Assembly (NCBI GenBank): GCA_007693555.1
Contig: REDJ01000232.1
Span: 1-64,000, forward strand
Source: Bacteroidota bacterium
GTDB lineage: Bacteria; Bacteroidota; Bacteroidia; Bacteroidales; UBA7960
Reading direction: 5' to 3'
DNA: 64,000 nt
Below, one piece after another: positions 1 to 64,000 of this stretch. The first letter of the stretch is position 1. Every line of letters begins with the position of its first letter. Position numbers and translations under genes: made by a program. The notes under the pieces were generated by a model, which worked only from the letters and a program-made list of their open reading frames with translations, ran no database searches and was not told where the DNA came from.

Positions 1-1022
1 ATATAAACTGTGCCGCTATTAAGGCTTACAAGTTCATAGTTGAATTGGATCTGGATGAGATGTAGTATGGTCAGGTTAGCTTCATTATCAAACCCGCTTT
101 GAACTTCAAAGTCCTCCAGTGGAAGAAAAACCTGGTGCCATTGAGTACCAATGTCGAAAGTATGGGTGCTTCGACCGTTTACATCTACATCGTCGCGAAG
201 CAAAACCAGTGCATCTTCAATAGGTTCTTCAGCTTTAACGTTTATCACGAAATAATTATAAGAAGAAACATCAATGAAATCGGGGAAGGCCCACATTCTA
301 TAGCCAGTAAAGGTATTATCTTCACTCACGGTATATTCAAGTTTTATTGCAGCACTGCCATCAATTCCACCATCGGGCAAATCAGTTGCAATAGTTTGGC
401 TGTTAATGACTTCTCTGAATCCACCTACGTTTGTGAACTCATCCTCAAAATCACACCACATAAAATCAATATCAGCAAAAACGGGGTCATCACCATTTCC
501 ATCCGGAGCATTTCCCACCCTTATATTGTCAAAATAAATAATAATGTCTTCATCATGCTCAACTGTTTCCGGGAAGTCAGGGAAGAAAGTTATAACTTCA
601 AAAAGACCGTCCTCATCAGAAAAGTCAAACACAAGAGTTTCCCACTCATTAACTTTTGTCTGGGGAAACAAACTGGGTACTTCAACATCATCAGCTCCGT
701 CGGGTTCTAATTTGAAAACAACTGGACTTATGACCGGCTTCCACACATCCACATAAATATACTTATATTCAGTTAAGTCAAGGGGTTCAGGTAATCTTGA
801 AAAGAAACCTGCCCATGGGTCGCCATCAGCACCACGTCTGAATTCTACAACATAGTTGCTGGTATTCCCAACAGGATCGGGGTTGGGTACAACATGCATA
901 TACCCTTGAGCTCCTGCTGCAAACCAGTTCAGCTCAATGTGTTCATAGTCTTCTACCATTTGAGACCATGCGTATCCTGAGAAAATCAGGATGAAAGTTA
1001 ACAAAAAAGTAAATTTTTTCAT
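1..1022 (-). CDS. Secreted two-domain jelly-roll (CBM-like) protein, 3' end cut by window edge
   Basis: The reading frame starts with ATG at 1022 (MKKFTFLLTF...) and stays open to the window edge, so at least 340 residues are present and the C-terminus is missing. Residues 1-21 are a Sec signal peptide. Two beta-rich domains follow. The first, about 22-170, ends in IIIYFDNIRVG. The second, from about 185, has the motifs DFEDEFTNVGGF, MWAFPDFIDV, KAEEPIEDA and GTVY at the edge. The second domain is the same as the one in the 9281-10114 protein and at the C-terminus of the 21863-25366 protein. Jelly-roll domains of this kind often bind carbohydrate; binding is inference. By analogy with its relatives a T9SS sorting domain may lie beyond the edge. 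It is the most distal visible gene of the minus-strand glucan locus, 259 bases after the metallophosphoesterase gene. Confidence 0.8.
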   Translation of the reverse strand, partial: MKKFTFLLTFILIFSGYAWSQMVEDYEHIELNWFAAGAQGYMHVVPNPDPVGNTSNYVVEFRRGADGDPWAGFFSRLPEPLDLTEYKYIYVDVWKPVISPVVFKLEPDGADDVEVPSLFPQTKVNEWETLVFDFSDEDGLFEVITFFPDFPETVEHDEDIIIYFDNIRVGNAPDGNGDDPVFADIDFMWCDFEDEFTNVGGFREVINSQTIATDLPDGGIDGSAAIKLEYTVSEDNTFTGYRMWAFPDFIDVSSYNYFVINVKAEEPIEDALVLLRDDVDVNGRSTHTFDIGTQWHQVFLPLEDFEVQSGFDNEANLTILHLIQIQFNYELVSLNSGTVY

Positions 1023-1281
1023 AGGTTTTAATTTTTTAGGTTGATGAATAGATTAATTAATTGAATTATAGTATAAAGATAAGAGAAACTTTTTTGAATG
1101 CATAGGTATTTGATCATATTAAAAGATGAATAAATTATTTAATCTTATCAAAACATTTATTATTAAAAGCATCAAAAATGCCATATATTAAGTTATTGAA
1201 AATCTATGTATTATGGTTTTCATTGAGTATTCAAAAAATGTCTTTGTAATCTGATTCAAAAAACACACAAAAAGTTTTTTT

Positions 1282-2892
1282 CTAAGGCTTCACCCAAAGT
1301 ATCTTTTTCCCTTCATGCTCCCACCAGCGATCTTTCGATTTAATATGAATAATGTGCATGCCTGGTTCGAGCTTTTCGGTGATCTCTGCCTGCCAAAGCT
1401 TATAAGAATTTGCCGAGCCTCTCATTTCAAGTCCGGGAAAATCTTCAAAACGTTCTCTTATGGCATTTTCATGCTCCAGCATTTCTCTTCTTAAAGGGTC
1501 CTGGGATATTATTCTTTGCATTGGTATCCAGGGGCCATTATCACCTACGCTCATAAATACTTCTGCATCGGGCATGGCATTAAAGATATTGGCAGTAATA
1601 ACAAGGCCAGGAGTATTTTCACTTTCAATTTTATCCTGTACATGAATATGCATTTGAAAGTCAACACTTCTGCGCGAAGATTGCCAGTGTAGCTTAGCCT
1701 GATTATCAGCAATTTTCAGAATACCGTAACCTGCGGGAGTGCCGTCACTCATAACTGCATGGGGAATACCATATTCATCGGCAAAGCCACGCCACCATGC
1801 ACCACATACGGCTCCTACACTTACCATATGATGAGGATTTTGGGGAGAGAAACCAAAGTCTTCATCCAGGAAACGATGATAATGCCGATGCCAGTGGGCT
1901 CCCAGTGATAAAACATTGGTATGCGAAGAAAGCAACTCAGCGAGACGGTTGCGCTGCTCCATGTTCCATCCCCGGTCGTCCCATGGGATGTGCATAAGTA
2001 TGATAAGCAGTTTGTCATTGTCTAAGCGAGCTAATTCATTCTCAAGATAGATCATGTGGTTTTCGCTCACTTCTGGCCGGTAGTATCTGTTATCACCATC
2101 AATAATAAATCGAATGTTGTCCATTACAATAAAATGGGCAGGGCCATACTCAAAGGAGTAATATGACGGGCCATAATGTTTGAAGTATTTGCCACGGGCA
2201 GCAATGTTGTCATCTGCGGTGAAATCCAGATCATGGTTTCCGATAAGGTGTCTCCATGGCACCCCAAGTTTGGAAATGATCTGATTCAGGGGCTCAAAAA
2301 GGTCAAGATTATCAAAAACAAGATCACCCAGAGTTATGCCAAATGCAGCATCATAACCGATGAGTTCATCCACAGCATCCCTGGTAAGATAATGCAATTC
2401 CTTTTCATTTCGCGGCTGGGTATCGGCAAATACTATCACTTCAAATTCATCAGGTTCTTCAACTGGGTACATTGGAAAATCTGCCGATTCGGGCAGTGGA
2501 GCTGTGGCTGCAAGACCTGTGTATTTTGCCCCGGTAGCTCCTTGCGGAAAATTTTTGTAGTAAAACCTTGGGATTTGCAGGTTATCTGCAGCAATATTCC
2601 AGTTACGGGGTTTAATAACAAAAACAAATGAATTATCCAGCAATTCCAAACGATAACTTCCCCCCTGATCTGTCAGAACAATATCCCTGCCATTGGATAC
2701 TGCAATACCCTCAAGAGGAATGTCTACAGCAGGATTATAGGTGCCGGTTTTTTCCTTATCATGAAACACGATGCCTGTAATTTCCCTGGTATTATTTTCA
2801 GCTTGCTGCCCATACAACAAGGAATTTGCCCAAAGCAAAAACAGTATTATTGAAATAAAATATTTAAAAGATTGAAAAAGTGAATTATTCAT
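1282..2892 (-). CDS. Calcineurin-like metallophosphoesterase, exported
   Basis: This 536-residue protein has an N-terminal signal/anchor segment (about 10-28) and an Ig-like N-terminal domain (about 38-120). A calcineurin-type phosphoesterase core follows: FADTQ at 156-160, GDLVFD from 189, GNHD at 218-221, LMHIPWDD and GAHWHRHYH. A beta-rich C-terminal domain closes it. This matches the metallophosphoesterase family with extra N- and C-terminal domains common in Bacteroidota. The first metal motif reads D-T-Q rather than D-x-H. Such enzymes hydrolyse phosphomonoesters or phosphodiesters; the substrate is unknown. It sits 73 bases downstream of a GH144 gene on the same strand, so a role in removing phospho-substituents from the glucan is attractive but is inference. 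Confidence 0.85.
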   Translation of the reverse strand: MNNSLFQSFKYFISIILFLLWANSLLYGQQAENNTREITGIVFHDKEKTGTYNPAVDIPLEGIAVSNGRDIVLTDQGGSYRLELLDNSFVFVIKPRNWNIAADNLQIPRFYYKNFPQGATGAKYTGLAATAPLPESADFPMYPVEEPDEFEVIVFADTQPRNEKELHYLTRDAVDELIGYDAAFGITLGDLVFDNLDLFEPLNQIISKLGVPWRHLIGNHDLDFTADDNIAARGKYFKHYGPSYYSFEYGPAHFIVMDNIRFIIDGDNRYYRPEVSENHMIYLENELARLDNDKLLIILMHIPWDDRGWNMEQRNRLAELLSSHTNVLSLGAHWHRHYHRFLDEDFGFSPQNPHHMVSVGAVCGAWWRGFADEYGIPHAVMSDGTPAGYGILKIADNQAKLHWQSSRRSVDFQMHIHVQDKIESENTPGLVITANIFNAMPDAEVFMSVGDNGPWIPMQRIISQDPLRREMLEHENAIRERFEDFPGLEMRGSANSYKLWQAEITEKLEPGMHIIHIKSKDRWWEHEGKKILWVKP

Positions 2893-2965
2893 ACCGTTGT
2901 TTTTTCGCTAAAAATAATGCAAAGCATGTTATAAAAAGAGATGAACAGATTAATAAATAATTAAT

Positions 2966-4297
2966 TTAAAATGAAATAAAACCTAGTTTTCTCAGGCCAT
3001 CTGACACTTCAGGGTTTTTCATAAACAAATCCCATAAAAGCCCGCTACGGTGGTTTTCTATCATAACCACAATTGGCCCCTGGTCGATGGCAAGATATCT
3101 TTGGGGAAACCAGTTTTCCGATATACTGAAAGCATCATAAAATCCATATTTTCCCCATAATCTGTCTCCCAGCTCTTCGTAAAAATACCGCATAACCTGC
3201 ATTGAATATTCAGGAGTATATGGCATAGATGAAAGAGCCGCTGTAGGTGTAATCACTCCCCTGTCATTCACAGGACTGTGTGAAGCATAACCTGTCGGAG
3301 AATAGCTTGATGTCAATCCCCAGCTGTATTCATGGTAACCCTCAAATCCAAGGGGGTTTTCAATACAATAGGCCCGGTTAATCAGGGTATGATTGACATT
3401 GTGCTCCCAATAATTTGCATATTGGTCTTCAAGGTTTCTTGGGTCAAGACCCAGAAAAGAATAATGAGCCCAAAAAAGCGGACCACCATATTCTCCACCC
3501 CGGTTGTGCTTTAAAGTAAGTGTATACCCATATTGTGAGGTATGGGTTTTTATTTCGCCATCTCTTGCCCAGCCAAAGTGGTAGGCTGATGCAGGTATGG
3601 GATGAGTAGGAGATGAGGCAGCCAGTATATATGTAATCAAACATTCATTGTAACCTCTTATTTGATGATTCATTCGCCATTCATGGTTGGGCGACCAATG
3701 CCAGTAAAGAACATCTTCATTGTCGCGCAAATGCCAGTCCCATTGCACTTCTCTCCAAAGCTCATCAATTCGGGCGGCGAGTTTTTTTTCATGACTATCG
3801 CCCTGAAGAAGATATTGTTTTGCGGTAAGAAGACCTTGAATCAACAGAGAAGTTTCTACAACATCAGAGCCATCATCATACCTGCTGAAAGGACTAACTT
3901 TTCCGGTTTCGCCATCAAGCCAGTGTGGCCATACTCCATGATACCGGTCTGCCGTGATCAAAAAATCAACAATCTGACTCAATCGATTTACGCCTTCCTC
4001 TCGGGTAATGAAATTTCTTTCAATTCCGGTAACAATAGCCATAATGCCAAAGCCCGAACCTCCTGTAGTTACAATATGTTTATCATTTCTCGGATAAATG
4101 CCATCAACATGATATCGCTCACGTGCCATTCCCGAATTGGGCTCTGCACCGTCCCAGAAATACTGAAATGTATGGTATTGAACCAGTTCAAGTAATTCTT
4201 CGTCAGACAGTTTTAAACCATCATAATAGTCTTTTGGTGCAGAGCTGCTAAGGAGAAGTACTGAAATACATATAATTAATATACGAAATATATACAT
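2966..4297 (-). CDS. GH144-type endo-beta-1,2-glucanase (glucoamylase-fold domain)
   Basis: The 443-residue protein has a signal peptide (1-20, no clear lipobox) and a single alpha-barrel domain of the Pfam glycoamylase type. Recognisable blocks are TGGSGFGIMAI, ADRYHGVWPHW, YDDGSDVVET (140-149), RGYNECL (E218), FFxAHYSFLGLDPR-like FWAHYSFLGLDPR, and GPIVVMIENHRSGLLW. D141, D145 and E218 match in spacing the acidic residues I recall as essential in the Chitinophaga pinensis GH144 enzyme (D135, D139, E211). GH144 enzymes cut linear beta-1,2-glucan to sophorooligosaccharides. Database names such as glucoamylase are misleading. It follows susD after 175 bases that contain a long palindrome. It is closely similar to the 25434-26813 protein. 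Periplasmic or surface location is likely. Confidence 0.86.
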   Translation of the reverse strand: MYIFRILIICISVLLLSSSAPKDYYDGLKLSDEELLELVQYHTFQYFWDGAEPNSGMARERYHVDGIYPRNDKHIVTTGGSGFGIMAIVTGIERNFITREEGVNRLSQIVDFLITADRYHGVWPHWLDGETGKVSPFSRYDDGSDVVETSLLIQGLLTAKQYLLQGDSHEKKLAARIDELWREVQWDWHLRDNEDVLYWHWSPNHEWRMNHQIRGYNECLITYILAASSPTHPIPASAYHFGWARDGEIKTHTSQYGYTLTLKHNRGGEYGGPLFWAHYSFLGLDPRNLEDQYANYWEHNVNHTLINRAYCIENPLGFEGYHEYSWGLTSSYSPTGYASHSPVNDRGVITPTAALSSMPYTPEYSMQVMRYFYEELGDRLWGKYGFYDAFSISENWFPQRYLAIDQGPIVVMIENHRSGLLWDLFMKNPEVSDGLRKLGFISF

Positions 4298-4368
4298 GCT
4301 TCTTTTTCCTGGTATTTACGGGTTTTTCATATGTTTATTTTGAGCAGGATTTTCTATGAAATTTTCCG

Positions 4369-4454
4369 GATATATAACTATTGAACCCTTTTAAAGTTAC
4401 TCCAGCAAATTAGTTAACTGAGGTTTCTTTAAGCGGTTCAATAGTTTATATATC
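4369..4454. repeat. Long imperfect inverted repeat between susD and the GH144 gene
   Basis: The left arm at 4369-4387 (GATATATAACTATTGAACC) pairs with the right arm at 4435-4454, with one bulged base. Pairing resumes inside the arms (TTAAAG on both sides), giving arms near 28 bases around a loop of about 30. On the transcribed minus strand the structure begins 18 bases after the susD stop codon. There is no T-run after it, so it is not a classic terminator. It could stabilise the upstream susCD message, attenuate the downstream genes, or be a small MITE-like element. Confidence 0.75.
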
Positions 4455-4472
4455 TGTTCTTGCATCATCTTA

Positions 4473-6026
4473 TTAATTCGGAAACAAACCAGAAACCGGT
4501 GGTTCAGCCAATCCGGGTTGCAGGTCGATTTGGACAGTAGGGATCGGGAAAAACTCATGCTCACCAGGAACAAAGTTTGGTCCGAGTTCTTCTGTTCTGT
4601 TAAGTCTTACAAGGTCAAAGAATCTGTCAGCACCCCATTCAAATTCCAGTTCAGCGGCTCGTTCATCCAGTAAATCATCGATAGTTGCACCGGAAATGGG
4701 TGGCATACCGGCACGGTCTCTAACTTCATTGATAAAACTATCGCCGGCACCGGCACCGTTGAGATGTATCAATGCTTCAGCATGAAGCAAAAGGGTTTCG
4801 GCATAGCGGAAAATTCTTACATTATTCCAGCCACCATAACGGAATCTACCGGGAGTTTGCTGGTTAAATGGAAGGTAATTTTTAAACCAGAAAGCTTCGG
4901 CAGCACCCCTTCCTTCGTTGTTATATCTGTCAAGCAATGCCTGAAGGTCAGCCGGAATTGCGCCAATGGAGTCTCCGTCCAGGGTTGCAGTATTTGGATA
5001 GATGATACTTGTTTCATAACGGATACCTTCGCCTCTGGCTTGCATCAGATCTATGTATTTCTGGGCAGGCATGGAAAAACCCCATCCACTGTTAAAAGAA
5101 CCTCCATCATATCTGGTACCGCCTGCCTGTTTTATACCATGTGCTACATAGTACTGGTCAATCCAGGTTGCATTTCCGGTAGCAGTGCCAAAATCGGTAT
5201 GATTCATTTCAAAAATATTCTCGGAAGAAAATTCTCCGGGCTTTTTGAATAAATTATAAAAATCAGGGAATAGTGAAAATACACCACTATTAATGATTTC
5301 ACCTGAAGCGTCGAGCATAGTTTCATAATCCTGAACATCAGCAGCAGCTTTGGCTAATAGCATGTAAGCTGCCCACTTTGTAACACCACCCTTTCTGGGA
5401 AGCATGGCCGGATGCTGAGAAGGCAGGTCATTAACTATTTCATTGAGCTCGCGGAAAATATAATCATATGCTTCAAGACGCGGTGCTCTTCTTAAAGCTG
5501 CTGCCACAGTACTGCGGTCGTAGTAGGGAATATCACCATAAATTCTGGCCATCCTCCAGTAAGCCAATGCCCTGAAAAACCTTACTTCGGCTTTGTATTG
5601 CCTTACAAGTTCCTGGTCGGAGGCATGTTCTCCGAAAAGTGCAAGTTCTTCAAGGGCGGCATCGGCATCTCTTATCAGACCAAAATGAGCAACCCATAGG
5701 TTGTTAACAAACCAGGCAGCTCTTAGTGATTCATATTTGAAATCCTGAATATCTTCCATAACGGGCTGGTCATTGGCATGAGCCCCTTTAAAGATAAAAT
5801 CACTTCTGAAATTCAACATGCATTGGTTGGCCCAATGATGCAGATTATTGGCGTTTGCTCTTGCGTATATACCTGAAACAGGTTCATACATTCTGCTTTC
5901 ATCTGTATAGTCAACTTCCTCAAGCGGTATCTGACCTTCAACAGCTTTGTCAAGAAAATCCTCGCAACTGCTGAACAAAAAAACCAGGAGCATAGGTACG
6001 ATTATAAATATTCGATTATTTTTCAT
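4473..6026 (-). CDS. susD: SusD-like glycan-binding outer membrane lipoprotein
   Basis: The chosen start (6026) gives MKNNRIFIIVPMLLVFLFSSC, a lipoprotein signal with Cys21; an upstream in-frame ATG at 6119 would bury this signal behind 31 residues and is rejected. The protein (517 residues) is a RagB/SusD family alpha-helical TPR-like lipoprotein: it has the family N-terminus (SSCEDFLDKAVEGQIPLEEV), the QELVRQYKAEVRFFRALAYW helix and a C-terminal RAAELEFEWGADRFFDLVRLN block, with the family FxPIPxxQID ending (FFPIPTVQIDLQPG). SusD proteins cap the SusC barrel and bind oligosaccharide at the cell surface. It lies 101 bases after susC on the same strand, the usual order. Its ligand is inferred from the neighbouring enzymes to be beta-1,2-gluco-oligosaccharide. 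Confidence 0.95.
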   Translation of the reverse strand: MKNNRIFIIVPMLLVFLFSSCEDFLDKAVEGQIPLEEVDYTDESRMYEPVSGIYARANANNLHHWANQCMLNFRSDFIFKGAHANDQPVMEDIQDFKYESLRAAWFVNNLWVAHFGLIRDADAALEELALFGEHASDQELVRQYKAEVRFFRALAYWRMARIYGDIPYYDRSTVAAALRRAPRLEAYDYIFRELNEIVNDLPSQHPAMLPRKGGVTKWAAYMLLAKAAADVQDYETMLDASGEIINSGVFSLFPDFYNLFKKPGEFSSENIFEMNHTDFGTATGNATWIDQYYVAHGIKQAGGTRYDGGSFNSGWGFSMPAQKYIDLMQARGEGIRYETSIIYPNTATLDGDSIGAIPADLQALLDRYNNEGRGAAEAFWFKNYLPFNQQTPGRFRYGGWNNVRIFRYAETLLLHAEALIHLNGAGAGDSFINEVRDRAGMPPISGATIDDLLDERAAELEFEWGADRFFDLVRLNRTEELGPNFVPGEHEFFPIPTVQIDLQPGLAEPPVSGLFPN

Positions 6027-6127
6027 ATCATTAAAATTTGAAAGTTTGGTGATCATATTACCTGATAATTTAAACTTAACATAAATAATTTGCTTAATAA
6101 AATCGGGTCTCATGATCATTTATTTTT

Positions 6128-9100
6128 TTAATAAGTAATGTTAACACCAAGAGTAAAGCTAGTAGGTATAGGATACACCCCTGCAGCTTCACCCTGTCCT
6201 GTTACTTCTGGCGTAAAGCCATTGAATTTAAAGAAAGTAAGCGGATTTTGGGCGGCAAACCTTACCCTGATTGTAGAGCCTGATTGGCTTCCGGGCAAAA
6301 TATCACGGAAGGTATAACCAAGAGTTATGTTTTGAATTCTGAAAAATGACCCATCTTCAACAAGGAAAGAATTTAGTGGGTTTAAGTTCCAGGAATTTAC
6401 CATGCCTTTGGCTGATGGATAGGAATTGGTAGATCCTTCTCCTGTCCATCTGTTCTCATAAAGGTCAAGATCAAAATTGTAATCAGCATGCCATGCTCTG
6501 TTTCCCCTTAAGCGGTTAATAAGTTTATTGCCCGAAACACCATATAAAGAAACAAAAAAGTCCCAGTTTCTGTATTCAAGGCTTATTTGTCCGCCATAGG
6601 TAAAATCAGGAATATTGGCCCCAAGGTATTGACGGTCATTCTCATCAATAATACCATCACCATTTAAATCTTCAAATTTTAAGAATCCGGGTTCTACCTG
6701 CGTATGTACACTTGTATCGAGATGTTCTTCAATTTCTTCCCAGTTTTGATACACACCAATTACCTTGTACCCATAAAAAGAGTAAAGCGGATGTCCTACC
6801 TCAGTTCTTCTGCGAAATTCGGCAGATCCTGCATCAATGTAAGGTTCTCCTCCAAGGCTAAGTACTTCATTTCTTAGTGTACCCAGGTTTGCTCTCACGT
6901 TATATCTGAGCCCACCTGTCTCATCCTGCCAGTTAATAGAAAATTCCATACCGGTATTGAGGATTTCTCCAACATTTCGGATCAAACCACCTGCACCCAT
7001 AAGGTTGCTGGTCCAGATTGCTGCATTTTTTGTGACACGGTAAAACCAGTCAATTTCTGTATAAAGCCTGCTGTCAAAAGTAGAGAGCTCAATTCCGGCA
7101 TTGGTTTCTTCAGTCAACTCCCATTCTAATTCATTGAAGAAAACGCTGGAAACATATCCGGGTATGATTTGGTCATTTCCGAAAATATATGAATTATCAA
7201 TCCCGGTAAAAATTTCCCGGGTACCTGATTCGCGTGGCACAGCATTGTTACCAAGTTGACCCCAGCTTGCTCTGAGCTTAACAAAGTCAAAAAGCTCCTG
7301 GTTATCCATAAAAGATTCCTCACTTACGACCCAACCAACCCCAACTGAGGGAAAGTAGCCCCATGTTTGTGAGTACTTATCGGTACCATCTGCCCTGAAT
7401 GTTGTATTCAGCAAGTACCTGTGATTGAAGTTGTACATAAGACGGCCAAAATATGAAACACCTCTTTCAGCAAACCCACCGTCGAATACATTGAAGCTGG
7501 CAGGATCCGGGTCTTCTGAATTTCCAAAATATAAATATTCGGGAATAAGACCCGGAACATCACGTGCACTGCCTCCAACATGTCTTGCATCAACCTGTCG
7601 GGTAGAAAAACCTCCCAAGACAGTAAAATTATGGTTGCCAATATTATCTTTATAGGTTAGGGTGTGATCAAGGTGCAGAGCACTGAAGTAATTATACCTT
7701 TTTGACAGACTTGAGTTTTCATTTCTCAGTTTATCATCAACAAAATAAACAGGAACATAAACCCTGTTGTTATTGTTTCTGATTTCATGGCTGAACTGGG
7801 TTCTGAAAACCAATCTGTCATCTCCAGTAAGTTTCAGATTGGCATGTGCATTATACATAAGATTGATTCCACTGGTAAAATTAAAATTGCCTGTCATGAA
7901 ATCAAGCATAGCAACCGGATTATTTACAGGTCCTACCTGATAACCGGCCTGAATGACCCCTGCATATTCACCTGTTTCTTCCCTGACCGGTGTAATGGGT
8001 ACCGCACTATACATGGCACCCCATACAGAGCCTTCATCACGGGCGTGTGTATGGTTCAGGATTATGTTAGTACCTAAATCGAGGAAATTATAGGGATTAA
8101 AGTTAACACTTGCCTTCAGGTTGATTCGTTCATAGGTATGGTCTGATTGAAGTAGTCCTTCCTGGCCCATATAACTTGCACCCACGTGGTAGGTTGTAAG
8201 GTCGGTGCCACCCCTGAAGGTTAGTGAATGATTCATAACCCTACCCACTCCCAATAATTCATTATACCAGTCTGTATCTGTGGCGGGAATAACGTATTGC
8301 TCACCGTTCAGTGTAAAATCCCGTCCACCCCAAATATTGATTGAAGGTAAAAGACGTGAGTAAGAGTCTTGTTCTATCAACAGTGTTGAGTATTGCTCCC
8401 CATTGGTCATCTGCATGATGTTGCTGGTTGAATTATAGCCAACATAGCCATCATATTCAATAATTATCCCCTCGCCTCTGCGTCCTTGTCTTGTAGTAAC
8501 CATTATTACCCCTCCGGCTGCCCTGACACCATAAATAGAAGCTGCAGAAGCATCCTTCAAAATAGCAATAGACTCTATGTCATTAGCGCTTAGCCAGTTA
8601 ATATTGTCGTAAAACATTCCATCCACAACAAATAAGGGCTGCGCACCCTGCATTGATGCAATACCACGTATATTGATCTCAGGGTTGGAACCGGGGCCTC
8701 CCCTGTTGATGATTTGCACACCAGGGGCTGCTCCTTGCAATGCGGATGCCGGGTTGGATGTAATGTTTCTGACAATATCGGCTCCGCTTACAACCGGGAT
8801 AGGCGCAGTTAAATCAGCCGAACGGGCTGTTCCATAGCCGATTACAACAACCTCATCAATGCCGATAGCTGCCATTTCCAATACAACATTTATTATGGTT
8901 CTGCCTTCTACCGGAACTTCTTTTGTTTGCATTCCAATAAAAGAAAAAACCAGGGTTGCATCTTCGGGAACATTACGCAGGGAATATTGCCCATTCATGT
9001 CAGAAGTGGTGCCTGCAGTAGTTCCCTTAATAATCACCGTAACTCCCGGAATTGTAGTTCCGTCATCGGCACTGGTAATAGTACCGGTCACAGAAATCTG

Positions 9101-9160
9101 GGATAACGCTGTATTTGCCAGAAAGGGCAGATACATTAAAATAATTAGTAGTTTTTTCAT
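6128..9160 (-). CDS. susC: SusC/RagA-family TonB-dependent oligosaccharide transporter
   Basis: The 1010-residue protein has a signal peptide (1-20), a carboxypeptidase-D-regulatory-like domain (about 22-98: ISVTGTITSADDGTTIPGVTV), the SusC family segment DEVVVIGYGTARSADLT, and a plug domain with QPLFVVDGMFYD, ILKDASAASIYG and AAGGVIMVTT. A long beta-barrel ends in an aromatic residue (LGVNITY). It imports oligosaccharides across the outer membrane with energy from TonB-ExbBD; an ExbB/ExbD operon is present at 48153-50378. It is followed by susD. Upstream, at 9235-9269, is a stable stem-loop just after the preceding gene. No signal-transduction extension (STN domain) is visible at the N-terminus, so it is a plain transporter and not a sigma-factor-linked receptor. 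Confidence 0.96.
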   Translation of the reverse strand: MKKLLIILMYLPFLANTALSQISVTGTITSADDGTTIPGVTVIIKGTTAGTTSDMNGQYSLRNVPEDATLVFSFIGMQTKEVPVEGRTIINVVLEMAAIGIDEVVVIGYGTARSADLTAPIPVVSGADIVRNITSNPASALQGAAPGVQIINRGGPGSNPEINIRGIASMQGAQPLFVVDGMFYDNINWLSANDIESIAILKDASAASIYGVRAAGGVIMVTTRQGRRGEGIIIEYDGYVGYNSTSNIMQMTNGEQYSTLLIEQDSYSRLLPSINIWGGRDFTLNGEQYVIPATDTDWYNELLGVGRVMNHSLTFRGGTDLTTYHVGASYMGQEGLLQSDHTYERINLKASVNFNPYNFLDLGTNIILNHTHARDEGSVWGAMYSAVPITPVREETGEYAGVIQAGYQVGPVNNPVAMLDFMTGNFNFTSGINLMYNAHANLKLTGDDRLVFRTQFSHEIRNNNNRVYVPVYFVDDKLRNENSSLSKRYNYFSALHLDHTLTYKDNIGNHNFTVLGGFSTRQVDARHVGGSARDVPGLIPEYLYFGNSEDPDPASFNVFDGGFAERGVSYFGRLMYNFNHRYLLNTTFRADGTDKYSQTWGYFPSVGVGWVVSEESFMDNQELFDFVKLRASWGQLGNNAVPRESGTREIFTGIDNSYIFGNDQIIPGYVSSVFFNELEWELTEETNAGIELSTFDSRLYTEIDWFYRVTKNAAIWTSNLMGAGGLIRNVGEILNTGMEFSINWQDETGGLRYNVRANLGTLRNEVLSLGGEPYIDAGSAEFRRRTEVGHPLYSFYGYKVIGVYQNWEEIEEHLDTSVHTQVEPGFLKFEDLNGDGIIDENDRQYLGANIPDFTYGGQISLEYRNWDFFVSLYGVSGNKLINRLRGNRAWHADYNFDLDLYENRWTGEGSTNSYPSAKGMVNSWNLNPLNSFLVEDGSFFRIQNITLGYTFRDILPGSQSGSTIRVRFAAQNPLTFFKFNGFTPEVTGQGEAAGVYPIPTSFTLGVNITY

Positions 9161-9234
9161 AATAATATATTTGGTTTAAGTTTTTAATATCCTGTAAAGT
9201 TATTTCCAGGAATATTTTTATTGTAAGTATTTGT

Positions 9235-9269
9235 CAAAGCCTGTGGGGGCAATTCCCTCCCAGGCTTTG
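9235..9269 (-). other. Stem-loop between the jelly-roll gene and susC
   Basis: CAAAGCCTG at 9235-9243 pairs perfectly with CAGGCTTTG at 9261-9269, with further GGG/CCC pairing inside. It begins 11 bases after the stop codon of the upstream gene on the transcribed strand and ends 74 bases before the susC start. No T-run follows on the minus strand, so intrinsic termination is doubtful. A processing or message-stability element that uncouples susCD expression from the upstream genes is possible. Confidence 0.7.
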
Positions 9270-9280
9270 AAACAAAATAT

Positions 9281-10114
9281 TTATTGAACAAGAATTTTTT
9301 TAGAAACCGAGGTTCCTTCATGTATAACTCTTATAATATAGATACCCTGGTTAAGGCCTGATACATCGAATCTGGCCATTCCGTTTGTTGTTTCTATCTG
9401 CCTTATAAGGCTTCCGGTAATATTGAAGAGACTGATTTTTGATCCTGGTGCTGTTTCGACGTTTATCTGATTGTACGTGGGATTTGGATAAACATTTAAA
9501 TCAAACGGATTAAATGATACTTCCGGAACTAATACACCCACTTCTTCAGTAAAGCCTACAAGGTCAATATATACAGTTCCCTCCATTTCGCTAATCAGGT
9601 CTTCATCAAAAGCAATCCGAATGCCAAGTATGTTAGTAAGATCTGCTTCATCGAAGTCTCCCAAAGCCTCAAAATCATCCAGGGCGATGAAAATATCCTC
9701 CCATTCTGTTCCAATATTTATGGTATGTTGGCTATATCCTACTTCATCCTGGTCATCATCGCGAAAAATGATACTGACATCTTCAATGGCTTCTTCGGCT
9801 TTTATTCTTATAGCAAAGTAGTTATAATCTGATACATCAATCCCATCTGGGAATGCCCATAAATGCAATCCTGTAAAAGACTGGTCTTCATTAAGAACAT
9901 AATCAAGTTTTAAAGCATTACCTCCATCTGCGCCCTCGCCGGGCATCTCAGTTAGAGTTGTGTTGTCATTAATAGGTGATATGAAGCCTCCCACATTGGT
10001 AAATTCATAGTCTTCAAAATCAGCCCAGATAAAGTCATAATTGCTGAATGTTTGACTGCTGGCCAATCCAGTAATTAGCAGCATCAGAGTCATTAATGTT
10101 GTAAATTTTTTCAT
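9281..10114 (-). CDS. T9SS-secreted jelly-roll (CBM-like) protein
   Basis: The 277-residue protein has a signal peptide (1-20), one beta-jelly-roll domain (about 28-190) and a C-terminal type IX secretion sorting domain (about 200-277: FDLNVYPNPTYNQINV ... GLNQGIYIIRVIHEG). The jelly roll carries FTNVGGF, LWAFPDGIDV, KAEEAIEDV and GTVYIDLVGF. It shares this domain with the partial gene at 1-1022 and with the EEP protein at 21863-25366. The protein is expected to be exported through T9SS and anchored on the surface. With no catalytic domain it is probably a surface glycan-binding protein acting with SusD; this role is inference. It lies between the GH3 gene and susC. Confidence 0.83.
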   Translation of the reverse strand: MKKFTTLMTLMLLITGLASSQTFSNYDFIWADFEDYEFTNVGGFISPINDNTTLTEMPGEGADGGNALKLDYVLNEDQSFTGLHLWAFPDGIDVSDYNYFAIRIKAEEAIEDVSIIFRDDDQDEVGYSQHTINIGTEWEDIFIALDDFEALGDFDEADLTNILGIRIAFDEDLISEMEGTVYIDLVGFTEEVGVLVPEVSFNPFDLNVYPNPTYNQINVETAPGSKISLFNITGSLIRQIETTNGMARFDVSGLNQGIYIIRVIHEGTSVSKKILVQ

Positions 10115-10230
10115 GGGTTTTAAGTTTTAGTTTAATAATTGAGTTAAATGGGTTTAAAAATATTACATAATCATTTTCATAAAGATATCACCATTTTCAA
10201 TATTTTTCAATACTTTCCTTTGTTAAAAGA

Positions 10231-12462
10231 CTACTCCATAAGAGTAAAGCTTGTTTTTTTAACATCTTCTGAGTTGGTGCCTATAAACAGGTGAAACTCC
10301 CCGGGTTCAGCTTTGAATTCATTATTGGCATTATAAAATGCCAGATGGTTTTGGTTGAGTTCAAATGTTACCTCCCTGGACTCACCGGGCTCCAGTGCAA
10401 TTTTCTCAAAAGCCTTGAGTTCTTTGATCGGCCGGGTAATGCTGCCTACCAATTGTCTGATATACAATTGTACCACTTCTTCTCCGAATCTGTCTCCGGT
10501 ATTGGTAACAGTAACAGATGCATTTAAACTACCATCCAGGGGCATCTGGTTGCTGCTCAGATTAATGTCGGAATACTCAAAAGTGGTATAAGACAAGCCA
10601 AAACCGAATGGATATAGTGGTGTGTTTGGAACATCAAGGTATTTGGATGTAAACTTGAATTCTGTCTTTGGGCGACCGGTGTTTTTCACATTGTAAAAAA
10701 TGGGGATCTGGCCCACATTGCGTGGGAAAGTCACAGGCAATTTGCCCGAGGGGTTGTAATCTCCGAATAATACATCGGCAATGGCGTCGCCGGCGGTGGT
10801 TCCCAGGAACCAGGTTTCCAGGATTGCGGAAGCTTTTGCATCAACATTCTCAATTGTAAGCGGGCGGCCATTCATCAGAACTACGACAACGGGTTTACCA
10901 AGCTTTACAATTTCGTTGAACAAATCTTCCTGCACTCCCGGCAGGTCAATAATTGATCGGCTGGCGGCTTCACCGCTCTGCCAGTAATGTTCACCCAGGG
11001 CCATGATTACCACATCCGAAATGGCTGCAGCCCTTATTGCCTGTGGAAAACCTGATTTGTCTTCTCCAATTACATCGGTTCCCTTTGCATAATTGACTTG
11101 TGTCTGGCTTCCTAAGCGATTTTTCAGACCTTGCAAAAGGGTAACACTTTTGGTGTAATCACCTGCAGCAGACCAGGAGCCGATGAGGTCTCTTTGGTTG
11201 TCTGCCATAGGCCCAATCAGTGCAATACTTCTGATATTGTCACTTAAAGGGAGTGTGTTGTTTTCGTTTTTGAGCAGAACAATGGATTTTCGGGCAAAAT
11301 CTCTGGCAAATTCAAGGTTTTCTGCTGTCATAATCATTTCTTTCTCTCTTTCCGGATCACTATAGCGATAAGGGTCATCAAAAAGACCCAGCTTGTATTT
11401 CATTGTAAGAATTCTTCTGGCAGCTTCATCAATACGTGATTCGGAAACCTTGCCCTCTGCCACAAGCTCTGCCAGATAATTATAAAAAACCGATCCCTGC
11501 ATATCCATATCTGTTCCTGCATTTATTGCCAGTTTACCGGCATGCTTTTCATCTCTTGCAAAACCATGGGGAACCATTTCATTGATTGAAGTGTAATCTG
11601 TAACCACAAATCCTTCAAAGCCCCATTCATCTCTTAATATCTGGGTAAGCAAAAATTCGCTTCCTGTAGCAGGTACAGCAAAAAGATCGTTGAAAGCGGT
11701 CATAAAGGTAGCAACGCCTTCTTCCACAGTAGCTTTAAATGGAGGAAGAAACTTATTGCGCAGGGTAATTTCCGACATATCCACGGTATGATAATCTCTT
11801 CCTGCCTGTGGCGCTCCATAAGCTGCAAAGTGTTTTGCTGTAGCGAGCATGGTATGAAGGTCTTTCAGGTCATCACCCTGGTATCCTCTTACTTTAGCTC
11901 TTGCCACTTCAGCAGTAAGGAATGGGTCTTCACCGGAGCTTTCTGCAATGCGTCCCCAGCGCGGATCGCGGGTAACATCAATCATGGGAGAAAAGGTCCA
12001 GTGCAATCCTTCGGCAGTTGCTTCCCTGGCTGCAATTTGAGCAGACTTCTTAATGGCTTCCATATCCCATGTGGCGGTTTCTCCTATGGGCATGGGGAAG
12101 ATGGTTCTGTGTCCGTGAATTACATCGTATCCAAAAAGCAAAGGAATGCCCAAACGGGTTTCTTCTACAGCAATACGCTGTATTTCTCGGGTGTAATCAG
12201 CTGTAAAAGCGTTGAAGACTGCGCCAACCCTGCCTTCACGGATATAATCAAGATAGTCTTCATTCATGAATGGGCCTGTTTCATCCATGTAGCTTGAATA
12301 TAAAGTCAATTGCCCGATCTTTTCTTCCAGGGTCATTTCTTTCATCAGATTATCGATAAAACGTTTCATTTCCCTGGTTTCGGCATCATGCTTTTCTGGT
12401 GTGCATGCCAGGAAAAATACTAATGGTAAAATGGAAGTTAAACTGAATAAATTTTTGTGCAT
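10231..12462 (-). CDS. GH3 beta-glucosidase lipoprotein, probably acting on sophoro-oligosaccharides
   Basis: The 743-residue protein has a lipobox (FFLAC, Cys20), a GH3 N-terminal TIM barrel (about 35-370), a GH3 C-terminal sandwich and a fibronectin-III-like end domain (about 650-735). The conserved KHF (210-212) and the nucleophile Asp289 in GFVVTDY are present, as are RDPRWGR and YPFGFGLSYTTFEY. Full family length. GH3 enzymes release glucose from non-reducing ends with retention. In Bacteroides a GH3 of this kind next to a GH144 prefers beta-1,2-linked substrates; here the linkage preference is inferred from context only. It is 16 bases downstream of the GH94 gene, so the two are very likely co-transcribed. 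Location: periplasm or outer membrane. Confidence 0.93.
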   Translation of the reverse strand: MHKNLFSLTSILPLVFFLACTPEKHDAETREMKRFIDNLMKEMTLEEKIGQLTLYSSYMDETGPFMNEDYLDYIREGRVGAVFNAFTADYTREIQRIAVEETRLGIPLLFGYDVIHGHRTIFPMPIGETATWDMEAIKKSAQIAAREATAEGLHWTFSPMIDVTRDPRWGRIAESSGEDPFLTAEVARAKVRGYQGDDLKDLHTMLATAKHFAAYGAPQAGRDYHTVDMSEITLRNKFLPPFKATVEEGVATFMTAFNDLFAVPATGSEFLLTQILRDEWGFEGFVVTDYTSINEMVPHGFARDEKHAGKLAINAGTDMDMQGSVFYNYLAELVAEGKVSESRIDEAARRILTMKYKLGLFDDPYRYSDPEREKEMIMTAENLEFARDFARKSIVLLKNENNTLPLSDNIRSIALIGPMADNQRDLIGSWSAAGDYTKSVTLLQGLKNRLGSQTQVNYAKGTDVIGEDKSGFPQAIRAAAISDVVIMALGEHYWQSGEAASRSIIDLPGVQEDLFNEIVKLGKPVVVVLMNGRPLTIENVDAKASAILETWFLGTTAGDAIADVLFGDYNPSGKLPVTFPRNVGQIPIFYNVKNTGRPKTEFKFTSKYLDVPNTPLYPFGFGLSYTTFEYSDINLSSNQMPLDGSLNASVTVTNTGDRFGEEVVQLYIRQLVGSITRPIKELKAFEKIALEPGESREVTFELNQNHLAFYNANNEFKAEPGEFHLFIGTNSEDVKKTSFTLME

Positions 12463-12478
12463 AATAATTTTGATTCTG

Positions 12479-15400
12479 TTATTTGATTTCTATTAAAATT
12501 TCATTTTTGTTATTCTGCAATAAACCGGTTAACTGCTCCCTGGAAATAACCACTCCACCTTCACGGTAAGGGTTTTCTTCCGGTTTGGAACCTAAAAGAT
12601 GGCTATTGAGTATTACAGATTTAACTCCAAATCCCTGGCTACCTGTTTTGAATGATACTTTTAGCGGTTGCCCAAAAATTTCTGTGGTTGCAGAAAGTCC
12701 GTTAAAAGAGGATGGCATAACCGGATCAAAAACAATATTATCTGCGTAAATCCTGATTCCCAGCAAACGTGAAACTATCAGACCGATAAATATGCCTGGT
12801 CCGCTTGAATAAACCCTCCAGCCACCTCGCACAGTCATCTTGCCGTTTATTACATCTTCATATCTTTGATCGGCATCATACCTGCTTTTAAATACCACAT
12901 CGGAGCTGCTGTAATAGCAATTGGCCTGGCGAATATCGCTGCATGACACAATATCACGGTAATCAACAGGAATAGCCTGCCGGAGTGCCTTAACAAATGC
13001 TTCCGGTTTGCCCATGATGGCCAGCGATTCGGCATAACGGATATGTTCATGAATGTACATCAGCCCGATCTCACGGCCAAAGAATGTGCTGCTTTCGGCC
13101 CTCTGGAAAATCTCCTGAATACCTCCTTTGTAGGGCAAAGGACGGTCCATAAGTCTTGCCCCGTCGGGTCCTTTTAGATAATGTTCTACAAGATCCTGAT
13201 GGTTTTCGGCCTGTTCACGGCTGAAAATTCCACTGATGATGCCACGGTTCATGGGTAAAACACTATACTTAATGCCTGTTGTTGTATCGGTAGGATGGAG
13301 CAGAACGCTGATACCGCCATCTTTTTCAGCCAACCCATATCCGGCAACCACTCCATCTTTAACCAGATATTTGTTGAAATCTGATTTTATCTTTTCACAA
13401 ATTTCATTCAATTCCAGGGCTTTGATCTTGTTTCCGGCTGCTTCATACACACTGGTATATTGCATGAATGCCTGGTAATTCATTTCAACGGTCCAGGATG
13501 AGATCATCCGGCTTGCCAGATCTTCGCTCACGGGCTGGAGGGAGTCATTCCAGTCACCACCTCCAAAGGGTACCAGTGATGTACCGGGAATAAATGAACT
13601 GACAATCATGTCAATAAGTCTTTCAACATGTTCGGCAAGGCTTGACTTTTCTGTTTCTTCCGAGTTTTCGCTGTACCAGGGCAAAACTTCATCCAGAATT
13701 TTAACATCACCGCTCATATTTACATACTGAGCAAGGGCTATGATACACCAGTAAATGATATCTCCGTGGGCTTCGTGTGCCCTGATGTGTGAATAGCTGT
13801 CGAACATCCACCACTGAGCCCATCCTCCGTCGGGGTTTTGGTTGGAAAAAATGGTGCAAAGTACTTCCCGGGCCTCCTTGTATTTGCCAAGATATAAAAG
13901 CAGATCAATGGGTCCCTGTGAAACATCACGTGTTCCCCAGGCAGCACCACCAAATTGTTCCAGTCCATAAGGTGTAAGGTAGTGGATGAGTGCATTCATT
14001 CCATACCAGGGGATGATTTCACTTATGGCTGATATGTCTTTGTGATTTCCTTTCAGCGTAAGGTTCTGACTCAGATTTTTCCAAACAACCGCTGCTTCCA
14101 TGCCGTTTTGCCGAAACTTCTGGTCTGCTTCATCTATCCTGTTGGATTTGGCAGGAGAAGTAACTTCACCCACAAAGCTCATGGCAAAGCTCATGGTACT
14201 TTTCACCTTGAGTACAAGAAGTGAATTGTCAGCTTTCCGGTTGGTTTCATTGTACAATGATTCTGCACCCTGAACATCAATTCCGGAATTACTGCCATGC
14301 AACAGAATTCTGAATTGTGATTCAGGAAACTTTGAAATGATCATGCTTTCCTTAGACGGCCGGGCAATTATTTCTCCGTTTTGCTTCTGAATTAATTTCC
14401 ATGAATTCAAAGGATCGAACTGATGAGTCAGGGTAAGATCAATTTCGCATCCTGAAAGCACTTTTAAATCTGTATGAATATTAGGTGAATGGGGGTTAGT
14501 CCATGTTCGCACCTGTATAATGTGTTCACCATATTTGTAAATCCACCGGCAATGGTTAAGGCCCATTTCAAATGCTGATGGAACACCCAGTAGCCATGTT
14601 TCCTTGCCTGTACTGACAAATATTCGCTGCCCGGTTTCCCTTACAAGATTAAACTGCCCGGAGCAAACTGAGAGTAATATATTGAAATTTGTATTCCCCT
14701 GGGTAATATGTGAGTTGAAAACCCCGAAAGCATAGGGGTTGGTCGACATGATGGCTTCATCCGGTTTAAGACCTGAATTTGCCTGTATGATATGCCCGTG
14801 CGGACGGTCGGTGAGAAGTTCTTTGGCTTTGAGCACTACATGGTCATGATCATTGCAGAAGAAAGAAAGTACCTGACCGTTCTCTGTTTCTTCATGACGG
14901 CGTTGAGTGCCAAACCAGGTATCCAGTTGCTGACTGCTAAGTTCTTCCGATGGTAAAAAAGGTGCTGTTTGAAAAAGGGTTGTGACGGGCTGCTGCCATC
15001 CATTACCTTCAAATTCCGGGAGTTCTTCCGAAAACTCCTGAAGAATCCCGGGAAGACGTTTCAGGTCATCCGTTGAAGTGGCTTCAGGGTGGTCAGCCAT
15101 AAACGAAAAGACAAACGCATCTGAATAACTTTCACCTTTTTTCAGAGCAAAAGGCTTCCCCTGAAGTGCGATTACCGAAGATTCTCCGGCATATTCGCCT
15201 GTAAGTTTTTCAGACAGCAGTGTTTCCGGAATTCCGGTAACTCTGTATGATTTTCCATAAAACTGCATTCCGTCGGTTAATCCCGATAAAGCACCTTTTT
15301 TGCAGGCCATCATCAACCAGGGATACCCTGATTTTTCTTTCATGTTTTGCCGGCAAAATATAACAGGGCCCAGCGTTTCATCTTCAATGATCAACCTTTC

Positions 15401-15823
15401 AATATACTGGCTTACATAATATTCATTTACGATTCCTGAATCAGCTGCTTTGAGCCCGACATCCTGCACGCATACCAGATCAAATTTGACATCTTCACCT
15501 GAATGGTTTGATATGCGGATGTTCCATTGCCAGTTCTGGCTTTTTTCTGAAAACTGAAGTGCGCAAAGATAATCCACACCTTTCCAGTTTCCCTTTGTAA
15601 GACATTCCTTTTCGCTTAAACGGAACACACCCGTGCTTTCAGGGCCGGTTAAAGGAATAAATTCAATATTTTCAGTATGTTTTCTCAGAAAAATATTTAC
15701 CCCGGGCTCTGAAAAAGGGGAGCCCTCTCTCATACTGATCCTGATTGATCCGGCCTTTATGCATTTTATGGCACCGGTATCCAGGAATTCAACATTTAGT
15801 CCGGTATGGTTTTGAATATTCAT
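12479..15823 (-). CDS. GH94 phosphorylase, probable 1,2-beta-oligoglucan phosphorylase
   Basis: The 1114-residue protein lacks a signal peptide and should be cytoplasmic. It has an N-terminal GH94 beta-sandwich half and an (alpha/alpha)6 catalytic half with GGAAWGTRDVSQGPIDLL, GGWAQWWMFD and the GH94 general-acid motif DWND at 757-760 (context GGGDWNDS). Its length fits 1,2-beta-oligoglucan phosphorylases (about 1080-1120 residues) and is well above cellobiose phosphorylases (about 800). Such enzymes convert beta-1,2-gluco-oligosaccharides and phosphate to alpha-glucose-1-phosphate and a shortened chain, saving ATP. It lies 3 bases after the GH35 gene and 16 bases before the GH3 gene. Specificity is inferred from size and context. 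Confidence 0.87.
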   Translation of the reverse strand: MNIQNHTGLNVEFLDTGAIKCIKAGSIRISMREGSPFSEPGVNIFLRKHTENIEFIPLTGPESTGVFRLSEKECLTKGNWKGVDYLCALQFSEKSQNWQWNIRISNHSGEDVKFDLVCVQDVGLKAADSGIVNEYYVSQYIERLIIEDETLGPVIFCRQNMKEKSGYPWLMMACKKGALSGLTDGMQFYGKSYRVTGIPETLLSEKLTGEYAGESSVIALQGKPFALKKGESYSDAFVFSFMADHPEATSTDDLKRLPGILQEFSEELPEFEGNGWQQPVTTLFQTAPFLPSEELSSQQLDTWFGTQRRHEETENGQVLSFFCNDHDHVVLKAKELLTDRPHGHIIQANSGLKPDEAIMSTNPYAFGVFNSHITQGNTNFNILLSVCSGQFNLVRETGQRIFVSTGKETWLLGVPSAFEMGLNHCRWIYKYGEHIIQVRTWTNPHSPNIHTDLKVLSGCEIDLTLTHQFDPLNSWKLIQKQNGEIIARPSKESMIISKFPESQFRILLHGSNSGIDVQGAESLYNETNRKADNSLLVLKVKSTMSFAMSFVGEVTSPAKSNRIDEADQKFRQNGMEAAVVWKNLSQNLTLKGNHKDISAISEIIPWYGMNALIHYLTPYGLEQFGGAAWGTRDVSQGPIDLLLYLGKYKEAREVLCTIFSNQNPDGGWAQWWMFDSYSHIRAHEAHGDIIYWCIIALAQYVNMSGDVKILDEVLPWYSENSEETEKSSLAEHVERLIDMIVSSFIPGTSLVPFGGGDWNDSLQPVSEDLASRMISSWTVEMNYQAFMQYTSVYEAAGNKIKALELNEICEKIKSDFNKYLVKDGVVAGYGLAEKDGGISVLLHPTDTTTGIKYSVLPMNRGIISGIFSREQAENHQDLVEHYLKGPDGARLMDRPLPYKGGIQEIFQRAESSTFFGREIGLMYIHEHIRYAESLAIMGKPEAFVKALRQAIPVDYRDIVSCSDIRQANCYYSSSDVVFKSRYDADQRYEDVINGKMTVRGGWRVYSSGPGIFIGLIVSRLLGIRIYADNIVFDPVMPSSFNGLSATTEIFGQPLKVSFKTGSQGFGVKSVILNSHLLGSKPEENPYREGGVVISREQLTGLLQNNKNEILIEIK

Positions 15824-15826
15824 TTT

Positions 15827-18259
15827 TCAGAGTTTTATACTAAGTAACATTTCTTTTTTATGCTTGTGATTGTAAGAAAGAATAATCTTGTTTTCCCTAA
15901 GCACAGGTTCCAGTGGTGTTCCATCCAGTTCAGCAGACTTTATTTTGCCTTCCAGAACCATTTCACCCATCAGATCGCGGTCACCATAAAGTGTAATCTT
16001 CAGATAATTTTCGTTCTTATCAATAGCCAGCAGATCGGAAGTACAATGTATGATTGTAAGCTCATCGGCAACCTTCATGCAAACCGGCGAAAGAAAGGCA
16101 TAAAGCGGAGGGAAGTTTAACGACTCCCCGGAATATGGCAATGTCAGGGTTTCTCCTGTTGCGGGATGGGTATATTTAATGGAAACATCTTGTTCCTCAT
16201 TAAAATAATTGCCTGCAAAAAGCATGGCACTTTCATTTTCAGAAAACCTTTGACGAACGGTAATATTATCAGTGCTGGCAGATGCCACTCTGAGTTTACC
16301 CCCCATTCTGTTGAGCAGTGCCATGTAAACAGGCTTGTGCCCTTCGGTATCGTATCCCAGCCAGGTACCCAGGTGGAGAATTTCTCCTGAACCCAGTTGC
16401 TTGGTAAAGCCACAGACATTTCTGCCCAGGGTTCTGGCAATGATCTGTTCATCTGCCAACGATTCTTCTGCATATGTAATTTGCGGATTGGCACATTTGA
16501 TATCTTTCAAACCCATAACGTCAATCAAAGGAGAATCGATGAATTCTTTTCCGGATGGACTTATCTTCAATGCCTCCCGGATGATGGTGCAGGGTTGTTG
16601 CGATGTATCGCGGTCGGGGAAACAGGGATATATCATTGTTCTACCTCCGGCTGAAGTATAATCTACCAGGATCTGCTGTTCCCGTGCATCCATTTCATCT
16701 GTACAAAATGCCCATACCTGCTTGTATTTTTGCAGTTCGGTATGCGAGATTTTGGTGAGATCAGCCATGTCGTAATCAATGTTCAGCACCTGTAATACTT
16801 TCAGCAAACCGTCGAAATAAGCAGGTCTTCTTATTGCTGCGGGTACAAACGTTAATTCGCTTGCTCCGTTTTCAGGTCTTTCCAGTTCGGATGTGTAATA
16901 AGGCGGATAGAAGAGAACACATACTTCGGCCCTGCGTTCCGATTTTAAGAAAATAGATTCGCAGGTATTTATGATTTTGCTCATCCTTTGCACAAGCGGG
17001 AAGGCAGATGTGCGTTCTCCTTCGGCTGTAAGCGGGTTAAACCAGTAGAAAGTATCGCCTGAGTATCCTTTGCGATGGGGGTTGCGGCCCTGCGAGAACA
17101 TATAGTAGTTCCATCCTTTAAGCCCGTTGGCAATACTCGCTTTATAAAAAAGTTCCATTTCCCGTGGGCTGGTTACCACGTGGTACTCCCGCGAACCGCT
17201 CTGAAACTCTGCTGCAAACAAAGGTTTATTCCCCTGCATGGCGACAGTTATATCGTTGATGATACGATCGTCATGCATATTTCGGTGCGACACAAATTCA
17301 GGTATGTGATCTACACCAAATATGATATCACTTTTATCACCGTAAAGCTCATCGTACATCGTTATGTTGACAGGAAACTCATAACCATGGCCGTATATCC
17401 AGCCTGGCAGGTTATGATAAAATGGTACACTTACATCTCTGTCGCGTGCCATTTTTACAAGCATTTTAAGGTAATCGCCATAATACTTTCTCCAGAAGTA
17501 GTGCCAGTCAAAATCTCTTGCACGATCAGCCTTGGATGCATAAGGTGTAAGCACATCCGGGGGTAATTCAATATCACTGAACTGCACGTATTGGGTTTCC
17601 CAAATGCCATTTAGTTCTTTAATGTCAGCATATTTTTCACTTAACCATTCAATAAATCGCTCTCTCACTTTGCCGCCATAATCGGCCTGATGAGCCAGCC
17701 ATGAAAAGAGACCAATCTCATTGCAAATCTGCATCATGATTATGGGGCCTCCGTTTGCAACTTCACTTTTGCTTATGAGAGGCATGATATTGTCATACCA
17801 TTTCGTAATTTTTTCGAGATAAATGGGATGGAACAGATTTACTCCTTCACTTGAAACCTTGACGCCATTTTTGTTGCGCATCCTAACATCATCTTCATAT
17901 TTATCAAGAAACCAGTCGGGTAAACCTGCCCCCCGATATTCTGCCAGGATGTATGGGCCGGGTTTTACTATTGCCTTCAAACCGTGTTCTTTGCACTTTT
18001 GCAGCCATCCTTTGAGATCACGCTCGGCAATGGTGGAACCGTCAAAATCGAAAATTCCTTCCTTCGGTTCATGCCAGTCCCAGGGCACATAACTGCTAAC
18101 GGCCATAAGTCCAGCCTCCCGGGCTGCTGCCAGATGGCTATCCCATTGTTCGCGTTTTACCCTGAAATAATGTATTTCGCCTGAATTAAGAAAAACCTCT
18201 TTCCCATTCAGGTAAAACAAATTATCGCGGACAGTGAATGTATCATTCTTCATGGTCAT
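15827..18259 (-). CDS. Cytoplasmic GH35 enzyme, possibly beta-1,2-glucan-active
   Basis: The 810-residue protein has no signal peptide. The N-terminal TIM barrel is GH35: LNSGEIHYFRV, VPWDWHEPKEGIFDF, KPGPYILAEYRGAGLPDW. The acid/base is Glu181 in MMQICNEIG and the nucleophile Glu351 in FAAEFQSG. Later domains are beta-rich. Most GH35 members are beta-galactosidases, but the catalytic segments here (QICNEIG in place of the usual QVENEYG) are off-type. A GH35 enzyme from Ignavibacterium has been described as a beta-1,2-glucosyltransferase, and the gene here is locked between a GPH symporter (24 bases) and a GH94 gene (3 bases) in a beta-1,2-glucan locus. I favour action on sophoro-oligosaccharides. 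Either ATG at 18259 or 18253 could start it. Confidence 0.82.
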   Translation of the reverse strand: MTMKNDTFTVRDNLFYLNGKEVFLNSGEIHYFRVKREQWDSHLAAAREAGLMAVSSYVPWDWHEPKEGIFDFDGSTIAERDLKGWLQKCKEHGLKAIVKPGPYILAEYRGAGLPDWFLDKYEDDVRMRNKNGVKVSSEGVNLFHPIYLEKITKWYDNIMPLISKSEVANGGPIIMMQICNEIGLFSWLAHQADYGGKVRERFIEWLSEKYADIKELNGIWETQYVQFSDIELPPDVLTPYASKADRARDFDWHYFWRKYYGDYLKMLVKMARDRDVSVPFYHNLPGWIYGHGYEFPVNITMYDELYGDKSDIIFGVDHIPEFVSHRNMHDDRIINDITVAMQGNKPLFAAEFQSGSREYHVVTSPREMELFYKASIANGLKGWNYYMFSQGRNPHRKGYSGDTFYWFNPLTAEGERTSAFPLVQRMSKIINTCESIFLKSERRAEVCVLFYPPYYTSELERPENGASELTFVPAAIRRPAYFDGLLKVLQVLNIDYDMADLTKISHTELQKYKQVWAFCTDEMDAREQQILVDYTSAGGRTMIYPCFPDRDTSQQPCTIIREALKISPSGKEFIDSPLIDVMGLKDIKCANPQITYAEESLADEQIIARTLGRNVCGFTKQLGSGEILHLGTWLGYDTEGHKPVYMALLNRMGGKLRVASASTDNITVRQRFSENESAMLFAGNYFNEEQDVSIKYTHPATGETLTLPYSGESLNFPPLYAFLSPVCMKVADELTIIHCTSDLLAIDKNENYLKITLYGDRDLMGEMVLEGKIKSAELDGTPLEPVLRENKIILSYNHKHKKEMLLSIKL

Positions 18260-18283
18260 GGAACCGTTTTTGTGTACAACAAA

Positions 18284-20314
18284 TTATTCTTCCCGTTTTT
18301 TATTTCTTGCCTTCAAAAGCTGTTTTATTTCCCGCAGTCTTTCTTCGGTCAGAGAATATCTGGTGATAAAGAAGAAGGAGAAAATGCTTAGTAAAATGGG
18401 TAATCCTATTTCCACCAGCCGCATCATGAACAGGGTATAGGGAGCTTGTATTTTAAGTGGAACAACGCGTTCTTCCATTTGCAAAAGCTCTTTTTCAAGC
18501 AACCGGAGGTCTCTTGCAGTATTGAAAGTTGCGAGATCCTTACGGATTTCAGCAATGTTCTCAAGTAACTCTATGTAGTGATCTTCGCTTTTCTCTGATT
18601 CTTTTGTGCGGGTTTTCAGGTGGGCCTGCAGGTGATAAGCGTTCACTTCAGCTTTTATCAGTTTGACCTGCAGTGCCAATGCTGTAATTTCCCGTGCGAG
18701 TTCATCTGTAGGTTTAATGCCCTGATCCTGCAGTTTTTGAATTGCTGTTTCAAGTTCCCCTATGGTATTGCGCATTTCTTCAATGGCCCCTGCAAAGAAT
18801 TGGTCGCGGGTTTCAATTATATGATCCCGGCCGGGGCTGCGCAATGCTTCCCTTTCAAGGTAGATCAGGTATTGGTTGGCTTCATTGAGAGCCTGAGATG
18901 CAAGATTCTCCAGGATAGAAATATTAGGACTGTTTGTTTCTGTAAAAATGTTTTGTTGCTGTATTACTTGAACTTCATTGCGCATTTCACGTAAGCTTCC
19001 TTCAATGGCGTCAACGCGTGTTACCTGTGTCTGATCGAACATGGTTAAAACGATCAGTGCACCGGCCACAAAACTTGCAAGAGCTGTCCCCATTTTAATG
19101 AACCACCAGAAAATGGAATAGAAACTACCCTCGGTGCGTTTGCCGGTGTTCAGGTCATCTTCATCGCAAATATCGCCCACCATTGATGCTCCCAGGGTAA
19201 AGAAGAATAACATACCTGCGGAAAGCAGCATCGTAGGGATAACGATCAGGTAAGGATAGTTGGGGTTGTAAAAAACTATCTTTGAAAATTGTGCCAATGC
19301 CATTAGCCCGATGGCGAGAATAAGTGTTTTTCGTTTTCCGATTTTCGGGCCGATCCAGTTGAGCGGAAAAACAGCCAACAGACCTGTAATTGCCCAAACC
19401 GTGCCATTTATCCCAAGCAGGTAGGCTCCGGCAACCTTATCACCACCAAAAATGTAAAAGATAGGGATATAAGAGCCCAGCAGGTTCACAAAATTGAACC
19501 CCATGGCCAGGGTGAATATGGTTAGCGTGAGTTTGATAAAGTTTTTATTGCTGGCAGCATGTTTCATATCTTTCCAGAAGGGAGTCTTTTCTTGCTTTAC
19601 AACCCTTTTGAAACCAGGCTCGCGCAAAGAGAAAAACCACCAGAACGATAAAGGGATCAGGATAGCTGCAACCAATATGGAAACATAGCGCATTCCATCG
19701 GCTTCATTGCCTCCGGGTCCTTTGAAGAATTCCATGCTGGCCAGCGCAAAAAGCCAGGGAGTACTCATGGCAAAAAGATTTCCCACAAAACTTTTGGCAC
19801 TGAACAGACGTGTGCGCTCGTGGGCGTCGGATGTCATTTCCATTCCCAACGCACCGTGGGGAATCTCAAAAATAGTACATGCAGTAAAAAAGAGCAACAA
19901 TGAGACAAGGATATAACCCAGCTGAAAAGCCTGGTAGCCGGCTTCTGACGGAAACCATACACGAACCATATCGCCTTTGGGTATCCACCACATAAGCACA
20001 AAAAATACGGCTACCAAAATTCCGCCCACCAGCAGGAAAGGACGCCGGCGCCCCCAGCGGGTACGCACATTATCGGAAAAGTGCCCTATAATAGGGTCAG
20101 ATACTGCATCCCATAAACGCGGGATGATCAGGATCACACCCAGCCAGAAGGCACTCAGACCGAGGCTGATATTACCCATTAATCCCACAAGTATACCGGC
20201 CACATTGAAGAGGGCGATGGGGATGATTCCTCCCGATCCAAAAGCCGCCAGTTGCGAAAACTTTATCCGGTCTTCGTCCAGGGTATTTTGCTGTTTGGGT
20301 TTCTGCTCGTCCAT
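18284..20314 (-). CDS. GPH-family (MFS) sugar:cation symporter with long coiled-coil insert
   Basis: The 676-residue inner membrane protein is a glycoside-pentoside-hexuronide (MelB-type) symporter. It has the family motifs LWDAVSDPIIGHFSD (68-81), RTRWGRRRPF, and DICDEDDLNTGKRTEG (381-396). Eleven membrane segments are visible up to about residue 426. A hydrophilic, Glu/Gln/Lys-rich helical segment of about 195 residues (427-622) then precedes a final membrane helix (about 625-652) and a charged tail. Typical family members are 450-500 residues without such an insert. It probably carries beta-1,2-gluco-oligosaccharides or sophorose from periplasm to cytosol, feeding the adjacent GH35 and GH94 enzymes. 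The substrate is inferred from context. Confidence 0.88.
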   Translation of the reverse strand: MDEQKPKQQNTLDEDRIKFSQLAAFGSGGIIPIALFNVAGILVGLMGNISLGLSAFWLGVILIIPRLWDAVSDPIIGHFSDNVRTRWGRRRPFLLVGGILVAVFFVLMWWIPKGDMVRVWFPSEAGYQAFQLGYILVSLLLFFTACTIFEIPHGALGMEMTSDAHERTRLFSAKSFVGNLFAMSTPWLFALASMEFFKGPGGNEADGMRYVSILVAAILIPLSFWWFFSLREPGFKRVVKQEKTPFWKDMKHAASNKNFIKLTLTIFTLAMGFNFVNLLGSYIPIFYIFGGDKVAGAYLLGINGTVWAITGLLAVFPLNWIGPKIGKRKTLILAIGLMALAQFSKIVFYNPNYPYLIVIPTMLLSAGMLFFFTLGASMVGDICDEDDLNTGKRTEGSFYSIFWWFIKMGTALASFVAGALIVLTMFDQTQVTRVDAIEGSLREMRNEVQVIQQQNIFTETNSPNISILENLASQALNEANQYLIYLEREALRSPGRDHIIETRDQFFAGAIEEMRNTIGELETAIQKLQDQGIKPTDELAREITALALQVKLIKAEVNAYHLQAHLKTRTKESEKSEDHYIELLENIAEIRKDLATFNTARDLRLLEKELLQMEERVVPLKIQAPYTLFMMRLVEIGLPILLSIFSFFFITRYSLTEERLREIKQLLKARNKKREE

Positions 20315-20392
20315 TGGATAAATTTGAATTTTAAAGTAACCTTTCTGATAATTTTCTTCAAATCACTGAATTGCTATTTGCAAATATTCTAG

Positions 20393-21790
20393 TTAATCCA
20401 GGTATTTAAACCCAAGCCTGTTGAGTCCCTTTTGAATAATAGGGTCTGGCATTACATGATCCCAGATGAGTCCGCTGCGGAAATTTTCAATCATCACCAG
20501 CATGGGGCCTTGTGCTACACCAATAAAATCATCATTAACCCAGCCTGCTGTATAATTAAAAGCGTCGTAGAACCCATAAGGCCCCCAGATGCTGTCGCCA
20601 CTTATTTCTATCATTGATCTTATGGTAGGAAATACAATCTCAGGAGCGAACGGGAGCGAAGAAAGTGGCCCGTAAGGAGCAATGGTACCATCGTCAAAGT
20701 AGTTGTAGTCGGGCCCGGCGGCGCCTCTGCCTGCATAGCCCAGAAATTCATAATCACCATAATTGTACTCTTCACCCGGACCGTCGCTGGCGGTTACTCC
20801 CCAGCAAAACTCACCATAACCCTTCCATCCGTGTGGGTTCTGTATGGCATATTGCTGTTGTGTAAGGGTAGCACGACGTGAATTTTCAAAATAATCAATT
20901 CCCTTTTCTTTCATATACCTGTCAACAACACCTCGGAAATCGATAAAGGCGTGCGAAAACTGATGTCCGAAAAGGGGAGGAAAGGCCACATGAGAAAGAC
21001 CGGGGTACGGAGTTTTCCAGTTATAAGTTGCCAGCCAGGCATCAAAACTTTCTTCAACGTTTTCCATTCCTGTTCCGGCAGCAAGGATGTAAAGGAAAAG
21101 TCCTTCATTAAACCCGTACCATCCCCAATTAATAATACCTTCTTCGGGATACCATCCCATGGAGATGGTTTTAGGGTGGTTGGTTTCTGGTCCCATATCA
21201 AAGATGCTCCAGTCCAGACGGTTCAGTAAAAAAGCAGCCATTTCTCTAATGGCTCGTTCAGTTTCATTATCGCCTCTATAATAATTTCTAGAAAATATGA
21301 CTCCCATCAACAATAACCCTGTATCTATGGAAGACAGTTCAGACTCCCAGGTACGTTTGCCGGTCTCCATATCCAGAAAATGGTAATAAAAACCATGATA
21401 TCCGGTAGCATCCACTGCATCGCTTTGCTCTGACTCTACCAGGAAAGCAAGTGCGTTATAAGTAATTTGTGCTGCTTCCTCGCGTGTCATCCAGTTTCTT
21501 TCGACTGCCACTGCAAGCGATGGAAGTGCAAAACCCGTGGAAGCAATACTTGAAGGAGCATAATCTGCTCCCCGGTCTTTGAACAGACCCTTTTCTTTAT
21601 TAACTTTTTCTTTGAAAAATAAAAAAGTCTGGTACTGTATTGAGTCAAGAAGTGCTTCGTCTTCGGCACTCAGTTGATAGTCTACTTTCCCTTGTGAGGT
21701 AAAGGTTATGGTCTGCCGGGTATCACCACAAGAGGAAAAAATCAAGGTTGAAACAACAAATATCCATAATAAAGATTTCAATGTTTGCAT
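20393..21790 (-). CDS. Divergent GH144-related (glycoamylase-fold) lipoprotein
   Basis: The 465-residue protein has a lipobox (LIFSSC, Cys21) and one glycoamylase-type (alpha/alpha)6 domain: STGFALPSLAVAVERNWMTREEA, GYHGFYYHFLDMETG, GFNEGLFLYILAAG and GPMLVMIENFRSGLIW. It is clearly related to the two canonical GH144 proteins of this locus but differs at the acidic cluster. Their DDGxDxVET becomes ESELSSIDT (149-157), keeping only Asp156, while Glu229 (GFNEG) matches the third residue. It therefore probably belongs to a neighbouring subfamily with different specificity or mode of attack (exo or disaccharide-releasing rather than endo). It lies 78 bases upstream of the symporter gene. Function beyond glucan cleavage is not assignable from sequence alone. 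Confidence 0.78.
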   Translation of the reverse strand: MQTLKSLLWIFVVSTLIFSSCGDTRQTITFTSQGKVDYQLSAEDEALLDSIQYQTFLFFKEKVNKEKGLFKDRGADYAPSSIASTGFALPSLAVAVERNWMTREEAAQITYNALAFLVESEQSDAVDATGYHGFYYHFLDMETGKRTWESELSSIDTGLLLMGVIFSRNYYRGDNETERAIREMAAFLLNRLDWSIFDMGPETNHPKTISMGWYPEEGIINWGWYGFNEGLFLYILAAGTGMENVEESFDAWLATYNWKTPYPGLSHVAFPPLFGHQFSHAFIDFRGVVDRYMKEKGIDYFENSRRATLTQQQYAIQNPHGWKGYGEFCWGVTASDGPGEEYNYGDYEFLGYAGRGAAGPDYNYFDDGTIAPYGPLSSLPFAPEIVFPTIRSMIEISGDSIWGPYGFYDAFNYTAGWVNDDFIGVAQGPMLVMIENFRSGLIWDHVMPDPIIQKGLNRLGFKYLD

Positions 21791-21862
21791 AATCTTGTTG
21801 TTATTAGAAGGTTAGGTTTTTAGTATTTTGAATGTTTTTTTCGTGTATTCAATTTAAGGTTG

Positions 21863-24800
21863 TCATAGAACCGAGAGCTTTTTTACCATGGTGCCCAGGT
21901 AATTTTGAATTCTGACCATGTAAATTCCGCTTTTCAGGCCGGATATGTCCAATATAGTCTGTTCCTGTTGGGATTTTTTGGTTAACAGTTCTTTTCCGTT
22001 TATGTCGAAAATGGAGATTGTAACCTTCTCCGGTGAAAAAAGAGTAACTTTTTGAGAAGCCGGGTTAGGAAACATCTGGAAAGACAGTGAGTGAGAAAGA
22101 TTTGTTTCAGAAGAAACCTGACTTATAAAACCAACCAGGTCTATATAAACTTTATTTTGCGATGGCACAGTAGAACCTTTTTCAAATGTGATATCTATTC
22201 TCTGGATTTTGCTCATGTCGGGCAAATTGTTTGCCCAATCCATGGTTAAAAAATCTTCTACAGGTAAGTTTACTCCCTGCCAATCTGTATCTATATCAAT
22301 ATAAGTATAGGATGCCCCGTCGGTTCCTTGTATACCATCTGTATCAAACATTTGAATCCTGACATCTGAGATGGGTTCATCAGCTTTGATATATATTACC
22401 ATTTCATCATGCCCGCTGATATTTGCCGAAGGGAATGCCCACAACCAGTAGGATGTAAAGTCATTTACCACGTCCAGGTCATATTCAAGCTGCAGTACAG
22501 TTCCTCCAAATTCTCCCTGATTGCTCAGATCGGTGGCGGTGAGCCCCTGTGCCCAGCCAGGAATTTCCCGAAATCCTTCCACATTGGTAAAACCCGGAAT
22601 TGAAAAATCACTGTAAATAAAATAATCACCCGGATCATTTCCCCATCCGCTCAATGAAACATTAATGTCATCTCCAATTTGTAGTGTTGCATTTTTCAAA
22701 CCAGGACTATCAGGTGAAAATGAAACCAGCACAGTTTCACTTTCCAGCAAACCAAGTTCAATAGTTTCTGATGGAGTCTGAAGAATAAATTGAGAAGCAT
22801 CCTCGCCGGTTATATTTATATCATCAGGGTTAATAATCCACTTGGCTTTGCCCCTGTTATATAATGTAAACCCCACCGGATCAGTTGTGCTATTCAGGGG
22901 ATGTGCTCCAAAATCATTTGAGTCAGGAGAAACAAAAGGAACAGGTTCATTAGGCGGTTCCTCGAGCAATATATCATCAAAATCCCACGATACTATATTA
23001 TTGGTAGCACCATCAAAAACCCATGCAAGCCTGAAACTTTCAGCGCCTAAACCATGATTCTCGCTGTCGATAATTCCTAAAAACTCTGTTGAAGCAATGA
23101 AATCCGGATCTACCCATTCATTAATGATATATTCCTGGCCATCGGCAATGGCAATAACCGAAAGTGTATAAATGCCGGGTTGTTGAAAATTACGAACCCT
23201 GTATTTAAATGAAAGGAGCAATGTATCCAGGTCATGGGTAATTATTTCAGGTGTTTTAAGATAGAACCGACCTGTTTTTTCAGGCTCCCACCAGAATACC
23301 ATTTCCGGGGGAGTGCCTCCGGCATTGCTGAGCATAAAAGTCTCCCAGTTTCGGGTATCGCTCACCCAGCCTCTAGGTACACCTCCCTGAACCTGGGCAG
23401 AGAAATCTTCGAGCCATGGTAGCTCTGTAATGGTGGGATCAAAGCTTTTACCTGAAAGCGGTATGTTTTTTTCAGCAATATTTAAAACAGCTGACATTTC
23501 ACCTACGTTTTGGGGAGTAAAAGCAACATAAACAAATGCCGTGTCAGAATGACCGAGTATAACACTTTCACTAAGATTGTATAAGGTAAATGCTTCATTG
23601 TCCGGGCCTGTAATCTCAATGTCAGCAGGTTGAATGTTTATAAATCCCCCACCGATATTGGTTAATGAAAACTTTACAGAATCAGATTGAAAGTTAACCT
23701 GCAATTCTCCAAAATTAAATTCACCAGGTGTAATTGCAAGAGCGGGTAAGGCATTTACCTCAATATCATCAATTGCCCAATAATTTATGTCATCTTCCTG
23801 TCCCGAAAAGTGCCATGCGAGAAAAAACATACTTGCTCCCACTCCGTGATTTTCACTGTAGATTGTAAATGTATTTTCTTCGGAGGTAAAATTGCCGGGG
23901 TTGTCCCATTGCGCTACAATATATTGTTGCTCATCTGCAATGGAAAGCAGTTTTAATGAATAGTTTTCATACTCAGGATTTTCTACCATGGAATGTTTAA
24001 AAGTCACAGTTAAACTGTCGAGACCCTGGGTTTGCAAAGGTGGTGTTCTTACCATAGCATAGGATTCATCCTCTGATAACCCTCCAAAAAACAACTCTGG
24101 TGATTGTCCCCCTGCAAAATCTGTATCGGTTATTTGCCAGTCTCCTTCCATTGCCATCCATCCGAATGGTAGATCGTCATCAGTAATATCCTGAAAATCC
24201 TCTGTCCATGGAAACTCTGTTATGGTGGCATCAAATGCGGTTCCGGAGATGTCTGCACTGTCAACTGCAAAATTGAGAACTACTTCCTTTAACCCTGTAT
24301 TATGTGGCTTAAAAATAACTTCTGTTACAATACTGTCGCCAGGCAATAATTCTATAATTTGATCAGGCTTAAGCAATTCGAAATGTGTATCATCAGCTTT
24401 TAACTTAAAATGAGCAAGTACGCCAAAATGATCCGATTCCATGTCTTCATCTTCATGTACATCGTTAAGAACAATTTCTGCAGAAAGAGGCAGTATGTCA
24501 TCAAGGCTTGCCTTATTGAAAAAAACATAGTCAATTCTTCTCATCTGATGGCCCACTCTGTGATTCAACGTTGCATGTTCCGGGTCCAGGTGATTTTCAT
24601 GAAAAATCGGATATACATCTTTGAAATCGTCATACATAAGTTGCATTTCTTCCCAGTCGGGATTTGCATTAAAGTCGCCGGTAATAAAAATATAACTTCC
24701 GTTGTTGGTTTCTTCTATAAAATCAAGAAAATCATTGATTTGTATAATGCGGATATGGCTATCCAGCATTCTATGATGCAGGTGAGTATTGTACACATCA

Positions 24801-25366
24801 ACAGTGTTTCCGTATACATCCAGTTTCACATGAATTGCGGTCCTGAATCTGTTAAGAGGTTCCAGTGCACGGTAATTTGTTTCCAGAATGGGATACCTTG
24901 AAACAATAGCATTACCATAACGTTGAACACTGCTTTCATCATCTACAGAATCAAAATAATAATAAAACCCCAGTGAATCTGCAATTTGCATAGCCTGATT
25001 ATCCAGGTTTGCTCTTTGAATGATTTCCTGAAACCCGATAATATCAACATCCATTTCACGAAGTCCATCAAGGATATATGCAAATCTGCCGGGCCAGTTT
25101 CCATCATCAGCTTCAATGTTGTAGGTCATTACAGACAAATTTGTTGTTAGGGCATTCTTCCCGTTTAGACTAATATCTTCAGGGTTGATGATCACCGGGC
25201 TTTCTGAATCATTTAAGAAAACAAAGGGTTTAGCTGGAGAAGAAGTGCCCGTTTGCTGTTGTGGAAATTCAAATTCGGATGGATTGATAAACGATTGAGA
25301 CCTTAGCAATCCACCGTTATATAAAACATTACTAATAAGGAGTATCAGGAGTATACTTTTTATCAT
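21863..25366 (-). CDS. T9SS-secreted multidomain EEP-family phosphoesterase/nuclease-like protein
   Basis: The 1167-residue exported protein has a signal peptide (about 1-24). An endonuclease/exonuclease/phosphatase domain (about 76-322) carries all family signatures: N83 (MTYNI), E114 (GFQEI), H195 (NTHLHH), GDFNANP from 230, D279 (RIDYVF) and SDH 311-313. Three HYDIN-like (choice-of-anchor D) beta-sandwiches are present (27-75 plus 326-385; about 541-645; about 808-908), with the EEP domain inserted in the first. Choice-of-anchor J-type domains lie at about 386-540 and 649-803, a jelly roll at about 917-1080 and a T9SS sorting domain at about 1095-1167. EEP enzymes hydrolyse phosphodiesters or phosphomonoesters. 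Location beside GH144 genes suggests it works on phospho-decorated glucan; nuclease activity is the alternative. Confidence 0.85.
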   Translation of the reverse strand: MIKSILLILLISNVLYNGGLLRSQSFINPSEFEFPQQQTGTSSPAKPFVFLNDSESPVIINPEDISLNGKNALTTNLSVMTYNIEADDGNWPGRFAYILDGLREMDVDIIGFQEIIQRANLDNQAMQIADSLGFYYYFDSVDDESSVQRYGNAIVSRYPILETNYRALEPLNRFRTAIHVKLDVYGNTVDVYNTHLHHRMLDSHIRIIQINDFLDFIEETNNGSYIFITGDFNANPDWEEMQLMYDDFKDVYPIFHENHLDPEHATLNHRVGHQMRRIDYVFFNKASLDDILPLSAEIVLNDVHEDEDMESDHFGVLAHFKLKADDTHFELLKPDQIIELLPGDSIVTEVIFKPHNTGLKEVVLNFAVDSADISGTAFDATITEFPWTEDFQDITDDDLPFGWMAMEGDWQITDTDFAGGQSPELFFGGLSEDESYAMVRTPPLQTQGLDSLTVTFKHSMVENPEYENYSLKLLSIADEQQYIVAQWDNPGNFTSEENTFTIYSENHGVGASMFFLAWHFSGQEDDINYWAIDDIEVNALPALAITPGEFNFGELQVNFQSDSVKFSLTNIGGGFINIQPADIEITGPDNEAFTLYNLSESVILGHSDTAFVYVAFTPQNVGEMSAVLNIAEKNIPLSGKSFDPTITELPWLEDFSAQVQGGVPRGWVSDTRNWETFMLSNAGGTPPEMVFWWEPEKTGRFYLKTPEIITHDLDTLLLSFKYRVRNFQQPGIYTLSVIAIADGQEYIINEWVDPDFIASTEFLGIIDSENHGLGAESFRLAWVFDGATNNIVSWDFDDILLEEPPNEPVPFVSPDSNDFGAHPLNSTTDPVGFTLYNRGKAKWIINPDDINITGEDASQFILQTPSETIELGLLESETVLVSFSPDSPGLKNATLQIGDDINVSLSGWGNDPGDYFIYSDFSIPGFTNVEGFREIPGWAQGLTATDLSNQGEFGGTVLQLEYDLDVVNDFTSYWLWAFPSANISGHDEMVIYIKADEPISDVRIQMFDTDGIQGTDGASYTYIDIDTDWQGVNLPVEDFLTMDWANNLPDMSKIQRIDITFEKGSTVPSQNKVYIDLVGFISQVSSETNLSHSLSFQMFPNPASQKVTLFSPEKVTISIFDINGKELLTKKSQQEQTILDISGLKSGIYMVRIQNYLGTMVKKLSVL

Positions 25367-25433
25367 AGGTTTTGGTTTTTTTATAGTTATAACAAGTTTG
25401 TAATGTTCGAATTATTCGGATGAACTTTTTATC

Positions 25434-26813
25434 TCATGGTTCTTCATAATAAAAACCCAGTTTTTCCAGTCCATTATGGACATCCTGATTTTTCATAAAA
25501 ACATCCCATAAAAGTCCGCTTCTGTAATTTTCAATCATAACAACAATAGGTCCCTGGTCAATAGCAATGTAACTATCGGCAAACCATCTCTCATCAAAAT
25601 TGAAAGCATCCTTAAAGCCATAAGGCCCCCATAAGTCATTATATAAGTAATAGTAAAATGTACGTAATGCGCTCATGCTTTCTTCAGGAGTGTAGGGCAT
25701 TGAGCTTAGGGCAGCGGTCGGGGTAATGGTTCCATTATCTGTACCTCCGTAATTAAAAGGAGCATGTGCCCGATATCCAAATGGGTCATCGCTTGCTGTC
25801 AGTCCCCAGATAGAATCGCTGTAATGGCAATGATTACCGGGATTAACAATACAGTATTGTCTGTTTATCAAAGTATGATTGCGGTTTTGCAGCCAGTAGT
25901 CGGCATATTGATCATGCAAACCACGGGGATCAAGACCAAGGAAAGAATAGTGTGCAAAAAAGAGGGGCCCGCCAAAATGATATCCGAGGGGCAAGGGCAT
26001 ATAGTAATAATGACTGCCGTTGACCATATTGCCGTTTCTTGCCCAACCCTGGTGATATGCATCGGCTGAAACTGGATATGTAGGCGATGCTGCCGCAAGG
26101 ATGTAAACCATTAATGCTTCGTTCCACCCACTAATACGCATATTCATTTCGAAGCCGAAATTCGGCGACCAATGCCAAAACAATACATTCTGTCCCTGGG
26201 TATAAAACTGCCAGTTGATATCATACCAAAGGGTATCAACAAAGTTACGAAGTGAGTCTTCAAGAGGTGTATCACGATCAAAATACTCACGTGCTGCAAT
26301 GAGACCCTGAACCAGAAATGCAGTTTCTACAAGGTCTCCGCCATCATCTTTAGCACTAAAAGGAATAGTTCTACCTGTAGTACCATTATACCAGTGTGCC
26401 CAGGCGCCATGGTAACGGTCGGCATTGTCAAGAAAATTACATATTTGCAACACCCTGTCAAGTACTTCATCTCTTTGCAGGAAGCCACGCTCTATACCTG
26501 CAATCATGGCCATAATGCCGAATCCGGTGCCACCGGTTGTTATCAGGTTTCCTGAAGTATTCCTTTCGCGAGCCATGCCGGAAACAGGTTCTGCAAAATC
26601 CCAGAAATACTTGAGAGTTTGCTGTTGCACCAGGTCGAGCAATTCATCTTCACTTAAATCTTCTTCAATTACACGAACCAATTCAGGGCATCGGTCAGCA
26701 GGGTCCGTAGTTCCGTTATCAGGAAACTCATCGTCATTGCTACATGATAAAAAAAATATAATAACTAAAAGATACAGGCATGATGCCCTCGATTGAAAGG
26801 GATGGGTTGACAC
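25434..26813 (-). CDS. GH144-type endo-beta-1,2-glucanase lipoprotein
   Basis: The 459-residue protein is read from GTG at 26813, since no ATG lies in frame upstream before a stop, or between this codon and the lipobox. Residues 1-24 form a lipoprotein signal (IIFFLSC, Cys24). The catalytic domain has TTGGTGFGIMAM, ADRYHGAWAHW, KDDGGDLVET (155-164), GWNEALMVYILAA (Glu232) and GPIVVMIENYRSGLLW. D156, D160 and E232 correspond to the acidic triad of characterised GH144 enzymes, with identical spacing between the second Asp and the Glu. It is closely similar to the 2966-4297 protein. It is the first gene of the locus after the regulator and is probably a surface or periplasmic endo-acting enzyme starting glucan breakdown. 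Confidence 0.87.
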   Translation of the reverse strand: MSTHPFQSRASCLYLLVIIFFLSCSNDDEFPDNGTTDPADRCPELVRVIEEDLSEDELLDLVQQQTLKYFWDFAEPVSGMARERNTSGNLITTGGTGFGIMAMIAGIERGFLQRDEVLDRVLQICNFLDNADRYHGAWAHWYNGTTGRTIPFSAKDDGGDLVETAFLVQGLIAAREYFDRDTPLEDSLRNFVDTLWYDINWQFYTQGQNVLFWHWSPNFGFEMNMRISGWNEALMVYILAAASPTYPVSADAYHQGWARNGNMVNGSHYYYMPLPLGYHFGGPLFFAHYSFLGLDPRGLHDQYADYWLQNRNHTLINRQYCIVNPGNHCHYSDSIWGLTASDDPFGYRAHAPFNYGGTDNGTITPTAALSSMPYTPEESMSALRTFYYYLYNDLWGPYGFKDAFNFDERWFADSYIAIDQGPIVVMIENYRSGLLWDVFMKNQDVHNGLEKLGFYYEEP

Positions 26814-27169
26814 GGTGTTTTGGTTTAGTGTTTTGATAAATTATGTTTTCGGGTCTGAAAAAAATCTTTCTAAATCCTTTGTTTTATCCTGTTTATAACA
26901 TCAGTTTTCCAAAACATCTGCTATTGCCAACTAAGTGATGCTTTTTTTACCTAAAGATTATCAAGACAAAGAACGATTGTGTGAAAGAAGCTCTACAGTT
27001 TGGTAAATATAAGAATAACATGCGGTAGAGTCAAATTCCGGCAAGCATATCAATTGCACACATGATTAATATCCCGTCATTTATACCTTAATAATTCTTT
27101 CACATCAGAAATTATAATGTTGACTGACAGTAGTTTAAAATGTTAAAAAGTTACTTTTTTTATGATGGG
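26814..27169. other. Intergenic region between the regulator gene and the glucan operon
   Basis: This 356-base AT-rich stretch lies downstream of the regulator gene and upstream of the first enzyme gene, both on the minus strand. It is the natural place for the operon promoter and a regulator-binding site. I searched it for the Bacteroidota motif TAnnTTTG on the minus strand and found no exact match, and saw no convincing inverted repeat or terminator. No coding potential is evident. Confidence 0.5.
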
Positions 27170-29977
27170 TTAATCATGGTTTTGATGCAGTTCAAACTCC
27201 TGATTGAGTAAAAACTCAAAAAGATTTTCCTCCGGATTAAGGTCAAGTTTCTTTCTCAGACGATGTCTGCTTATTTCTACTCCCCGGATTGAAATGTTGA
27301 GCATTTGGGCGATTTCTTTCGTTGTAAAGTTCATGCGCAGGTAGGAACATAATCTTAAGTCATTTGGAGTAAGTTCCGGATACTTTTCTTTGAGATTTTT
27401 AAAAAAACCCTGTTGCGAAAGTTTAAGATTTTTCATAGCTTTTTCCCATTCTATGCTTTGAGAACCCATACCTTGGTTTATAATACGCTCCATATTTTTT
27501 ATATACTTTACGGGGTATTTTGAAGACTGATCTTTTAGGGCTATGATTTGTTTTCTTAAATCATTTAAAATATTGTCCTTTAGTAAAAGGTGTCTCATGG
27601 TAAGCATGAGTTCATAGCTTTTGTAATCAAGTTCTTTTTCGAGGCTATTTTGCCTCAATTCCATAGCCACGATTTCCTTTTGCCGGCTAACTTCATAACG
27701 GAAAAATTCAAATAAACCCCAAAAAATAGCCAGAAATATGATTCCATAAAAAATCCAGGCTGTAAAGCTAAGATACCATGGACGGCCTATTTCAAAGGGA
27801 ATTTGCACCAGGGTATTGTTTCCATCTCTGATTTCTACGGTATATTTTCCAAAACTTAGATTAAGGTATGTAAAATGATTCCCCTGTGTAGTTTGCCAGG
27901 ATTTGTCAAGCTCTTTGATTCGGTATTCATAGGTTTGCTGAATCCTTCCAAAATCAGAGGGATTGGAAAAATAGACATTAATATTGTTTACATGGGAAGG
28001 TATTTTATTCTCTGGTTTCTGCCTGAAGTAGATTAAAGTATCACGTGAGCAATAAAACATTAACTTCTCCAGAGCCAATCTGGGTTCACGTTGATCCGAT
28101 TGATGCAGAGATAAATTGTAGGCGCTGAATTTCTGAGGATTGGGGATCAACAATGTTTGTTCATCCATTCTAACAGGTTTAATACGACGCTGAGGCAGAT
28201 TGATACTTTTATGTGGAATTTCATATTTCTTTTTAGCTGAGAAATCCATAGCCACTTCAAATAAAGCCAATTTATCTTCTTTTATGAACCAATACTCATT
28301 TCTTTGATAAGGATTAATATGCGATGGATTTTTGAAATCACCAAGGTGTTCAGTAAGTGTATTGAATAGAACTATCTCATTTCTCACAAAATCATATGTG
28401 TAAATACCTATTGGAGTAGTAAATATGACACGGTTATTAATCTTAAAAACTTTGATGTCAAAACTATTGTCGTCAATATCAGGATAATAATTTACTCTTA
28501 TTGTAGAAACAAGATCTTCTGAAAGTTCAATTTTAAATAATCCCTTTTGGTGGTGTGAGGCCCATAAATAACCAAGGTAATCAACCTCAATGTATCTTGT
28601 AGGTTCAGAGAAGTTGTTAATCTTATTGCGAAACTGCCACTGTCCGTTTACACCTTTTTCCAGAATAATTATACCTGTATAAGTTCCTCCCAGTATATAT
28701 TCACCAAAAGGTATATACGACCACCCTCCGGTAACATCGGAAATTTTATTCATACGGCCATCTTTAACCAGGAATGTGCCTTCATTATGCCCGCAGATAA
28801 TTTGATCGTCAATTAATTCCAGAGACCACACCTGACCCTGACTTCCCGGTATAAATTCAAAACTGGGGAAATGATAAATATGGCCTTTTTTTTCAATACC
28901 TGCCCTGAATAATCCGTGATTTGTTCCAATATAAAGAAAATCATGGTACCTAAGCATCGCATATATAGTGCCCATAGCACCATTGCTCAACTTATAATGC
29001 GTGTATGGTGAAAGCAGGTCAATGTAATTTGTGCCCTCATCCATTCCAATCCATAATCCGGAATCTTTATCTTTATAAAGTGACAATACTGTGTTGTTTT
29101 TCAGGCCATTATCAGAATTATATGATCTTTGAACGTCTCCCGATTTATTGGTTATAATGAGGCCGTTGAGAATGCTTCCGAATGCAAAGGTTGTATCACT
29201 TAATTGAACAGCAGCATTACAGGTAAATCTTTTCAAAAAATCCGAAGCTTCTGAAGGGAAATAATTGAATTCAAATCCGTCGTAAATATAAATGCCCTTA
29301 TTGTCGGTACATACCATCCATCTGCTTTCGTCATAGGGTATGATGGCATGAATTTTCGTTTCTGAAAAAATCTCACTCCCAGGAATTTGGATGAATTCAT
29401 TATCCTGAAACCAAAACAAGCCTACTTCGATGATTTGAGCAACAAGTTGCTCTTGTATTTTATGCGAGAAAAGCATGGTATAAGGAGCCTTTACCTTTTT
29501 TACTGTTTCAAAATTATAGATGTAAATGGACGTGAAAGATTGAAAATATACTTTGTCATCTTTCAAATATATCTTCCAGATTTCATCGTTTTTTTCAATA
29601 TCGGTAAAGGAAGTAAGGCTTGTATATTTTAACAGGCCATTCGGGTTGTATTGCCAGTAACCAAATTCCTCAAATGAACCGGTAAAAATCCTACCTGACT
29701 TGTGCGCCTTAACTGAACGCATAGGAAAGTTCTCCTTAAGGGTGTTTTTTTGCCAGCTAATTCCATTATATACAATCAATCCTTCAGAATTGGCAAAATA
29801 GATATATTTTGAATCCGGACATTGCGATATTGCCCAGTTCTGATTTCTTAATTCAAAATCATTTATGAGAAAAGGAACCAATGCAGGGTGTTCACTCCTA
29901 AGTGAATAACCGGTATAAACTATGCTTTTCAGCAGAACAAATACCAGAAGAAACTTTTTAAATACTTTTATTTTCAT
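27170..29977 (-). CDS. Transmembrane one-component regulator: propeller sensor, Y_Y_Y, LuxR HTH
   Basis: The 935-residue protein has a signal/anchor segment (about 8-26) and a large periplasmic part with two-component-regulator propeller-like repeats (for example GLWIGMDEG and FLYIGTNHGLF). A Y_Y_Y domain (about 650-732) leads to one transmembrane helix (734-760). A cytoplasmic coiled coil (about 765-800) and a LuxR-type HTH (about 868-925: LTPNDLRLCSYLRMNFTTKEIAQML ... RLRKKLDLNPEENLF, split here) follow. There is no kinase or receiver domain, so it differs from hybrid two-component systems and should bind glycan outside and DNA inside with one chain. It is the gene just upstream of the glucan operon on the same strand and is its likely activator; this is inference. 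Confidence 0.88.
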   Translation of the reverse strand: MKIKVFKKFLLVFVLLKSIVYTGYSLRSEHPALVPFLINDFELRNQNWAISQCPDSKYIYFANSEGLIVYNGISWQKNTLKENFPMRSVKAHKSGRIFTGSFEEFGYWQYNPNGLLKYTSLTSFTDIEKNDEIWKIYLKDDKVYFQSFTSIYIYNFETVKKVKAPYTMLFSHKIQEQLVAQIIEVGLFWFQDNEFIQIPGSEIFSETKIHAIIPYDESRWMVCTDNKGIYIYDGFEFNYFPSEASDFLKRFTCNAAVQLSDTTFAFGSILNGLIITNKSGDVQRSYNSDNGLKNNTVLSLYKDKDSGLWIGMDEGTNYIDLLSPYTHYKLSNGAMGTIYAMLRYHDFLYIGTNHGLFRAGIEKKGHIYHFPSFEFIPGSQGQVWSLELIDDQIICGHNEGTFLVKDGRMNKISDVTGGWSYIPFGEYILGGTYTGIIILEKGVNGQWQFRNKINNFSEPTRYIEVDYLGYLWASHHQKGLFKIELSEDLVSTIRVNYYPDIDDNSFDIKVFKINNRVIFTTPIGIYTYDFVRNEIVLFNTLTEHLGDFKNPSHINPYQRNEYWFIKEDKLALFEVAMDFSAKKKYEIPHKSINLPQRRIKPVRMDEQTLLIPNPQKFSAYNLSLHQSDQREPRLALEKLMFYCSRDTLIYFRQKPENKIPSHVNNINVYFSNPSDFGRIQQTYEYRIKELDKSWQTTQGNHFTYLNLSFGKYTVEIRDGNNTLVQIPFEIGRPWYLSFTAWIFYGIIFLAIFWGLFEFFRYEVSRQKEIVAMELRQNSLEKELDYKSYELMLTMRHLLLKDNILNDLRKQIIALKDQSSKYPVKYIKNMERIINQGMGSQSIEWEKAMKNLKLSQQGFFKNLKEKYPELTPNDLRLCSYLRMNFTTKEIAQMLNISIRGVEISRHRLRKKLDLNPEENLFEFLLNQEFELHQNHD

Positions 29978-30076
29978 CCGGTTAAGAATTCTTTGTCAAA
30001 AATTTACCGGACTCCCTTAAAAACAAAGTAGTATTATTAGTTTTTACGATGAGCTTATCCATGACGAATTTACAAT

Positions 30077-30940
30077 TTATTCCATTATCAACTGCACTTT
30101 TACCGGCCAGTGATCCGAAATAAAAATGTCACCATCCTTTACCAGGTCAATACTATATGTTTCAACGGTAAAATGGTCATCAACAAAAATAAAATCTATC
30201 ACCCTTGGCTCAATGTTATGGCGAAAAGCGTTAAAAGTACCTGCGTCGCTATTGAAGGTCTCGGTGGCGAGGAGTTCCGCATTCTGTAAATTGTTTTGCA
30301 TGGCAAACCGTTCCAGCATCTCATAATAGAGCTCTGATCCTTTTGTAATATTAAAATCACCTGTTACAATTACTCTGTTTTCGCCTGCAATGGCTTCAAT
30401 CTGGTCGGAGAGAAACTGCATACTTCTGCGGCGGGCTTCATCGCTTACATGGCTGAAGTGCGTATTGAAAACGAACAATTCTTTTCCGCTTTCCCTGTGT
30501 TTAAGTTGTGCCCATACCACGACCCTTGGCAAAACAGCAGCCCAGCCAATACTGCCCGGAATATCGGGAGTTTCTGATAACCAGAATTGAGAATGATCCA
30601 GCAATTCAAAAACATCAGTACGGAAAAATATGGGTGAAAACTCCCCACCCTTTTCGCCATCATCGCGACCTGTGCCAACATACGCATAACCGGGCATGAT
30701 CCGGAGCAAGTCCTCATTCTGATGATGAAGGTTTTCCTGCATGCCAACGATATCAGGTAAATTCTCATTCATGTATTTTTCTACCAGTGGAATACGGTTG
30801 GGCCAGGCATTGATACCGTCATTGGGGTTGTCAAAACGCACATTAAAGGTCATAACCGTAAGTTCATAGGTGGTAGTCCTTGGTGTACATCCTGCAAAAA
30901 TCAATATTAAGATTGCCAGAGAAATAAATAAAGTACGCAT
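30077..30940 (-). CDS. EEP-family phosphoesterase lipoprotein
   Basis: The 287-residue protein has a lipobox (LIFAGC, Cys18) and a single endonuclease/exonuclease/phosphatase domain. The signatures are VMTFNVRFD, GMQENLHHQ, FNTHFSHVS, VTGDFNITKG, VIDFIFVDD and ISDHWPVKV, so all metal and catalytic residues are kept. This type is widespread in Bacteroidota glycan loci, and its substrate is usually unknown. It is 100 bases upstream of the regulator gene, on the same strand, and shares the EEP fold with the large secreted protein at 21863-25366. It may be a third phosphoesterase of the glucan system, or simply a neighbour. The ATG at 30940 starts the signal peptide directly. Confidence 0.85.
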   Translation of the reverse strand: MRTLFISLAILILIFAGCTPRTTTYELTVMTFNVRFDNPNDGINAWPNRIPLVEKYMNENLPDIVGMQENLHHQNEDLLRIMPGYAYVGTGRDDGEKGGEFSPIFFRTDVFELLDHSQFWLSETPDIPGSIGWAAVLPRVVVWAQLKHRESGKELFVFNTHFSHVSDEARRRSMQFLSDQIEAIAGENRVIVTGDFNITKGSELYYEMLERFAMQNNLQNAELLATETFNSDAGTFNAFRHNIEPRVIDFIFVDDHFTVETYSIDLVKDGDIFISDHWPVKVQLIME

Positions 30941-31117
30941 AAGAATAATTTTTTACCAATAAATATAACTCATCAGAAACTTGAAAATTACATAAAACCC
31001 GGAAATAATACAAGTGCATAAAATTTGTTAAAAAATACATTGCACTCTTTTGTAACGAATGCAATTTTCTGTCGACAAAATAAAGATAGGTTAATGTTGA
31101 ATATAAAACAGAAGAAA

Positions 31118-32362
31118 ATGACAACAAGCTACCAACCCCTTCAATTAAACCAGAGAGTTGAATTTCTTGATTTACTTCGTGGATTTGCCCTTTTGGGTAT
31201 ACTTATGGTGAACATGCCCCTGATGAATGCACCCTTTGTTACCGAAATGGGCAAATTTACAATATGGACTGATCCTGCTAATGAAACGGCCTCATGGATA
31301 ATCAGGTTCTTTTTTACAGGAAAATTTTACACCTTATTCTCTATGCTGTTCGGCATAGGATTTTATTTTTTCCTGAGAAAAGCGGATGAAACCGCAAATT
31401 CAGTCTTGCCTGTTTTCAGACGACGCCTGGGCTGGTTACTTGCCATAGGAATTTTACATGTTGTATTGCTATGGTACGGAGATATACTTGTGTTTTATGC
31501 TCTGTTTGGATTTGTCATGATCCTTTTTCGTAAAAAGTCGGTCAAATCCTTAATAATTTGGGCAATATCTGTTTTTATGATTCCCATTTTGCTTACTCTG
31601 GGTTTTGTTCTTTTCTTTCAATGGGCGCTTTCTGTGCCGGAAATCGCTGAAACTCTTGCCCCGCAATTAAAAGGAAGCGTGGTATGGATGAACGATTTTA
31701 TTGAACGTGCAAATGTTGTATATTCCACAGGCAGTTTTGCGGAAATTGTAAGAATTCGGTTACTGGAATATTCAAATATACTTCCCGGTGCATTTTTCTT
31801 TTTTCCAAATGTACTTGCAATGTTTTTGATCGGGGTTGCTTTTGGCAAAAAAAAGGTATTTGAAAACCTGGAAGCTAACAGAGGTTTATTAAATAAACTG
31901 GCACTTTACAGTTTGCCAGTAGCAATAGTTAGTAACTGGGCATTAGCTTATTATTCGAGCTATAGCTCCTACGTGGTTTTTGACTGGCCCATATTCTGGG
32001 TAACAGTATCAATGGCTTTTGGTGGGCCGTCTCTTATGTTTGTTTATATAGCTTTGATTGCTCATTGTTATCACAAAGGCTATTTTAAGAAGATTTCACA
32101 AGCAATAATGCAAACCGGACGCATGGCACTCACCAATTACCTTATGCAATCTGTGATTGCCACCACAATATTTTTCTCTTATGGCTTGGGGTTATATGGT
32201 CAGGTAAATATCTGGCAAGGTATGATTCTTACGGTTGCCATATACATTGTGCAGGTCATCTGGAGCCATTACTGGCTGAAATATTACCGCTTCGGCCCCA
32301 TGGAATGGCTATGGCGCACTCTTACCTATGGGAAAAAGCAAAAGATGAAAAAAAGTCAGTAA
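31118..32362 (+). CDS. DUF418 family integral membrane protein
   Basis: The start at ATG 31118 (MTTSYQPLQLNQRVEFLDLLRG) gives 414 residues; upstream in-frame starts (TTG 31025, ATG 31094) add a non-conserved stretch. The protein begins with the family signature RVEFLDLLRGFALLGILMVN and has about ten hydrophobic segments. Its C-terminal half holds the DUF418 block GRMALTNYLMQS ... GPMEWLWRTLTYG. Members resemble YeiB and acyltransferase-3-like membrane proteins; the function is not established. It overlaps the convergent Lrp gene by 7 bases at its 3' end and is divergent from the EEP lipoprotein gene. Confidence 0.85.
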   Translation: MTTSYQPLQLNQRVEFLDLLRGFALLGILMVNMPLMNAPFVTEMGKFTIWTDPANETASWIIRFFFTGKFYTLFSMLFGIGFYFFLRKADETANSVLPVFRRRLGWLLAIGILHVVLLWYGDILVFYALFGFVMILFRKKSVKSLIIWAISVFMIPILLTLGFVLFFQWALSVPEIAETLAPQLKGSVVWMNDFIERANVVYSTGSFAEIVRIRLLEYSNILPGAFFFFPNVLAMFLIGVAFGKKKVFENLEANRGLLNKLALYSLPVAIVSNWALAYYSSYSSYVVFDWPIFWVTVSMAFGGPSLMFVYIALIAHCYHKGYFKKISQAIMQTGRMALTNYLMQSVIATTIFFSYGLGLYGQVNIWQGMILTVAIYIVQVIWSHYWLKYYRFGPMEWLWRTLTYGKKQKMKKSQ

Positions 32363-32847
32363 CTGTTTATATCGCCAAGGTTAACCGGAAGATTACGCGT
32401 AAACCCTTCTTCAAGAGATATGAAAGTTTCGGTGCTGGTAACCTCAACTATGGATTGTATTTGCTCAACAATTACCTTTTTCAGGTGCTCATTGTTTTTG
32501 GTAAAAACTTTCACAAATAATGAATATTTACCAGATATGTGATGACATTCAACGATTTCAGGTATTTTGCTGATTTTCGCAAAAACTTCTTCATGGGTGG
32601 AATGAACTGAAAGATTGATTTGGATTCCTATAAACGCACAGGTTTGGTAACCCAGCCCCTTTGGATTGAGGTTAAACTGCGATCCTTTGATTATACCGGC
32701 ATCCATTAACTTCTGAACCCTTTGGTGCACAGCTGCTCCGCTAATACCACAAATTCTTGCAACCTCAAGAAAAGGCATACGTGCATTGCGCGTTAATATT
32801 TCCAGAATTTTATGGTCGGTTTTATCTATTTGAAAGTTGCCGTTCAT
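32356..32847 (-). CDS. Lrp/AsnC family transcriptional regulator
   Basis: The 163-residue protein has an N-terminal AsnC-type HTH (IDKTDHKILEILTRNARMPF, then ICGISGAAVHQRVQKL) and a C-terminal RAM (ligand-binding, alpha-beta) domain from about residue 70. It extends about ten residues beyond the usual 150. Lrp/AsnC proteins sense amino acids as oligomers. The gene is divergent from a methionine-gamma-lyase-type gene 184 bases away, a common arrangement for control of amino-acid catabolism, so that gene is the likely target. The 3' end overlaps the convergent DUF418 gene by 7 bases. Confidence 0.92.
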   Translation of the reverse strand: MNGNFQIDKTDHKILEILTRNARMPFLEVARICGISGAAVHQRVQKLMDAGIIKGSQFNLNPKGLGYQTCAFIGIQINLSVHSTHEEVFAKISKIPEIVECHHISGKYSLFVKVFTKNNEHLKKVIVEQIQSIVEVTSTETFISLEEGFTRNLPVNLGDINSY

Positions 32848-32877
32848 TTTTCAATTGTAGAAGGTTATAATGTGTTA

Positions 32878-32885
32878 CAAAAATA
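32878..32885 (-). promoter_or_regulatory. Possible promoter (-7 TATTTTTG) of the Lrp-type gene
   Basis: On the minus strand the octamer TATTTTTG fits the Bacteroidota -7 consensus TAnnTTTG and lies 31 bases before the Lrp start codon. No TTTG is found at the expected -33 spacing, so the call rests on the -7 element and position only. Confidence 0.3.
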
Positions 32886-32969
32886 ACATAAAAATAAATA
32901 AATTGTAAGCATTGTTCCTGAAATTGTTAAATGATTTTTTGATTTTTAAGGCTAATGTCGTAAATTTAT

Positions 32970-32977
32970 TATTTTTG
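32970..32977 (+). promoter_or_regulatory. Possible promoter (-7 TATTTTTG) of the methionine-gamma-lyase-type gene
   Basis: TATTTTTG matches TAnnTTTG and lies 54 bases before the start codon at 33032. A TTTG is present upstream at 32938-32941 but the 28-base spacer is longer than the usual 19-23. The same octamer appears in the opposite orientation for the divergent regulator gene. Confidence 0.35.
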
Positions 32978-33031
32978 TGTTATCAGGAAATATGGAAATA
33001 AATCCTTAATTATCAACAAAAAACGCACATT

Positions 33032-34231
33032 ATGAAATTCGACCCGGCATCAAAAATTCAGGATCTTTTGCAATTTGGTGAATATGGAGATGTTAACCCT
33101 TCCATAACCGATTCAGCAACTTACACATTCATGGAGGCCAAAACCATGACAGACACTTTTCATGGCGAGCAAGAGGGTTGTTTTCTTTATTCTCGTCACT
33201 GGAACCCCTCGAACCGCTATCTTGCAGAAGCCCTGGCAGCAATGGAAGGAACCGAGAATGCATGGGTTACAGCATCGGGGATGGCCGCCATTACTTCTTC
33301 CATACTGCAGCTTTGTAATTGTGGATCTCACATTGTTTCAAGTGTAACTACCTATGGGGGAACATTTGCCTTTCTGGCCAATTACCTTAAGAAATTCCAG
33401 ATAGAAGTAACATTTGTAGATCCTACCAACCATGAAAAAGTCAAAGAGGCCATCAGGCCCAATACCACTTTGATTTACACTGAAACCATGACCAATCCTT
33501 TGCTGCAAATTTGCGACATAGAAGCATTGGCCAAAATAGCAGATGATCATGGGATAAAATTATTGGTAGATAACACTTTTACGCCCATGATAGTTGCTCC
33601 GGCCAGATTGGGAGCACACATTGTTGTATATAGCATGACCAAGTTTATTAATGGAAAAAACGATTGTGTGGCAGGAGCAATTTGTGCTGATAATCAATTT
33701 ATTGAGGACTTGGCAGATGTAAACACAGGAACTGCCATGCTGCTTGGCCCTGTACTTGATCCTTTGCGTTCTTCAAGTATTCATAAAAACCTTCATACAC
33801 TTCACATTCGTATGAAGCAGCATAGTCATAATGCTTTATACCTGGCAAATAAGTTTAAGGAAATTGGTTTGAAGTTTATTTATCCCGGCTTGCCTGAGCA
33901 TCCTCAGCATGAGCTGTTTAAAAAAATTATGAACCCTGAATACGGATTTGGCGGAATGATTGCCATTGATATGGAAACTGCGGAAAAGGCCAATCGCCTG
34001 ATGGAAAAAATGCAGGAAAAGGGGGTGGGCTATCTTGCCGTAAGTCTGGGTTATTTTAAAACTCTCTTCAGCAACTCAGGGAAAAGCACTTCCAGTGAGG
34101 TGCCTGAAGAGCTGCAGCGTGAAATGGGTTTATCCGAAGGCTTGATAAGATTCTCCGTGGGACTGGATAATAATATTGAGCGGTCATTTAACATGATACA
34201 CGAATCCCTCAAGGAACTCAAATATATTTAA
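33032..34231 (+). CDS. PLP-dependent Cys/Met-metabolism enzyme, methionine gamma-lyase-like
   Basis: The 399-residue protein belongs to the trans-sulfuration (Cys/Met metabolism) family of fold-type I PLP enzymes. It has YSRHWNPS (53-60), the PLP-stacking TTYGGTF region, LVDNTF with Asp180, and the Schiff-base Lys204 in YSMTKFINGKND. The family includes methionine gamma-lyase, cystathionine gamma-synthase and O-acetylhomoserine sulfhydrylase. The active-site segment SMTKFINGKND deviates from the usual HSxTKYxxGHxD, so the exact reaction cannot be fixed; methionine gamma-lyase is the best guess. An Lrp-type regulator is divergent from it and likely controls it. A terminator lies 270 bases downstream. 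Confidence 0.85.
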   Translation: MKFDPASKIQDLLQFGEYGDVNPSITDSATYTFMEAKTMTDTFHGEQEGCFLYSRHWNPSNRYLAEALAAMEGTENAWVTASGMAAITSSILQLCNCGSHIVSSVTTYGGTFAFLANYLKKFQIEVTFVDPTNHEKVKEAIRPNTTLIYTETMTNPLLQICDIEALAKIADDHGIKLLVDNTFTPMIVAPARLGAHIVVYSMTKFINGKNDCVAGAICADNQFIEDLADVNTGTAMLLGPVLDPLRSSSIHKNLHTLHIRMKQHSHNALYLANKFKEIGLKFIYPGLPEHPQHELFKKIMNPEYGFGGMIAIDMETAEKANRLMEKMQEKGVGYLAVSLGYFKTLFSNSGKSTSSEVPEELQREMGLSEGLIRFSVGLDNNIERSFNMIHESLKELKYI

Positions 34232-34634
34232 AGGCTTGTTCAGTATTTTTCTCATTATGGGGAAATACTACACAATGTTTTCATAAAAGTGGTTGGTAAA
34301 GTATTCTTCGCTAACTGAAACCTTCGCAGATATTGTTAATGAAATTAAACTTTTAAAATTTGTATTTTGGCATGAAATTTATATTGTTAAAATAAAATAA
34401 ATTATTGTTGCTTTAAAACATTACTAGTTTATTTTCGTTTCTTGATTGTAAAGAAATTTAGTAATTTTTCTTCATGTTGTTTTGGTTAGTTGATTGGTGG
34501 CCCCGGAATTTGAATAAGTTCCGGGGTTTTTTTATTTCCCTCTGGAAAAACTGGTTCAAACAATTATCAGTAATCAGAGTTCTTAAGAATAGAAGCATTC
34601 AAGATTTAAACTATTAAATAAAAAGGAGAAGATT
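34232..34634 (+). other. Intergenic region with promoter-like motif and terminator; possible small RNA or leader
   Basis: No protein gene is visible in this 403-base AT-rich stretch. TTG at 34408-34410, 19 bases before TATTTTCG at 34430-34437, resembles a variant of the Bacteroidota promoter. About 60 bases further on is a strong intrinsic terminator (34501-34533). A short transcript of about 90 bases could be made between them. Alternatively the region is a long 3' untranslated end of the upstream gene. Confidence 0.45.
34501..34533 (+). terminator. Rho-independent terminator
   Basis: CCCCGGAA at 34501-34508 pairs with TTCCGGGG at 34519-34526 around a 10-base loop, followed directly by seven T residues. 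It ends either the methionine-gamma-lyase-type transcript or a short independent RNA upstream of the DJ-1 gene. Confidence 0.88.
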
Positions 34635-35141
34635 ATGAAAAAGATTGTTGTATTATTGGAAAAAATGGTAGAAGATTCAGAATTTCTTTATCCTTATTTG
34701 AGGCTTAAGGAAGAAGGGTTTGATGTAATATCAGCAGCACCTGAAAAAAAGATTTATCAGGGAAAAGGCGGGCAAAGCTTTAAACCCGATAAAGAATTCT
34801 CAGAAATAAAGAACGAAGTTTTTGATGCTGTAATAGTTCCGGGTGGCTATGCTCCAGATCTCTGGCGCAGGGATGAAGAAATTGTGGGCTTCGTGAAAAA
34901 ACACTTTGAAAATGGAAAGATCATTGCATCCATCTGTCATGGGCCGTGGTTGCTGATATCGGCCGGAATTGTAAAAGATAAAAATGTAACTGGCTTTTTT
35001 GCCATTAAAGACGACCTGATGAATGCAGGCGCTATTTATGATGGCAAAGACTGGGTTGAGGATGGCAATCTGCTCAGTAGTACCAACCCCCAAACTATGT
35101 TGCCTATGATGAAAAGACTGGTTGAAAAATTTAAAGAATAA
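34635..35141 (+). CDS. DJ-1/PfpI family protein
   Basis: The 168-residue cytoplasmic protein has the DJ-1/PfpI glutamine-amidotransferase-like fold. The nucleophile elbow is ASICHGP with Cys101 and His102, VIVPGGYAPD forms the loop near the active site, and an acidic residue near position 13 can partner the cysteine. Members include deglycase/protease-like PfpI proteins and stress-response chaperones; the precise activity is not predictable. A clear Shine-Dalgarno-like AGGAGA lies 7 bases before the start, unusual for this phylum. The gene stands alone, between the terminator at 34501-34533 and a shared terminator with the convergent gpmI. Confidence 0.9.
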   Translation: MKKIVVLLEKMVEDSEFLYPYLRLKEEGFDVISAAPEKKIYQGKGGQSFKPDKEFSEIKNEVFDAVIVPGGYAPDLWRRDEEIVGFVKKHFENGKIIASICHGPWLLISAGIVKDKNVTGFFAIKDDLMNAGAIYDGKDWVEDGNLLSSTNPQTMLPMMKRLVEKFKE

Positions 35142-35161
35142 TCCAGGTTCTTTAAAAAATA

Positions 35162-35191
35162 AAAGGCTGCTCTTCCGGGGCAGCCTTTTTT
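35162..35191. terminator. Bidirectional terminator between the DJ-1 gene and gpmI
   Basis: GGCTGC (35165-35170) pairs with GCAGCC (35180-35185); A-runs on the left and six Ts on the right extend the stem and make it work in both directions. It lies 20 bases after the DJ-1 stop and 22 bases after the end of gpmI. Confidence 0.9.
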
Positions 35192-35213
35192 ACTTTCAGG
35201 AATTTAATAATAA

Positions 35214-36740
35214 TTATTCTACAAGTATTTTCCCGTCCATTTCATCCGATTTTTCTACACCCATCATATGCAAAATGGTAGGTGCCAGGTCTGCCAGCCT
35301 GCCCTCATCTTTTAGGGATTTGTAATCCTTGTCAATTAACCATAGGGGAACAGGATTGGTAGTATGAGCCGTATTGGGAGAACCATTATCATTAAAGGCA
35401 AAATCAGCATTACCATGATCAGAAGTAATTAGTACTGAGTATCCGTTATCTACAGCAGCTTCAGTAACTTCTTTCACACAGGCATCAACGGTTTCTACTG
35501 CTTTTTTTATGGCTTCGTAAACTCCGGTATGTCCTACCATATCGGCATTGGCAAAGTTCAGGCAAATGAAATCAAATTTCTGCTTTTTTATCTCAGCCAC
35601 TACAGCGTCTTTTACTTCGGGTGCACTCATTTCGGGTTGCAGATCGTAGGTGGCAACTTTAGGTGAGGAGATCATAATTCTTTCTTCGCCTATAAACTCA
35701 GTTTCGCGCCCACCACTGAAGAAAAAGGTAACATGCGGATATTTTTCTGTTTCTGCAATACGTAATTGGGTTTTGTTATTTCTTTCGAGTATTTCACCCA
35801 TAGTATTACTTAAATCATCTTTCTCGTAAATGATTTTCACATTTTTGAATGAGTCATCATATTTGGTCATAGTGAGATAATGCAACGGCATGGTTTTCAT
35901 ATCATGCTCAGGCATATCTTTTTGGGTAAGCACCACTGTTATTTCGCGCAGCCGGTCGGTACGGAAGTTAAAACATATTACAACATCTCCCTCGTCAATT
36001 GTGGCTAATGGTTTGTCATTTTCATCCACAATAACTTTGGGCTTGATAAATTCATCAGTTACATCGTCTTCATAAGATGCTTTTATAGCCGAAGCGCTGT
36101 CTTTAAATTTCTCACCTTCACCATTTACCAGCATGTCGTAAGCCAGCTTAATGCGCTCCCATCGCTTGTCGCGATCCATTGCATAATATCTTCCACAAAC
36201 TGAGGCAACGGTGCCCGCTGATTTTTTTATGTGCTCTTCCAACTGCCCTACATATCCTAATCCGCTCTTGGGGTCGGTATCGCGACCATCGGTAAAAGCA
36301 TGTATATATAGTTTATCAAATTTTTGTTGTTTGGCTGTATCGCACAATCCAAACAGATGGTCCATTGCAGAGTGTACACCTCCATCAGAAACCAAACCCA
36401 GCAAGTGAACTTTTTTACCCTCTTTTTTTGCATAGTCGAAAGCCGCTGTCAGAGTTTCCATTTTATGAAAAGAGCCATCTTCAATAGCTTTAGAAATTTT
36501 TACCAGGTCCTGGTAAACAATTCTTCCTGCCCCGATATTCAGGTGGCCCACTTCAGAGTTGCCCATCTGGCCCTTGGGAAGACCTACATCTTCGCCTGAA
36601 GTTCTGAGTGTTGTATATGCTGCTTTTTTTTGTAAACTTTTTGTAAATGGCACATCTGCATTGGAGATGATGTCAGATTTATCACCCTTTCCTACTCCCC
36701 AACCGTCCATGATAACAAGAATAACTTTTTTATTTTGCAT
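35214..36740 (-). CDS. gpmI: 2,3-bisphosphoglycerate-independent phosphoglycerate mutase
   Basis: The 508-residue cytoplasmic enzyme interconverts 3- and 2-phosphoglycerate in glycolysis and gluconeogenesis, using two Mn ions and a phosphoserine intermediate. The alkaline-phosphatase-superfamily metal site begins at MDGWG (Asp12), the nucleophile Ser62 lies in GQMGNSEVGHLNIGAGR, and later metal ligands are in NFANADMVGHTG and TSDHGNAD. Length and residue numbering match the family. It lies 45 bases after the MacB-like permease gene on the same strand and may share its transcript. Confidence 0.97.
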   Translation of the reverse strand: MQNKKVILVIMDGWGVGKGDKSDIISNADVPFTKSLQKKAAYTTLRTSGEDVGLPKGQMGNSEVGHLNIGAGRIVYQDLVKISKAIEDGSFHKMETLTAAFDYAKKEGKKVHLLGLVSDGGVHSAMDHLFGLCDTAKQQKFDKLYIHAFTDGRDTDPKSGLGYVGQLEEHIKKSAGTVASVCGRYYAMDRDKRWERIKLAYDMLVNGEGEKFKDSASAIKASYEDDVTDEFIKPKVIVDENDKPLATIDEGDVVICFNFRTDRLREITVVLTQKDMPEHDMKTMPLHYLTMTKYDDSFKNVKIIYEKDDLSNTMGEILERNNKTQLRIAETEKYPHVTFFFSGGRETEFIGEERIMISSPKVATYDLQPEMSAPEVKDAVVAEIKKQKFDFICLNFANADMVGHTGVYEAIKKAVETVDACVKEVTEAAVDNGYSVLITSDHGNADFAFNDNGSPNTAHTTNPVPLWLIDKDYKSLKDEGRLADLAPTILHMMGVEKSDEMDGKILVE

Positions 36741-36785
36741 TTCTTCCTTTCCGAATCTTTAGAATTAGAAATTATATTTAATTAA

Positions 36786-38036
36786 TTATAATCCTGTACG
36801 TATAGCTTCCACGGGGTCAAGTCTGGCTGCTGACCATGCCGGTACAAAGCCTGCAATAAGGCCTATGATCACTGAGACATTTATTCCCAGCATAATATTT
36901 TTCATACTGAGCATAAGATTCATCCCCAATATACTGGTTGCAAGCCAGGAGATGCCAAATACCATGACCAAACCTATTATGCCACCCATAAGGCTAAGCA
37001 ATACAGCTTCTGTCAGAAACTGAAATAGTATGAAATAGTTTTTAGCACCCAATGCTTTTTGTATGCCAATGATATTGGTTCTTTCTTTTACTGAAACAAA
37101 CATGATATTTGCAATACCAAAACCGCCTACCAGTATAGAGAAACCACCAATGATCCAGCCCGCTATTTTAAGTACGCTAAATACGTTATCAAACTGGGTT
37201 GATAGTAAACTTGCCTGGTTTAAAGCAAAGTTATCATCAGCAGTGGGCTTAATGCGCCTTATACTACGCATGGTCCCCCTCAGTTCATCAATCAATTCAT
37301 CATTGTCGAAGTTTTCTCTCCCTTTGGCAAGGATAGCCGGATTATACCTGTCACTGTTTACATCAATAAATGAATTGACAAATGTTACAGGAAGCAATAC
37401 CAGGTCATCGTGGCTGTTGCCAAAAATATCGTCGCCTTCTTGTGTAAATACTCCGATAACTTCAATATTACGTCCGAATATTTTAATGATTTTTCCAACC
37501 GGATCAACTTCATTAAAAAGGTTTTGGGCAATGTTGGCTCCTATTAAGGCAACATTTCTTCCGTTAAATGATTCCGTAGGGGAGAAATAACGGCCATTTC
37601 CTATTTCAAATGAACGGATTTTATCATAGTCATGTGAAGCGGTTAATATAGTAATTCTTTCCATGCTTCGGTTTCCAAATTCAACTGTACGGCTTGTAGA
37701 TGCCGTAAATACAACCGCGTCAAGTATCTGGGTCCGTCTCATGATTTCGTCGAGTTCACTCACACGGGGGGTAGGTCGATTGATATACCTCCACCAGGGA
37801 TAATCGCTACCGAACTCCCATGGCCACTTTTGAATATAAACTACATTTTCACCCAAAGATGCAATGGAGCCCCTGATGCTTTTTTCAAGTGCATCCACTA
37901 CACTGAAAACAGAAATAATCGCAAAGATACCTATAGTAATACCCAGCAGGGTAAGCAATGTTCGTAGCTTGTTAGCAACAACACTACCCCAGGCAAAAAA
38001 AGCACTCTCCTTGAAAAGTTTAATAAACAGTATCAT
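36786..38036 (-). CDS. MacB/FtsX-type ABC transporter permease
   Basis: The 416-residue inner membrane protein has the MacB architecture. There is one N-terminal helix (about 22-45: LRTLLTLLGITIGIFAIIS), a periplasmic MacB-type core domain (about 50-285), and three C-terminal FtsX helices (about 290-405) with the VKERTNIIGIQKALGAKN motif and an ending LDPVEAIRTGL. Such permeases act as mechanotransmission devices in lipoprotein or macrolide/peptide export and need a separate ATPase. The ATPase gene next upstream on this strand is of the MlaF type, which normally pairs with MlaE, so the true partner may lie elsewhere. The gap to that gene is 82 bases. Confidence 0.9.
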   Translation of the reverse strand: MILFIKLFKESAFFAWGSVVANKLRTLLTLLGITIGIFAIISVFSVVDALEKSIRGSIASLGENVVYIQKWPWEFGSDYPWWRYINRPTPRVSELDEIMRRTQILDAVVFTASTSRTVEFGNRSMERITILTASHDYDKIRSFEIGNGRYFSPTESFNGRNVALIGANIAQNLFNEVDPVGKIIKIFGRNIEVIGVFTQEGDDIFGNSHDDLVLLPVTFVNSFIDVNSDRYNPAILAKGRENFDNDELIDELRGTMRSIRRIKPTADDNFALNQASLLSTQFDNVFSVLKIAGWIIGGFSILVGGFGIANIMFVSVKERTNIIGIQKALGAKNYFILFQFLTEAVLLSLMGGIIGLVMVFGISWLATSILGMNLMLSMKNIMLGINVSVIIGLIAGFVPAWSAARLDPVEAIRTGL

Positions 38037-38118
38037 AGGGATTTTTTAAGGATACAAAGTTACAAATTTCGACTCACAATTCGTTCTGCTCAATTTTATG
38101 GTATTCTGTGGATTTCTA

Positions 38119-38865
38119 TTATTTAAGCTTTCGCACCAGTTCCGAAGCGTAAACAAAATCTTCCACTTCTTTGTTGCCGGTAGTAAGTATTTCATCAGAG
38201 CTTCCTTCCCACCACAAGTTACCTTTATAGATAAATATAACATGATCACCGATTTCCATTACACTATTCATGTCATGGGTATTTATTATAGTGGTAATCC
38301 GAAACTCCTTTGTAATCTCACTGATAAGCCTGTCAATTACGATGGCTGTCTGCGGATCAAGCCCGGAGTTGGGTTCATCGCAAAACAAATAGTCCGGTTT
38401 GTTGGCAATAGCCCGGGCAATAGCCACACGCTTTTTCATCCCCCCACTGATTTCAGCCGGGTAAAGGTGGTTGGCGTCCAATATATTCACTCTGTCAAGG
38501 CAAAAATGGGCCCTTTCAAGCTTCTCTTTGCGTGTCATGTCTTTATTAAACATTTCCAGGGGAAAAACAACATTTTCTTCCACCGTAAGTGAATCAAACA
38601 AAGCACTTCCCTGAAAGAGCATCCCCATTTTTTTTCTCACTTTGGTACGCTGTTTTTCATTCATCAGGGTGAAATTGTTTTTATCAAAAAATACTCCGCC
38701 TGAATCAGGCTCCAGCAAACCTACAAGGCATTTCATAAACACGGTTTTCCCGGAGCCGCTTTGCCCAATAATCAGGTTGGTTTTCCCTACTTCAAAAGTG
38801 GTATTGATACCTTTGAGTACGTTCAATTCGCCGAATGATTTTTTCAACTCTTTAACCTCTATCAT
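38119..38865 (-). CDS. mlaF: MlaF-type ABC transporter ATP-binding protein
   Basis: The 248-residue ATPase has Walker A GQSGSGKT, the signature EISGGMKKRVAIARA and Walker B YLFCDEPNSGLDP with the family-specific NSGLDP. This pattern fits the ATPase of MCE-type phospholipid/organic-solvent-tolerance transporters (MlaF/Ttg2A). Its start codon overlaps the stop codon of the MlaE-type gene by 4 bases (ATGA), showing translational coupling. The symbol is given at family level. No MlaD (MCE) or MlaC gene is visible in the immediate cluster. Confidence 0.9.
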   Translation of the reverse strand: MIEVKELKKSFGELNVLKGINTTFEVGKTNLIIGQSGSGKTVFMKCLVGLLEPDSGGVFFDKNNFTLMNEKQRTKVRKKMGMLFQGSALFDSLTVEENVVFPLEMFNKDMTRKEKLERAHFCLDRVNILDANHLYPAEISGGMKKRVAIARAIANKPDYLFCDEPNSGLDPQTAIVIDRLISEITKEFRITTIINTHDMNSVMEIGDHVIFIYKGNLWWEGSSDEILTTGNKEVEDFVYASELVRKLK

Positions 38866-39602
38866 ACCAGTAAAATTTGTGTGAGAATTAAGTTGAAAAT
38901 TATAATGTAGATGCTACTGAATACTACTGCTTTGGTGCTTGAGTGCCCCACTTCAAGAGCTCCTCCCCTGGTAATATAACCAAAATAGCCTGAAATAGAA
39001 GCTATCAGAAATGCGAATACAACGGTTTTAATAAGTGCATAAAAAACATCATATTGAGAGAACTCAAAAAGAATTCCGTAAAAATAATGACTTAAAGGCA
39101 CCACATTGGTTATGGCTGAAGCCATCCAACCACCCAATATGCCCAAAAAAATACTGATTATTACCAGCATAGGATTCACTATCATACTGGCAATGATTTT
39201 GGGTAAGATAAGGTAACCCGCTGAGTTAATGCCCATTACCTCAAGTGCATCAATCTGCTCTGTTACCCGCATGGTGCCAATTTCAGAAGCAATTCGCGAA
39301 CCTACCTTTCCGGCAAGTATCAAACTTATTATGGTAGGTGAGAACTCAAGTATGATGGATTGCCGGGTTGCAAAACCTACTGCGTAAATGGGCAACAAAG
39401 GATGATCTGTATTAAAGGCTGTTTGTATGGTAACAACAGCACCCATAAAAACAGAAATGATCGCAACAATTCCTAAGCTTTGCAGACCCAGGTTATCCAT
39501 TTCTACAATGATCTTTTGCCTGTAAATCCCAGGGTTCTGAGGCCTTTGAAGTATTTTTACCAGAAGTAACAGGTATTTTCCTATGTTAGTAAATAATTTC
39601 AT
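38862..39602 (-). CDS. mlaE: MlaE-type ABC transporter permease
   Basis: The 246-residue integral membrane protein is of the MlaE/Ttg2B family, with five to six hydrophobic segments. Family landmarks are VTIQTAFNTDHPL, the conserved RVTEQIDALEVMGINSAGYLILPK-type coupling helix (seen as TEQIDALEVMGIN) and RGGALEVGHSSTKAVV near the C-terminus. With MlaF it forms the inner membrane core that moves phospholipid between membranes to maintain outer membrane asymmetry. It is the first gene of the mlaE-mlaF pair, possibly followed by the MacB-like permease and gpmI. Confidence 0.92.
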   Translation of the reverse strand: MKLFTNIGKYLLLLVKILQRPQNPGIYRQKIIVEMDNLGLQSLGIVAIISVFMGAVVTIQTAFNTDHPLLPIYAVGFATRQSIILEFSPTIISLILAGKVGSRIASEIGTMRVTEQIDALEVMGINSAGYLILPKIIASMIVNPMLVIISIFLGILGGWMASAITNVVPLSHYFYGILFEFSQYDVFYALIKTVVFAFLIASISGYFGYITRGGALEVGHSSTKAVVFSSIYIIIFNLILTQILLV

Positions 39603-39977
39603 CTTTTAAGTGAAATGTCAAGATTCAGAATGCGAATTTACGCATATTTTACCGAAAGAATTTTACCTGAATGTGATTCAAATTATATTGTATAATGAGA
39701 TGGTTGAGTTTTTGCTTTTCTTTTTAATTATACGATTAAGTGTATTGATTAATTTATAAAAATAAGAATTGATTTGTTGATAAGTTTGTTTTGTAAATGC
39801 GGAATCTCTGTATTTGAGAATTTATATGCGATTCTGAACTATGGTAAAATCTTTTTAGAAATTTTGGCTGTGAAGGCATTGTATTTATAGGTGATTGGCC
39901 AGATAAATTCAAAAAAAATCATTAGGTTTGCAGATAATATAAACAATATTATAAGCTGTTTATAAATCCGGATTATT
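39603..39977. other. Divergent intergenic region, AT-rich
   Basis: This 375-base AT-rich stretch separates mlaE (minus) from the small lipoprotein gene (plus). TAGGTTTG at 39923-39930 matches the -7 consensus TAnnTTTG and lies 47 bases before the lipoprotein start, but I find no well-spaced -33 TTTG. No repeat, RNA gene or coding frame is convincing. Confidence 0.45.
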
Positions 39978-40145
39978 ATGTTTAAACAAACCAGGATATT
40001 ACTCGTCGTTACTTTAGTTATACTGGGCATGCTGTTTGTTTCATGTTCAGTATTGCGAGGGCGCAAATGTAATTGCCCCCAATGGAGTAAGGAAATTCCT
40101 GTAAAAGATTTTGATACTGTTGATTCCGATGCACCCAAAGCATAA
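39978..40145 (+). CDS. Small lipoprotein (55 residues)
   Basis: The frame from ATG 39978 to TAA 40145 gives MFKQTRILLVVTLVILGM then LFVSC, a textbook lipoprotein signal with Cys23. A short hydrophilic tail of about 32 residues contains CNCP and an acidic end (DFDTVDSDAPKA). It overlaps the start of the SprT-like gene by 17 bases in a different frame, which suggests translational coupling. A TAnnTTTG motif precedes it. The function is unknown. The signal peptide and overlap argue that it is a real gene despite its length. Confidence 0.72.
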   Translation: MFKQTRILLVVTLVILGMLFVSCSVLRGRKCNCPQWSKEIPVKDFDTVDSDAPKA

Positions 40146-40764
40146 AGAAATCCTGGCAAGGTATTTCCCGGCCCGTACTTTAGAGCAAGTTACAGGCCTC
40201 ATTATCAACCATCGTATACACATAAAATTTACCTCCGGACGAAATACAAAACTGGGAGATTATCGTCCCCCCGGGCCTAAGTTAACTACCCACCGTATTA
40301 CAGTTAACGGAAATCTGAATCCCTGGTTTCTTTATTTGGTATTCCTGCATGAATTTGCCCATTTGCTTGTTTGGAATACATACAAAACCCGTGTAAATCC
40401 TCATGGTGAACAATGGAAGCAGCAATTTTCCGGACTTCTGAAACAAGTGGTGGAAAATGACCTTTTGCCGGATAAACTCAAGCAACCGGTTTTGGACTTT
40501 TCCAACCATATAAAAGCTACTTTTGCTTCCAGCCCTGTTTTGTGGAAGATTTTGAAAAGCTACGATGAAAAAACGTCCAGTGAAATTACCATTGAAGATA
40601 TTCCGTTTAATGCTTACTTTAAAGCTACCAATGGTAAGCTATTTAAAAAAGAAGAAAAATTAAGAACAAGGTACAGATGCTTGTGCCTCGACAACAAACG
40701 CAGATATCTGTTTCATCCCATGGCATGTATCAGGCCGGTTGAGGGTGAACATGTTAATGAATAA
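40129..40764 (+). CDS. SprT-like zinc metalloprotease-fold protein
   Basis: The 211-residue protein is read from ATG 40129 (MHPKHKEIL); a longer frame beginning at TTG 40111 is less likely. It has the SprT zincin motif HEFAH followed by HGEQWKQQF, where a third metal ligand is expected. The C-terminal half contains a CLCLDN pair of cysteines and a further Cys (MACIRP), possibly a degenerate zinc ribbon. SprT-like proteins include DNA-protein crosslink proteases; the bacterial members' role is not well defined. It overlaps the small lipoprotein gene and is followed by a terminator. Confidence 0.85.
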   Translation: MHPKHKEILARYFPARTLEQVTGLIINHRIHIKFTSGRNTKLGDYRPPGPKLTTHRITVNGNLNPWFLYLVFLHEFAHLLVWNTYKTRVNPHGEQWKQQFSGLLKQVVENDLLPDKLKQPVLDFSNHIKATFASSPVLWKILKSYDEKTSSEITIEDIPFNAYFKATNGKLFKKEEKLRTRYRCLCLDNKRRYLFHPMACIRPVEGEHVNE

Positions 40765-40783
40765 TTTAAATTCTAAATATTTC

Positions 40784-40810
40784 AACCGGCAGTTCAGCTT
40801 GCCGGTTTTT
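40784..40810 (+). terminator. Rho-independent terminator after the SprT-like gene
   Basis: AACCGGCA (40784-40791) pairs with TGCCGGTT (40800-40807) around an 8-base loop, followed by T residues. It sits 20 bases after the stop codon and 15 bases before the next start codon. Confidence 0.85.
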
Positions 40811-40824
40811 AAAAATTAACAAAT

Positions 40825-41916
40825 ATGGACAAAAACAATTACGTTGTAATTATGGCAGGGGGAGTAGGAGAACGATTCTGGCCCATGAGCAGGGTGAGCC
40901 GCCCCAAGCAGTTTATCGATATTTTAGGAACAGGAAAAACACTTATTCAGCAAACCTATGAGCGTTTTTTGAAAGTCTGTTATCCTGAAAATATTTATAT
41001 CGTTACCAACAAGATTTATCGTGATCTTGTAATGCAGCAGCTTGAAGGAATAAAAGAGGCCCAGGTTGTTTGCGAACCGGCAAGAAAAAATACAGCGCCC
41101 TGTATTGCCTATGCAGCATATAAAATTCATGCTCTAAACCCCGAGGCCCGCATGGTAGTTGCACCATCTGACCATATCATTATGAAAGAGGATGTGTTTT
41201 GTAATATTATCATTTCTGCATTGGAAGCTGCAAAAGACGGTGAAAATTTTTATACCCTGGGAATAAAACCCTCAAGACCCGATACGGGTTACGGCTATAT
41301 TCAGTATGTGGCAGGTACCAGATACGAACACAGCGATTTATTGCGAAAAGTAAAAACCTTTACCGAAAAACCCAACGAAGAATTGGCCTTGTCATTCTTG
41401 CAAAGTGGTGATTTTCTCTGGAATTCAGGCATATTTATCTGGTCATGCAAGTCCATTATAGATGCATTTGAAAAGTTTCAGCCCGAAATCAGCTATGTAT
41501 TTCAAAAAGGCATCGGACTTTACAATACTCCTGATGAAGAACCCTATATAGAAAAAGCATACCCATCCTGTAAAAGTATTTCCATAGATTATGCAATCAT
41601 GGAAAAAGCCGAAAATGTTTATGTATTTATTTCCGATTTTGGATGGTCAGATCTGGGAACATGGGGTTCACTGTTTGATGTCAGAAAAAAGGATAAAAAT
41701 AACAATGCCGTTATGGGTAATAATGTCATGGTTTATGATGCCAAAAATTGCATAGTAAATGTACCCGACGAAAAGATCGTGATTATCCAGGGCCTTGATG
41801 ATTATATTATTTCAGAGTCAGACAGTGCATTGCTTATTTGCCAGAAACATCAGGAGCAGCAAATACGCAGATATGTGAATGACATTAAGCTTTTTAAAGG
41901 GGAGGAGTATATTTAA
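40825..41916 (+). CDS. manC: Mannose-1-phosphate guanylyltransferase
   Basis: The 363-residue cytoplasmic enzyme makes GDP-mannose from mannose-1-phosphate and GTP for polysaccharide and glycoprotein synthesis. The nucleotidyltransferase signature is GGVGERFWPMSRVSRPKQF near the N-terminus. FTEKP, WNSGIFIW and DFGWSDLGTW are typical of bacterial GDP-mannose pyrophosphorylases. It ends without the C-terminal phosphomannose isomerase domain, so it is monofunctional. It begins 15 bases after a terminator and is followed by the S46 peptidase gene after 52 bases. Confidence 0.94.
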   Translation: MDKNNYVVIMAGGVGERFWPMSRVSRPKQFIDILGTGKTLIQQTYERFLKVCYPENIYIVTNKIYRDLVMQQLEGIKEAQVVCEPARKNTAPCIAYAAYKIHALNPEARMVVAPSDHIIMKEDVFCNIIISALEAAKDGENFYTLGIKPSRPDTGYGYIQYVAGTRYEHSDLLRKVKTFTEKPNEELALSFLQSGDFLWNSGIFIWSCKSIIDAFEKFQPEISYVFQKGIGLYNTPDEEPYIEKAYPSCKSISIDYAIMEKAENVYVFISDFGWSDLGTWGSLFDVRKKDKNNNAVMGNNVMVYDAKNCIVNVPDEKIVIIQGLDDYIISESDSALLICQKHQEQQIRRYVNDIKLFKGEEYI

Positions 41917-41968
41917 TATTTACAACTTTTCCTGATCAAATTACTAATCAACATATTATAAAAATCAA

Positions 41969-44122
41969 ATGATAAAACGAAAAATCTTCCTTTTGCTTTT
42001 TATTGCCGGACTTTTTCGTCCTGCTGTAAAGGCTGATGAGGGGATGTGGCTCCCCTTTCTTATTGATGATAATCTTTATGAAACTATGCAGGAAATGGGT
42101 TTGAAACTCACTCCTGAACAGATTTTCAGTTTTACAGAATCCAGCATCAAGGATGCAATTGTAAGCTTTGGAGGTTTCTGCACCGGAGAAATCATTTCGG
42201 ACCAGGGGCTTTTACTGACCAATCACCACTGTGGGTATGGACGTATACAATCGCATAGCACCCCCGAAAAAGATTATCTCACAGATGGTTTCTGGGCGAT
42301 GACCCGTGAAGAAGAGCTCCCGAATCCCGGGTTATTTGTGAGTTTTCTTGTGAGTGTGGAGGATGTAACCCAGCAGGTAATGGCAGAACTGAATGAGGAA
42401 ATGAACCGGCAGGAAAGAGAAGCTGCAGTAAGAAGAGTAAGTAACAGGCTGGTAAGTGAAGCCACAGAAGACACACATTACCAGGCCAATGTTAGGCCGA
42501 TGTTTGCCGGGAATGAGTTTTTTCTGTTTGTGTATGAACGTTTTAATGATGTGAGAATGGTGGGTGTACCCCCATCCTCCATCGGAAAATTCGGTGGTGA
42601 CACTGATAACTGGATGTGGCCTCGCCATACAGGGGATTTTGCCCTTTTCAGGGTTTATACTGCTCCTGATGGCACTCCGGCAGAATATGCCCCTGAAAAT
42701 ATTCCGCTCGTTCCCCGTCATCACCTGCCTGTATCTATTCGTGGTGTTGAGCAGGATGATTTTGCCATGGTTTTGGGATATTCTGGCTCCACCGATCGCT
42801 ATCTAACTTCATTTGGAATTGAATTCCGGCTGGAACATGAATTTCCTGTACGAATAGACATTCGCCGGCAGAAACTTGATATTATTGAAGAAGCCATGGC
42901 TGCCAGCGATGAAATCCGTATTAAATATGCATCCAAACAATCCGGAATTTCCAACTACTGGAAAAACTTTATCGGCATGAGTAATGCCTTGGAAAGACTA
43001 AATGTTGCAGATACAAAAAGAGAAATTGAAGAGGAGTTTACAGCTTGGGTGGATGAGGATGAAACCAGACAAGAGCAATATGGCAAGGTAATGGAAATGT
43101 TCGAATCAGTTTACAATGGATTTGAACAGTTTCATTCACATAACTTCATTTATTTTGAGGCCATATTAACCGGGCCCGATATAATTAGAGTAGCATTGTC
43201 CTATCGCACACTTGCAAGGTTGCTGAGTGAAAATGCCGGACAACAGGAAATACAAAATGAGATAAACAGGCTCAGAGATGCCCTTGAAAGGACCTATAGA
43301 AATTTTGATCAGGATGTGGACAGGCAATTATGGGCTGCAATGATGGAAGTGTATCATTCTAAGGTTCCTGCTCATTTACAACCCGAAATTTTTACTGAAA
43401 TCAACAAACGATTCCGTGGTGATTTTAATCGCTTTGCGGAACAGGTCTACCGGGGAAGTATTTTTGCAAATGAAGAATCCCTTGAAAATTTTCTGAGCAA
43501 ACCGGGTCTGCGTACTCTTCAAAGAGACTGGGTATTCAGGATTGCCAATGAAATTTTTGATAATCATACAGCCATAATGCAGCAAATGGGAGTATACAAT
43601 GATATGCTTGCAGATGCAAACCGGCTATTTATTCGCGGGTTGAGAGAAATGAAGCCAGATAAGCCCTTTTACCCTGATGCCAATTCCACAATGCGGTTTA
43701 CATATGGTAGTGTTGGAGGCTATTTTCCTGCCGATGCGGTATATTTTGATTTCGCAACAACCTACAAAGGAGTAATGGAAAAGGAAGACCCAAATCATCA
43801 TGAATTTATTGTGCCTGAAGAATTAACTGAGCTTTTCATGCAAAAAGACTTTGGAGAATATGCGAATGACGGTAATTTAATAGTTAATTTTATTTCCAAT
43901 AATGATATTACCGGAGGTAATTCAGGAAGCCCGGTTCTGGATGGCGAGGGTAACCTTATCGGTTTAGCATTTGATGGCAACTGGGAAGCTATGAGCGGAG
44001 ATATCCTTTTTGAGCACGAAATGCAGCGTTGCATCAATGTGGATGCCCGTTATATCTTGTTTATCATTGATAAATTTGCAGGAGCAACACACCTGATTGA
44101 TGAAATGACTATCGTCAGATAG
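41969..44122 (+). CDS. S46 dipeptidyl peptidase, DPP7-type
   Basis: The 717-residue exported serine peptidase has a signal peptide (1-22) and the S46 chymotrypsin-like double beta-barrel with a helical domain. The catalytic His is in LLLTNHHCGYG (81-90) and the catalytic Ser652 in GGNSGSP. Eighteen residues after the Ser is Gly670 (FDGNWEAMSGD); in Porphyromonas enzymes Gly at the equivalent place marks DPP7 (broad, hydrophobic P1) while Arg marks DPP11 (Asp/Glu P1). I therefore infer DPP7-type specificity. It releases dipeptides in the periplasm for amino-acid nutrition. Its end faces the convergent prolyl oligopeptidase gene across a palindromic element. Confidence 0.93.
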   Translation: MIKRKIFLLLFIAGLFRPAVKADEGMWLPFLIDDNLYETMQEMGLKLTPEQIFSFTESSIKDAIVSFGGFCTGEIISDQGLLLTNHHCGYGRIQSHSTPEKDYLTDGFWAMTREEELPNPGLFVSFLVSVEDVTQQVMAELNEEMNRQEREAAVRRVSNRLVSEATEDTHYQANVRPMFAGNEFFLFVYERFNDVRMVGVPPSSIGKFGGDTDNWMWPRHTGDFALFRVYTAPDGTPAEYAPENIPLVPRHHLPVSIRGVEQDDFAMVLGYSGSTDRYLTSFGIEFRLEHEFPVRIDIRRQKLDIIEEAMAASDEIRIKYASKQSGISNYWKNFIGMSNALERLNVADTKREIEEEFTAWVDEDETRQEQYGKVMEMFESVYNGFEQFHSHNFIYFEAILTGPDIIRVALSYRTLARLLSENAGQQEIQNEINRLRDALERTYRNFDQDVDRQLWAAMMEVYHSKVPAHLQPEIFTEINKRFRGDFNRFAEQVYRGSIFANEESLENFLSKPGLRTLQRDWVFRIANEIFDNHTAIMQQMGVYNDMLADANRLFIRGLREMKPDKPFYPDANSTMRFTYGSVGGYFPADAVYFDFATTYKGVMEKEDPNHHEFIVPEELTELFMQKDFGEYANDGNLIVNFISNNDITGGNSGSPVLDGEGNLIGLAFDGNWEAMSGDILFEHEMQRCINVDARYILFIIDKFAGATHLIDEMTIVR

Positions 44123-44160
44123 GTAAGAAGCTCAAAACCTTAATAGAGTAAATAAAAATT

Positions 44161-44215
44161 GAGCCTGTCGAAAAGGCTTTCTGAATTTCAGAATATCTGC
44201 CTTCCCGACAGGCTC
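44161..44215. repeat. Nested palindromic (REP-like) element
   Basis: The outer arms GAGCCTGTCG (44161-44170) and CGACAGGCTC (44206-44215) pair perfectly. Inside, AAGGC (44173-44177) pairs with GCCTT (44199-44203), and TTCTGAA pairs with TTCAGAA around the centre. The result is a three-tier hairpin of 55 bases. It lies in the gap between two convergent peptidase genes. Sequences containing TTTCGACAGGCTC-like cores are familiar intergenic palindromes in many bacterial genomes. It may serve as a terminator or message-end stabiliser. Confidence 0.75.
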
Positions 44216-44295
44216 AGGTTATACTTTACTATTTACAAAAACTTTTAGTTAGTTTTTTCCTGATCGGTTTTCGTAATACCCAATTAAAAAAACAG

Positions 44296-46419
44296 TTAAT
44301 ATTTGGGGCTTACTCCCATGTTGTAAAACATGAAAGACCAAATATCCGTATGTTCGTCAATAATTTTTGACATGGGCTTACCTGCACCGTGTCCTGCATC
44401 CATATCAATTCGTATAAGTACCGGATTGTTTCCTTCGTGTCTACGTTGAAGTTCGGCTGCAAATTTAAAACTATGTGCCGGCACAACACGATCATCATGG
44501 TCAGCAGTAGTTATTAAAGTTGCAGGATAATTTACCCCCTGCTTCAGGTTATGCAATGGTGAGTAAGAATAGAGGTTATGAAAATGAACTTCTTCTTCGC
44601 TGGTGCCATAATCATCTGCCCAGGCCCATCCGATAGTAAACAAGTGATAACGCAACATATCCAAAACACCAACTGCCGGAAATGCTACTTTAAAGAGTTC
44701 CGGCCTTTGAGTCATGGCTGCACCGACCAGTAATCCGCCGTTTGAGCCCCCCTGTATTGCCAGCCTTTCAGGGTTTGTGTAATTATTGTCAATCAGATAT
44801 TCAGCAGCTGCAATAAAATCGTCAAATACATTTTGCCTGTTAAGCTGCCTGCCTGCATCGTGCCACTCGCGACCATATTCACCCCCTCCGCGGATGTTTG
44901 CCAAAGCATAAATGCCCCCATTTTCAAGAAGAATAAGACGCGAAACACTGAACCGGGGTGTCCTGCTGGCATTGAACCCACCATAACCATAAAGCAATGT
45001 GGGATTTTTACCATTGAGTTCAATCCCCTTTTTATAAACGATAAACATGGGAACCCTGGTTCCGTCTTTGCTGTTATAAAATACCTGTTTGATTTCATAA
45101 TCAGCGGGATTGAAATCAAGTTCGGGTACAAAATACGTTTCGTATGTATTTGTATTTACATCAAACCTGTAAATTGTTGCAGGGAAATTAAAAGACGTGA
45201 AAGAGAAAAAGGCGATATTATTATCCTTATCACCGCTAAAACCGCCCAGGCTCCCAAGAGCAGGCAACTCAATCTGTGCTTCAATTCTCCCGCTTAAATC
45301 GTGTATATAAGCTTTGCTGTGGGCATCCTGCAAATATGTGCTTAATATTTTTCCTCCAATCAGAGATATGTTTCTTAATACCTGCTCATTTTCAGGAATG
45401 ATCTCTTTCCAGTTTGCTACTGCCGGTCTTTCAGGATCAATTAAAACCAGCCTGTACCGTGGTGCCGAGTGATTGGTCATTACAAGCAGCTTGCCATCAA
45501 TATGGTCTATAACACGATTGCTTGAATCAAAACCTTCTATAATTTTAATAAAATTATTTCCGGGTCTCTTATTGTCTCTCACATAAAGTGTATTACCCAT
45601 AGTACTTTGCGATTCACTAAGAATAACAAACCTTTCATCATCGGTAGTGCTTACACCATAATTTCTCCTGGGATGATTGGGGTTGTAATGTATAAGTTTG
45701 TCTTCTTCCTGAGAAGTTCCAAGTTTGTGGTAATATACTTTATGAAATTCATTGGTGCCTGATAGTTCCTCTCCTGGAGCGGGCTCATCGTAACGGCTGT
45801 AATAAAATCCATTTCCTTCCCATGAAATACCACTGAATTTAACCCACCTGATATGGTCATCCAGTAATTTTCCGCTGGCTATTTCCATTACAAAGATTTC
45901 ATTCCAATCGGAGCCTCCTTTTGAAATGCTATAAGCCAGGTATTTAGCATCACTGGAAACGCTGACACGGCTTATGGAAATAACACCTTCTGCTGACATC
46001 TTGTTGGGGTCGAGCAGTACACGGGGTTTTCCGTCTATACCTTCCCTTACATACAATACACTTTGGTTTTGTGTGCCATCGTTGCGGTAATAGAAATAAT
46101 AATTCCCCTTTCTCCATGGAGTGGTATATCTTTCATAATTCCATAGCTCTGAAAGGCGTTCGTTGATTTTTTGCCTGAAAGGAATTTGTTCAAGATAACC
46201 AAATGTAACTGCATTCTGAGCCTTTACCCAGGCTTTTGTTTCCTCCGAATTGTCGTCTTCAAGCCAGCGGAAAGGATCTGCCACTTCCACTCCAAAATAA
46301 TTATCAACCACTTCATCTATGCGGGTTTCAGGATACTCCAATCTTATTTCACTCTTGCATTGCCACATTAAAAACGCTAATAAAAGCAGTACAGGTAATT
46401 TAATCCCTTTGATTTTCAT
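44296..46419 (-). CDS. Prolyl oligopeptidase (S9A) lipoprotein
   Basis: The 707-residue protein is read from ATG 46419, which gives a hydrophobic signal ending in LMWQC (Cys21); a longer frame from GTG 46506 would bury the signal. It has the S9A N-terminal seven-bladed propeller (IDEVVDNYFGVEVADPFRWLED opening) and an alpha/beta hydrolase domain. The triad is Ser in GGSNGG, Asp in DHDDRV and His in DAGHGAGKP. S9A enzymes cut after proline in short peptides. The non-standard lipobox is tolerated in Bacteroidota. It is divergent from the YD-repeat gene and convergent with the S46 gene. Confidence 0.93.
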   Translation of the reverse strand: MKIKGIKLPVLLLLAFLMWQCKSEIRLEYPETRIDEVVDNYFGVEVADPFRWLEDDNSEETKAWVKAQNAVTFGYLEQIPFRQKINERLSELWNYERYTTPWRKGNYYFYYRNDGTQNQSVLYVREGIDGKPRVLLDPNKMSAEGVISISRVSVSSDAKYLAYSISKGGSDWNEIFVMEIASGKLLDDHIRWVKFSGISWEGNGFYYSRYDEPAPGEELSGTNEFHKVYYHKLGTSQEEDKLIHYNPNHPRRNYGVSTTDDERFVILSESQSTMGNTLYVRDNKRPGNNFIKIIEGFDSSNRVIDHIDGKLLVMTNHSAPRYRLVLIDPERPAVANWKEIIPENEQVLRNISLIGGKILSTYLQDAHSKAYIHDLSGRIEAQIELPALGSLGGFSGDKDNNIAFFSFTSFNFPATIYRFDVNTNTYETYFVPELDFNPADYEIKQVFYNSKDGTRVPMFIVYKKGIELNGKNPTLLYGYGGFNASRTPRFSVSRLILLENGGIYALANIRGGGEYGREWHDAGRQLNRQNVFDDFIAAAEYLIDNNYTNPERLAIQGGSNGGLLVGAAMTQRPELFKVAFPAVGVLDMLRYHLFTIGWAWADDYGTSEEEVHFHNLYSYSPLHNLKQGVNYPATLITTADHDDRVVPAHSFKFAAELQRRHEGNNPVLIRIDMDAGHGAGKPMSKIIDEHTDIWSFMFYNMGVSPKY

Positions 46420-46494
46420 TTTTCGGATAGTTTTAAGTTGTATTTTAATAAAGATTAATTCAGGCGTTAAATATATATTATTTTTTAGTTTGGT

Positions 46495-46502
46495 TATCTT
46501 TG
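46495..46502 (+). promoter_or_regulatory. Probable promoter -7 element for the YD-repeat gene
   Basis: TATCTTTG matches the Bacteroidota TAnnTTTG consensus and lies 34 bases before the start codon at 46537. No TTTG occurs at the ideal -33 spacing. Confidence 0.45.
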
Positions 46503-46536
46503 CCACAGCGTTTAAAACTCAATCTTATAATTTTTT

Positions 46537-47442
46537 ATGGAAAAGCAAAAAATAAAGGAAAGTCTTGTATATAAAAAAGATTTGGTATTAAAATCGGCCT
46601 CAGAAAATGAACTTGAGGAGCAAGAATATCTTTTTTCCAGAACCGTTTACAATGAAGATGGTAAGGTAATAAGTGAGATTCAATATTCTCCATCAGGAGA
46701 TACCATCCAGGAGTATGAATATAAATATAATTCACAGGGTTTGCTGACGGAGGAATTGTTAAAGGAAGCAGATGGTTTTATAGCTGAACACAAAAGTTTT
46801 GAGGTAAACGATGACGGAAGAATTATAAAGGAGTTCAGGCATTATATGGATGAATCATTTGATACCATTCACTATTTTTATGATGATCAGGGTAATATAA
46901 TCAAAAAAGAAGTTATTGACCCTGATGGAGATTTGGAAAGCATTGAGGAGTTTTCTTATAGCGGAGAATTGCAGACAACTCACATAGTAAAGGATGCAGA
47001 TGGCGAACTGGTTTATGAGAAAAAAATTGACTTTAATGATGAAGGCAAGGCAGTTGAGATTTATGAGTTTGACGGTTCTTCCGGGCAAACTAAAAAAGTG
47101 GTAAATGAATACTATCCCTCAGGTAATAAAAAGGAAGTCCTCACGTATAACCATGCCGGTCAATTGATCGGGAAGGTTACCTTAAAGGAAAATACTGAAG
47201 GTAAAATTATACAGGTTACAGAGGAAAGTCCCGGCAAGAAAAACATTTCAAATTTCACTTATGACGAGAGAGGTAATATGGTTTATCAGGACGAATTTGA
47301 CAAAAACGGTGAAATGATAGCCAAAGTGAACAGGGTGTATGATGATAATAACAAACTCTTATCTTCTGCCGTGTATATGCACGGAGGAGGTCGCGGTCTC
47401 TCAAGGAATTATACCCTCAGGCAGGAGTATACTTATTTTTGA
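46537..47442 (+). CDS. YD/RHS-like repeat protein, cytoplasmic
   Basis: The 301-residue acidic protein has no signal peptide or membrane segment. It is built of degenerate repeats of about 25-30 residues with the pattern aromatic-x-D/N-x-x-G-x-hydrophobic-hydrophobic-x-E, for example VYNEDGKVISE, KYNSQGLLTEE, EVNDDGRIIKE, FYDDQGNIIKK, TYDERGNMVYQ and VYDDNNKLLSS. This resembles YD/RHS or toxin_WG-like beta-hairpin repeats and would form an elongated beta structure. No catalytic motif is visible and I do not recognise a function. It is followed after 31 bases by the UPF0316 gene, probably in one transcript. Confidence 0.75.
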   Translation: MEKQKIKESLVYKKDLVLKSASENELEEQEYLFSRTVYNEDGKVISEIQYSPSGDTIQEYEYKYNSQGLLTEELLKEADGFIAEHKSFEVNDDGRIIKEFRHYMDESFDTIHYFYDDQGNIIKKEVIDPDGDLESIEEFSYSGELQTTHIVKDADGELVYEKKIDFNDEGKAVEIYEFDGSSGQTKKVVNEYYPSGNKKEVLTYNHAGQLIGKVTLKENTEGKIIQVTEESPGKKNISNFTYDERGNMVYQDEFDKNGEMIAKVNRVYDDNNKLLSSAVYMHGGGRGLSRNYTLRQEYTYF

Positions 47443-47473
47443 TGTTTTTTAATATATCAAAATCCGGCTGTTT

Positions 47474-48070
47474 ATGGAGCTTGTTTCATTAATGGATTCA
47501 TTCTGGTGGACATGGGTTGTGCTTCCTTTTCTGATCTTTTTTTCACGGATTCTTGATCAGAGTATTGGTACGCTCAGAGTTATTTTTGTTTCTAAAGGAT
47601 TGAAAAAAATAGCTCCTTTTTTGGGGTTTTTTGAGGTGATCATATGGTTACTGGCGGTTGCGCAGGTAATGAAGCACCTTAACAACCCAATGTCATATAT
47701 TGCCTATGGTGCCGGTTTTGCTACCGGGAATTATGTTGGTATTCTAATCGAAGAAAAGTTGTCACTTGGAACTGTACTGATCAGGATTGTTCCTAAAAAA
47801 GATGCTTCCAGGTTGATTCAGTATTTGAGGGACCAGAACTTTGGAGTAACAGTTGTTGATGCGGAAGGGGCTATGGGCAGCAAGGTTAAAATAATTTTTA
47901 CGATTATTAAAAGAAAAAATGTATTAAGGGTAATTTCAGCAATCAATGATTACAGCCCCAATGCATTTTATACAATTGAAGAAATAAAAACCGTTAAGGA
48001 AGGATACTTTGGGATACCTATTCAACCCAAAGGGTTGGGTATCAGAGAGCGATTATTTAAGAGAAAGTAA
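47474..48070 (+). CDS. UPF0316/DUF2179 family membrane protein
   Basis: The 198-residue protein has three N-terminal membrane segments (about 12-90), with the family block RILDQSIGTLRVIFVSKGLK and GFATGNYVGILIEEKL. A cytoplasmic DUF2179-type domain (about 100-180) follows, with the core VDAEGAMGSKVKIIFTIIKR. The family is conserved in many bacteria but its role is not established; DUF2179 domains may bind small ligands. It follows the YD-repeat gene by 31 bases and ends at a strong bidirectional terminator. Confidence 0.88.
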   Translation: MELVSLMDSFWWTWVVLPFLIFFSRILDQSIGTLRVIFVSKGLKKIAPFLGFFEVIIWLLAVAQVMKHLNNPMSYIAYGAGFATGNYVGILIEEKLSLGTVLIRIVPKKDASRLIQYLRDQNFGVTVVDAEGAMGSKVKIIFTIIKRKNVLRVISAINDYSPNAFYTIEEIKTVKEGYFGIPIQPKGLGIRERLFKRK

Positions 48071-48102
48071 ATCTGCAAATCAAATAATTTAGAGCAGCAA
48101 AT

Positions 48103-48131
48103 AAAAAAGCCCCGCAATGGCAGGGCTTTTT
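48103..48131. terminator. Bidirectional terminator between UPF0316 and exbD genes
   Basis: AAAAAAGCCC (48103-48112) pairs with GGGCTTTTT (48123-48131) around a 10-base loop, with A-run and T-run flanks. It separates two convergent operons. Confidence 0.9.
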
Positions 48132-48152
48132 CATTTCATTAAATATAATAAA

Positions 48153-48626
48153 TTACCTTGCTACTTCGCCTCGAATGGTCGAATAGTTAATATTCAAGGC
48201 ATTTACCAGTCTTAGCTCTTGTTTTACATCTGTTACAATGCCCATTTTTGTCTCCCTGTCAATTTTCATTGAGGTAATCATCAGGGGCCTTTCTGCTTCA
48301 GGTCTGGCTAATCGTTCAGTTTCAATGAAACCGGCAATTTCATTCAGATTTGCAAAAGCATCATTGAGCTGAATACGAGGCTCTGTGCCAAAAATTTGCG
48401 ATTGTATGGGAGGCCCAATATAAATAAAGCTTACCAAAGATTTCCGCTCCAGCTTTTGAATTTCTGTGGCAGAGGGAAGGGTGTTTCTGACAAACAGAGT
48501 TGTTTCGCGCATGGTTGTGGTAACCATGAAGAAGAAAAGCAGCATAAAGATAATGTCGGGCAAAGATGCAGTGTTGATCTTTTGCGACTTGGGTGCGCTA
48601 TCTTGTTTAAATCTACCTTTTATCAT
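48153..48626 (-). CDS. exbD: ExbD/TolR family biopolymer transport protein (second copy)
   Basis: The 157-residue protein has a short cytoplasmic N-terminus, one transmembrane helix carrying the conserved proton-pathway Asp24 (SLPDIIFMLLFFFMV) and a periplasmic ExbD domain. It is the last gene of the exbB-hyp-exbD-exbD operon and lies 2 bases after the first exbD copy. ExbD works with ExbB to couple proton flow to TonB, powering transporters such as the SusC in this window. The two ExbD copies differ in sequence, as is common in Bacteroidota operons of this kind. Confidence 0.92.
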   Translation of the reverse strand: MIKGRFKQDSAPKSQKINTASLPDIIFMLLFFFMVTTTMRETTLFVRNTLPSATEIQKLERKSLVSFIYIGPPIQSQIFGTEPRIQLNDAFANLNEIAGFIETERLARPEAERPLMITSMKIDRETKMGIVTDVKQELRLVNALNINYSTIRGEVAR

Positions 48627-48628
48627 TG

Positions 48629-49204
48629 TTAACGTCCTCCTATATCTTTAGGTTCTGCTTCAGAAATTGCAAGGGGAACAGCCCTTCGAATGGCATCAAC
48701 AAGGTCTTGGTCGGTGAGCTGGTTAAACCGCACACCGAACCTTTCCATAGAAAGCTCGTTACGAATATCGTTAAAAGCTGCTGCCAGTTCGTTTTGAACC
48801 GCAATGTACATTTCATAAGAGGTGCCCCGGTCATTCTGAAGCGAAACAACACCTCTTGATCGCTCAACCTCACCAAGGTTTTCAATTTCATCCATAAACT
48901 TGGCAGGCATATTGGGATCATTGGTGGGGTTTTGTATGAAATTTTTTGTTTGTTCGCGTAACCTCCTGATATCGCCAAGTTCGCCACGCACCAAAAGCCT
49001 GTCGTTCATATCAACCAAAACAACAAAAACATTTCGCTCCCTCACAGGAGGCGGTTCAGGCGCATTTGGATCAATGGGAGGGGGTAACAACCTCCTTAAA
49101 CCTGTGTCAACATCCATTGTAGTGGTTACAAGGAAAAACACCAGAAGCAGGAAGGCTATATCCGCCATCGAACCGGCATTGATTTCTGGGTTCATTCTAG
49201 CCAT
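48629..49204 (-). CDS. exbD: ExbD/TolR family biopolymer transport protein (first copy)
   Basis: The 191-residue protein has one N-terminal transmembrane helix with the conserved Asp15 (GSMADIAFLLLVFFLV), a proline-rich linker (LLPPPIDPNAPEPPP) and a periplasmic ExbD domain. Compared with the second copy it has a longer periplasmic part. It partners the ExbB/MotA-type channel encoded at 49569-50378. Confidence 0.92.
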   Translation of the reverse strand: MARMNPEINAGSMADIAFLLLVFFLVTTTMDVDTGLRRLLPPPIDPNAPEPPPVRERNVFVVLVDMNDRLLVRGELGDIRRLREQTKNFIQNPTNDPNMPAKFMDEIENLGEVERSRGVVSLQNDRGTSYEMYIAVQNELAAAFNDIRNELSMERFGVRFNQLTDQDLVDAIRRAVPLAISEAEPKDIGGR

Positions 49205-49229
49205 AGAATAATCTCCTAAATTTTTTGTA

Positions 49230-49556
49230 TTATCTGAATAATTTTGATACTTCGGTGAAAACCGCTGCTACAATTGCCAGGCCTATCAATATAAAAGTTG
49301 TATGGATACCCCCACCAATAATTCTGGAAGCGCTTTCGCCAACAGGTATTGCTACATGGGCGTAAACTTCACTGGTGGCAAATGAAAATCCTATCAAAAA
49401 TATAATCAACAGAATAGCCATACCAATGAGCGCACCTTTGGCTTTTTTAAAATTCAGGATCAGGTGTGCAATTGAAAATCCGACGGCCGCTATTGCTGCC
49501 AGGCCCAAAAGGACATAAGTTGCAATGAGACCGGTATTTAATAGTGCGTCACTCAT
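49230..49556 (-). CDS. Small three-helix membrane protein of the exbB operon
   Basis: The 108-residue protein consists mainly of three transmembrane segments (about 7-33, 41-60 and 84-105), with a short C-terminal tail ending KLFR. I do not recognise a named family, but a small membrane protein in this slot between exbB and exbD is usual in Bacteroidota operons. It lies 13 bases after exbB and 25 bases before the first exbD, so it is co-transcribed and may be an accessory subunit of the proton channel complex. That role is inference. Confidence 0.8.
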   Translation of the reverse strand: MSDALLNTGLIATYVLLGLAAIAAVGFSIAHLILNFKKAKGALIGMAILLIIFLIGFSFATSEVYAHVAIPVGESASRIIGGGIHTTFILIGLAIVAAVFTEVSKLFR

Positions 49557-49568
49557 AAGACTGATTTT

Positions 49569-50378
49569 TTATTTGTTATACTTAATAAGGATATCCATAA
49601 AGCTTACTGTGGCATCTTCCATGCTGTTTACAATGGTATCAATTTTGGATACAATGTAGTTATAAAATATTTGGAGGATAACAGCCACAATAAGACCAAA
49701 AACTGTAGTCAAAAGAGCTACCTTGATTCCGTCTGCAACAATTGTGGGTGAAATATCACCGGCCTGAGCAATCGCGTCGAAAGCACTGATCATACCGATT
49801 ACCGTACCCATAAATCCAAGCATAGGTGCAATAGCGATAAACAGTGATATCCAGGTCAGGTTCATTTCAAGACGACCCATCATTACACTACCATAAGAAA
49901 CAACAGATTTCTCAACAACCTCCATCCCTTCATTGTAGCGATCCAAAGCCTGATAGAATATACTAGCTACAGGACCACGCGTATTTTTGCAAAGTTCTTT
50001 TGCAGAGTCAACGCCACCGGTTTTAAGTGCATCCTCAACCTGGTTTAGAAGCTTTGTTGTGTTTGTACTTGCCAGATTCAGATAAATAATCCGCTCGATA
50101 CATAATGCCAAACCAATAATCAAGGTAAGAAGAACAATACCCATAAATCTGGCATCACCTTCAATAAATCTTTCCTTAAGAATGTAGTGGAAAGTTAGGT
50201 CTTCCTCTTCCTCTACTTCCTGGGCAAACATCGCATCTGCGGGAGAAATTTCTTCCTCAGCTTCTTCTGTATCTACAATTTCAGTTTCAGGTTCTTGTTC
50301 ATCCTGAGCTTGTACTTTGGCGTTGAATCCAAAAGTAAGAATCCCGGCCATGGTCAAAAAGACAAATAATTTTTTCAT
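49569..50378 (-). CDS. exbB: MotA/TolQ/ExbB proton channel family protein
   Basis: The 269-residue protein has a signal peptide or N-terminal helix (1-24), an acidic linker (about 25-62, Glu/Asp-rich) and three membrane helices. The ExbB core is at about 165-260, with IAPMLGFMGTVIGMISAFDAIAQAGDISPTIVADGIKVALLTT as its hallmark region (motifs GFMGTVIGM and ALLTT). It forms the pentameric proton channel with ExbD dimers in the inner membrane to energise TonB. It is the first gene of the operon, with tRNA-Ser immediately upstream on the same strand. Confidence 0.93.
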   Translation of the reverse strand: MKKLFVFLTMAGILTFGFNAKVQAQDEQEPETEIVDTEEAEEEISPADAMFAQEVEEEEDLTFHYILKERFIEGDARFMGIVLLTLIIGLALCIERIIYLNLASTNTTKLLNQVEDALKTGGVDSAKELCKNTRGPVASIFYQALDRYNEGMEVVEKSVVSYGSVMMGRLEMNLTWISLFIAIAPMLGFMGTVIGMISAFDAIAQAGDISPTIVADGIKVALLTTVFGLIVAVILQIFYNYIVSKIDTIVNSMEDATVSFMDILIKYNK

Positions 50379-50461
50379 AATAGATTCTATTGGTTTTGTT
50401 TTGACTGTAATTAATTATTGCAAAATTTGATTTATAATTTAATGAATAATTTAACTAATTC

Positions 50462-50552
50462 TGGCGGAGAGAGAGGGATTCGAACCCTCGATACCCTTGT
50501 GAGGTATACACACTTTCCAGGCGTGCGCCTTCGACCACTCGGCCATCTCTCC
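50462..50552 (-). tRNA. tRNA-Ser (anticodon GGA)
   Basis: Read on the minus strand from 50552, the acceptor arm GGAGAGA pairs with TCTCTCC. The anticodon stem CACGC/GTGTG closes the loop CTGGAAA, giving anticodon GGA for UCC/UCU codons. A long variable arm (TATACC...GGTATC-type pairing) marks a class II tRNA. The T-arm has GGTTCGAATCC. Discriminator G is followed by an encoded CCA (50462-50464). Confidence 0.95.
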
Positions 50553-51079
50553 CTAATTTCTGAGTGCGTTATGTGTGTTTCCTTTTATCTTTCAGGGTGC
50601 TAAAATACAAAAAAAATGAAACATAAAAACCAATATGATAATTTTTAAAAAAAGCTTTACATCTGATAATCATGAAGAAATAAAAAGCAAAAATAATTTT
50701 TCTGTCTCATGACCTAAATTAACAGGAAAAAAGCCTGGCAGCACAATATGAAAAATCAATGTCCTGTGGTTTTAATTTTTAACGCTGTATTTTTTAAAAT
50801 ATTTAATTAATAACTCGGTTTTCACAATCTTTAAAAGCCATTTTATTTTGATAAAATCAAAGATATTAACAATAATAGGTTGATAACATTTTTTCTGAAC
50901 AGGCTGATATTCCTGAAAACTTGTCTAACTTTAGCCGCTCAGCTACTATAAAAAAAATCGTTCTTTTCATCGCGGGCACGCTTTTTCAAATTTCAACTGA
51001 TTTACACCCAATCGACTGAAATACAATGCAAAAGCTTGTCTTGAGCTGAAGGATAACACTGTTAACATCTACTACTATT
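50553..51079. other. Intergenic region between tRNA-Ser and the PIN-PhoH gene
   Basis: This 527-base AT-rich stretch should hold the promoters of the divergent tRNA-Ser and PIN-PhoH genes. TAACTTTA at 50926-50933 is one base from TAnnTTTG and could serve the plus-strand gene with a leader near 150 bases, but lacks a -33 element. I see no gene, terminator or repeat. Confidence 0.4.
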
Positions 51080-52477
51080 ATGGAAAAAAGGATTGTTGCC
51101 AAAAAATCCCAAAGGCAGGAAGTTGCCGTAAAAACTTCCAAATCTCGAAAAAAATCAAATTCCCAGGCAAAAATATTCGTTATCGATACTTCTGTGATTT
51201 TATATAATCATGGAGCTATTCTTGATTTTGAGGATAATGATGTTGCCATCCCTATTACGGTATTGGAAGAAATAGACCAGTTTAAAAAGGGGAATGATAC
51301 CAAAAATTTTGAAGCACGTGAATTTGCCAGAATCCTTGATAAGCTTTCTCAGTCATCACCTTTGCAGGATTGGGTACCGGTAGGAAATTCCAGGGGAGGT
51401 CGAATAAGGGTAGTAATGAATAAACCTAACGGACTTGATGCAACATTGGTTTTTGGAGAGGATAAACCCGACCATAGGATTCTCAACACAGCAATTTTTC
51501 TTGCAAGAGAGAATCCTGAGAGAAAAATTATTCTGGTTACCAAGGATATTAATCTCAGGCTGAAGGCCAAATCTCTTAATATTGCAGCTGAGGATTTTGA
51601 AACCGGCAAGGTAAAAAATGTTGATGAACTTTATTCTGGTAAAAGGGAAGTATCTGATGCTGACCCAACAGTAATAGAGCAGCTTTATGATGTTGGCTAT
51701 TGTGAACCCGGTGAACTCGGGTTGGAAACACCTACAGCCAATGAGTATTTTATAGTGCGCAATAACAGCAACTCTGTACTTGCCTATTATAACCCGGTGT
51801 CAGGACATATAGAACGGATAGATAAACGTACAATACAAAAAATCACTCCCCGCAATGCAGAGCAGGTTTTTTCGCTGCATGCCATTCTAAATCCCGATGT
51901 AAAGCTGGTTTCTTTACAGGGAATAGCAGGCACCGGCAAAACTTTGCTTGCATTGGCAGGTGCCCTTGATCAGCGTCGAGATTTTGATCAGCTCTTTGTT
52001 GCACGGCCCATAATACCTCTTTCCAACAGGGATATTGGCTTTCTTCCGGGAGATGTAGCTTCAAAGGTCAGCCCGTATATGGAGCCGCTTTATGATAATC
52101 TTAAATTTATCCATTCGCAATACCGCGAAAAGGATAAGGAATTCAAAAATATTACCGAAGCACTGGAAAATGAACGTATTGTGGTTTCACCACTGGCATA
52201 TATCAGAGGTAGAAGTCTTTCAAACATTATCTTCATAATTGATGAAGCGCAAAATCTTACGCCCCATGAGATAAAAACGATCATAACGCGGGCTGGTGAA
52301 AATACCAAAATGATTTTTACAGGTGATATTTTCCAGATTGATACTCCTTATCTTGATTCTCAAAGTAATGGATTATCTTACCTGATTGACAGGGTAAAAG
52401 GAAATAAACTTTATGCGCACATCAAACTTGAGAAAGGAGAGAGGTCAGAACTTGCGAATCTGGCCAACAATCTCTAA
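51080..52477 (+). CDS. PIN domain-PhoH ATPase fusion
   Basis: The 465-residue cytoplasmic protein has a basic N-terminus (1-30), a PIN nuclease domain (about 31-175: FVIDTSVILYN, then EEID) and a C-terminal PhoH ATPase/helicase domain (about 250-460). That domain has Walker A GIAGTGKT, DxD/E-type Walker B IIFIIDEAQNLTP and FTGDIFQID. PIN-PhoH (PhoH2/YlaK-type) proteins are RNA helicase-ribonucleases. The acidic PIN residues (D in VIDTS, E in LEEID) are kept, so the nuclease should be active. It is monocistronic, convergent with the M28 gene. Confidence 0.94.
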   Translation: MEKRIVAKKSQRQEVAVKTSKSRKKSNSQAKIFVIDTSVILYNHGAILDFEDNDVAIPITVLEEIDQFKKGNDTKNFEAREFARILDKLSQSSPLQDWVPVGNSRGGRIRVVMNKPNGLDATLVFGEDKPDHRILNTAIFLARENPERKIILVTKDINLRLKAKSLNIAAEDFETGKVKNVDELYSGKREVSDADPTVIEQLYDVGYCEPGELGLETPTANEYFIVRNNSNSVLAYYNPVSGHIERIDKRTIQKITPRNAEQVFSLHAILNPDVKLVSLQGIAGTGKTLLALAGALDQRRDFDQLFVARPIIPLSNRDIGFLPGDVASKVSPYMEPLYDNLKFIHSQYREKDKEFKNITEALENERIVVSPLAYIRGRSLSNIIFIIDEAQNLTPHEIKTIITRAGENTKMIFTGDIFQIDTPYLDSQSNGLSYLIDRVKGNKLYAHIKLEKGERSELANLANNL

Positions 52478-52514
52478 CCTGTCAGAAAGTTTGAATTTAA
52501 TTAGCTTTCATTGT

Positions 52515-53525
52515 TCACCGGCCTTCTTCGTAAACAATGTGAGTTACTGTTTTTCCCACAGCATACAGAGTACTGATATCAATGATATCCATATTGTCTT
52601 TCATGGTGTGCCAGTAGGGAAAAAACCCGTGAGGGGTTTCAACTCTTTGATCAATGATATTTATGGTGGGGATGTTTCGGATGGTATTGATGTAATAGTG
52701 GTCATCAATTACGTGACCCCCTTCATCATTGATAAAGAAATGACCGAATCCCAGTCTTTGCGCTCTTGCCCATACTTTTCTTACAATATTAGGGGCATAC
52801 ATCATAGAGTACCCTTCGTGCCTGAAACTTGCACCGGAAGCTCCCACCATATCCAGTAAGATGCCAAATCGTGCCATATAGTCTGGCCTGTGCGGAGAGC
52901 GAGCCCAGTGTTGGCTGCCCAATGCCCATGAGTCTCTGTCGAAACCGCGGGAATTTTCATGTTCACCATAATCTTCAGCATCAAAGAAAATAATATCTAC
53001 CCCAATTGCGGGTTCGTGAATGCTTAATAAGCGTGCGATTTCAAGTAATACGCCCACACCGCTTGCCCCGTCATTGGCCCCGTCAAAAGGTTTGTAATGA
53101 TTGGCAGGATCCGGATCACGATCGGCCCAGGGGCGGCTATCCCAGTGTGCACATAATAATATACGATTTGTTTTGTCAGGTTTGAAACTGCCTATGAAAT
53201 TACGGATATTGAGCACAGTGCCATCCCATGCACGTACTCTTGCCGGTTGCACATATAAAGTATCTGCATAAGCTCTCAATTTGGCCTCCAACCAGTCACC
53301 GCAAGCCCTGTGTTCTTCAGTATTGGGAACACGGGGACCAAATGAAACCTGTTTTTCAACAAAATAAAATGCTGAGTCGGCATTAAATCCGGGTATTTTA
53401 ATTTCAGTTTTTTCAACCACATTGGAAGGTCCGGCTTGCTGTCGCACACGGTCTTCACCAGAACCGCACCGGTGAAATAAAAAACTTAGAATTATCAAAA
53501 TATATATGAAACCTGGGCTTTTCAT
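52515..53525 (-). CDS. M28-family glutaminyl-peptide cyclotransferase-like lipoprotein
   Basis: The 336-residue protein has a lipobox (FLFHRC, Cys20) and an M28/glutaminyl-cyclase alpha/beta domain. The single-zinc type motifs are LLCAHWDSRPWAD, FDGANDGASGVGVLLE, FFDAEDYGE and the late histidine in FPYWHTMKDNMD. The DSRPWAD and YWHTxxD patterns fit the Bacteroidota glutaminyl cyclase group rather than aminopeptidases. Such enzymes convert N-terminal Gln of exported proteins to pyroglutamate, frequent in T9SS organisms. A TAGGTTTG motif at 53640-53647 (minus strand) is a possible promoter. Aminopeptidase activity is the alternative. Confidence 0.86.
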   Translation of the reverse strand: MKSPGFIYILIILSFLFHRCGSGEDRVRQQAGPSNVVEKTEIKIPGFNADSAFYFVEKQVSFGPRVPNTEEHRACGDWLEAKLRAYADTLYVQPARVRAWDGTVLNIRNFIGSFKPDKTNRILLCAHWDSRPWADRDPDPANHYKPFDGANDGASGVGVLLEIARLLSIHEPAIGVDIIFFDAEDYGEHENSRGFDRDSWALGSQHWARSPHRPDYMARFGILLDMVGASGASFRHEGYSMMYAPNIVRKVWARAQRLGFGHFFINDEGGHVIDDHYYINTIRNIPTINIIDQRVETPHGFFPYWHTMKDNMDIIDISTLYAVGKTVTHIVYEEGR

Positions 53526-53766
53526 TATTTAATATCAATGATTATTAACTTAAGAATCGAAGATTATCTGATTAAAATGTAATTTAGAATTTGGCTGAAT
53601 GTGATAATATTAAAAAAAATATATTTGTATATTCTCCTGCAAACCTAACTATTTTTCCTGAAAACCATTTGAAAGTGTGTTCAAAATTGTACATAAATAT
53701 ATTTAAAATAGAAATTGTCAGACATTTGATTTCGCATAAAAAAAACTATATTTAAAGTAAAAGTTA

Positions 53767-53774
53767 TAGATTTG
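53767..53774 (+). promoter_or_regulatory. Possible promoter -7 element for the PAS-LuxR gene
   Basis: TAGATTTG matches TAnnTTTG and lies 31 bases before the start codon at 53806. No TTTG is found 19-23 bases upstream. Confidence 0.4.
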
Positions 53775-53805
53775 TTTTGAATACCTTATTTACTTACTTA
53801 TTTCT

Positions 53806-54501
53806 ATGTCAAAAACCAAGCACACTGAAAAATATTACGAAACCCTGGCAAAATCCAATTTAAAATTCAAAAAACAGATTCAGTTTTATGAAAAAGTTTT
53901 GCGCAGCCTCAATGCGATAGTATTTGTTTTTGATATGAATAACTTCAAAATGCTATGGGTGAATGATTCTTTTAAAAAAATCCTGGGATACAAAAAATCA
54001 ACCAGAAGTATACCTGAGCAAGAGATAATAAATGTATATCACCCTGACGACAGGGATGTGCTGAGAGAAATGCGTAATTATTTTACTCACAACAAATCGG
54101 GTACATTTACAGCAATCTTTAAATTCCGTGATGCCAAGAATAAATATTTGTGGCTTTGTACCGCTGCAAGTATTTTCAGACGCACCACCGATGAATCGGT
54201 TTTTGAAGTAGTGGGTGTTTCAATCGATTTTACCAATCAGTTTTCCTATAATAAAAATCTGAAGCTGATTTCCCGTGAAAAACTGCAGGATTTAAATAAA
54301 GATACCATCAAGAGAATTACACCACGCGAAAAGGAAATATTAAAATACTTTGCCAATGGTTATAAAACAAGAGAAATTGCAGCAAAATTTAATTTGAGTT
54401 TTCATACGGTTAATAACCACCGGAAAAATATTTTAAAGAAGCTAAAGATTAAGAACCTTGCGGCGCTTGTTAATTTTGCCGTTGAAAATGGTCTGGATTA
54501 A
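53806..54501 (+). CDS. PAS domain-LuxR HTH transcriptional regulator
   Basis: The 231-residue cytoplasmic protein has an N-terminal coiled segment, a PAS domain (about 30-145: NAIVFVFDMNNFKMLWVNDSF, then YHPDDR and a PAC-like FEVVGVSIDFT) and a C-terminal LuxR/GerE HTH (about 165-225: RITPREKEILKYFANG, REIAAKFNLSFHTVNNHRKNI). There is no receiver domain, so it is probably controlled by ligand or protein contact at the PAS domain. It is convergent with, and only 8 bases from, the hybrid kinase gene. Confidence 0.9.
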   Translation: MSKTKHTEKYYETLAKSNLKFKKQIQFYEKVLRSLNAIVFVFDMNNFKMLWVNDSFKKILGYKKSTRSIPEQEIINVYHPDDRDVLREMRNYFTHNKSGTFTAIFKFRDAKNKYLWLCTAASIFRRTTDESVFEVVGVSIDFTNQFSYNKNLKLISREKLQDLNKDTIKRITPREKEILKYFANGYKTREIAAKFNLSFHTVNNHRKNILKKLKIKNLAALVNFAVENGLD

Positions 54502-54509
54502 ATCCGTAT

Positions 54510-57500
54510 TCAGGATTTGCTTTCATACTTATCCTTCAACTCATCAAGAGATTTTTTCAAATCTGACATCATTTCCCTGATAAGAATATTTTTGTTATCG
54601 ATGTAGCTTTTATTGATTCGGATGATTGAATTGATGGTTTCTATAATTTCAATCAGTCCGCTTGACTCAAGCTCCTGTGATTTGTCTTTAGCCACATTTT
54701 CCATATAACTGATGGCTTTACTTGGTTCTTGCTTGCGGAGCATTGTACTTAACTTCACCAGTATTTCAATATTAATATCGCCATCATCAGGCTTTGGTTG
54801 TCTGTCTGATACTATGGCAGGTGCAGTATGTTTAATTTCTGCCGGCTCGGGAAGGTAAGTTTTTATGAGCCTGTAAAGTTCCTTAGGACTGAAAGGCTTA
54901 CAAATCAATTCATTCATACCTGCTTCCTTAACACTATCCTTCACTTCTCCGGGTGCTGCTGCGCTGAGCGCAAATATGGGTACTCTTGAATAGTAATCTG
55001 AAAGTTTCCTGAGTTTACGTGTGGTTTCAAAGCCATCTATTCCAGGCATTTGAATATCCATCAGGATAAGGTCAAAGTCATTGCGGGTAGCCATTTGCAT
55101 GGCTATATAACCATCTTCGGCAATATGAAGCTTACACTTCCATTTGTCGAAGATTTTTTTGGCTACCATAATATTCATGACATTGTCTTCCACCAGCATA
55201 ATGTTATATCCTTCCAAACTAAGTGAGTCAAGTCTTTCAGGTATTTCATCCTTTTTTTGTGCTTCATCCTGCCGGTATGGAAAATCTATTTCAAATGAGA
55301 ACAGTGAGCCTTCATCCGGCTTGCTTTCCACTGAAATACGGCTGTTGTGCATGAAAAGCAAGCTTTTTACAATAGCCAGACCAAGCCCGGTACCACCATA
55401 TTTACGAGAGGTTTCAGAGCTTGCCTGGGTAAATACCTCAAACAGTGATTCAATCTTGTCGGCATGTATACCGATACCGGTATCTTTAATGCCAAAATAT
55501 AGCTTACAGCTTTCATGGTCGCGGCTTTGCTGACGAATGATGAGCTTGACTCCTCCTTTTTCTGTGAATTTAATGGCATTGGAAATAAGGTTCTTTAAAA
55601 TCTGACCAAGCCTGAGGGGGTCGCCCATTATAACCTGTGGAATGTTCTCATCGAAATCGAGTTCAAGTCTGATTCCCTTTTCCTGAGCGCGCAAAAGATT
55701 GGTATTAACAATTTTATTAAGGTAATCGCGTGCGTTTATGGGTATACTTTCAAGCTCCAGTTTACCTGCTTCTATTTTTGAATAATCCAGGATGTCATTT
55801 ACAATGCTGAGCAGATCACGTGCTGAGAATCCAAGAATTTCAAGATTCTCCTTCTGAGCAGGATCTTCAGCTTCATTTATCAGCATATCAGCCATTACGA
55901 TAATAGCATTTAGGGGTGTACGTATCTCATGGCTCATTACCGATAGGAAATCTGATTTGGTTTTGGCGGCGGCAATGGCTTGTTTGCGGGCAGCAATGAT
56001 TTCTTCTTCGTAGTTTTTTCGCGAAGTAATATCAAGAGAAGTACCAAAGAATCCTGTAATCTTACCTTCCTTTTTGATGGGTTTGACAGTGGCTTCAATG
56101 TAAGTGATTACATTGTCGGGTTTCAGTGCCCTGCATTCATATTTTGCATAACCTTCGTTTCGGGCCTTTTCTATAGCTGCAAGCACCTGCTCTCTGTCAT
56201 CCGGATGAATATAATCATAAAAGTCCTTTCCATAAGGTGCTCCATTTGCAGGATCCAGCCCGTATTGCTCAAACATCTGATCAGTCCATTGTGCAGTTTC
56301 ATTCTCAAAATCAACAGACCAGTTACCGAACCCAGCCAGTTTCTGTGCATCCAGAAGTTTTTCACCGGCATCACGAAGCTTCATCTCAATGGCTTTCTGG
56401 TCAGTGACACAATTCCATACACTTAAAACGGCGGCATCTCCTGTTCCAGGAAGTGCAATAGGTACCTTTGAATATTGAAAATAGCGTTCCCTGTTTTCTA
56501 TGGGGTCAAAAAACTTTTCTTCACGGTGAATTTCTTTTCCCTGTTCAATAACCATCTTATCTTCATGGATACTGTTTTCCATGGCCGTGCGTGGTGAATC
56601 AAGCTCGGTTTCAGTTTTTCCTTTTATATCACGCGGATGTTTTCCCAGGTAATCGGCAAATGCTTTGTTAACATGATGATAACGATTCTGCAAGTCTCTT
56701 ACATAAATAAATTGCGGAACATGGTCCATGATTTCCCTAAGCAGCTTTTTGCTGCTTAGCAGTGCTTCCCCTGATTTTTTCTTTTCACTGATGTCATTTT
56801 TTACCGCCAGAAAATTCAGAATGGTACCATTCTCATCCATTATGGGACTGATGGTAACTTCTTCCCAGAACAATTCACCGTTTTTCTTTTTATTCAGCAA
56901 CTCTCCTTCCCATTTCACACCCATTTTAATGATTTTCCACATCTTTTCATATACATCAATTTCATGCTCACCTGATTTTAAAATGCGGGTATGTTCTCCA
57001 TAAACCTCCTTGAAAGTATAGCCGGTTTTTTCTTCAAATGCAGGGTTGACGAATTCAATTTTTCCCTCAGGATCAGTAATTATGATTGTGTTTGCACTTT
57101 GGTTAACCGCCGCACTGAACAATTGCGACTTTTTGCGAAGCACTTTCTTTTCCTGCCTTTCCTTGCTCAGTTCAAGCATTATACTAAACTCTTTTTCGCT
57201 GACAGGTAGTTTTATTATGTTTTCAAAAAAGTGCGCATTGCGGCTGTATTGGTATAAAGATTCATTTTCGGGTTCTGCAATGATACAAATGGAATTTTCA
57301 TATCCTTCAATTATTTCAAGGATTTGTTTGAGCTGGGGTTTATGTTTTTCCTTTAGTTCAATTACAATTATGTTACTAAGGCTATCTTCAGGGATTTGCT
57401 TTTCAGAAAAAGATGAACCAAGTGGCAGGCATTTGTCCCTGGATTCCTCAAAGACATGGGTAATGGTTTTGCAAAAACCGGTACTGGAAAAAAATACCGT

Positions 57501-57518
57501 CAGACTGTATTTCTTCAT
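54510..57518 (-). CDS. Hybrid histidine kinase with three PAS domains
   Basis: The 1002-residue protein has no membrane segment, so it is a cytoplasmic sensor. The domains are a degenerate receiver-like N-terminus (about 1-125), PAS1 (about 147-255: ANTIIITDPEGKIEFVNPAF), PAS2 (about 265-380: FIYVRDLQNRYHHVNKAF) and PAS3 (about 390-505: GFGNWSVDFENETAQWT). A HisKA domain with phospho-accepting His530 (SHEIRTPLNAI), HATPase_c (NAIKFTEKGG, DTGIGI, GTGLGLAI), a receiver with Asp821 (ILMDIQMPG) and a C-terminal helical segment (about 905-1002), perhaps a degenerate HPt, complete it. The PAS-LuxR protein encoded convergently may act in the same circuit, but it lacks a receiver. Confidence 0.93.
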   Translation of the reverse strand: MKKYSLTVFFSSTGFCKTITHVFEESRDKCLPLGSSFSEKQIPEDSLSNIIVIELKEKHKPQLKQILEIIEGYENSICIIAEPENESLYQYSRNAHFFENIIKLPVSEKEFSIMLELSKERQEKKVLRKKSQLFSAAVNQSANTIIITDPEGKIEFVNPAFEEKTGYTFKEVYGEHTRILKSGEHEIDVYEKMWKIIKMGVKWEGELLNKKKNGELFWEEVTISPIMDENGTILNFLAVKNDISEKKKSGEALLSSKKLLREIMDHVPQFIYVRDLQNRYHHVNKAFADYLGKHPRDIKGKTETELDSPRTAMENSIHEDKMVIEQGKEIHREEKFFDPIENRERYFQYSKVPIALPGTGDAAVLSVWNCVTDQKAIEMKLRDAGEKLLDAQKLAGFGNWSVDFENETAQWTDQMFEQYGLDPANGAPYGKDFYDYIHPDDREQVLAAIEKARNEGYAKYECRALKPDNVITYIEATVKPIKKEGKITGFFGTSLDITSRKNYEEEIIAARKQAIAAAKTKSDFLSVMSHEIRTPLNAIIVMADMLINEAEDPAQKENLEILGFSARDLLSIVNDILDYSKIEAGKLELESIPINARDYLNKIVNTNLLRAQEKGIRLELDFDENIPQVIMGDPLRLGQILKNLISNAIKFTEKGGVKLIIRQQSRDHESCKLYFGIKDTGIGIHADKIESLFEVFTQASSETSRKYGGTGLGLAIVKSLLFMHNSRISVESKPDEGSLFSFEIDFPYRQDEAQKKDEIPERLDSLSLEGYNIMLVEDNVMNIMVAKKIFDKWKCKLHIAEDGYIAMQMATRNDFDLILMDIQMPGIDGFETTRKLRKLSDYYSRVPIFALSAAAPGEVKDSVKEAGMNELICKPFSPKELYRLIKTYLPEPAEIKHTAPAIVSDRQPKPDDGDINIEILVKLSTMLRKQEPSKAISYMENVAKDKSQELESSGLIEIIETINSIIRINKSYIDNKNILIREMMSDLKKSLDELKDKYESKS

Positions 57519-57744
57519 GGGTCATGAATTAATTAAAAAGAGAGAAACTCCAATAATAATGAAAACTCTCCGGGCAAAAAACTTATTTATCTACTGATTA
57601 GTAATTCAGTATGTTGCATGAATATTTAATCAAAATCGTATTAATTCATACCCGGGGAATAATCATTTTATGTATATGCATACGAAATCAAGGAGAAAAG
57701 GTTATTGCGGATAATGAGGAAATTGCATTTCCTTATTTTTACAA

Positions 57745-57777
57745 AAAAAGCCCCCGAGATATATTCAGGGGCTTTTT
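57745..57777 (-). terminator. Terminator of tRNA-Gln
   Basis: AAAAAGCCCC (57745-57754) pairs with GGGGCTTTTT (57768-57777). On the minus strand it begins 4 bases after the tRNA-Gln 3' end and ends in a T-run, so it stops the tRNA transcript. Confidence 0.9.
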
Positions 57778-57780
57778 ACG

Positions 57781-57851
57781 TTGACCGACTAGGATTCGAA
57801 CCTAGACAGGCAGAACCAAAATCTGCAGTGCTACCGTTACACCATCGGTCA
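57781..57851 (-). tRNA. tRNA-Gln (anticodon TTG)
   Basis: Read on the minus strand from 57851, the acceptor TGACCGA pairs with TCGGTCA. The D-arm has GGTGTAACGGTAGCAC, the anticodon stem GCAGA/TCTGC closes loop TTTTGGT with anticodon TTG, and the T-arm has GGTTCGAATCC. Discriminator A; CCA is not encoded, unlike tRNA-Ser in this window. Length 71. Confidence 0.95.
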
Positions 57852-57871
57852 ATGTTTTTATTAACGGACTG

Positions 57872-57902
57872 CAAAAGTAGAGAAAAAAAATTTTCAGGCA
57901 AA
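57872..57902 (-). promoter_or_regulatory. Promoter of tRNA-Gln (TTTG-N19-TACTTTTG)
   Basis: On the minus strand TTTG (57902-57899) is followed after exactly 19 bases by TACTTTTG (57879-57872), a full match to the Bacteroidota consensus. Transcription would start about 7 bases later, some 14 bases before the tRNA. Confidence 0.85.
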
Positions 57903-58123
57903 AAAAAATATAAAAATATTTGGTTAGCACAATTATAATTCTACAGCCAGAGTTTCATAATAAAACATTATTTGCTTGCAAAATTTTTCAGCCATTCCTG
58001 CGATTACTTAAATGAATGTTAAATTACATATTCAATTGCTGTTTTTCTTTTTATCTTCGCAGTCGAAAAATACCATGCATAAAGAGAAGATATTTTATCC
58101 AATTATCACCAATCCTATTTTCA

Positions 58124-61100
58124 ATGGACCTGAAATCGTATAAACCTGTCAACAACATTCTTGGATGGCTGATGTTTCTGGCAGCCACTACAGTATTTAT
58201 GCTTACCCTTGAACCCACAGCAAGTTTCTGGGATGCCGGAGAACGGCTCGCAACTTCATTCAAACTGCAGATTGCTCACCCGCCCGGAGCACCATTATAC
58301 CAGATGCTGGCACGTATGTTTTCTTTGCTGGCATTGGGTGATGTTACCCGTGTTGCCTATTGGATCAATGCCATGTCTGCAGTGGCGGGTGGTCTTACTG
58401 TAACGTACCTTTTCTGGACAGTAGGCATGCTGGGTCACCGCATTCTTAAAGCAACTCCAGATATTAACAGCTCAAAAACATGGGCAGTATGGGGTGCAGG
58501 TATTGTTGGGGGTCTTACCCTTACATTCAGCGATTCTTTTTGGTTCACAGCAGTAGAAGCTGAGGTTTATATTACTTCCTTGTTTCTTACAGCATTTGTT
58601 TTCTGGTGTATCCTCAAATGGGAGGCAACAGAACATGAACCCGATTCGCTTAAGTGGCTTGTGCTGATAGCATTTATCATAGGTTTATCAATAGGAGTAC
58701 ACATGCTCAATTTGCTTGCCATACCAGCTATTGTATTTGTGTATTACTTCAAGAAGTTCAAAACCACACGCTGGGGCATAGTCCTAACAGGCATTTTAGC
58801 ACTGGCTTTATTGGGTTTCATTCAAAATGTTTTTATCCCCGGTGTGCTTACAGTTGACTGGTGGTTTGAGAGGTTTTTCGTAAATTCTTTAGGTTTGCCT
58901 TTTCATACCGGAACAATTTTTTATTTTCTCTTAATTATTGCCCTAATAACTTATGGCTTGTATTATACCCATAAGAAGAAAAAAGTGCTCTTCAATACAA
59001 TTATTCTGGCGTTTACTTTTATCCTTATCGGTTATACCTCTTTCATGATGCTGGTAATACGTTCTAATGCGCATGTACCCATCAATGAAAATGCTCCGAA
59101 AAATGCACTGGCGATGAAGGCATACCTGGGGCGTGAGCAATATGGCGCATGGCCATTACTTTACGGTCCGTATTACAATGCTCCCATAGAAAACGTAGAA
59201 GACGGCCGGCCTGTATGGCGCGCTGATACAGTACAAGGAAGATACATTATTACTGACCATCGCAGAGGTACCGTACCGGTATATAATCCTGAATTTACAA
59301 CTGTATTTCCACGCATGTGGAGCAGCCGGAGCCAGCATGCGAGGGCATATGAAAGCTGGGGCAGGGTGCAGGGTCGGCCTGTCAGGGTGCAGCAAAGAGA
59401 CGGTACCACACAAGTAATTAACAGGCCTACCTTTGGGGAGAACCTCAGGTTCTTTTTTTCTTATCAGCTAGGGCATATGTACATGCGGTATTTAATGTGG
59501 AATTTTGCCGGTCGTCAAAATGACATACAAGGCCATGGTGAGCCTACACGTGGTAACTGGATGAGTGGTATAAAACCCCTGGATAGTATTTTCCTCGGAC
59601 CGCAGGATAACCTGCCTGAAAGTATCACATCCAACCCAGGTCACAGCAAATATTATATGCTTCCATTCCTGCTCGGAATTATTGGCCTGGTATTCCAGGC
59701 TTCAAGAAAACCGGATGATGCATTCGTTGTAGGCCTGCTCTTCTTTATGACAGGTATTGCAATTATTATATACCTGAATCAGTGGCCTTTTCAACCCAGA
59801 GAGCGTGATTATTCATATATAGGCTCATTTTATGCTTTCTCTATATGGGTTGGGCTGGGTGTTCTGGCCGTTGCCGATACATTCCAGCGAAAACTCAAAG
59901 GAAAGTTACCGGCAATACTGGCAACAGCTTTATGTATTTTGCTGGTGCCGGTAATTATGGCTAAGGAAAACTGGAACAATCATGACCGTTCAGGCAGATA
60001 TACAACCCGTGATGTGGCCATTAACTATCTGGAATCCTGTGCTCCAAATGCAATTATTTTTACCATGGGCGACAATGATACCTTCCCACTCTGGTATGCG
60101 CAGGAAGTAGAAGGAATTCGAACCGATATAAAAGTTGTAAATCTAAGTCTGCTCAATACCGACTGGTACATTGACGGAATGATGCGCCGGAAGACCTACG
60201 ATGCTGATCCCGTGCCCTTTTCTATGGAACCCATACAATATCGTGATGGCACACGTGATTTCCTTCATATTATAGAACAACCAAGCCTTGAGGGTCAATA
60301 TATCGACTTAAGAAGGATTATCAGGTTCATTACCAACGATGCACAGGTACATCCCCGTTTGGGGGATAATTACTTCCCCACCCGCAGGTTCAGTATCCCG
60401 GTTGATTCTGCAACTGTGGTAGCAAATGGCACAGTAGCCCCGGAAGATGCTCATCTTATAGTGGATGCTGTTGAATGGGAAGTACCCGGAATGGGATTTC
60501 AGAAAAATAATATTATGATGCTGGATTTCCTGGCAACCAATAACTGGGAGCGTCCGGTATATTTTGCCATTACAACAGGTTCAGAAGCTTACATCGGTTT
60601 AGAAGAATATTTCCAGCTTGAAGGAATGGCCTATCGCCTTGTGCCTATCAGAACTCCTTCGAGAGGAGGCGAAACAGGCAGAATAAATACCCGCATCTTG
60701 TATGATAACATCATGAATAAGTTCCAGTGGGGTAATATGTACGACCCTTCTGTCTATCTTAATGAAGACAATATCAGGCTTACCGTCAATTTCCGTAACA
60801 TCTTCCAGCGCCTTGCCAATGCATTAATTGTTGAAGGGCAAACAGATAAAGCCGTTGAAGTGCTTGATAAAGCGATGAAAATAATGCCTGAACATAACGT
60901 ACCCTACAATTTCTTTACTTTGCTGATTGCAGAGGCATACTACAGGGCGGATGCCTTTGATAAGGGCAACGCCATATTTGAAAGGATGATAGAACTGGAA
61001 GAACAGAATCTTAATTATTACTTCTCTTTCAGAGGTCGCCGTGCTAATCTTGTTGAAAGCAACAAGCAGGAATCACTGGCCATTATGCAGCGAATCAGTC

Positions 61101-61192
61101 ACCTCGCAGTTATGAATGACCAGGAGGAACTTGCAGAAAGATCCGGTGACATTTTTGAACGTTTTTATGACCTTTACATGCAAGGGATATAG
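58124..61192 (+). CDS. DUF2723 family (GT117-type) multi-pass membrane protein
   Basis: The 1022-residue protein is read from ATG 58124 (MDLKSYKPVNNILGW); in-frame codons from 58016 would precede a promoter-like TATCTTCG at 58052-58059 and are rejected. It has the DUF2723 signature in the first loop (EPTASFWDAGERLATSFKLQIAHPPGAPLYQ, key residues D and E in WDAGE), about eleven to thirteen membrane helices up to residue 650, a soluble lumenal-type domain, and a C-terminal TPR-like helical stretch (about 885-1005). The layout recalls GT-C fold glycosyltransferases of the protein O-mannosyltransferase kind, and the family is listed as GT117. Likely role: glycosylation of exported proteins or surface glycan; unproven. 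Confidence 0.88.
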   Translation: MDLKSYKPVNNILGWLMFLAATTVFMLTLEPTASFWDAGERLATSFKLQIAHPPGAPLYQMLARMFSLLALGDVTRVAYWINAMSAVAGGLTVTYLFWTVGMLGHRILKATPDINSSKTWAVWGAGIVGGLTLTFSDSFWFTAVEAEVYITSLFLTAFVFWCILKWEATEHEPDSLKWLVLIAFIIGLSIGVHMLNLLAIPAIVFVYYFKKFKTTRWGIVLTGILALALLGFIQNVFIPGVLTVDWWFERFFVNSLGLPFHTGTIFYFLLIIALITYGLYYTHKKKKVLFNTIILAFTFILIGYTSFMMLVIRSNAHVPINENAPKNALAMKAYLGREQYGAWPLLYGPYYNAPIENVEDGRPVWRADTVQGRYIITDHRRGTVPVYNPEFTTVFPRMWSSRSQHARAYESWGRVQGRPVRVQQRDGTTQVINRPTFGENLRFFFSYQLGHMYMRYLMWNFAGRQNDIQGHGEPTRGNWMSGIKPLDSIFLGPQDNLPESITSNPGHSKYYMLPFLLGIIGLVFQASRKPDDAFVVGLLFFMTGIAIIIYLNQWPFQPRERDYSYIGSFYAFSIWVGLGVLAVADTFQRKLKGKLPAILATALCILLVPVIMAKENWNNHDRSGRYTTRDVAINYLESCAPNAIIFTMGDNDTFPLWYAQEVEGIRTDIKVVNLSLLNTDWYIDGMMRRKTYDADPVPFSMEPIQYRDGTRDFLHIIEQPSLEGQYIDLRRIIRFITNDAQVHPRLGDNYFPTRRFSIPVDSATVVANGTVAPEDAHLIVDAVEWEVPGMGFQKNNIMMLDFLATNNWERPVYFAITTGSEAYIGLEEYFQLEGMAYRLVPIRTPSRGGETGRINTRILYDNIMNKFQWGNMYDPSVYLNEDNIRLTVNFRNIFQRLANALIVEGQTDKAVEVLDKAMKIMPEHNVPYNFFTLLIAEAYYRADAFDKGNAIFERMIELEEQNLNYYFSFRGRRANLVESNKQESLAIMQRISHLAVMNDQEELAERSGDIFERFYDLYMQGI

Positions 61193-61349
61193 AACAGGTT
61201 AAGCTTGAGATTTAGGTTAAGAATAGAAAGTTTGTAAGTTTCAGGTTTGGACTTTAAACTTATTGCATACAAGGCAGAAAATTACTAGCAATCTCAACCT
61301 CAACCTTAATCTTAATCTTTTTCCTAATCTCCTAAAGTTCAGAACATTT
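61193..61349. other. Intergenic region with degenerate 6-7-base repeats
   Basis: Between the DUF2723 gene and the rimP promoter the sequence holds GGTTAAGCTTGAGATTTAGG-like words (from 61198) and, about 90 bases later, the complementary run of CTCAACCTCAACCTTAATC words (61291-61325). They could pair as a long imperfect hairpin. No gene is visible. Confidence 0.5.
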
Positions 61350-61380
61350 TTTGTATTGTTTTAATTTTTAATTAACTTTG
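61350..61380 (+). promoter_or_regulatory. Promoter of the rimP-nusA-infB operon (TTTG-N19-TAACTTTG)
   Basis: TTTG at 61350-61353 is followed after exactly 19 bases by TAACTTTG at 61373-61380, a perfect match to the Bacteroidota housekeeping promoter. It leaves a leader of about 108 bases before rimP. Confidence 0.9.
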
Positions 61381-61495
61381 CGCCACAATTGCAACGGCAA
61401 TGTAGGAACGGGGGGCCTGGAGTCCCCTGTTTTATTGGTATAAGGCTATAATTGAACCAATTACTGAAAAGTTTTAAGAGGAAAATCAGGTATTG
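61381..61495 (+). other. Structured 5' leader of the rimP operon
   Basis: The leader contains two hairpins: ATTGC-AACG-GCAAT (61388-61401) and a GC-rich GGGG/CCCC stem (about 61412-61428). An AAGAGGA sequence near 61476 may serve as ribosome binding site. It matches no riboswitch class that I can recognise. Confidence 0.5.
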
Positions 61496-61972
61496 ATGAT
61501 TGACAAGAATAAAATTATTGAAATATTAGAAGAACATTTGACAAATACAGATCTATTCCTTGTAGATGTTAAGGTTTCCGGTCGGAATAAGATTATGGTT
61601 TTTCTGGATGGAGATAAGGGCGTTCCTATCAGTTCCTGTGCAGAAGTTAGCCGCCATATTGAAACTATTCTTGACAGAGATTTAGAAGATTTTGAACTTG
61701 AAGTATCCTCTGTTGGCCTTGACACCCCTCTGTCTTCACCCAGGCAGTTTAAAAAGAATGTAGGAAGAGATATCATATATTTGGATGCAGAAGGGAAAAA
61801 AGTGAGAGCAAAATTATTGGATGCGGGTGAATCAGAGATTATTGTGGAAAAGGAGGTGCCCAAAAAGAAAAAAAAGAAAAAGGAAGAAAAGGATGATCCT
61901 GTGCAAAAGCTTTCTTATGAAGCTGTAAGAGAGGTAAAAGTTCAGGTTTCTTTTAAAAAACCTGACAAATAA
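61496..61972 (+). CDS. rimP: Ribosome maturation factor RimP
   Basis: The 158-residue protein starts at ATG 61496 (MIDKNKIIEILEE). The N-terminal alpha/beta domain (1-85) has the RimP block SCAEVSRHIETILDRD and VSSVGLDTPLSSPRQF (family LEVSSPGxDRPL), followed by an SH3-like barrel. A very lysine-rich insertion (KKKKKKKEEKDD) lies in the C-terminal part. RimP helps assemble the 30S subunit. It opens the classic rimP-nusA-infB operon, 47 bases before nusA. Confidence 0.94.
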   Translation: MIDKNKIIEILEEHLTNTDLFLVDVKVSGRNKIMVFLDGDKGVPISSCAEVSRHIETILDRDLEDFELEVSSVGLDTPLSSPRQFKKNVGRDIIYLDAEGKKVRAKLLDAGESEIIVEKEVPKKKKKKKEEKDDPVQKLSYEAVREVKVQVSFKKPDK

Positions 61973-62019
61973 TAAAAGATAACTGCAAGATTGATTATTT
62001 ATTTTAATTAAAGAATAAA

Positions 62020-63255
62020 ATGGAAAATATAAATTTGGTTGAGTCGTTTTCGGAATTCAAGGAATTTAAGAACATTGACCGCTCTACCATGATGCTGATC
62101 CTTGAAGACGTATTTCGTAATATGTTGCAGAAGAAGTATGGATCGGCTGAAAATTTCGATATCATTGTAAATATTGACAAGGGTGACCTTGAAGTATGGC
62201 GCAATCGGGTTATCGTAGAAGATGGAGCAGTTGAAGACCCCAATGAGGAAATTCAATATTCTGAAGCTATCAAGATTGAACCTGATTTTGAGATTGGAGA
62301 GGAAGTTTCTGAACCGGTGCGCATGTCTGACTTTGGACGGCGTGAAATTCTGGCCATCAGGCAAAATCTGGCATCTAAAATCCTTGAACTGGAAAAAGAC
62401 AGCATCTACCAAAAATACCAGGAACGCGTGGGTGAATTGATCACTGCCGAGGTTTACCAGGTATGGAAAAAGGAATTGCTTGCACTTGACGATGAAGGCA
62501 TTGAACTTATTCTACCTAAAACCGAACAGATTCCATCCGACTTTTTCCGAAAAGGAGATACTGTCAGGGCAGTAGTAGCCAGTGTTGAAATAAAAAATAA
62601 CAATCCACTGATTATACTCTCACGTACTTCCAATGTTTTTCTGGAAAGATTATTTGAGCAGGAAGTTCCGGAGGTACATGACGGACTTATTACCATCAGG
62701 AAGATAGTAAGAGCCCCGGGCGAAAGAGCCAAAGTTGCTGTCGAATCTTACGATGATCGTATTGATCCTGTTGGAGCATGCGTGGGTATGAAAGGCTCAA
62801 GGATTCATGGTATTGTTCGCGAATTGCGCAATGAGAATATTGATGTTATTAATTTCACTTCCAACCCCAGCCTTTACATATCCCGTGCGCTAAGCCCGGC
62901 AAAAATTTCCAGTATCAATATAGATGAGGAAACCAAAAGGGCAGAAGTTTACCTTAAGCCAGACCAGGTCTCCCTGGCAATAGGTAAAGGAGGTTTTAAT
63001 ATAAAACTTGCCGGTACGCTTACCGGCTATGAAATTGATGTATACCGTGACACAGATCAGGATACTGAAGATGTTGACATTCACGAATTTGCCGATGAAA
63101 TAGAACAATGGATCATTGATGAGTTCAAGGCTGTGGGTCTTGACACAGCAAAAAGTATTTTGAATCTGAGCATTGAAGATTTGGTGAAAAGAGTAGACCT
63201 GGAAGAAGAAACCATAAAGGAAGTGATAAGCATATTAAAAGCAGAATTTGAATAA
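62020..63255 (+). CDS. nusA: Transcription termination/antitermination factor NusA
   Basis: The 411-residue protein has the NusA N-terminal RNA-polymerase-binding domain (1-125), an S1 domain (about 130-200: GELITAEVYQ, FFRKGDTVRAVV) and two KH domains (about 230-345) with GACVGMKGSRI and LAIGKGGFNIKLA. A C-terminal helical region (about 365-411) resembles a single acidic repeat. NusA modulates pausing, termination and antitermination. It lies between rimP and infB as in most bacteria. The length fits NusA without the full second C-terminal repeat found in Proteobacteria. Confidence 0.97.
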   Translation: MENINLVESFSEFKEFKNIDRSTMMLILEDVFRNMLQKKYGSAENFDIIVNIDKGDLEVWRNRVIVEDGAVEDPNEEIQYSEAIKIEPDFEIGEEVSEPVRMSDFGRREILAIRQNLASKILELEKDSIYQKYQERVGELITAEVYQVWKKELLALDDEGIELILPKTEQIPSDFFRKGDTVRAVVASVEIKNNNPLIILSRTSNVFLERLFEQEVPEVHDGLITIRKIVRAPGERAKVAVESYDDRIDPVGACVGMKGSRIHGIVRELRNENIDVINFTSNPSLYISRALSPAKISSINIDEETKRAEVYLKPDQVSLAIGKGGFNIKLAGTLTGYEIDVYRDTDQDTEDVDIHEFADEIEQWIIDEFKAVGLDTAKSILNLSIEDLVKRVDLEEETIKEVISILKAEFE

Positions 63256-63319
63256 ATTATATAACTTTGCAGACATTTTTCGGAGGCTGCAGAATTTTTT
63301 TGTAAATCAAGAAACCCGT

Positions 63320-64000
63320 ATGACTGAAGGCACTAAAATAATGCGATTAAGTAAACTTGCCAGAGAATTTAACATTGGTATTACTACCATTGTAGATTTT
63401 TTGGGAAAGAAGGGTATATCCGTTGACCCCAATCCCAATACAAAGATCTCTGAAGAAGCCTATCAGATACTGGCCAAAGAATTTCAAAAAGAAAAAAGCC
63501 TGAAAGATGAAGTTCGCAAAAGTAGTTTAAGTTTCTCCAAAAGGGAAAGTGTTACCCTGCAGGATGAGGATAAAGATGTAGCAGCTTCTAAACCGGAAGC
63601 AAAGCCCAAAGACGAAGATGAAGTTGAAGACAAGGAGCTTTTCATCAAAGATATCAAGTCTTTCATGGGGGAAAAAGAAGCCACCAAAGCTGATGAAAAA
63701 GAGAAGTTGTCCGGACCTAAAATTCTGGGAAAAATTGATGCGGAAAAATTATCGGGCAAAGCCCCTGTAAAGAAGGAAAAAGAAGAAGAGAAGCCCGTTG
63801 AAAAAGAAGAAAAACCCGCTCCCGAAAGTCCTGAGAAAGTTAAAGCCGAAGTGCCGGCCAGGGAGGCAGATAAAGAAAAAGCTGCTGTGAAAGGCCCTAA
63901 AGTATTGGGTAAAATTGAGCTGGAAGAAGCCCGCAAAAAGGAAAAGAAAACAGCCAAAAAGGAAAAGCCTGAAGAAGAAGCCGAAAAAACCAGTACCACC
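63320..64000 (+). CDS. infB: Translation initiation factor IF-2, N-terminal part (cut by window edge)
   Basis: From ATG 63320 the frame runs open for 227 codons to the window edge. It begins with an IF2_N domain (MRLSKLAREFNIGITTIVDFLGKKG, from residue 8). A long Lys/Glu/Pro-rich linker with the repeated phrase GPKxLGKI (at two places) follows, typical of Bacteroidota IF-2. The GTPase domains lie beyond the edge. An alternative start is ATG 63341. TAACTTTG at 63262-63269 in the 64-base gap after nusA could be an internal promoter but has no -33 partner at proper distance. Confidence 0.95.
   Translation, partial: MTEGTKIMRLSKLAREFNIGITTIVDFLGKKGISVDPNPNTKISEEAYQILAKEFQKEKSLKDEVRKSSLSFSKRESVTLQDEDKDVAASKPEAKPKDEDEVEDKELFIKDIKSFMGEKEATKADEKEKLSGPKILGKIDAEKLSGKAPVKKEKEEEKPVEKEEKPAPESPEKVKAEVPAREADKEKAAVKGPKVLGKIELEEARKKEKKTAKKEKPEEEAEKTSTT

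What the first reader, a model, noticed from the sequence alone, without database searches (positions are those of the whole stretch)
1..29977. A large, single-strand locus for beta-1,2-glucan use
Seen: two canonical GH144-type proteins, one divergent relative, GH3, a GH94 of phosphorylase length (1114 residues), GH35, SusCD, GPH symporter and a dedicated regulator, all on one strand with short gaps. Known: GH144 and long GH94 enzymes act on beta-1,2-glucan, and GH3 partners of GH144 prefer sophoro-oligosaccharides. Inference: the locus covers surface cleavage, uptake and cytosolic phosphorolysis of beta-1,2-glucan, and is richer than the small sophorose loci I know of in Bacteroides.
Basis: partly seen in the sequence, partly recalled or inferred. 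Interest (0 to 1): 0.75.

Follow-up and report, generated by a model that had tools for sequence, protein, structure and literature searches.

The report
Gene cluster for eating β-1,2-glucan
An uncultured Bacteroidales-type bacterium carries a gene cluster that very probably breaks down and imports β-1,2-glucan, a sugar polymer made by other bacteria; the core resembles a known cluster, but it also carries a lineage-specific secreted phosphoesterase and carbohydrate-binding proteins whose roles on this sugar are untested.

Summary
A same-strand cluster at 1-29977 encodes three GH144-type β-1,2-glucanases, a GH94 that is a 1,2-β-oligoglucan phosphorylase (SOGP), GH3, GH35, SusC/SusD, a GPH symporter and a regulator. 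The GH35 is not a stray β-galactosidase. It matches the β-1,2-glucosyltransferase IaSGT, keeps that enzyme's catalytic and −1 subsite residues, and lies directly upstream of SOGP in 23 of 23 informative loci elsewhere. β-1,2-glucan use is therefore well supported. The core is known from Ignavibacterium album (GH144, GH94, GH35), so the system is a Bacteroidales variant of a known kind.

EEP_T9 relatives occur in 10 of 47 family genomes, always beside a GH144 gene, and in none of the order's genomes searched outside the family. My extra proposal is that the locus targets phosphate-decorated β-1,2-glucans such as osmoregulated periplasmic glucans. That step is inference. Nothing was assayed, and the locus is cut by the contig end.

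The parts
3..1022 (-). incomplete protein (cut by the contig end) with signal peptide and two CBM11/CBM30-like beta-sandwich domains, one A-type and one B-type; presumed surface glycan-binding protein
   Evidence: sequence; related to the 600-aa A-A-B-T9SS protein between GH3 and SusC in a same-genus genome, L054:9477-11276; no Pfam family at cut-off, CBM30 at E 0.034
1282..2892 (-). secreted calcineurin-like phosphoesterase (MetallophosN, Metallophos, MetallophosC)
   Evidence: Pfam; metal-site motifs DTQ, GD, GNH, MHIP present; relatives over 55% identical beside SusD or the binding protein of the same locus in G153, G318, G323
2966..4297 (-). GH144 endo-beta-1,2-glucanase, CpSGL type
   Evidence: PF10091 8.8e-84; CpSGL 5gzh 3.7e-191 with E142, E211, F268, Y330 conserved
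4473..6119 (-). SusD-like surface lipoprotein; homologues are about 517 aa, so the true start is probably an internal ATG before the lipobox
   Evidence: Pfam and NCBIfam; homologue lengths
6128..9160 (-). SusC/RagA TonB-linked outer-membrane transporter
   Evidence: TIGR04056 757 bits
9281..10114 (-). 277-aa protein: signal peptide, one CBM11/CBM30-like domain, T9SS type A sorting tail; putative surface binding protein
   Evidence: Por_Secre_tail; model pLDDT 79.7, CBM11 at Z 15.4
10231..12462 (-). GH3 beta-glucosidase lipoprotein (BglX-like; also related to sophorose-preferring Lin1840)
12479..15823 (-). [quoted passage not shown]
   Evidence: PF21958, PF21250, PF21270; LpSOGP 5h3z 2.7e-174 with GGDWND motif aligned
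15827..18259 (-). GH35 beta-1,2-glucosyltransferase (IaSGT relative), no signal peptide
   Evidence: 7vkw 2.8e-156; -1 subsite and catalytic residues conserved, +2 subsite residues changed
18284..20314 (-). GPH-family sugar symporter with an inserted coiled-coil-like stretch near the C-terminus; presumed importer of beta-1,2-glucooligosaccharides
   Evidence: PF13347 8.8e-64; syntenic with GH35 and SOGP in other families
20393..21790 (-). GH144 lipoprotein, XcSGL type (the 'divergent relative')
   Evidence: XCC2207 8xul 2.4e-104; E211 and Y330 equivalents invariant, Asp at the E142 position
21863..25366 (-). EEP_T9: T9SS-secreted phosphoesterase of the endonuclease/exonuclease/phosphatase superfamily with a CBM11/CBM30-like domain and sorting tail
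   Evidence: PF03372 3e-21, Por_Secre_tail; catalytic motifs TYN, QE, TH, GDFN, RRIDY, SDH intact; 10/10 relatives beside GH144
25434..26813 (-). GH144 lipoprotein, acidic residues after the lipid cysteine; presumed surface endo-beta-1,2-glucanase
   Evidence: PF10091 1e-77; 4gl3 1.4e-165, CpSGL 9e-144; lipobox
27170..29977 (-). regulator: Reg_prop propeller, Y_Y_Y domain, weak LuxR-type helix-turn-helix, no histidine kinase
   Evidence: helix-turn-helix below cut-off; orthologues beside the locus in other genomes
30077..30940 (-). EEP2: small EEP-superfamily lipoprotein; probably a neighbour, not a core member
   Evidence: PF03372; in several genomes of the family it lies on contigs other than those with GH144, or in a genome without GH144

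Best explanation
The locus is a polysaccharide utilization locus for beta-1,2-glucan made by other bacteria. Surface GH144 enzymes cut the polymer; SusC/SusD, helped by CBM-like surface proteins, import the pieces; periplasmic GH144 and GH3 trim them; the GPH symporter brings short beta-1,2-glucooligosaccharides into the cytosol; SOGP phosphorolyses those of DP 3 or more to glucose 1-phosphate and sophorose; and the GH35 moves glucose from sophorose onto other acceptors, so that sophorose is not a dead end. Shown by sequence: families, catalytic residues, gene order and its conservation. Inferred: substrate in vivo, cell locations, direction of flux, the GH35 role. A further, weaker inference, not covered by the confidence given here (see the section on the most novel reading), is that the two secreted phosphoesterases remove phosphate-linked groups (such as phosphoglycerol) from decorated beta-1,2-glucans before or during cleavage.
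For: Three GH144 enzymes with catalytic residues kept. SOGP by three SOGP-specific Pfam domains and 5h3z. GH35 closest to beta-1,2-glucosyltransferase IaSGT with all seven -1 and catalytic residues kept. GH35 directly upstream of SOGP in 23/23 distinct informative loci, usually with GPH and GH144 next. SOGP needs DP 3 or more (PMC5309861, abstract) and IaSGT prefers sophorose as donor (PMC8861115), which fits the pairing. For the phosphoesterase idea: EEP_T9 relatives in 10 of 20 family genomes with PF10091 and 0 of 27 without (Fisher p 3.6e-5, not corrected for phylogeny), all 10 immediately beside GH144; profile matches to sphingomyelinase-type and TDP2 phosphodiesterases; E. coli OPGs carry phosphoglycerol and phosphoethanolamine (PMC10514313). 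Own genome has no MdoG and no further PF10091 protein, so no sign of its own beta-1,2-glucan synthesis. T9SS present: four PorP-family proteins.
Against: No activity, expression or growth data. The GH3 is generic by sequence. The phosphoesterases could serve another purpose; the metallophosphoesterase has about 50% identical paralogues near other genes, including a sulfatase and a SusC, and orthologous SOGP loci in other families showed no detectable EEP, so phosphate removal is not essential for beta-1,2-glucan use. IaSGT is poor with beta-1,2-glucooligosaccharides as acceptors (PMC8861115), which weakens the sophorose-recycling step unless the changed +2 subsite alters this. The locus is truncated on the left.
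Confidence: 0.88

Rival explanations
1. The locus targets plain, unsubstituted beta-1,2-glucan, and the phosphoesterases are nucleases or phosphate-scavenging enzymes that merely share the operon (phosphate for the phosphorolysis step, or extracellular DNA as food). This rivals only the phosphoesterase part of the best explanation.
For: EEP is a broad superfamily that includes nucleases (NCBIfam exodeoxyribonuclease III weakly matched; TDP2). SOGP consumes phosphate. SOGP loci of other families lack EEP.
Against: EEP_T9 carries the same CBM-like domain as the other secreted proteins of the locus and is always beside GH144, which suggests a carbohydrate target.
Confidence: 0.5
2. The locus recycles the cell's own beta-1,2-glucan rather than foraging.
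For: [quoted passage not shown]
Against: This genome has only the three GH144 hits for PF10091, hence no synthase of that type, and no MdoG. SusC/SusD and T9SS cargo point outward. The genome is about 97% complete, so absence is not certain.
Confidence: 0.05
3. The target is a different or mixed glycan (for example a heteroglycan with beta-1,2-glucose side chains or a sophoroside), with GH35 acting as beta-galactosidase or glucosaminidase.
For: GH35 and GH3 families are mostly other activities; a glucosaminidase model also matches the GH35, far below its cut-off.
Against: GH35 scores 525 bits to IaSGT against about 221 to a glucosaminidase; three endo-acting GH144 and SOGP need several consecutive beta-1,2 links.
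Confidence: 0.05

Closest known systems
Ignavibacterium album beta-1,2-glucan cluster around IALB_1177-1187 (PMC8861115)
   Same: two GH144, a GH94 SOGP homologue, GH35 IaSGT and a predicted TonB-dependent route
   Different: I. album uses an ABC transporter with a sophoro-oligosaccharide-binding protein; here a GPH symporter, SusC/SusD, T9SS binding proteins and phosphoesterases. The paper itself is inconsistent on whether that cluster has a GH3.
Listeria innocua lin1839-1840 cluster (PMC3960220, PMC4757417)
   Same: SOGP plus GH3
   Different: ABC import; no GH144 surface stage, SusC/SusD or GH35 that I know of
Bacteroides thetaiotaomicron and Parabacteroides distasonis GH144 loci (cited in PMC8861115; BDI_3064 = 5z06)
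   Same: GH144 with GH3; the BDI_3064 N-terminal domain has the same fold as the locus's CBM-like domain (Z 11.5)
   Different: no SOGP or IaSGT-type GH35 reported there, to my knowledge
Other Bacteroidales SOGP loci found here (for example L012, L014, L016, L018, L076, L083)
   Same: SusC, SusD, long GH144, XcSGL-type GH144, GPH, GH35, SOGP in the same order
   Different: instead of EEP_T9 they carry an unclassified ~1060-aa protein between the XcSGL-type GH144 and GPH, and LamG-domain proteins

Membership tests
GH144 (SGL clan) | PF10091-type (alpha/alpha)6 domain with close similarity to characterised GH144 enzymes | tested here: met
GH144 (SGL clan) | clan residues E211, F268, Y330 (CpSGL) and acidic residue at E142 | tested here: met
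   all kept in 2966-4297; E211 and Y330 invariant in all three, E142 position E/E/D. F268 in the third is shifted by one column in the MAFFT alignment but a PLF motif is present.
GH144 (SGL clan) | hydrolysis of beta-1,2-glucan | not testable with these tools
   needs enzyme assay
GH94 SOGP (EC 2.4.1.333) | SOGP-specific N-terminal, supersandwich and C-terminal domains; catalytic Asp motif | tested here: met
GH35 beta-1,2-glucosyltransferase (IaSGT) | catalytic and -1 residues Y52, E102, N175, E176, N275, E343, Y378; no signal peptide | tested here: met
GH35 beta-1,2-glucosyltransferase (IaSGT) | acceptor choice (+2 subsite Gln106, Phe391, Tyr392 in IaSGT; not stated to define the enzyme) | tested here: inconclusive
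   these three are Ala, Tyr, Ser in all 18 distinct Bacteroidales sequences (20 rows, two duplicated), so acceptor choice may differ; only an assay can tell
Bacteroidota polysaccharide utilization locus | SusC/SusD pair with linked CAZymes and regulator | tested here: met
EEP superfamily phosphoesterase | PF03372 domain with N, E, H, D-x-N, D, DH motifs | tested here: met
   the structure model failed (pLDDT 36)
CBM11 or CBM30 | family-level sequence similarity | tested here: not met
   CBM30 at E 0.034, below Pfam cut-off; same fold at 15-19% identity
T9SS cargo | C-terminal sorting domain and a T9SS in the genome | tested here: met
   for 9281-10114 and 21863-25366; not visible for the truncated 3-1022

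The most novel reading that the evidence does not exclude
EEP_T9 is a secreted, glycan-binding phosphodiesterase, acting with the calcineurin-like enzyme, that strips phosphate-linked substituents from beta-1,2-glucans such as osmoregulated periplasmic glucans, and its CBM11/CBM30-like module founds a beta-1,2-glucan-binding CBM family. I found no such enzyme or CBM in the papers searched.
Probability: 0.3. Interest if true: 0.62.

Novelty: new variant of a known kind. Interest (0 to 1): 0.42.

Why it matters
β-1,2-glucans are widespread bacterial envelope sugars with roles in osmoregulation, symbiosis and pathogenesis, but how other microbes consume them, above all in their decorated natural forms, is little studied. 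The locus supplies a defined set of candidates: a phosphoesterase tied to GH144, a candidate CBM, and a GH35 subclade with a changed acceptor site that could settle what the β-1,2-glucosyltransferase does for SOGP.

Tried and rejected
1) EEP2 (30077-30940) as a second locus phosphoesterase: rejected as a core member, since relatives in several genomes are on contigs other than those with GH144, and one is in a genome without GH144. 2) AlphaFold model of the EEP domain from two sequences: useless (pLDDT 36); no fold conclusion drawn. 3) The divergent glycoamylase as a member of the new families GH192-194: rejected, best match is XcSGL, a GH144 enzyme. 4) Metallophosphoesterase as strictly locus-specific: rejected; paralogues elsewhere. 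5) Papers on phosphodiesterases acting on OPGs in PULs: none found in the open library, which is not proof of absence.
Full report
The window is the first 64 kb of contig C1 of a 4.2 Mb, 247-contig genome. Related loci carry titles such as 'Bacteroidales bacterium' and 'Sphingobacteriia bacterium S07.Bin180'; the contig of the latter (161,792 bp, L073) matches in length and gene content a genome of the same genus, G155. The organism is therefore an uncultured Bacteroidales-type bacterium.

Observation. From 29977 down to 3, fourteen genes lie on the − strand with gaps of 3-356 bp. Pfam and NCBIfam assign: a Reg_prop/Y_Y_Y regulator, GH144, EEP_T9, GH144, GPH symporter, GH35, GH94, GH3, a T9SS protein, SusC, SusD, GH144, a calcineurin-like phosphoesterase, and a cut-off protein. 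The finding is correct but omits four of these genes.

Enzymes. The product of 2966-4297 matches the characterised endo-β-1,2-glucanase CpSGL at 3.7e-191, with the residues E142, E211, F268 and Y330 kept. That of 25434-26813 matches 4gl3 and CpSGL. The divergent one, 20393-21790, matches XCC2207 (XcSGL) at 2.4e-104, which PMC12102758 shows to be an active GH144 β-1,2-glucanase. The GH94 has all three SOGP-specific domains and matches LpSOGP at 2.7e-174. The GH35 matches IaSGT at 525 bits against 221 for the next group, an exo-β-D-glucosaminidase. IaSGT transfers glucose among β-1,2-glucooligosaccharides and lacks β-galactosidase activity (PMC8861115).

Conservation. I collected SOGP loci without reference to the other genes and GH144 loci from relatives. 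In all 23 distinct loci where the region upstream of SOGP is visible, a GH35 lies directly before it. GPH and XcSGL-type GH144 usually precede it. The −1 subsite and catalytic residues of IaSGT are invariant in 20 aligned GH35 rows (18 distinct), while the three +2 subsite residues Gln106, Phe391 and Tyr392 are uniformly Ala, Tyr and Ser. This suggests the same donor chemistry with a changed acceptor site. SOGP leaves sophorose, which IaSGT prefers as donor; I infer that GH35 feeds sophorose back into longer oligosaccharides. IaSGT itself is poor with such acceptors, so this is a hypothesis.

The proteins at 3-1022 and 9281-10114 and the C-terminal part of 21863-25366 share a β-sandwich domain. 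A model of the 277-aa protein's domain (pLDDT 79.7) matches CBM11 (Z 15.4, rmsd 2.7, 147 residues) and CBM30 (Z 13.8), and the N-terminal domain of the P. distasonis β-1,2-glucanase BDI_3064 (Z 11.5). No Pfam family reaches its cut-off. A shared fold does not prove binding.

EEP_T9 has intact EEP catalytic motifs and a T9SS sorting tail. Its profile finds sphingomyelinase-type and TDP2 phosphodiesterases. A search of 295 genomes of the order found it only in this family (E ≤ 1e-30). Within 47 genomes of the family, ten have it, and in all ten the gene sits immediately beside a GH144 gene; none of the 27 genomes without PF10091 has it (Fisher p 3.6e-5, ignoring phylogeny). EEP2, used as a contrast, is scattered. 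Two genomes of another genus, G318 and G323, have GH3, GH144, EEP_T9, GH144, regulator and metallophosphoesterase-SusD but no GH94, GH35 or GPH on the contigs seen. The window locus thus looks like a join of that module with the GPH-GH35-GH94 module found in other families. This is my reading of gene orders, not a tree-based test.

Why phosphoesterases? Osmoregulated periplasmic glucans of E. coli carry phosphoglycerol, succinate and phosphoethanolamine (PMC10514313); that their backbone is β-1,2-linked is general knowledge. A secreted phosphodiesterase and a phosphatase beside β-1,2-glucanases would suit such a substrate. SOGP loci of other families lack EEP, so it would be a specialisation.

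Confidence. The 0.88 given for the best explanation covers the β-1,2-glucan utilization locus. The GH35 recycling step is less certain (about 0.5) and the phosphate-decoration step is put at 0.3 under the novel case.

Verdict. The core is a Bacteroidales version of a pathway already described for I. album. The new part is a testable hypothesis about decorated β-1,2-glucans and a candidate binding module.

Noticed in passing
L014:11231-14416; also L012, L016, L018, L020, L067, L068, L076, L083, L085, L103, L104: An unclassified ~1060-aa secreted protein (CBM11-like N-terminus, F5/8 domain, C-terminal half weakly like oligosaccharide amylase) sits between the XcSGL-type GH144 and GPH in SOGP loci of other families and of a third genus of this family. 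No Pfam catalytic family; a candidate new glycoside hydrolase family.
   Followed up: partly
[quoted passage not shown]
   Followed up: partly
window 18284-20314: The GPH symporter is 676 aa, with a ~200-residue coiled-coil-like insertion before the last hydrophobic segment; relatives range from about 595 to 690 aa.
   Followed up: no
L055:7099-7932 and L069:5993-6826; L067:9178-10422: LamG-domain lipoproteins recur inside related loci between SusD, GH144 and EEP_T9; absent from the window.
   Followed up: no
L054:16433-18487: In the same-genus genome G155 a GH20 hexosaminidase-like gene takes the place after SusD where the window has GH144 and the metallophosphoesterase.
   Followed up: no
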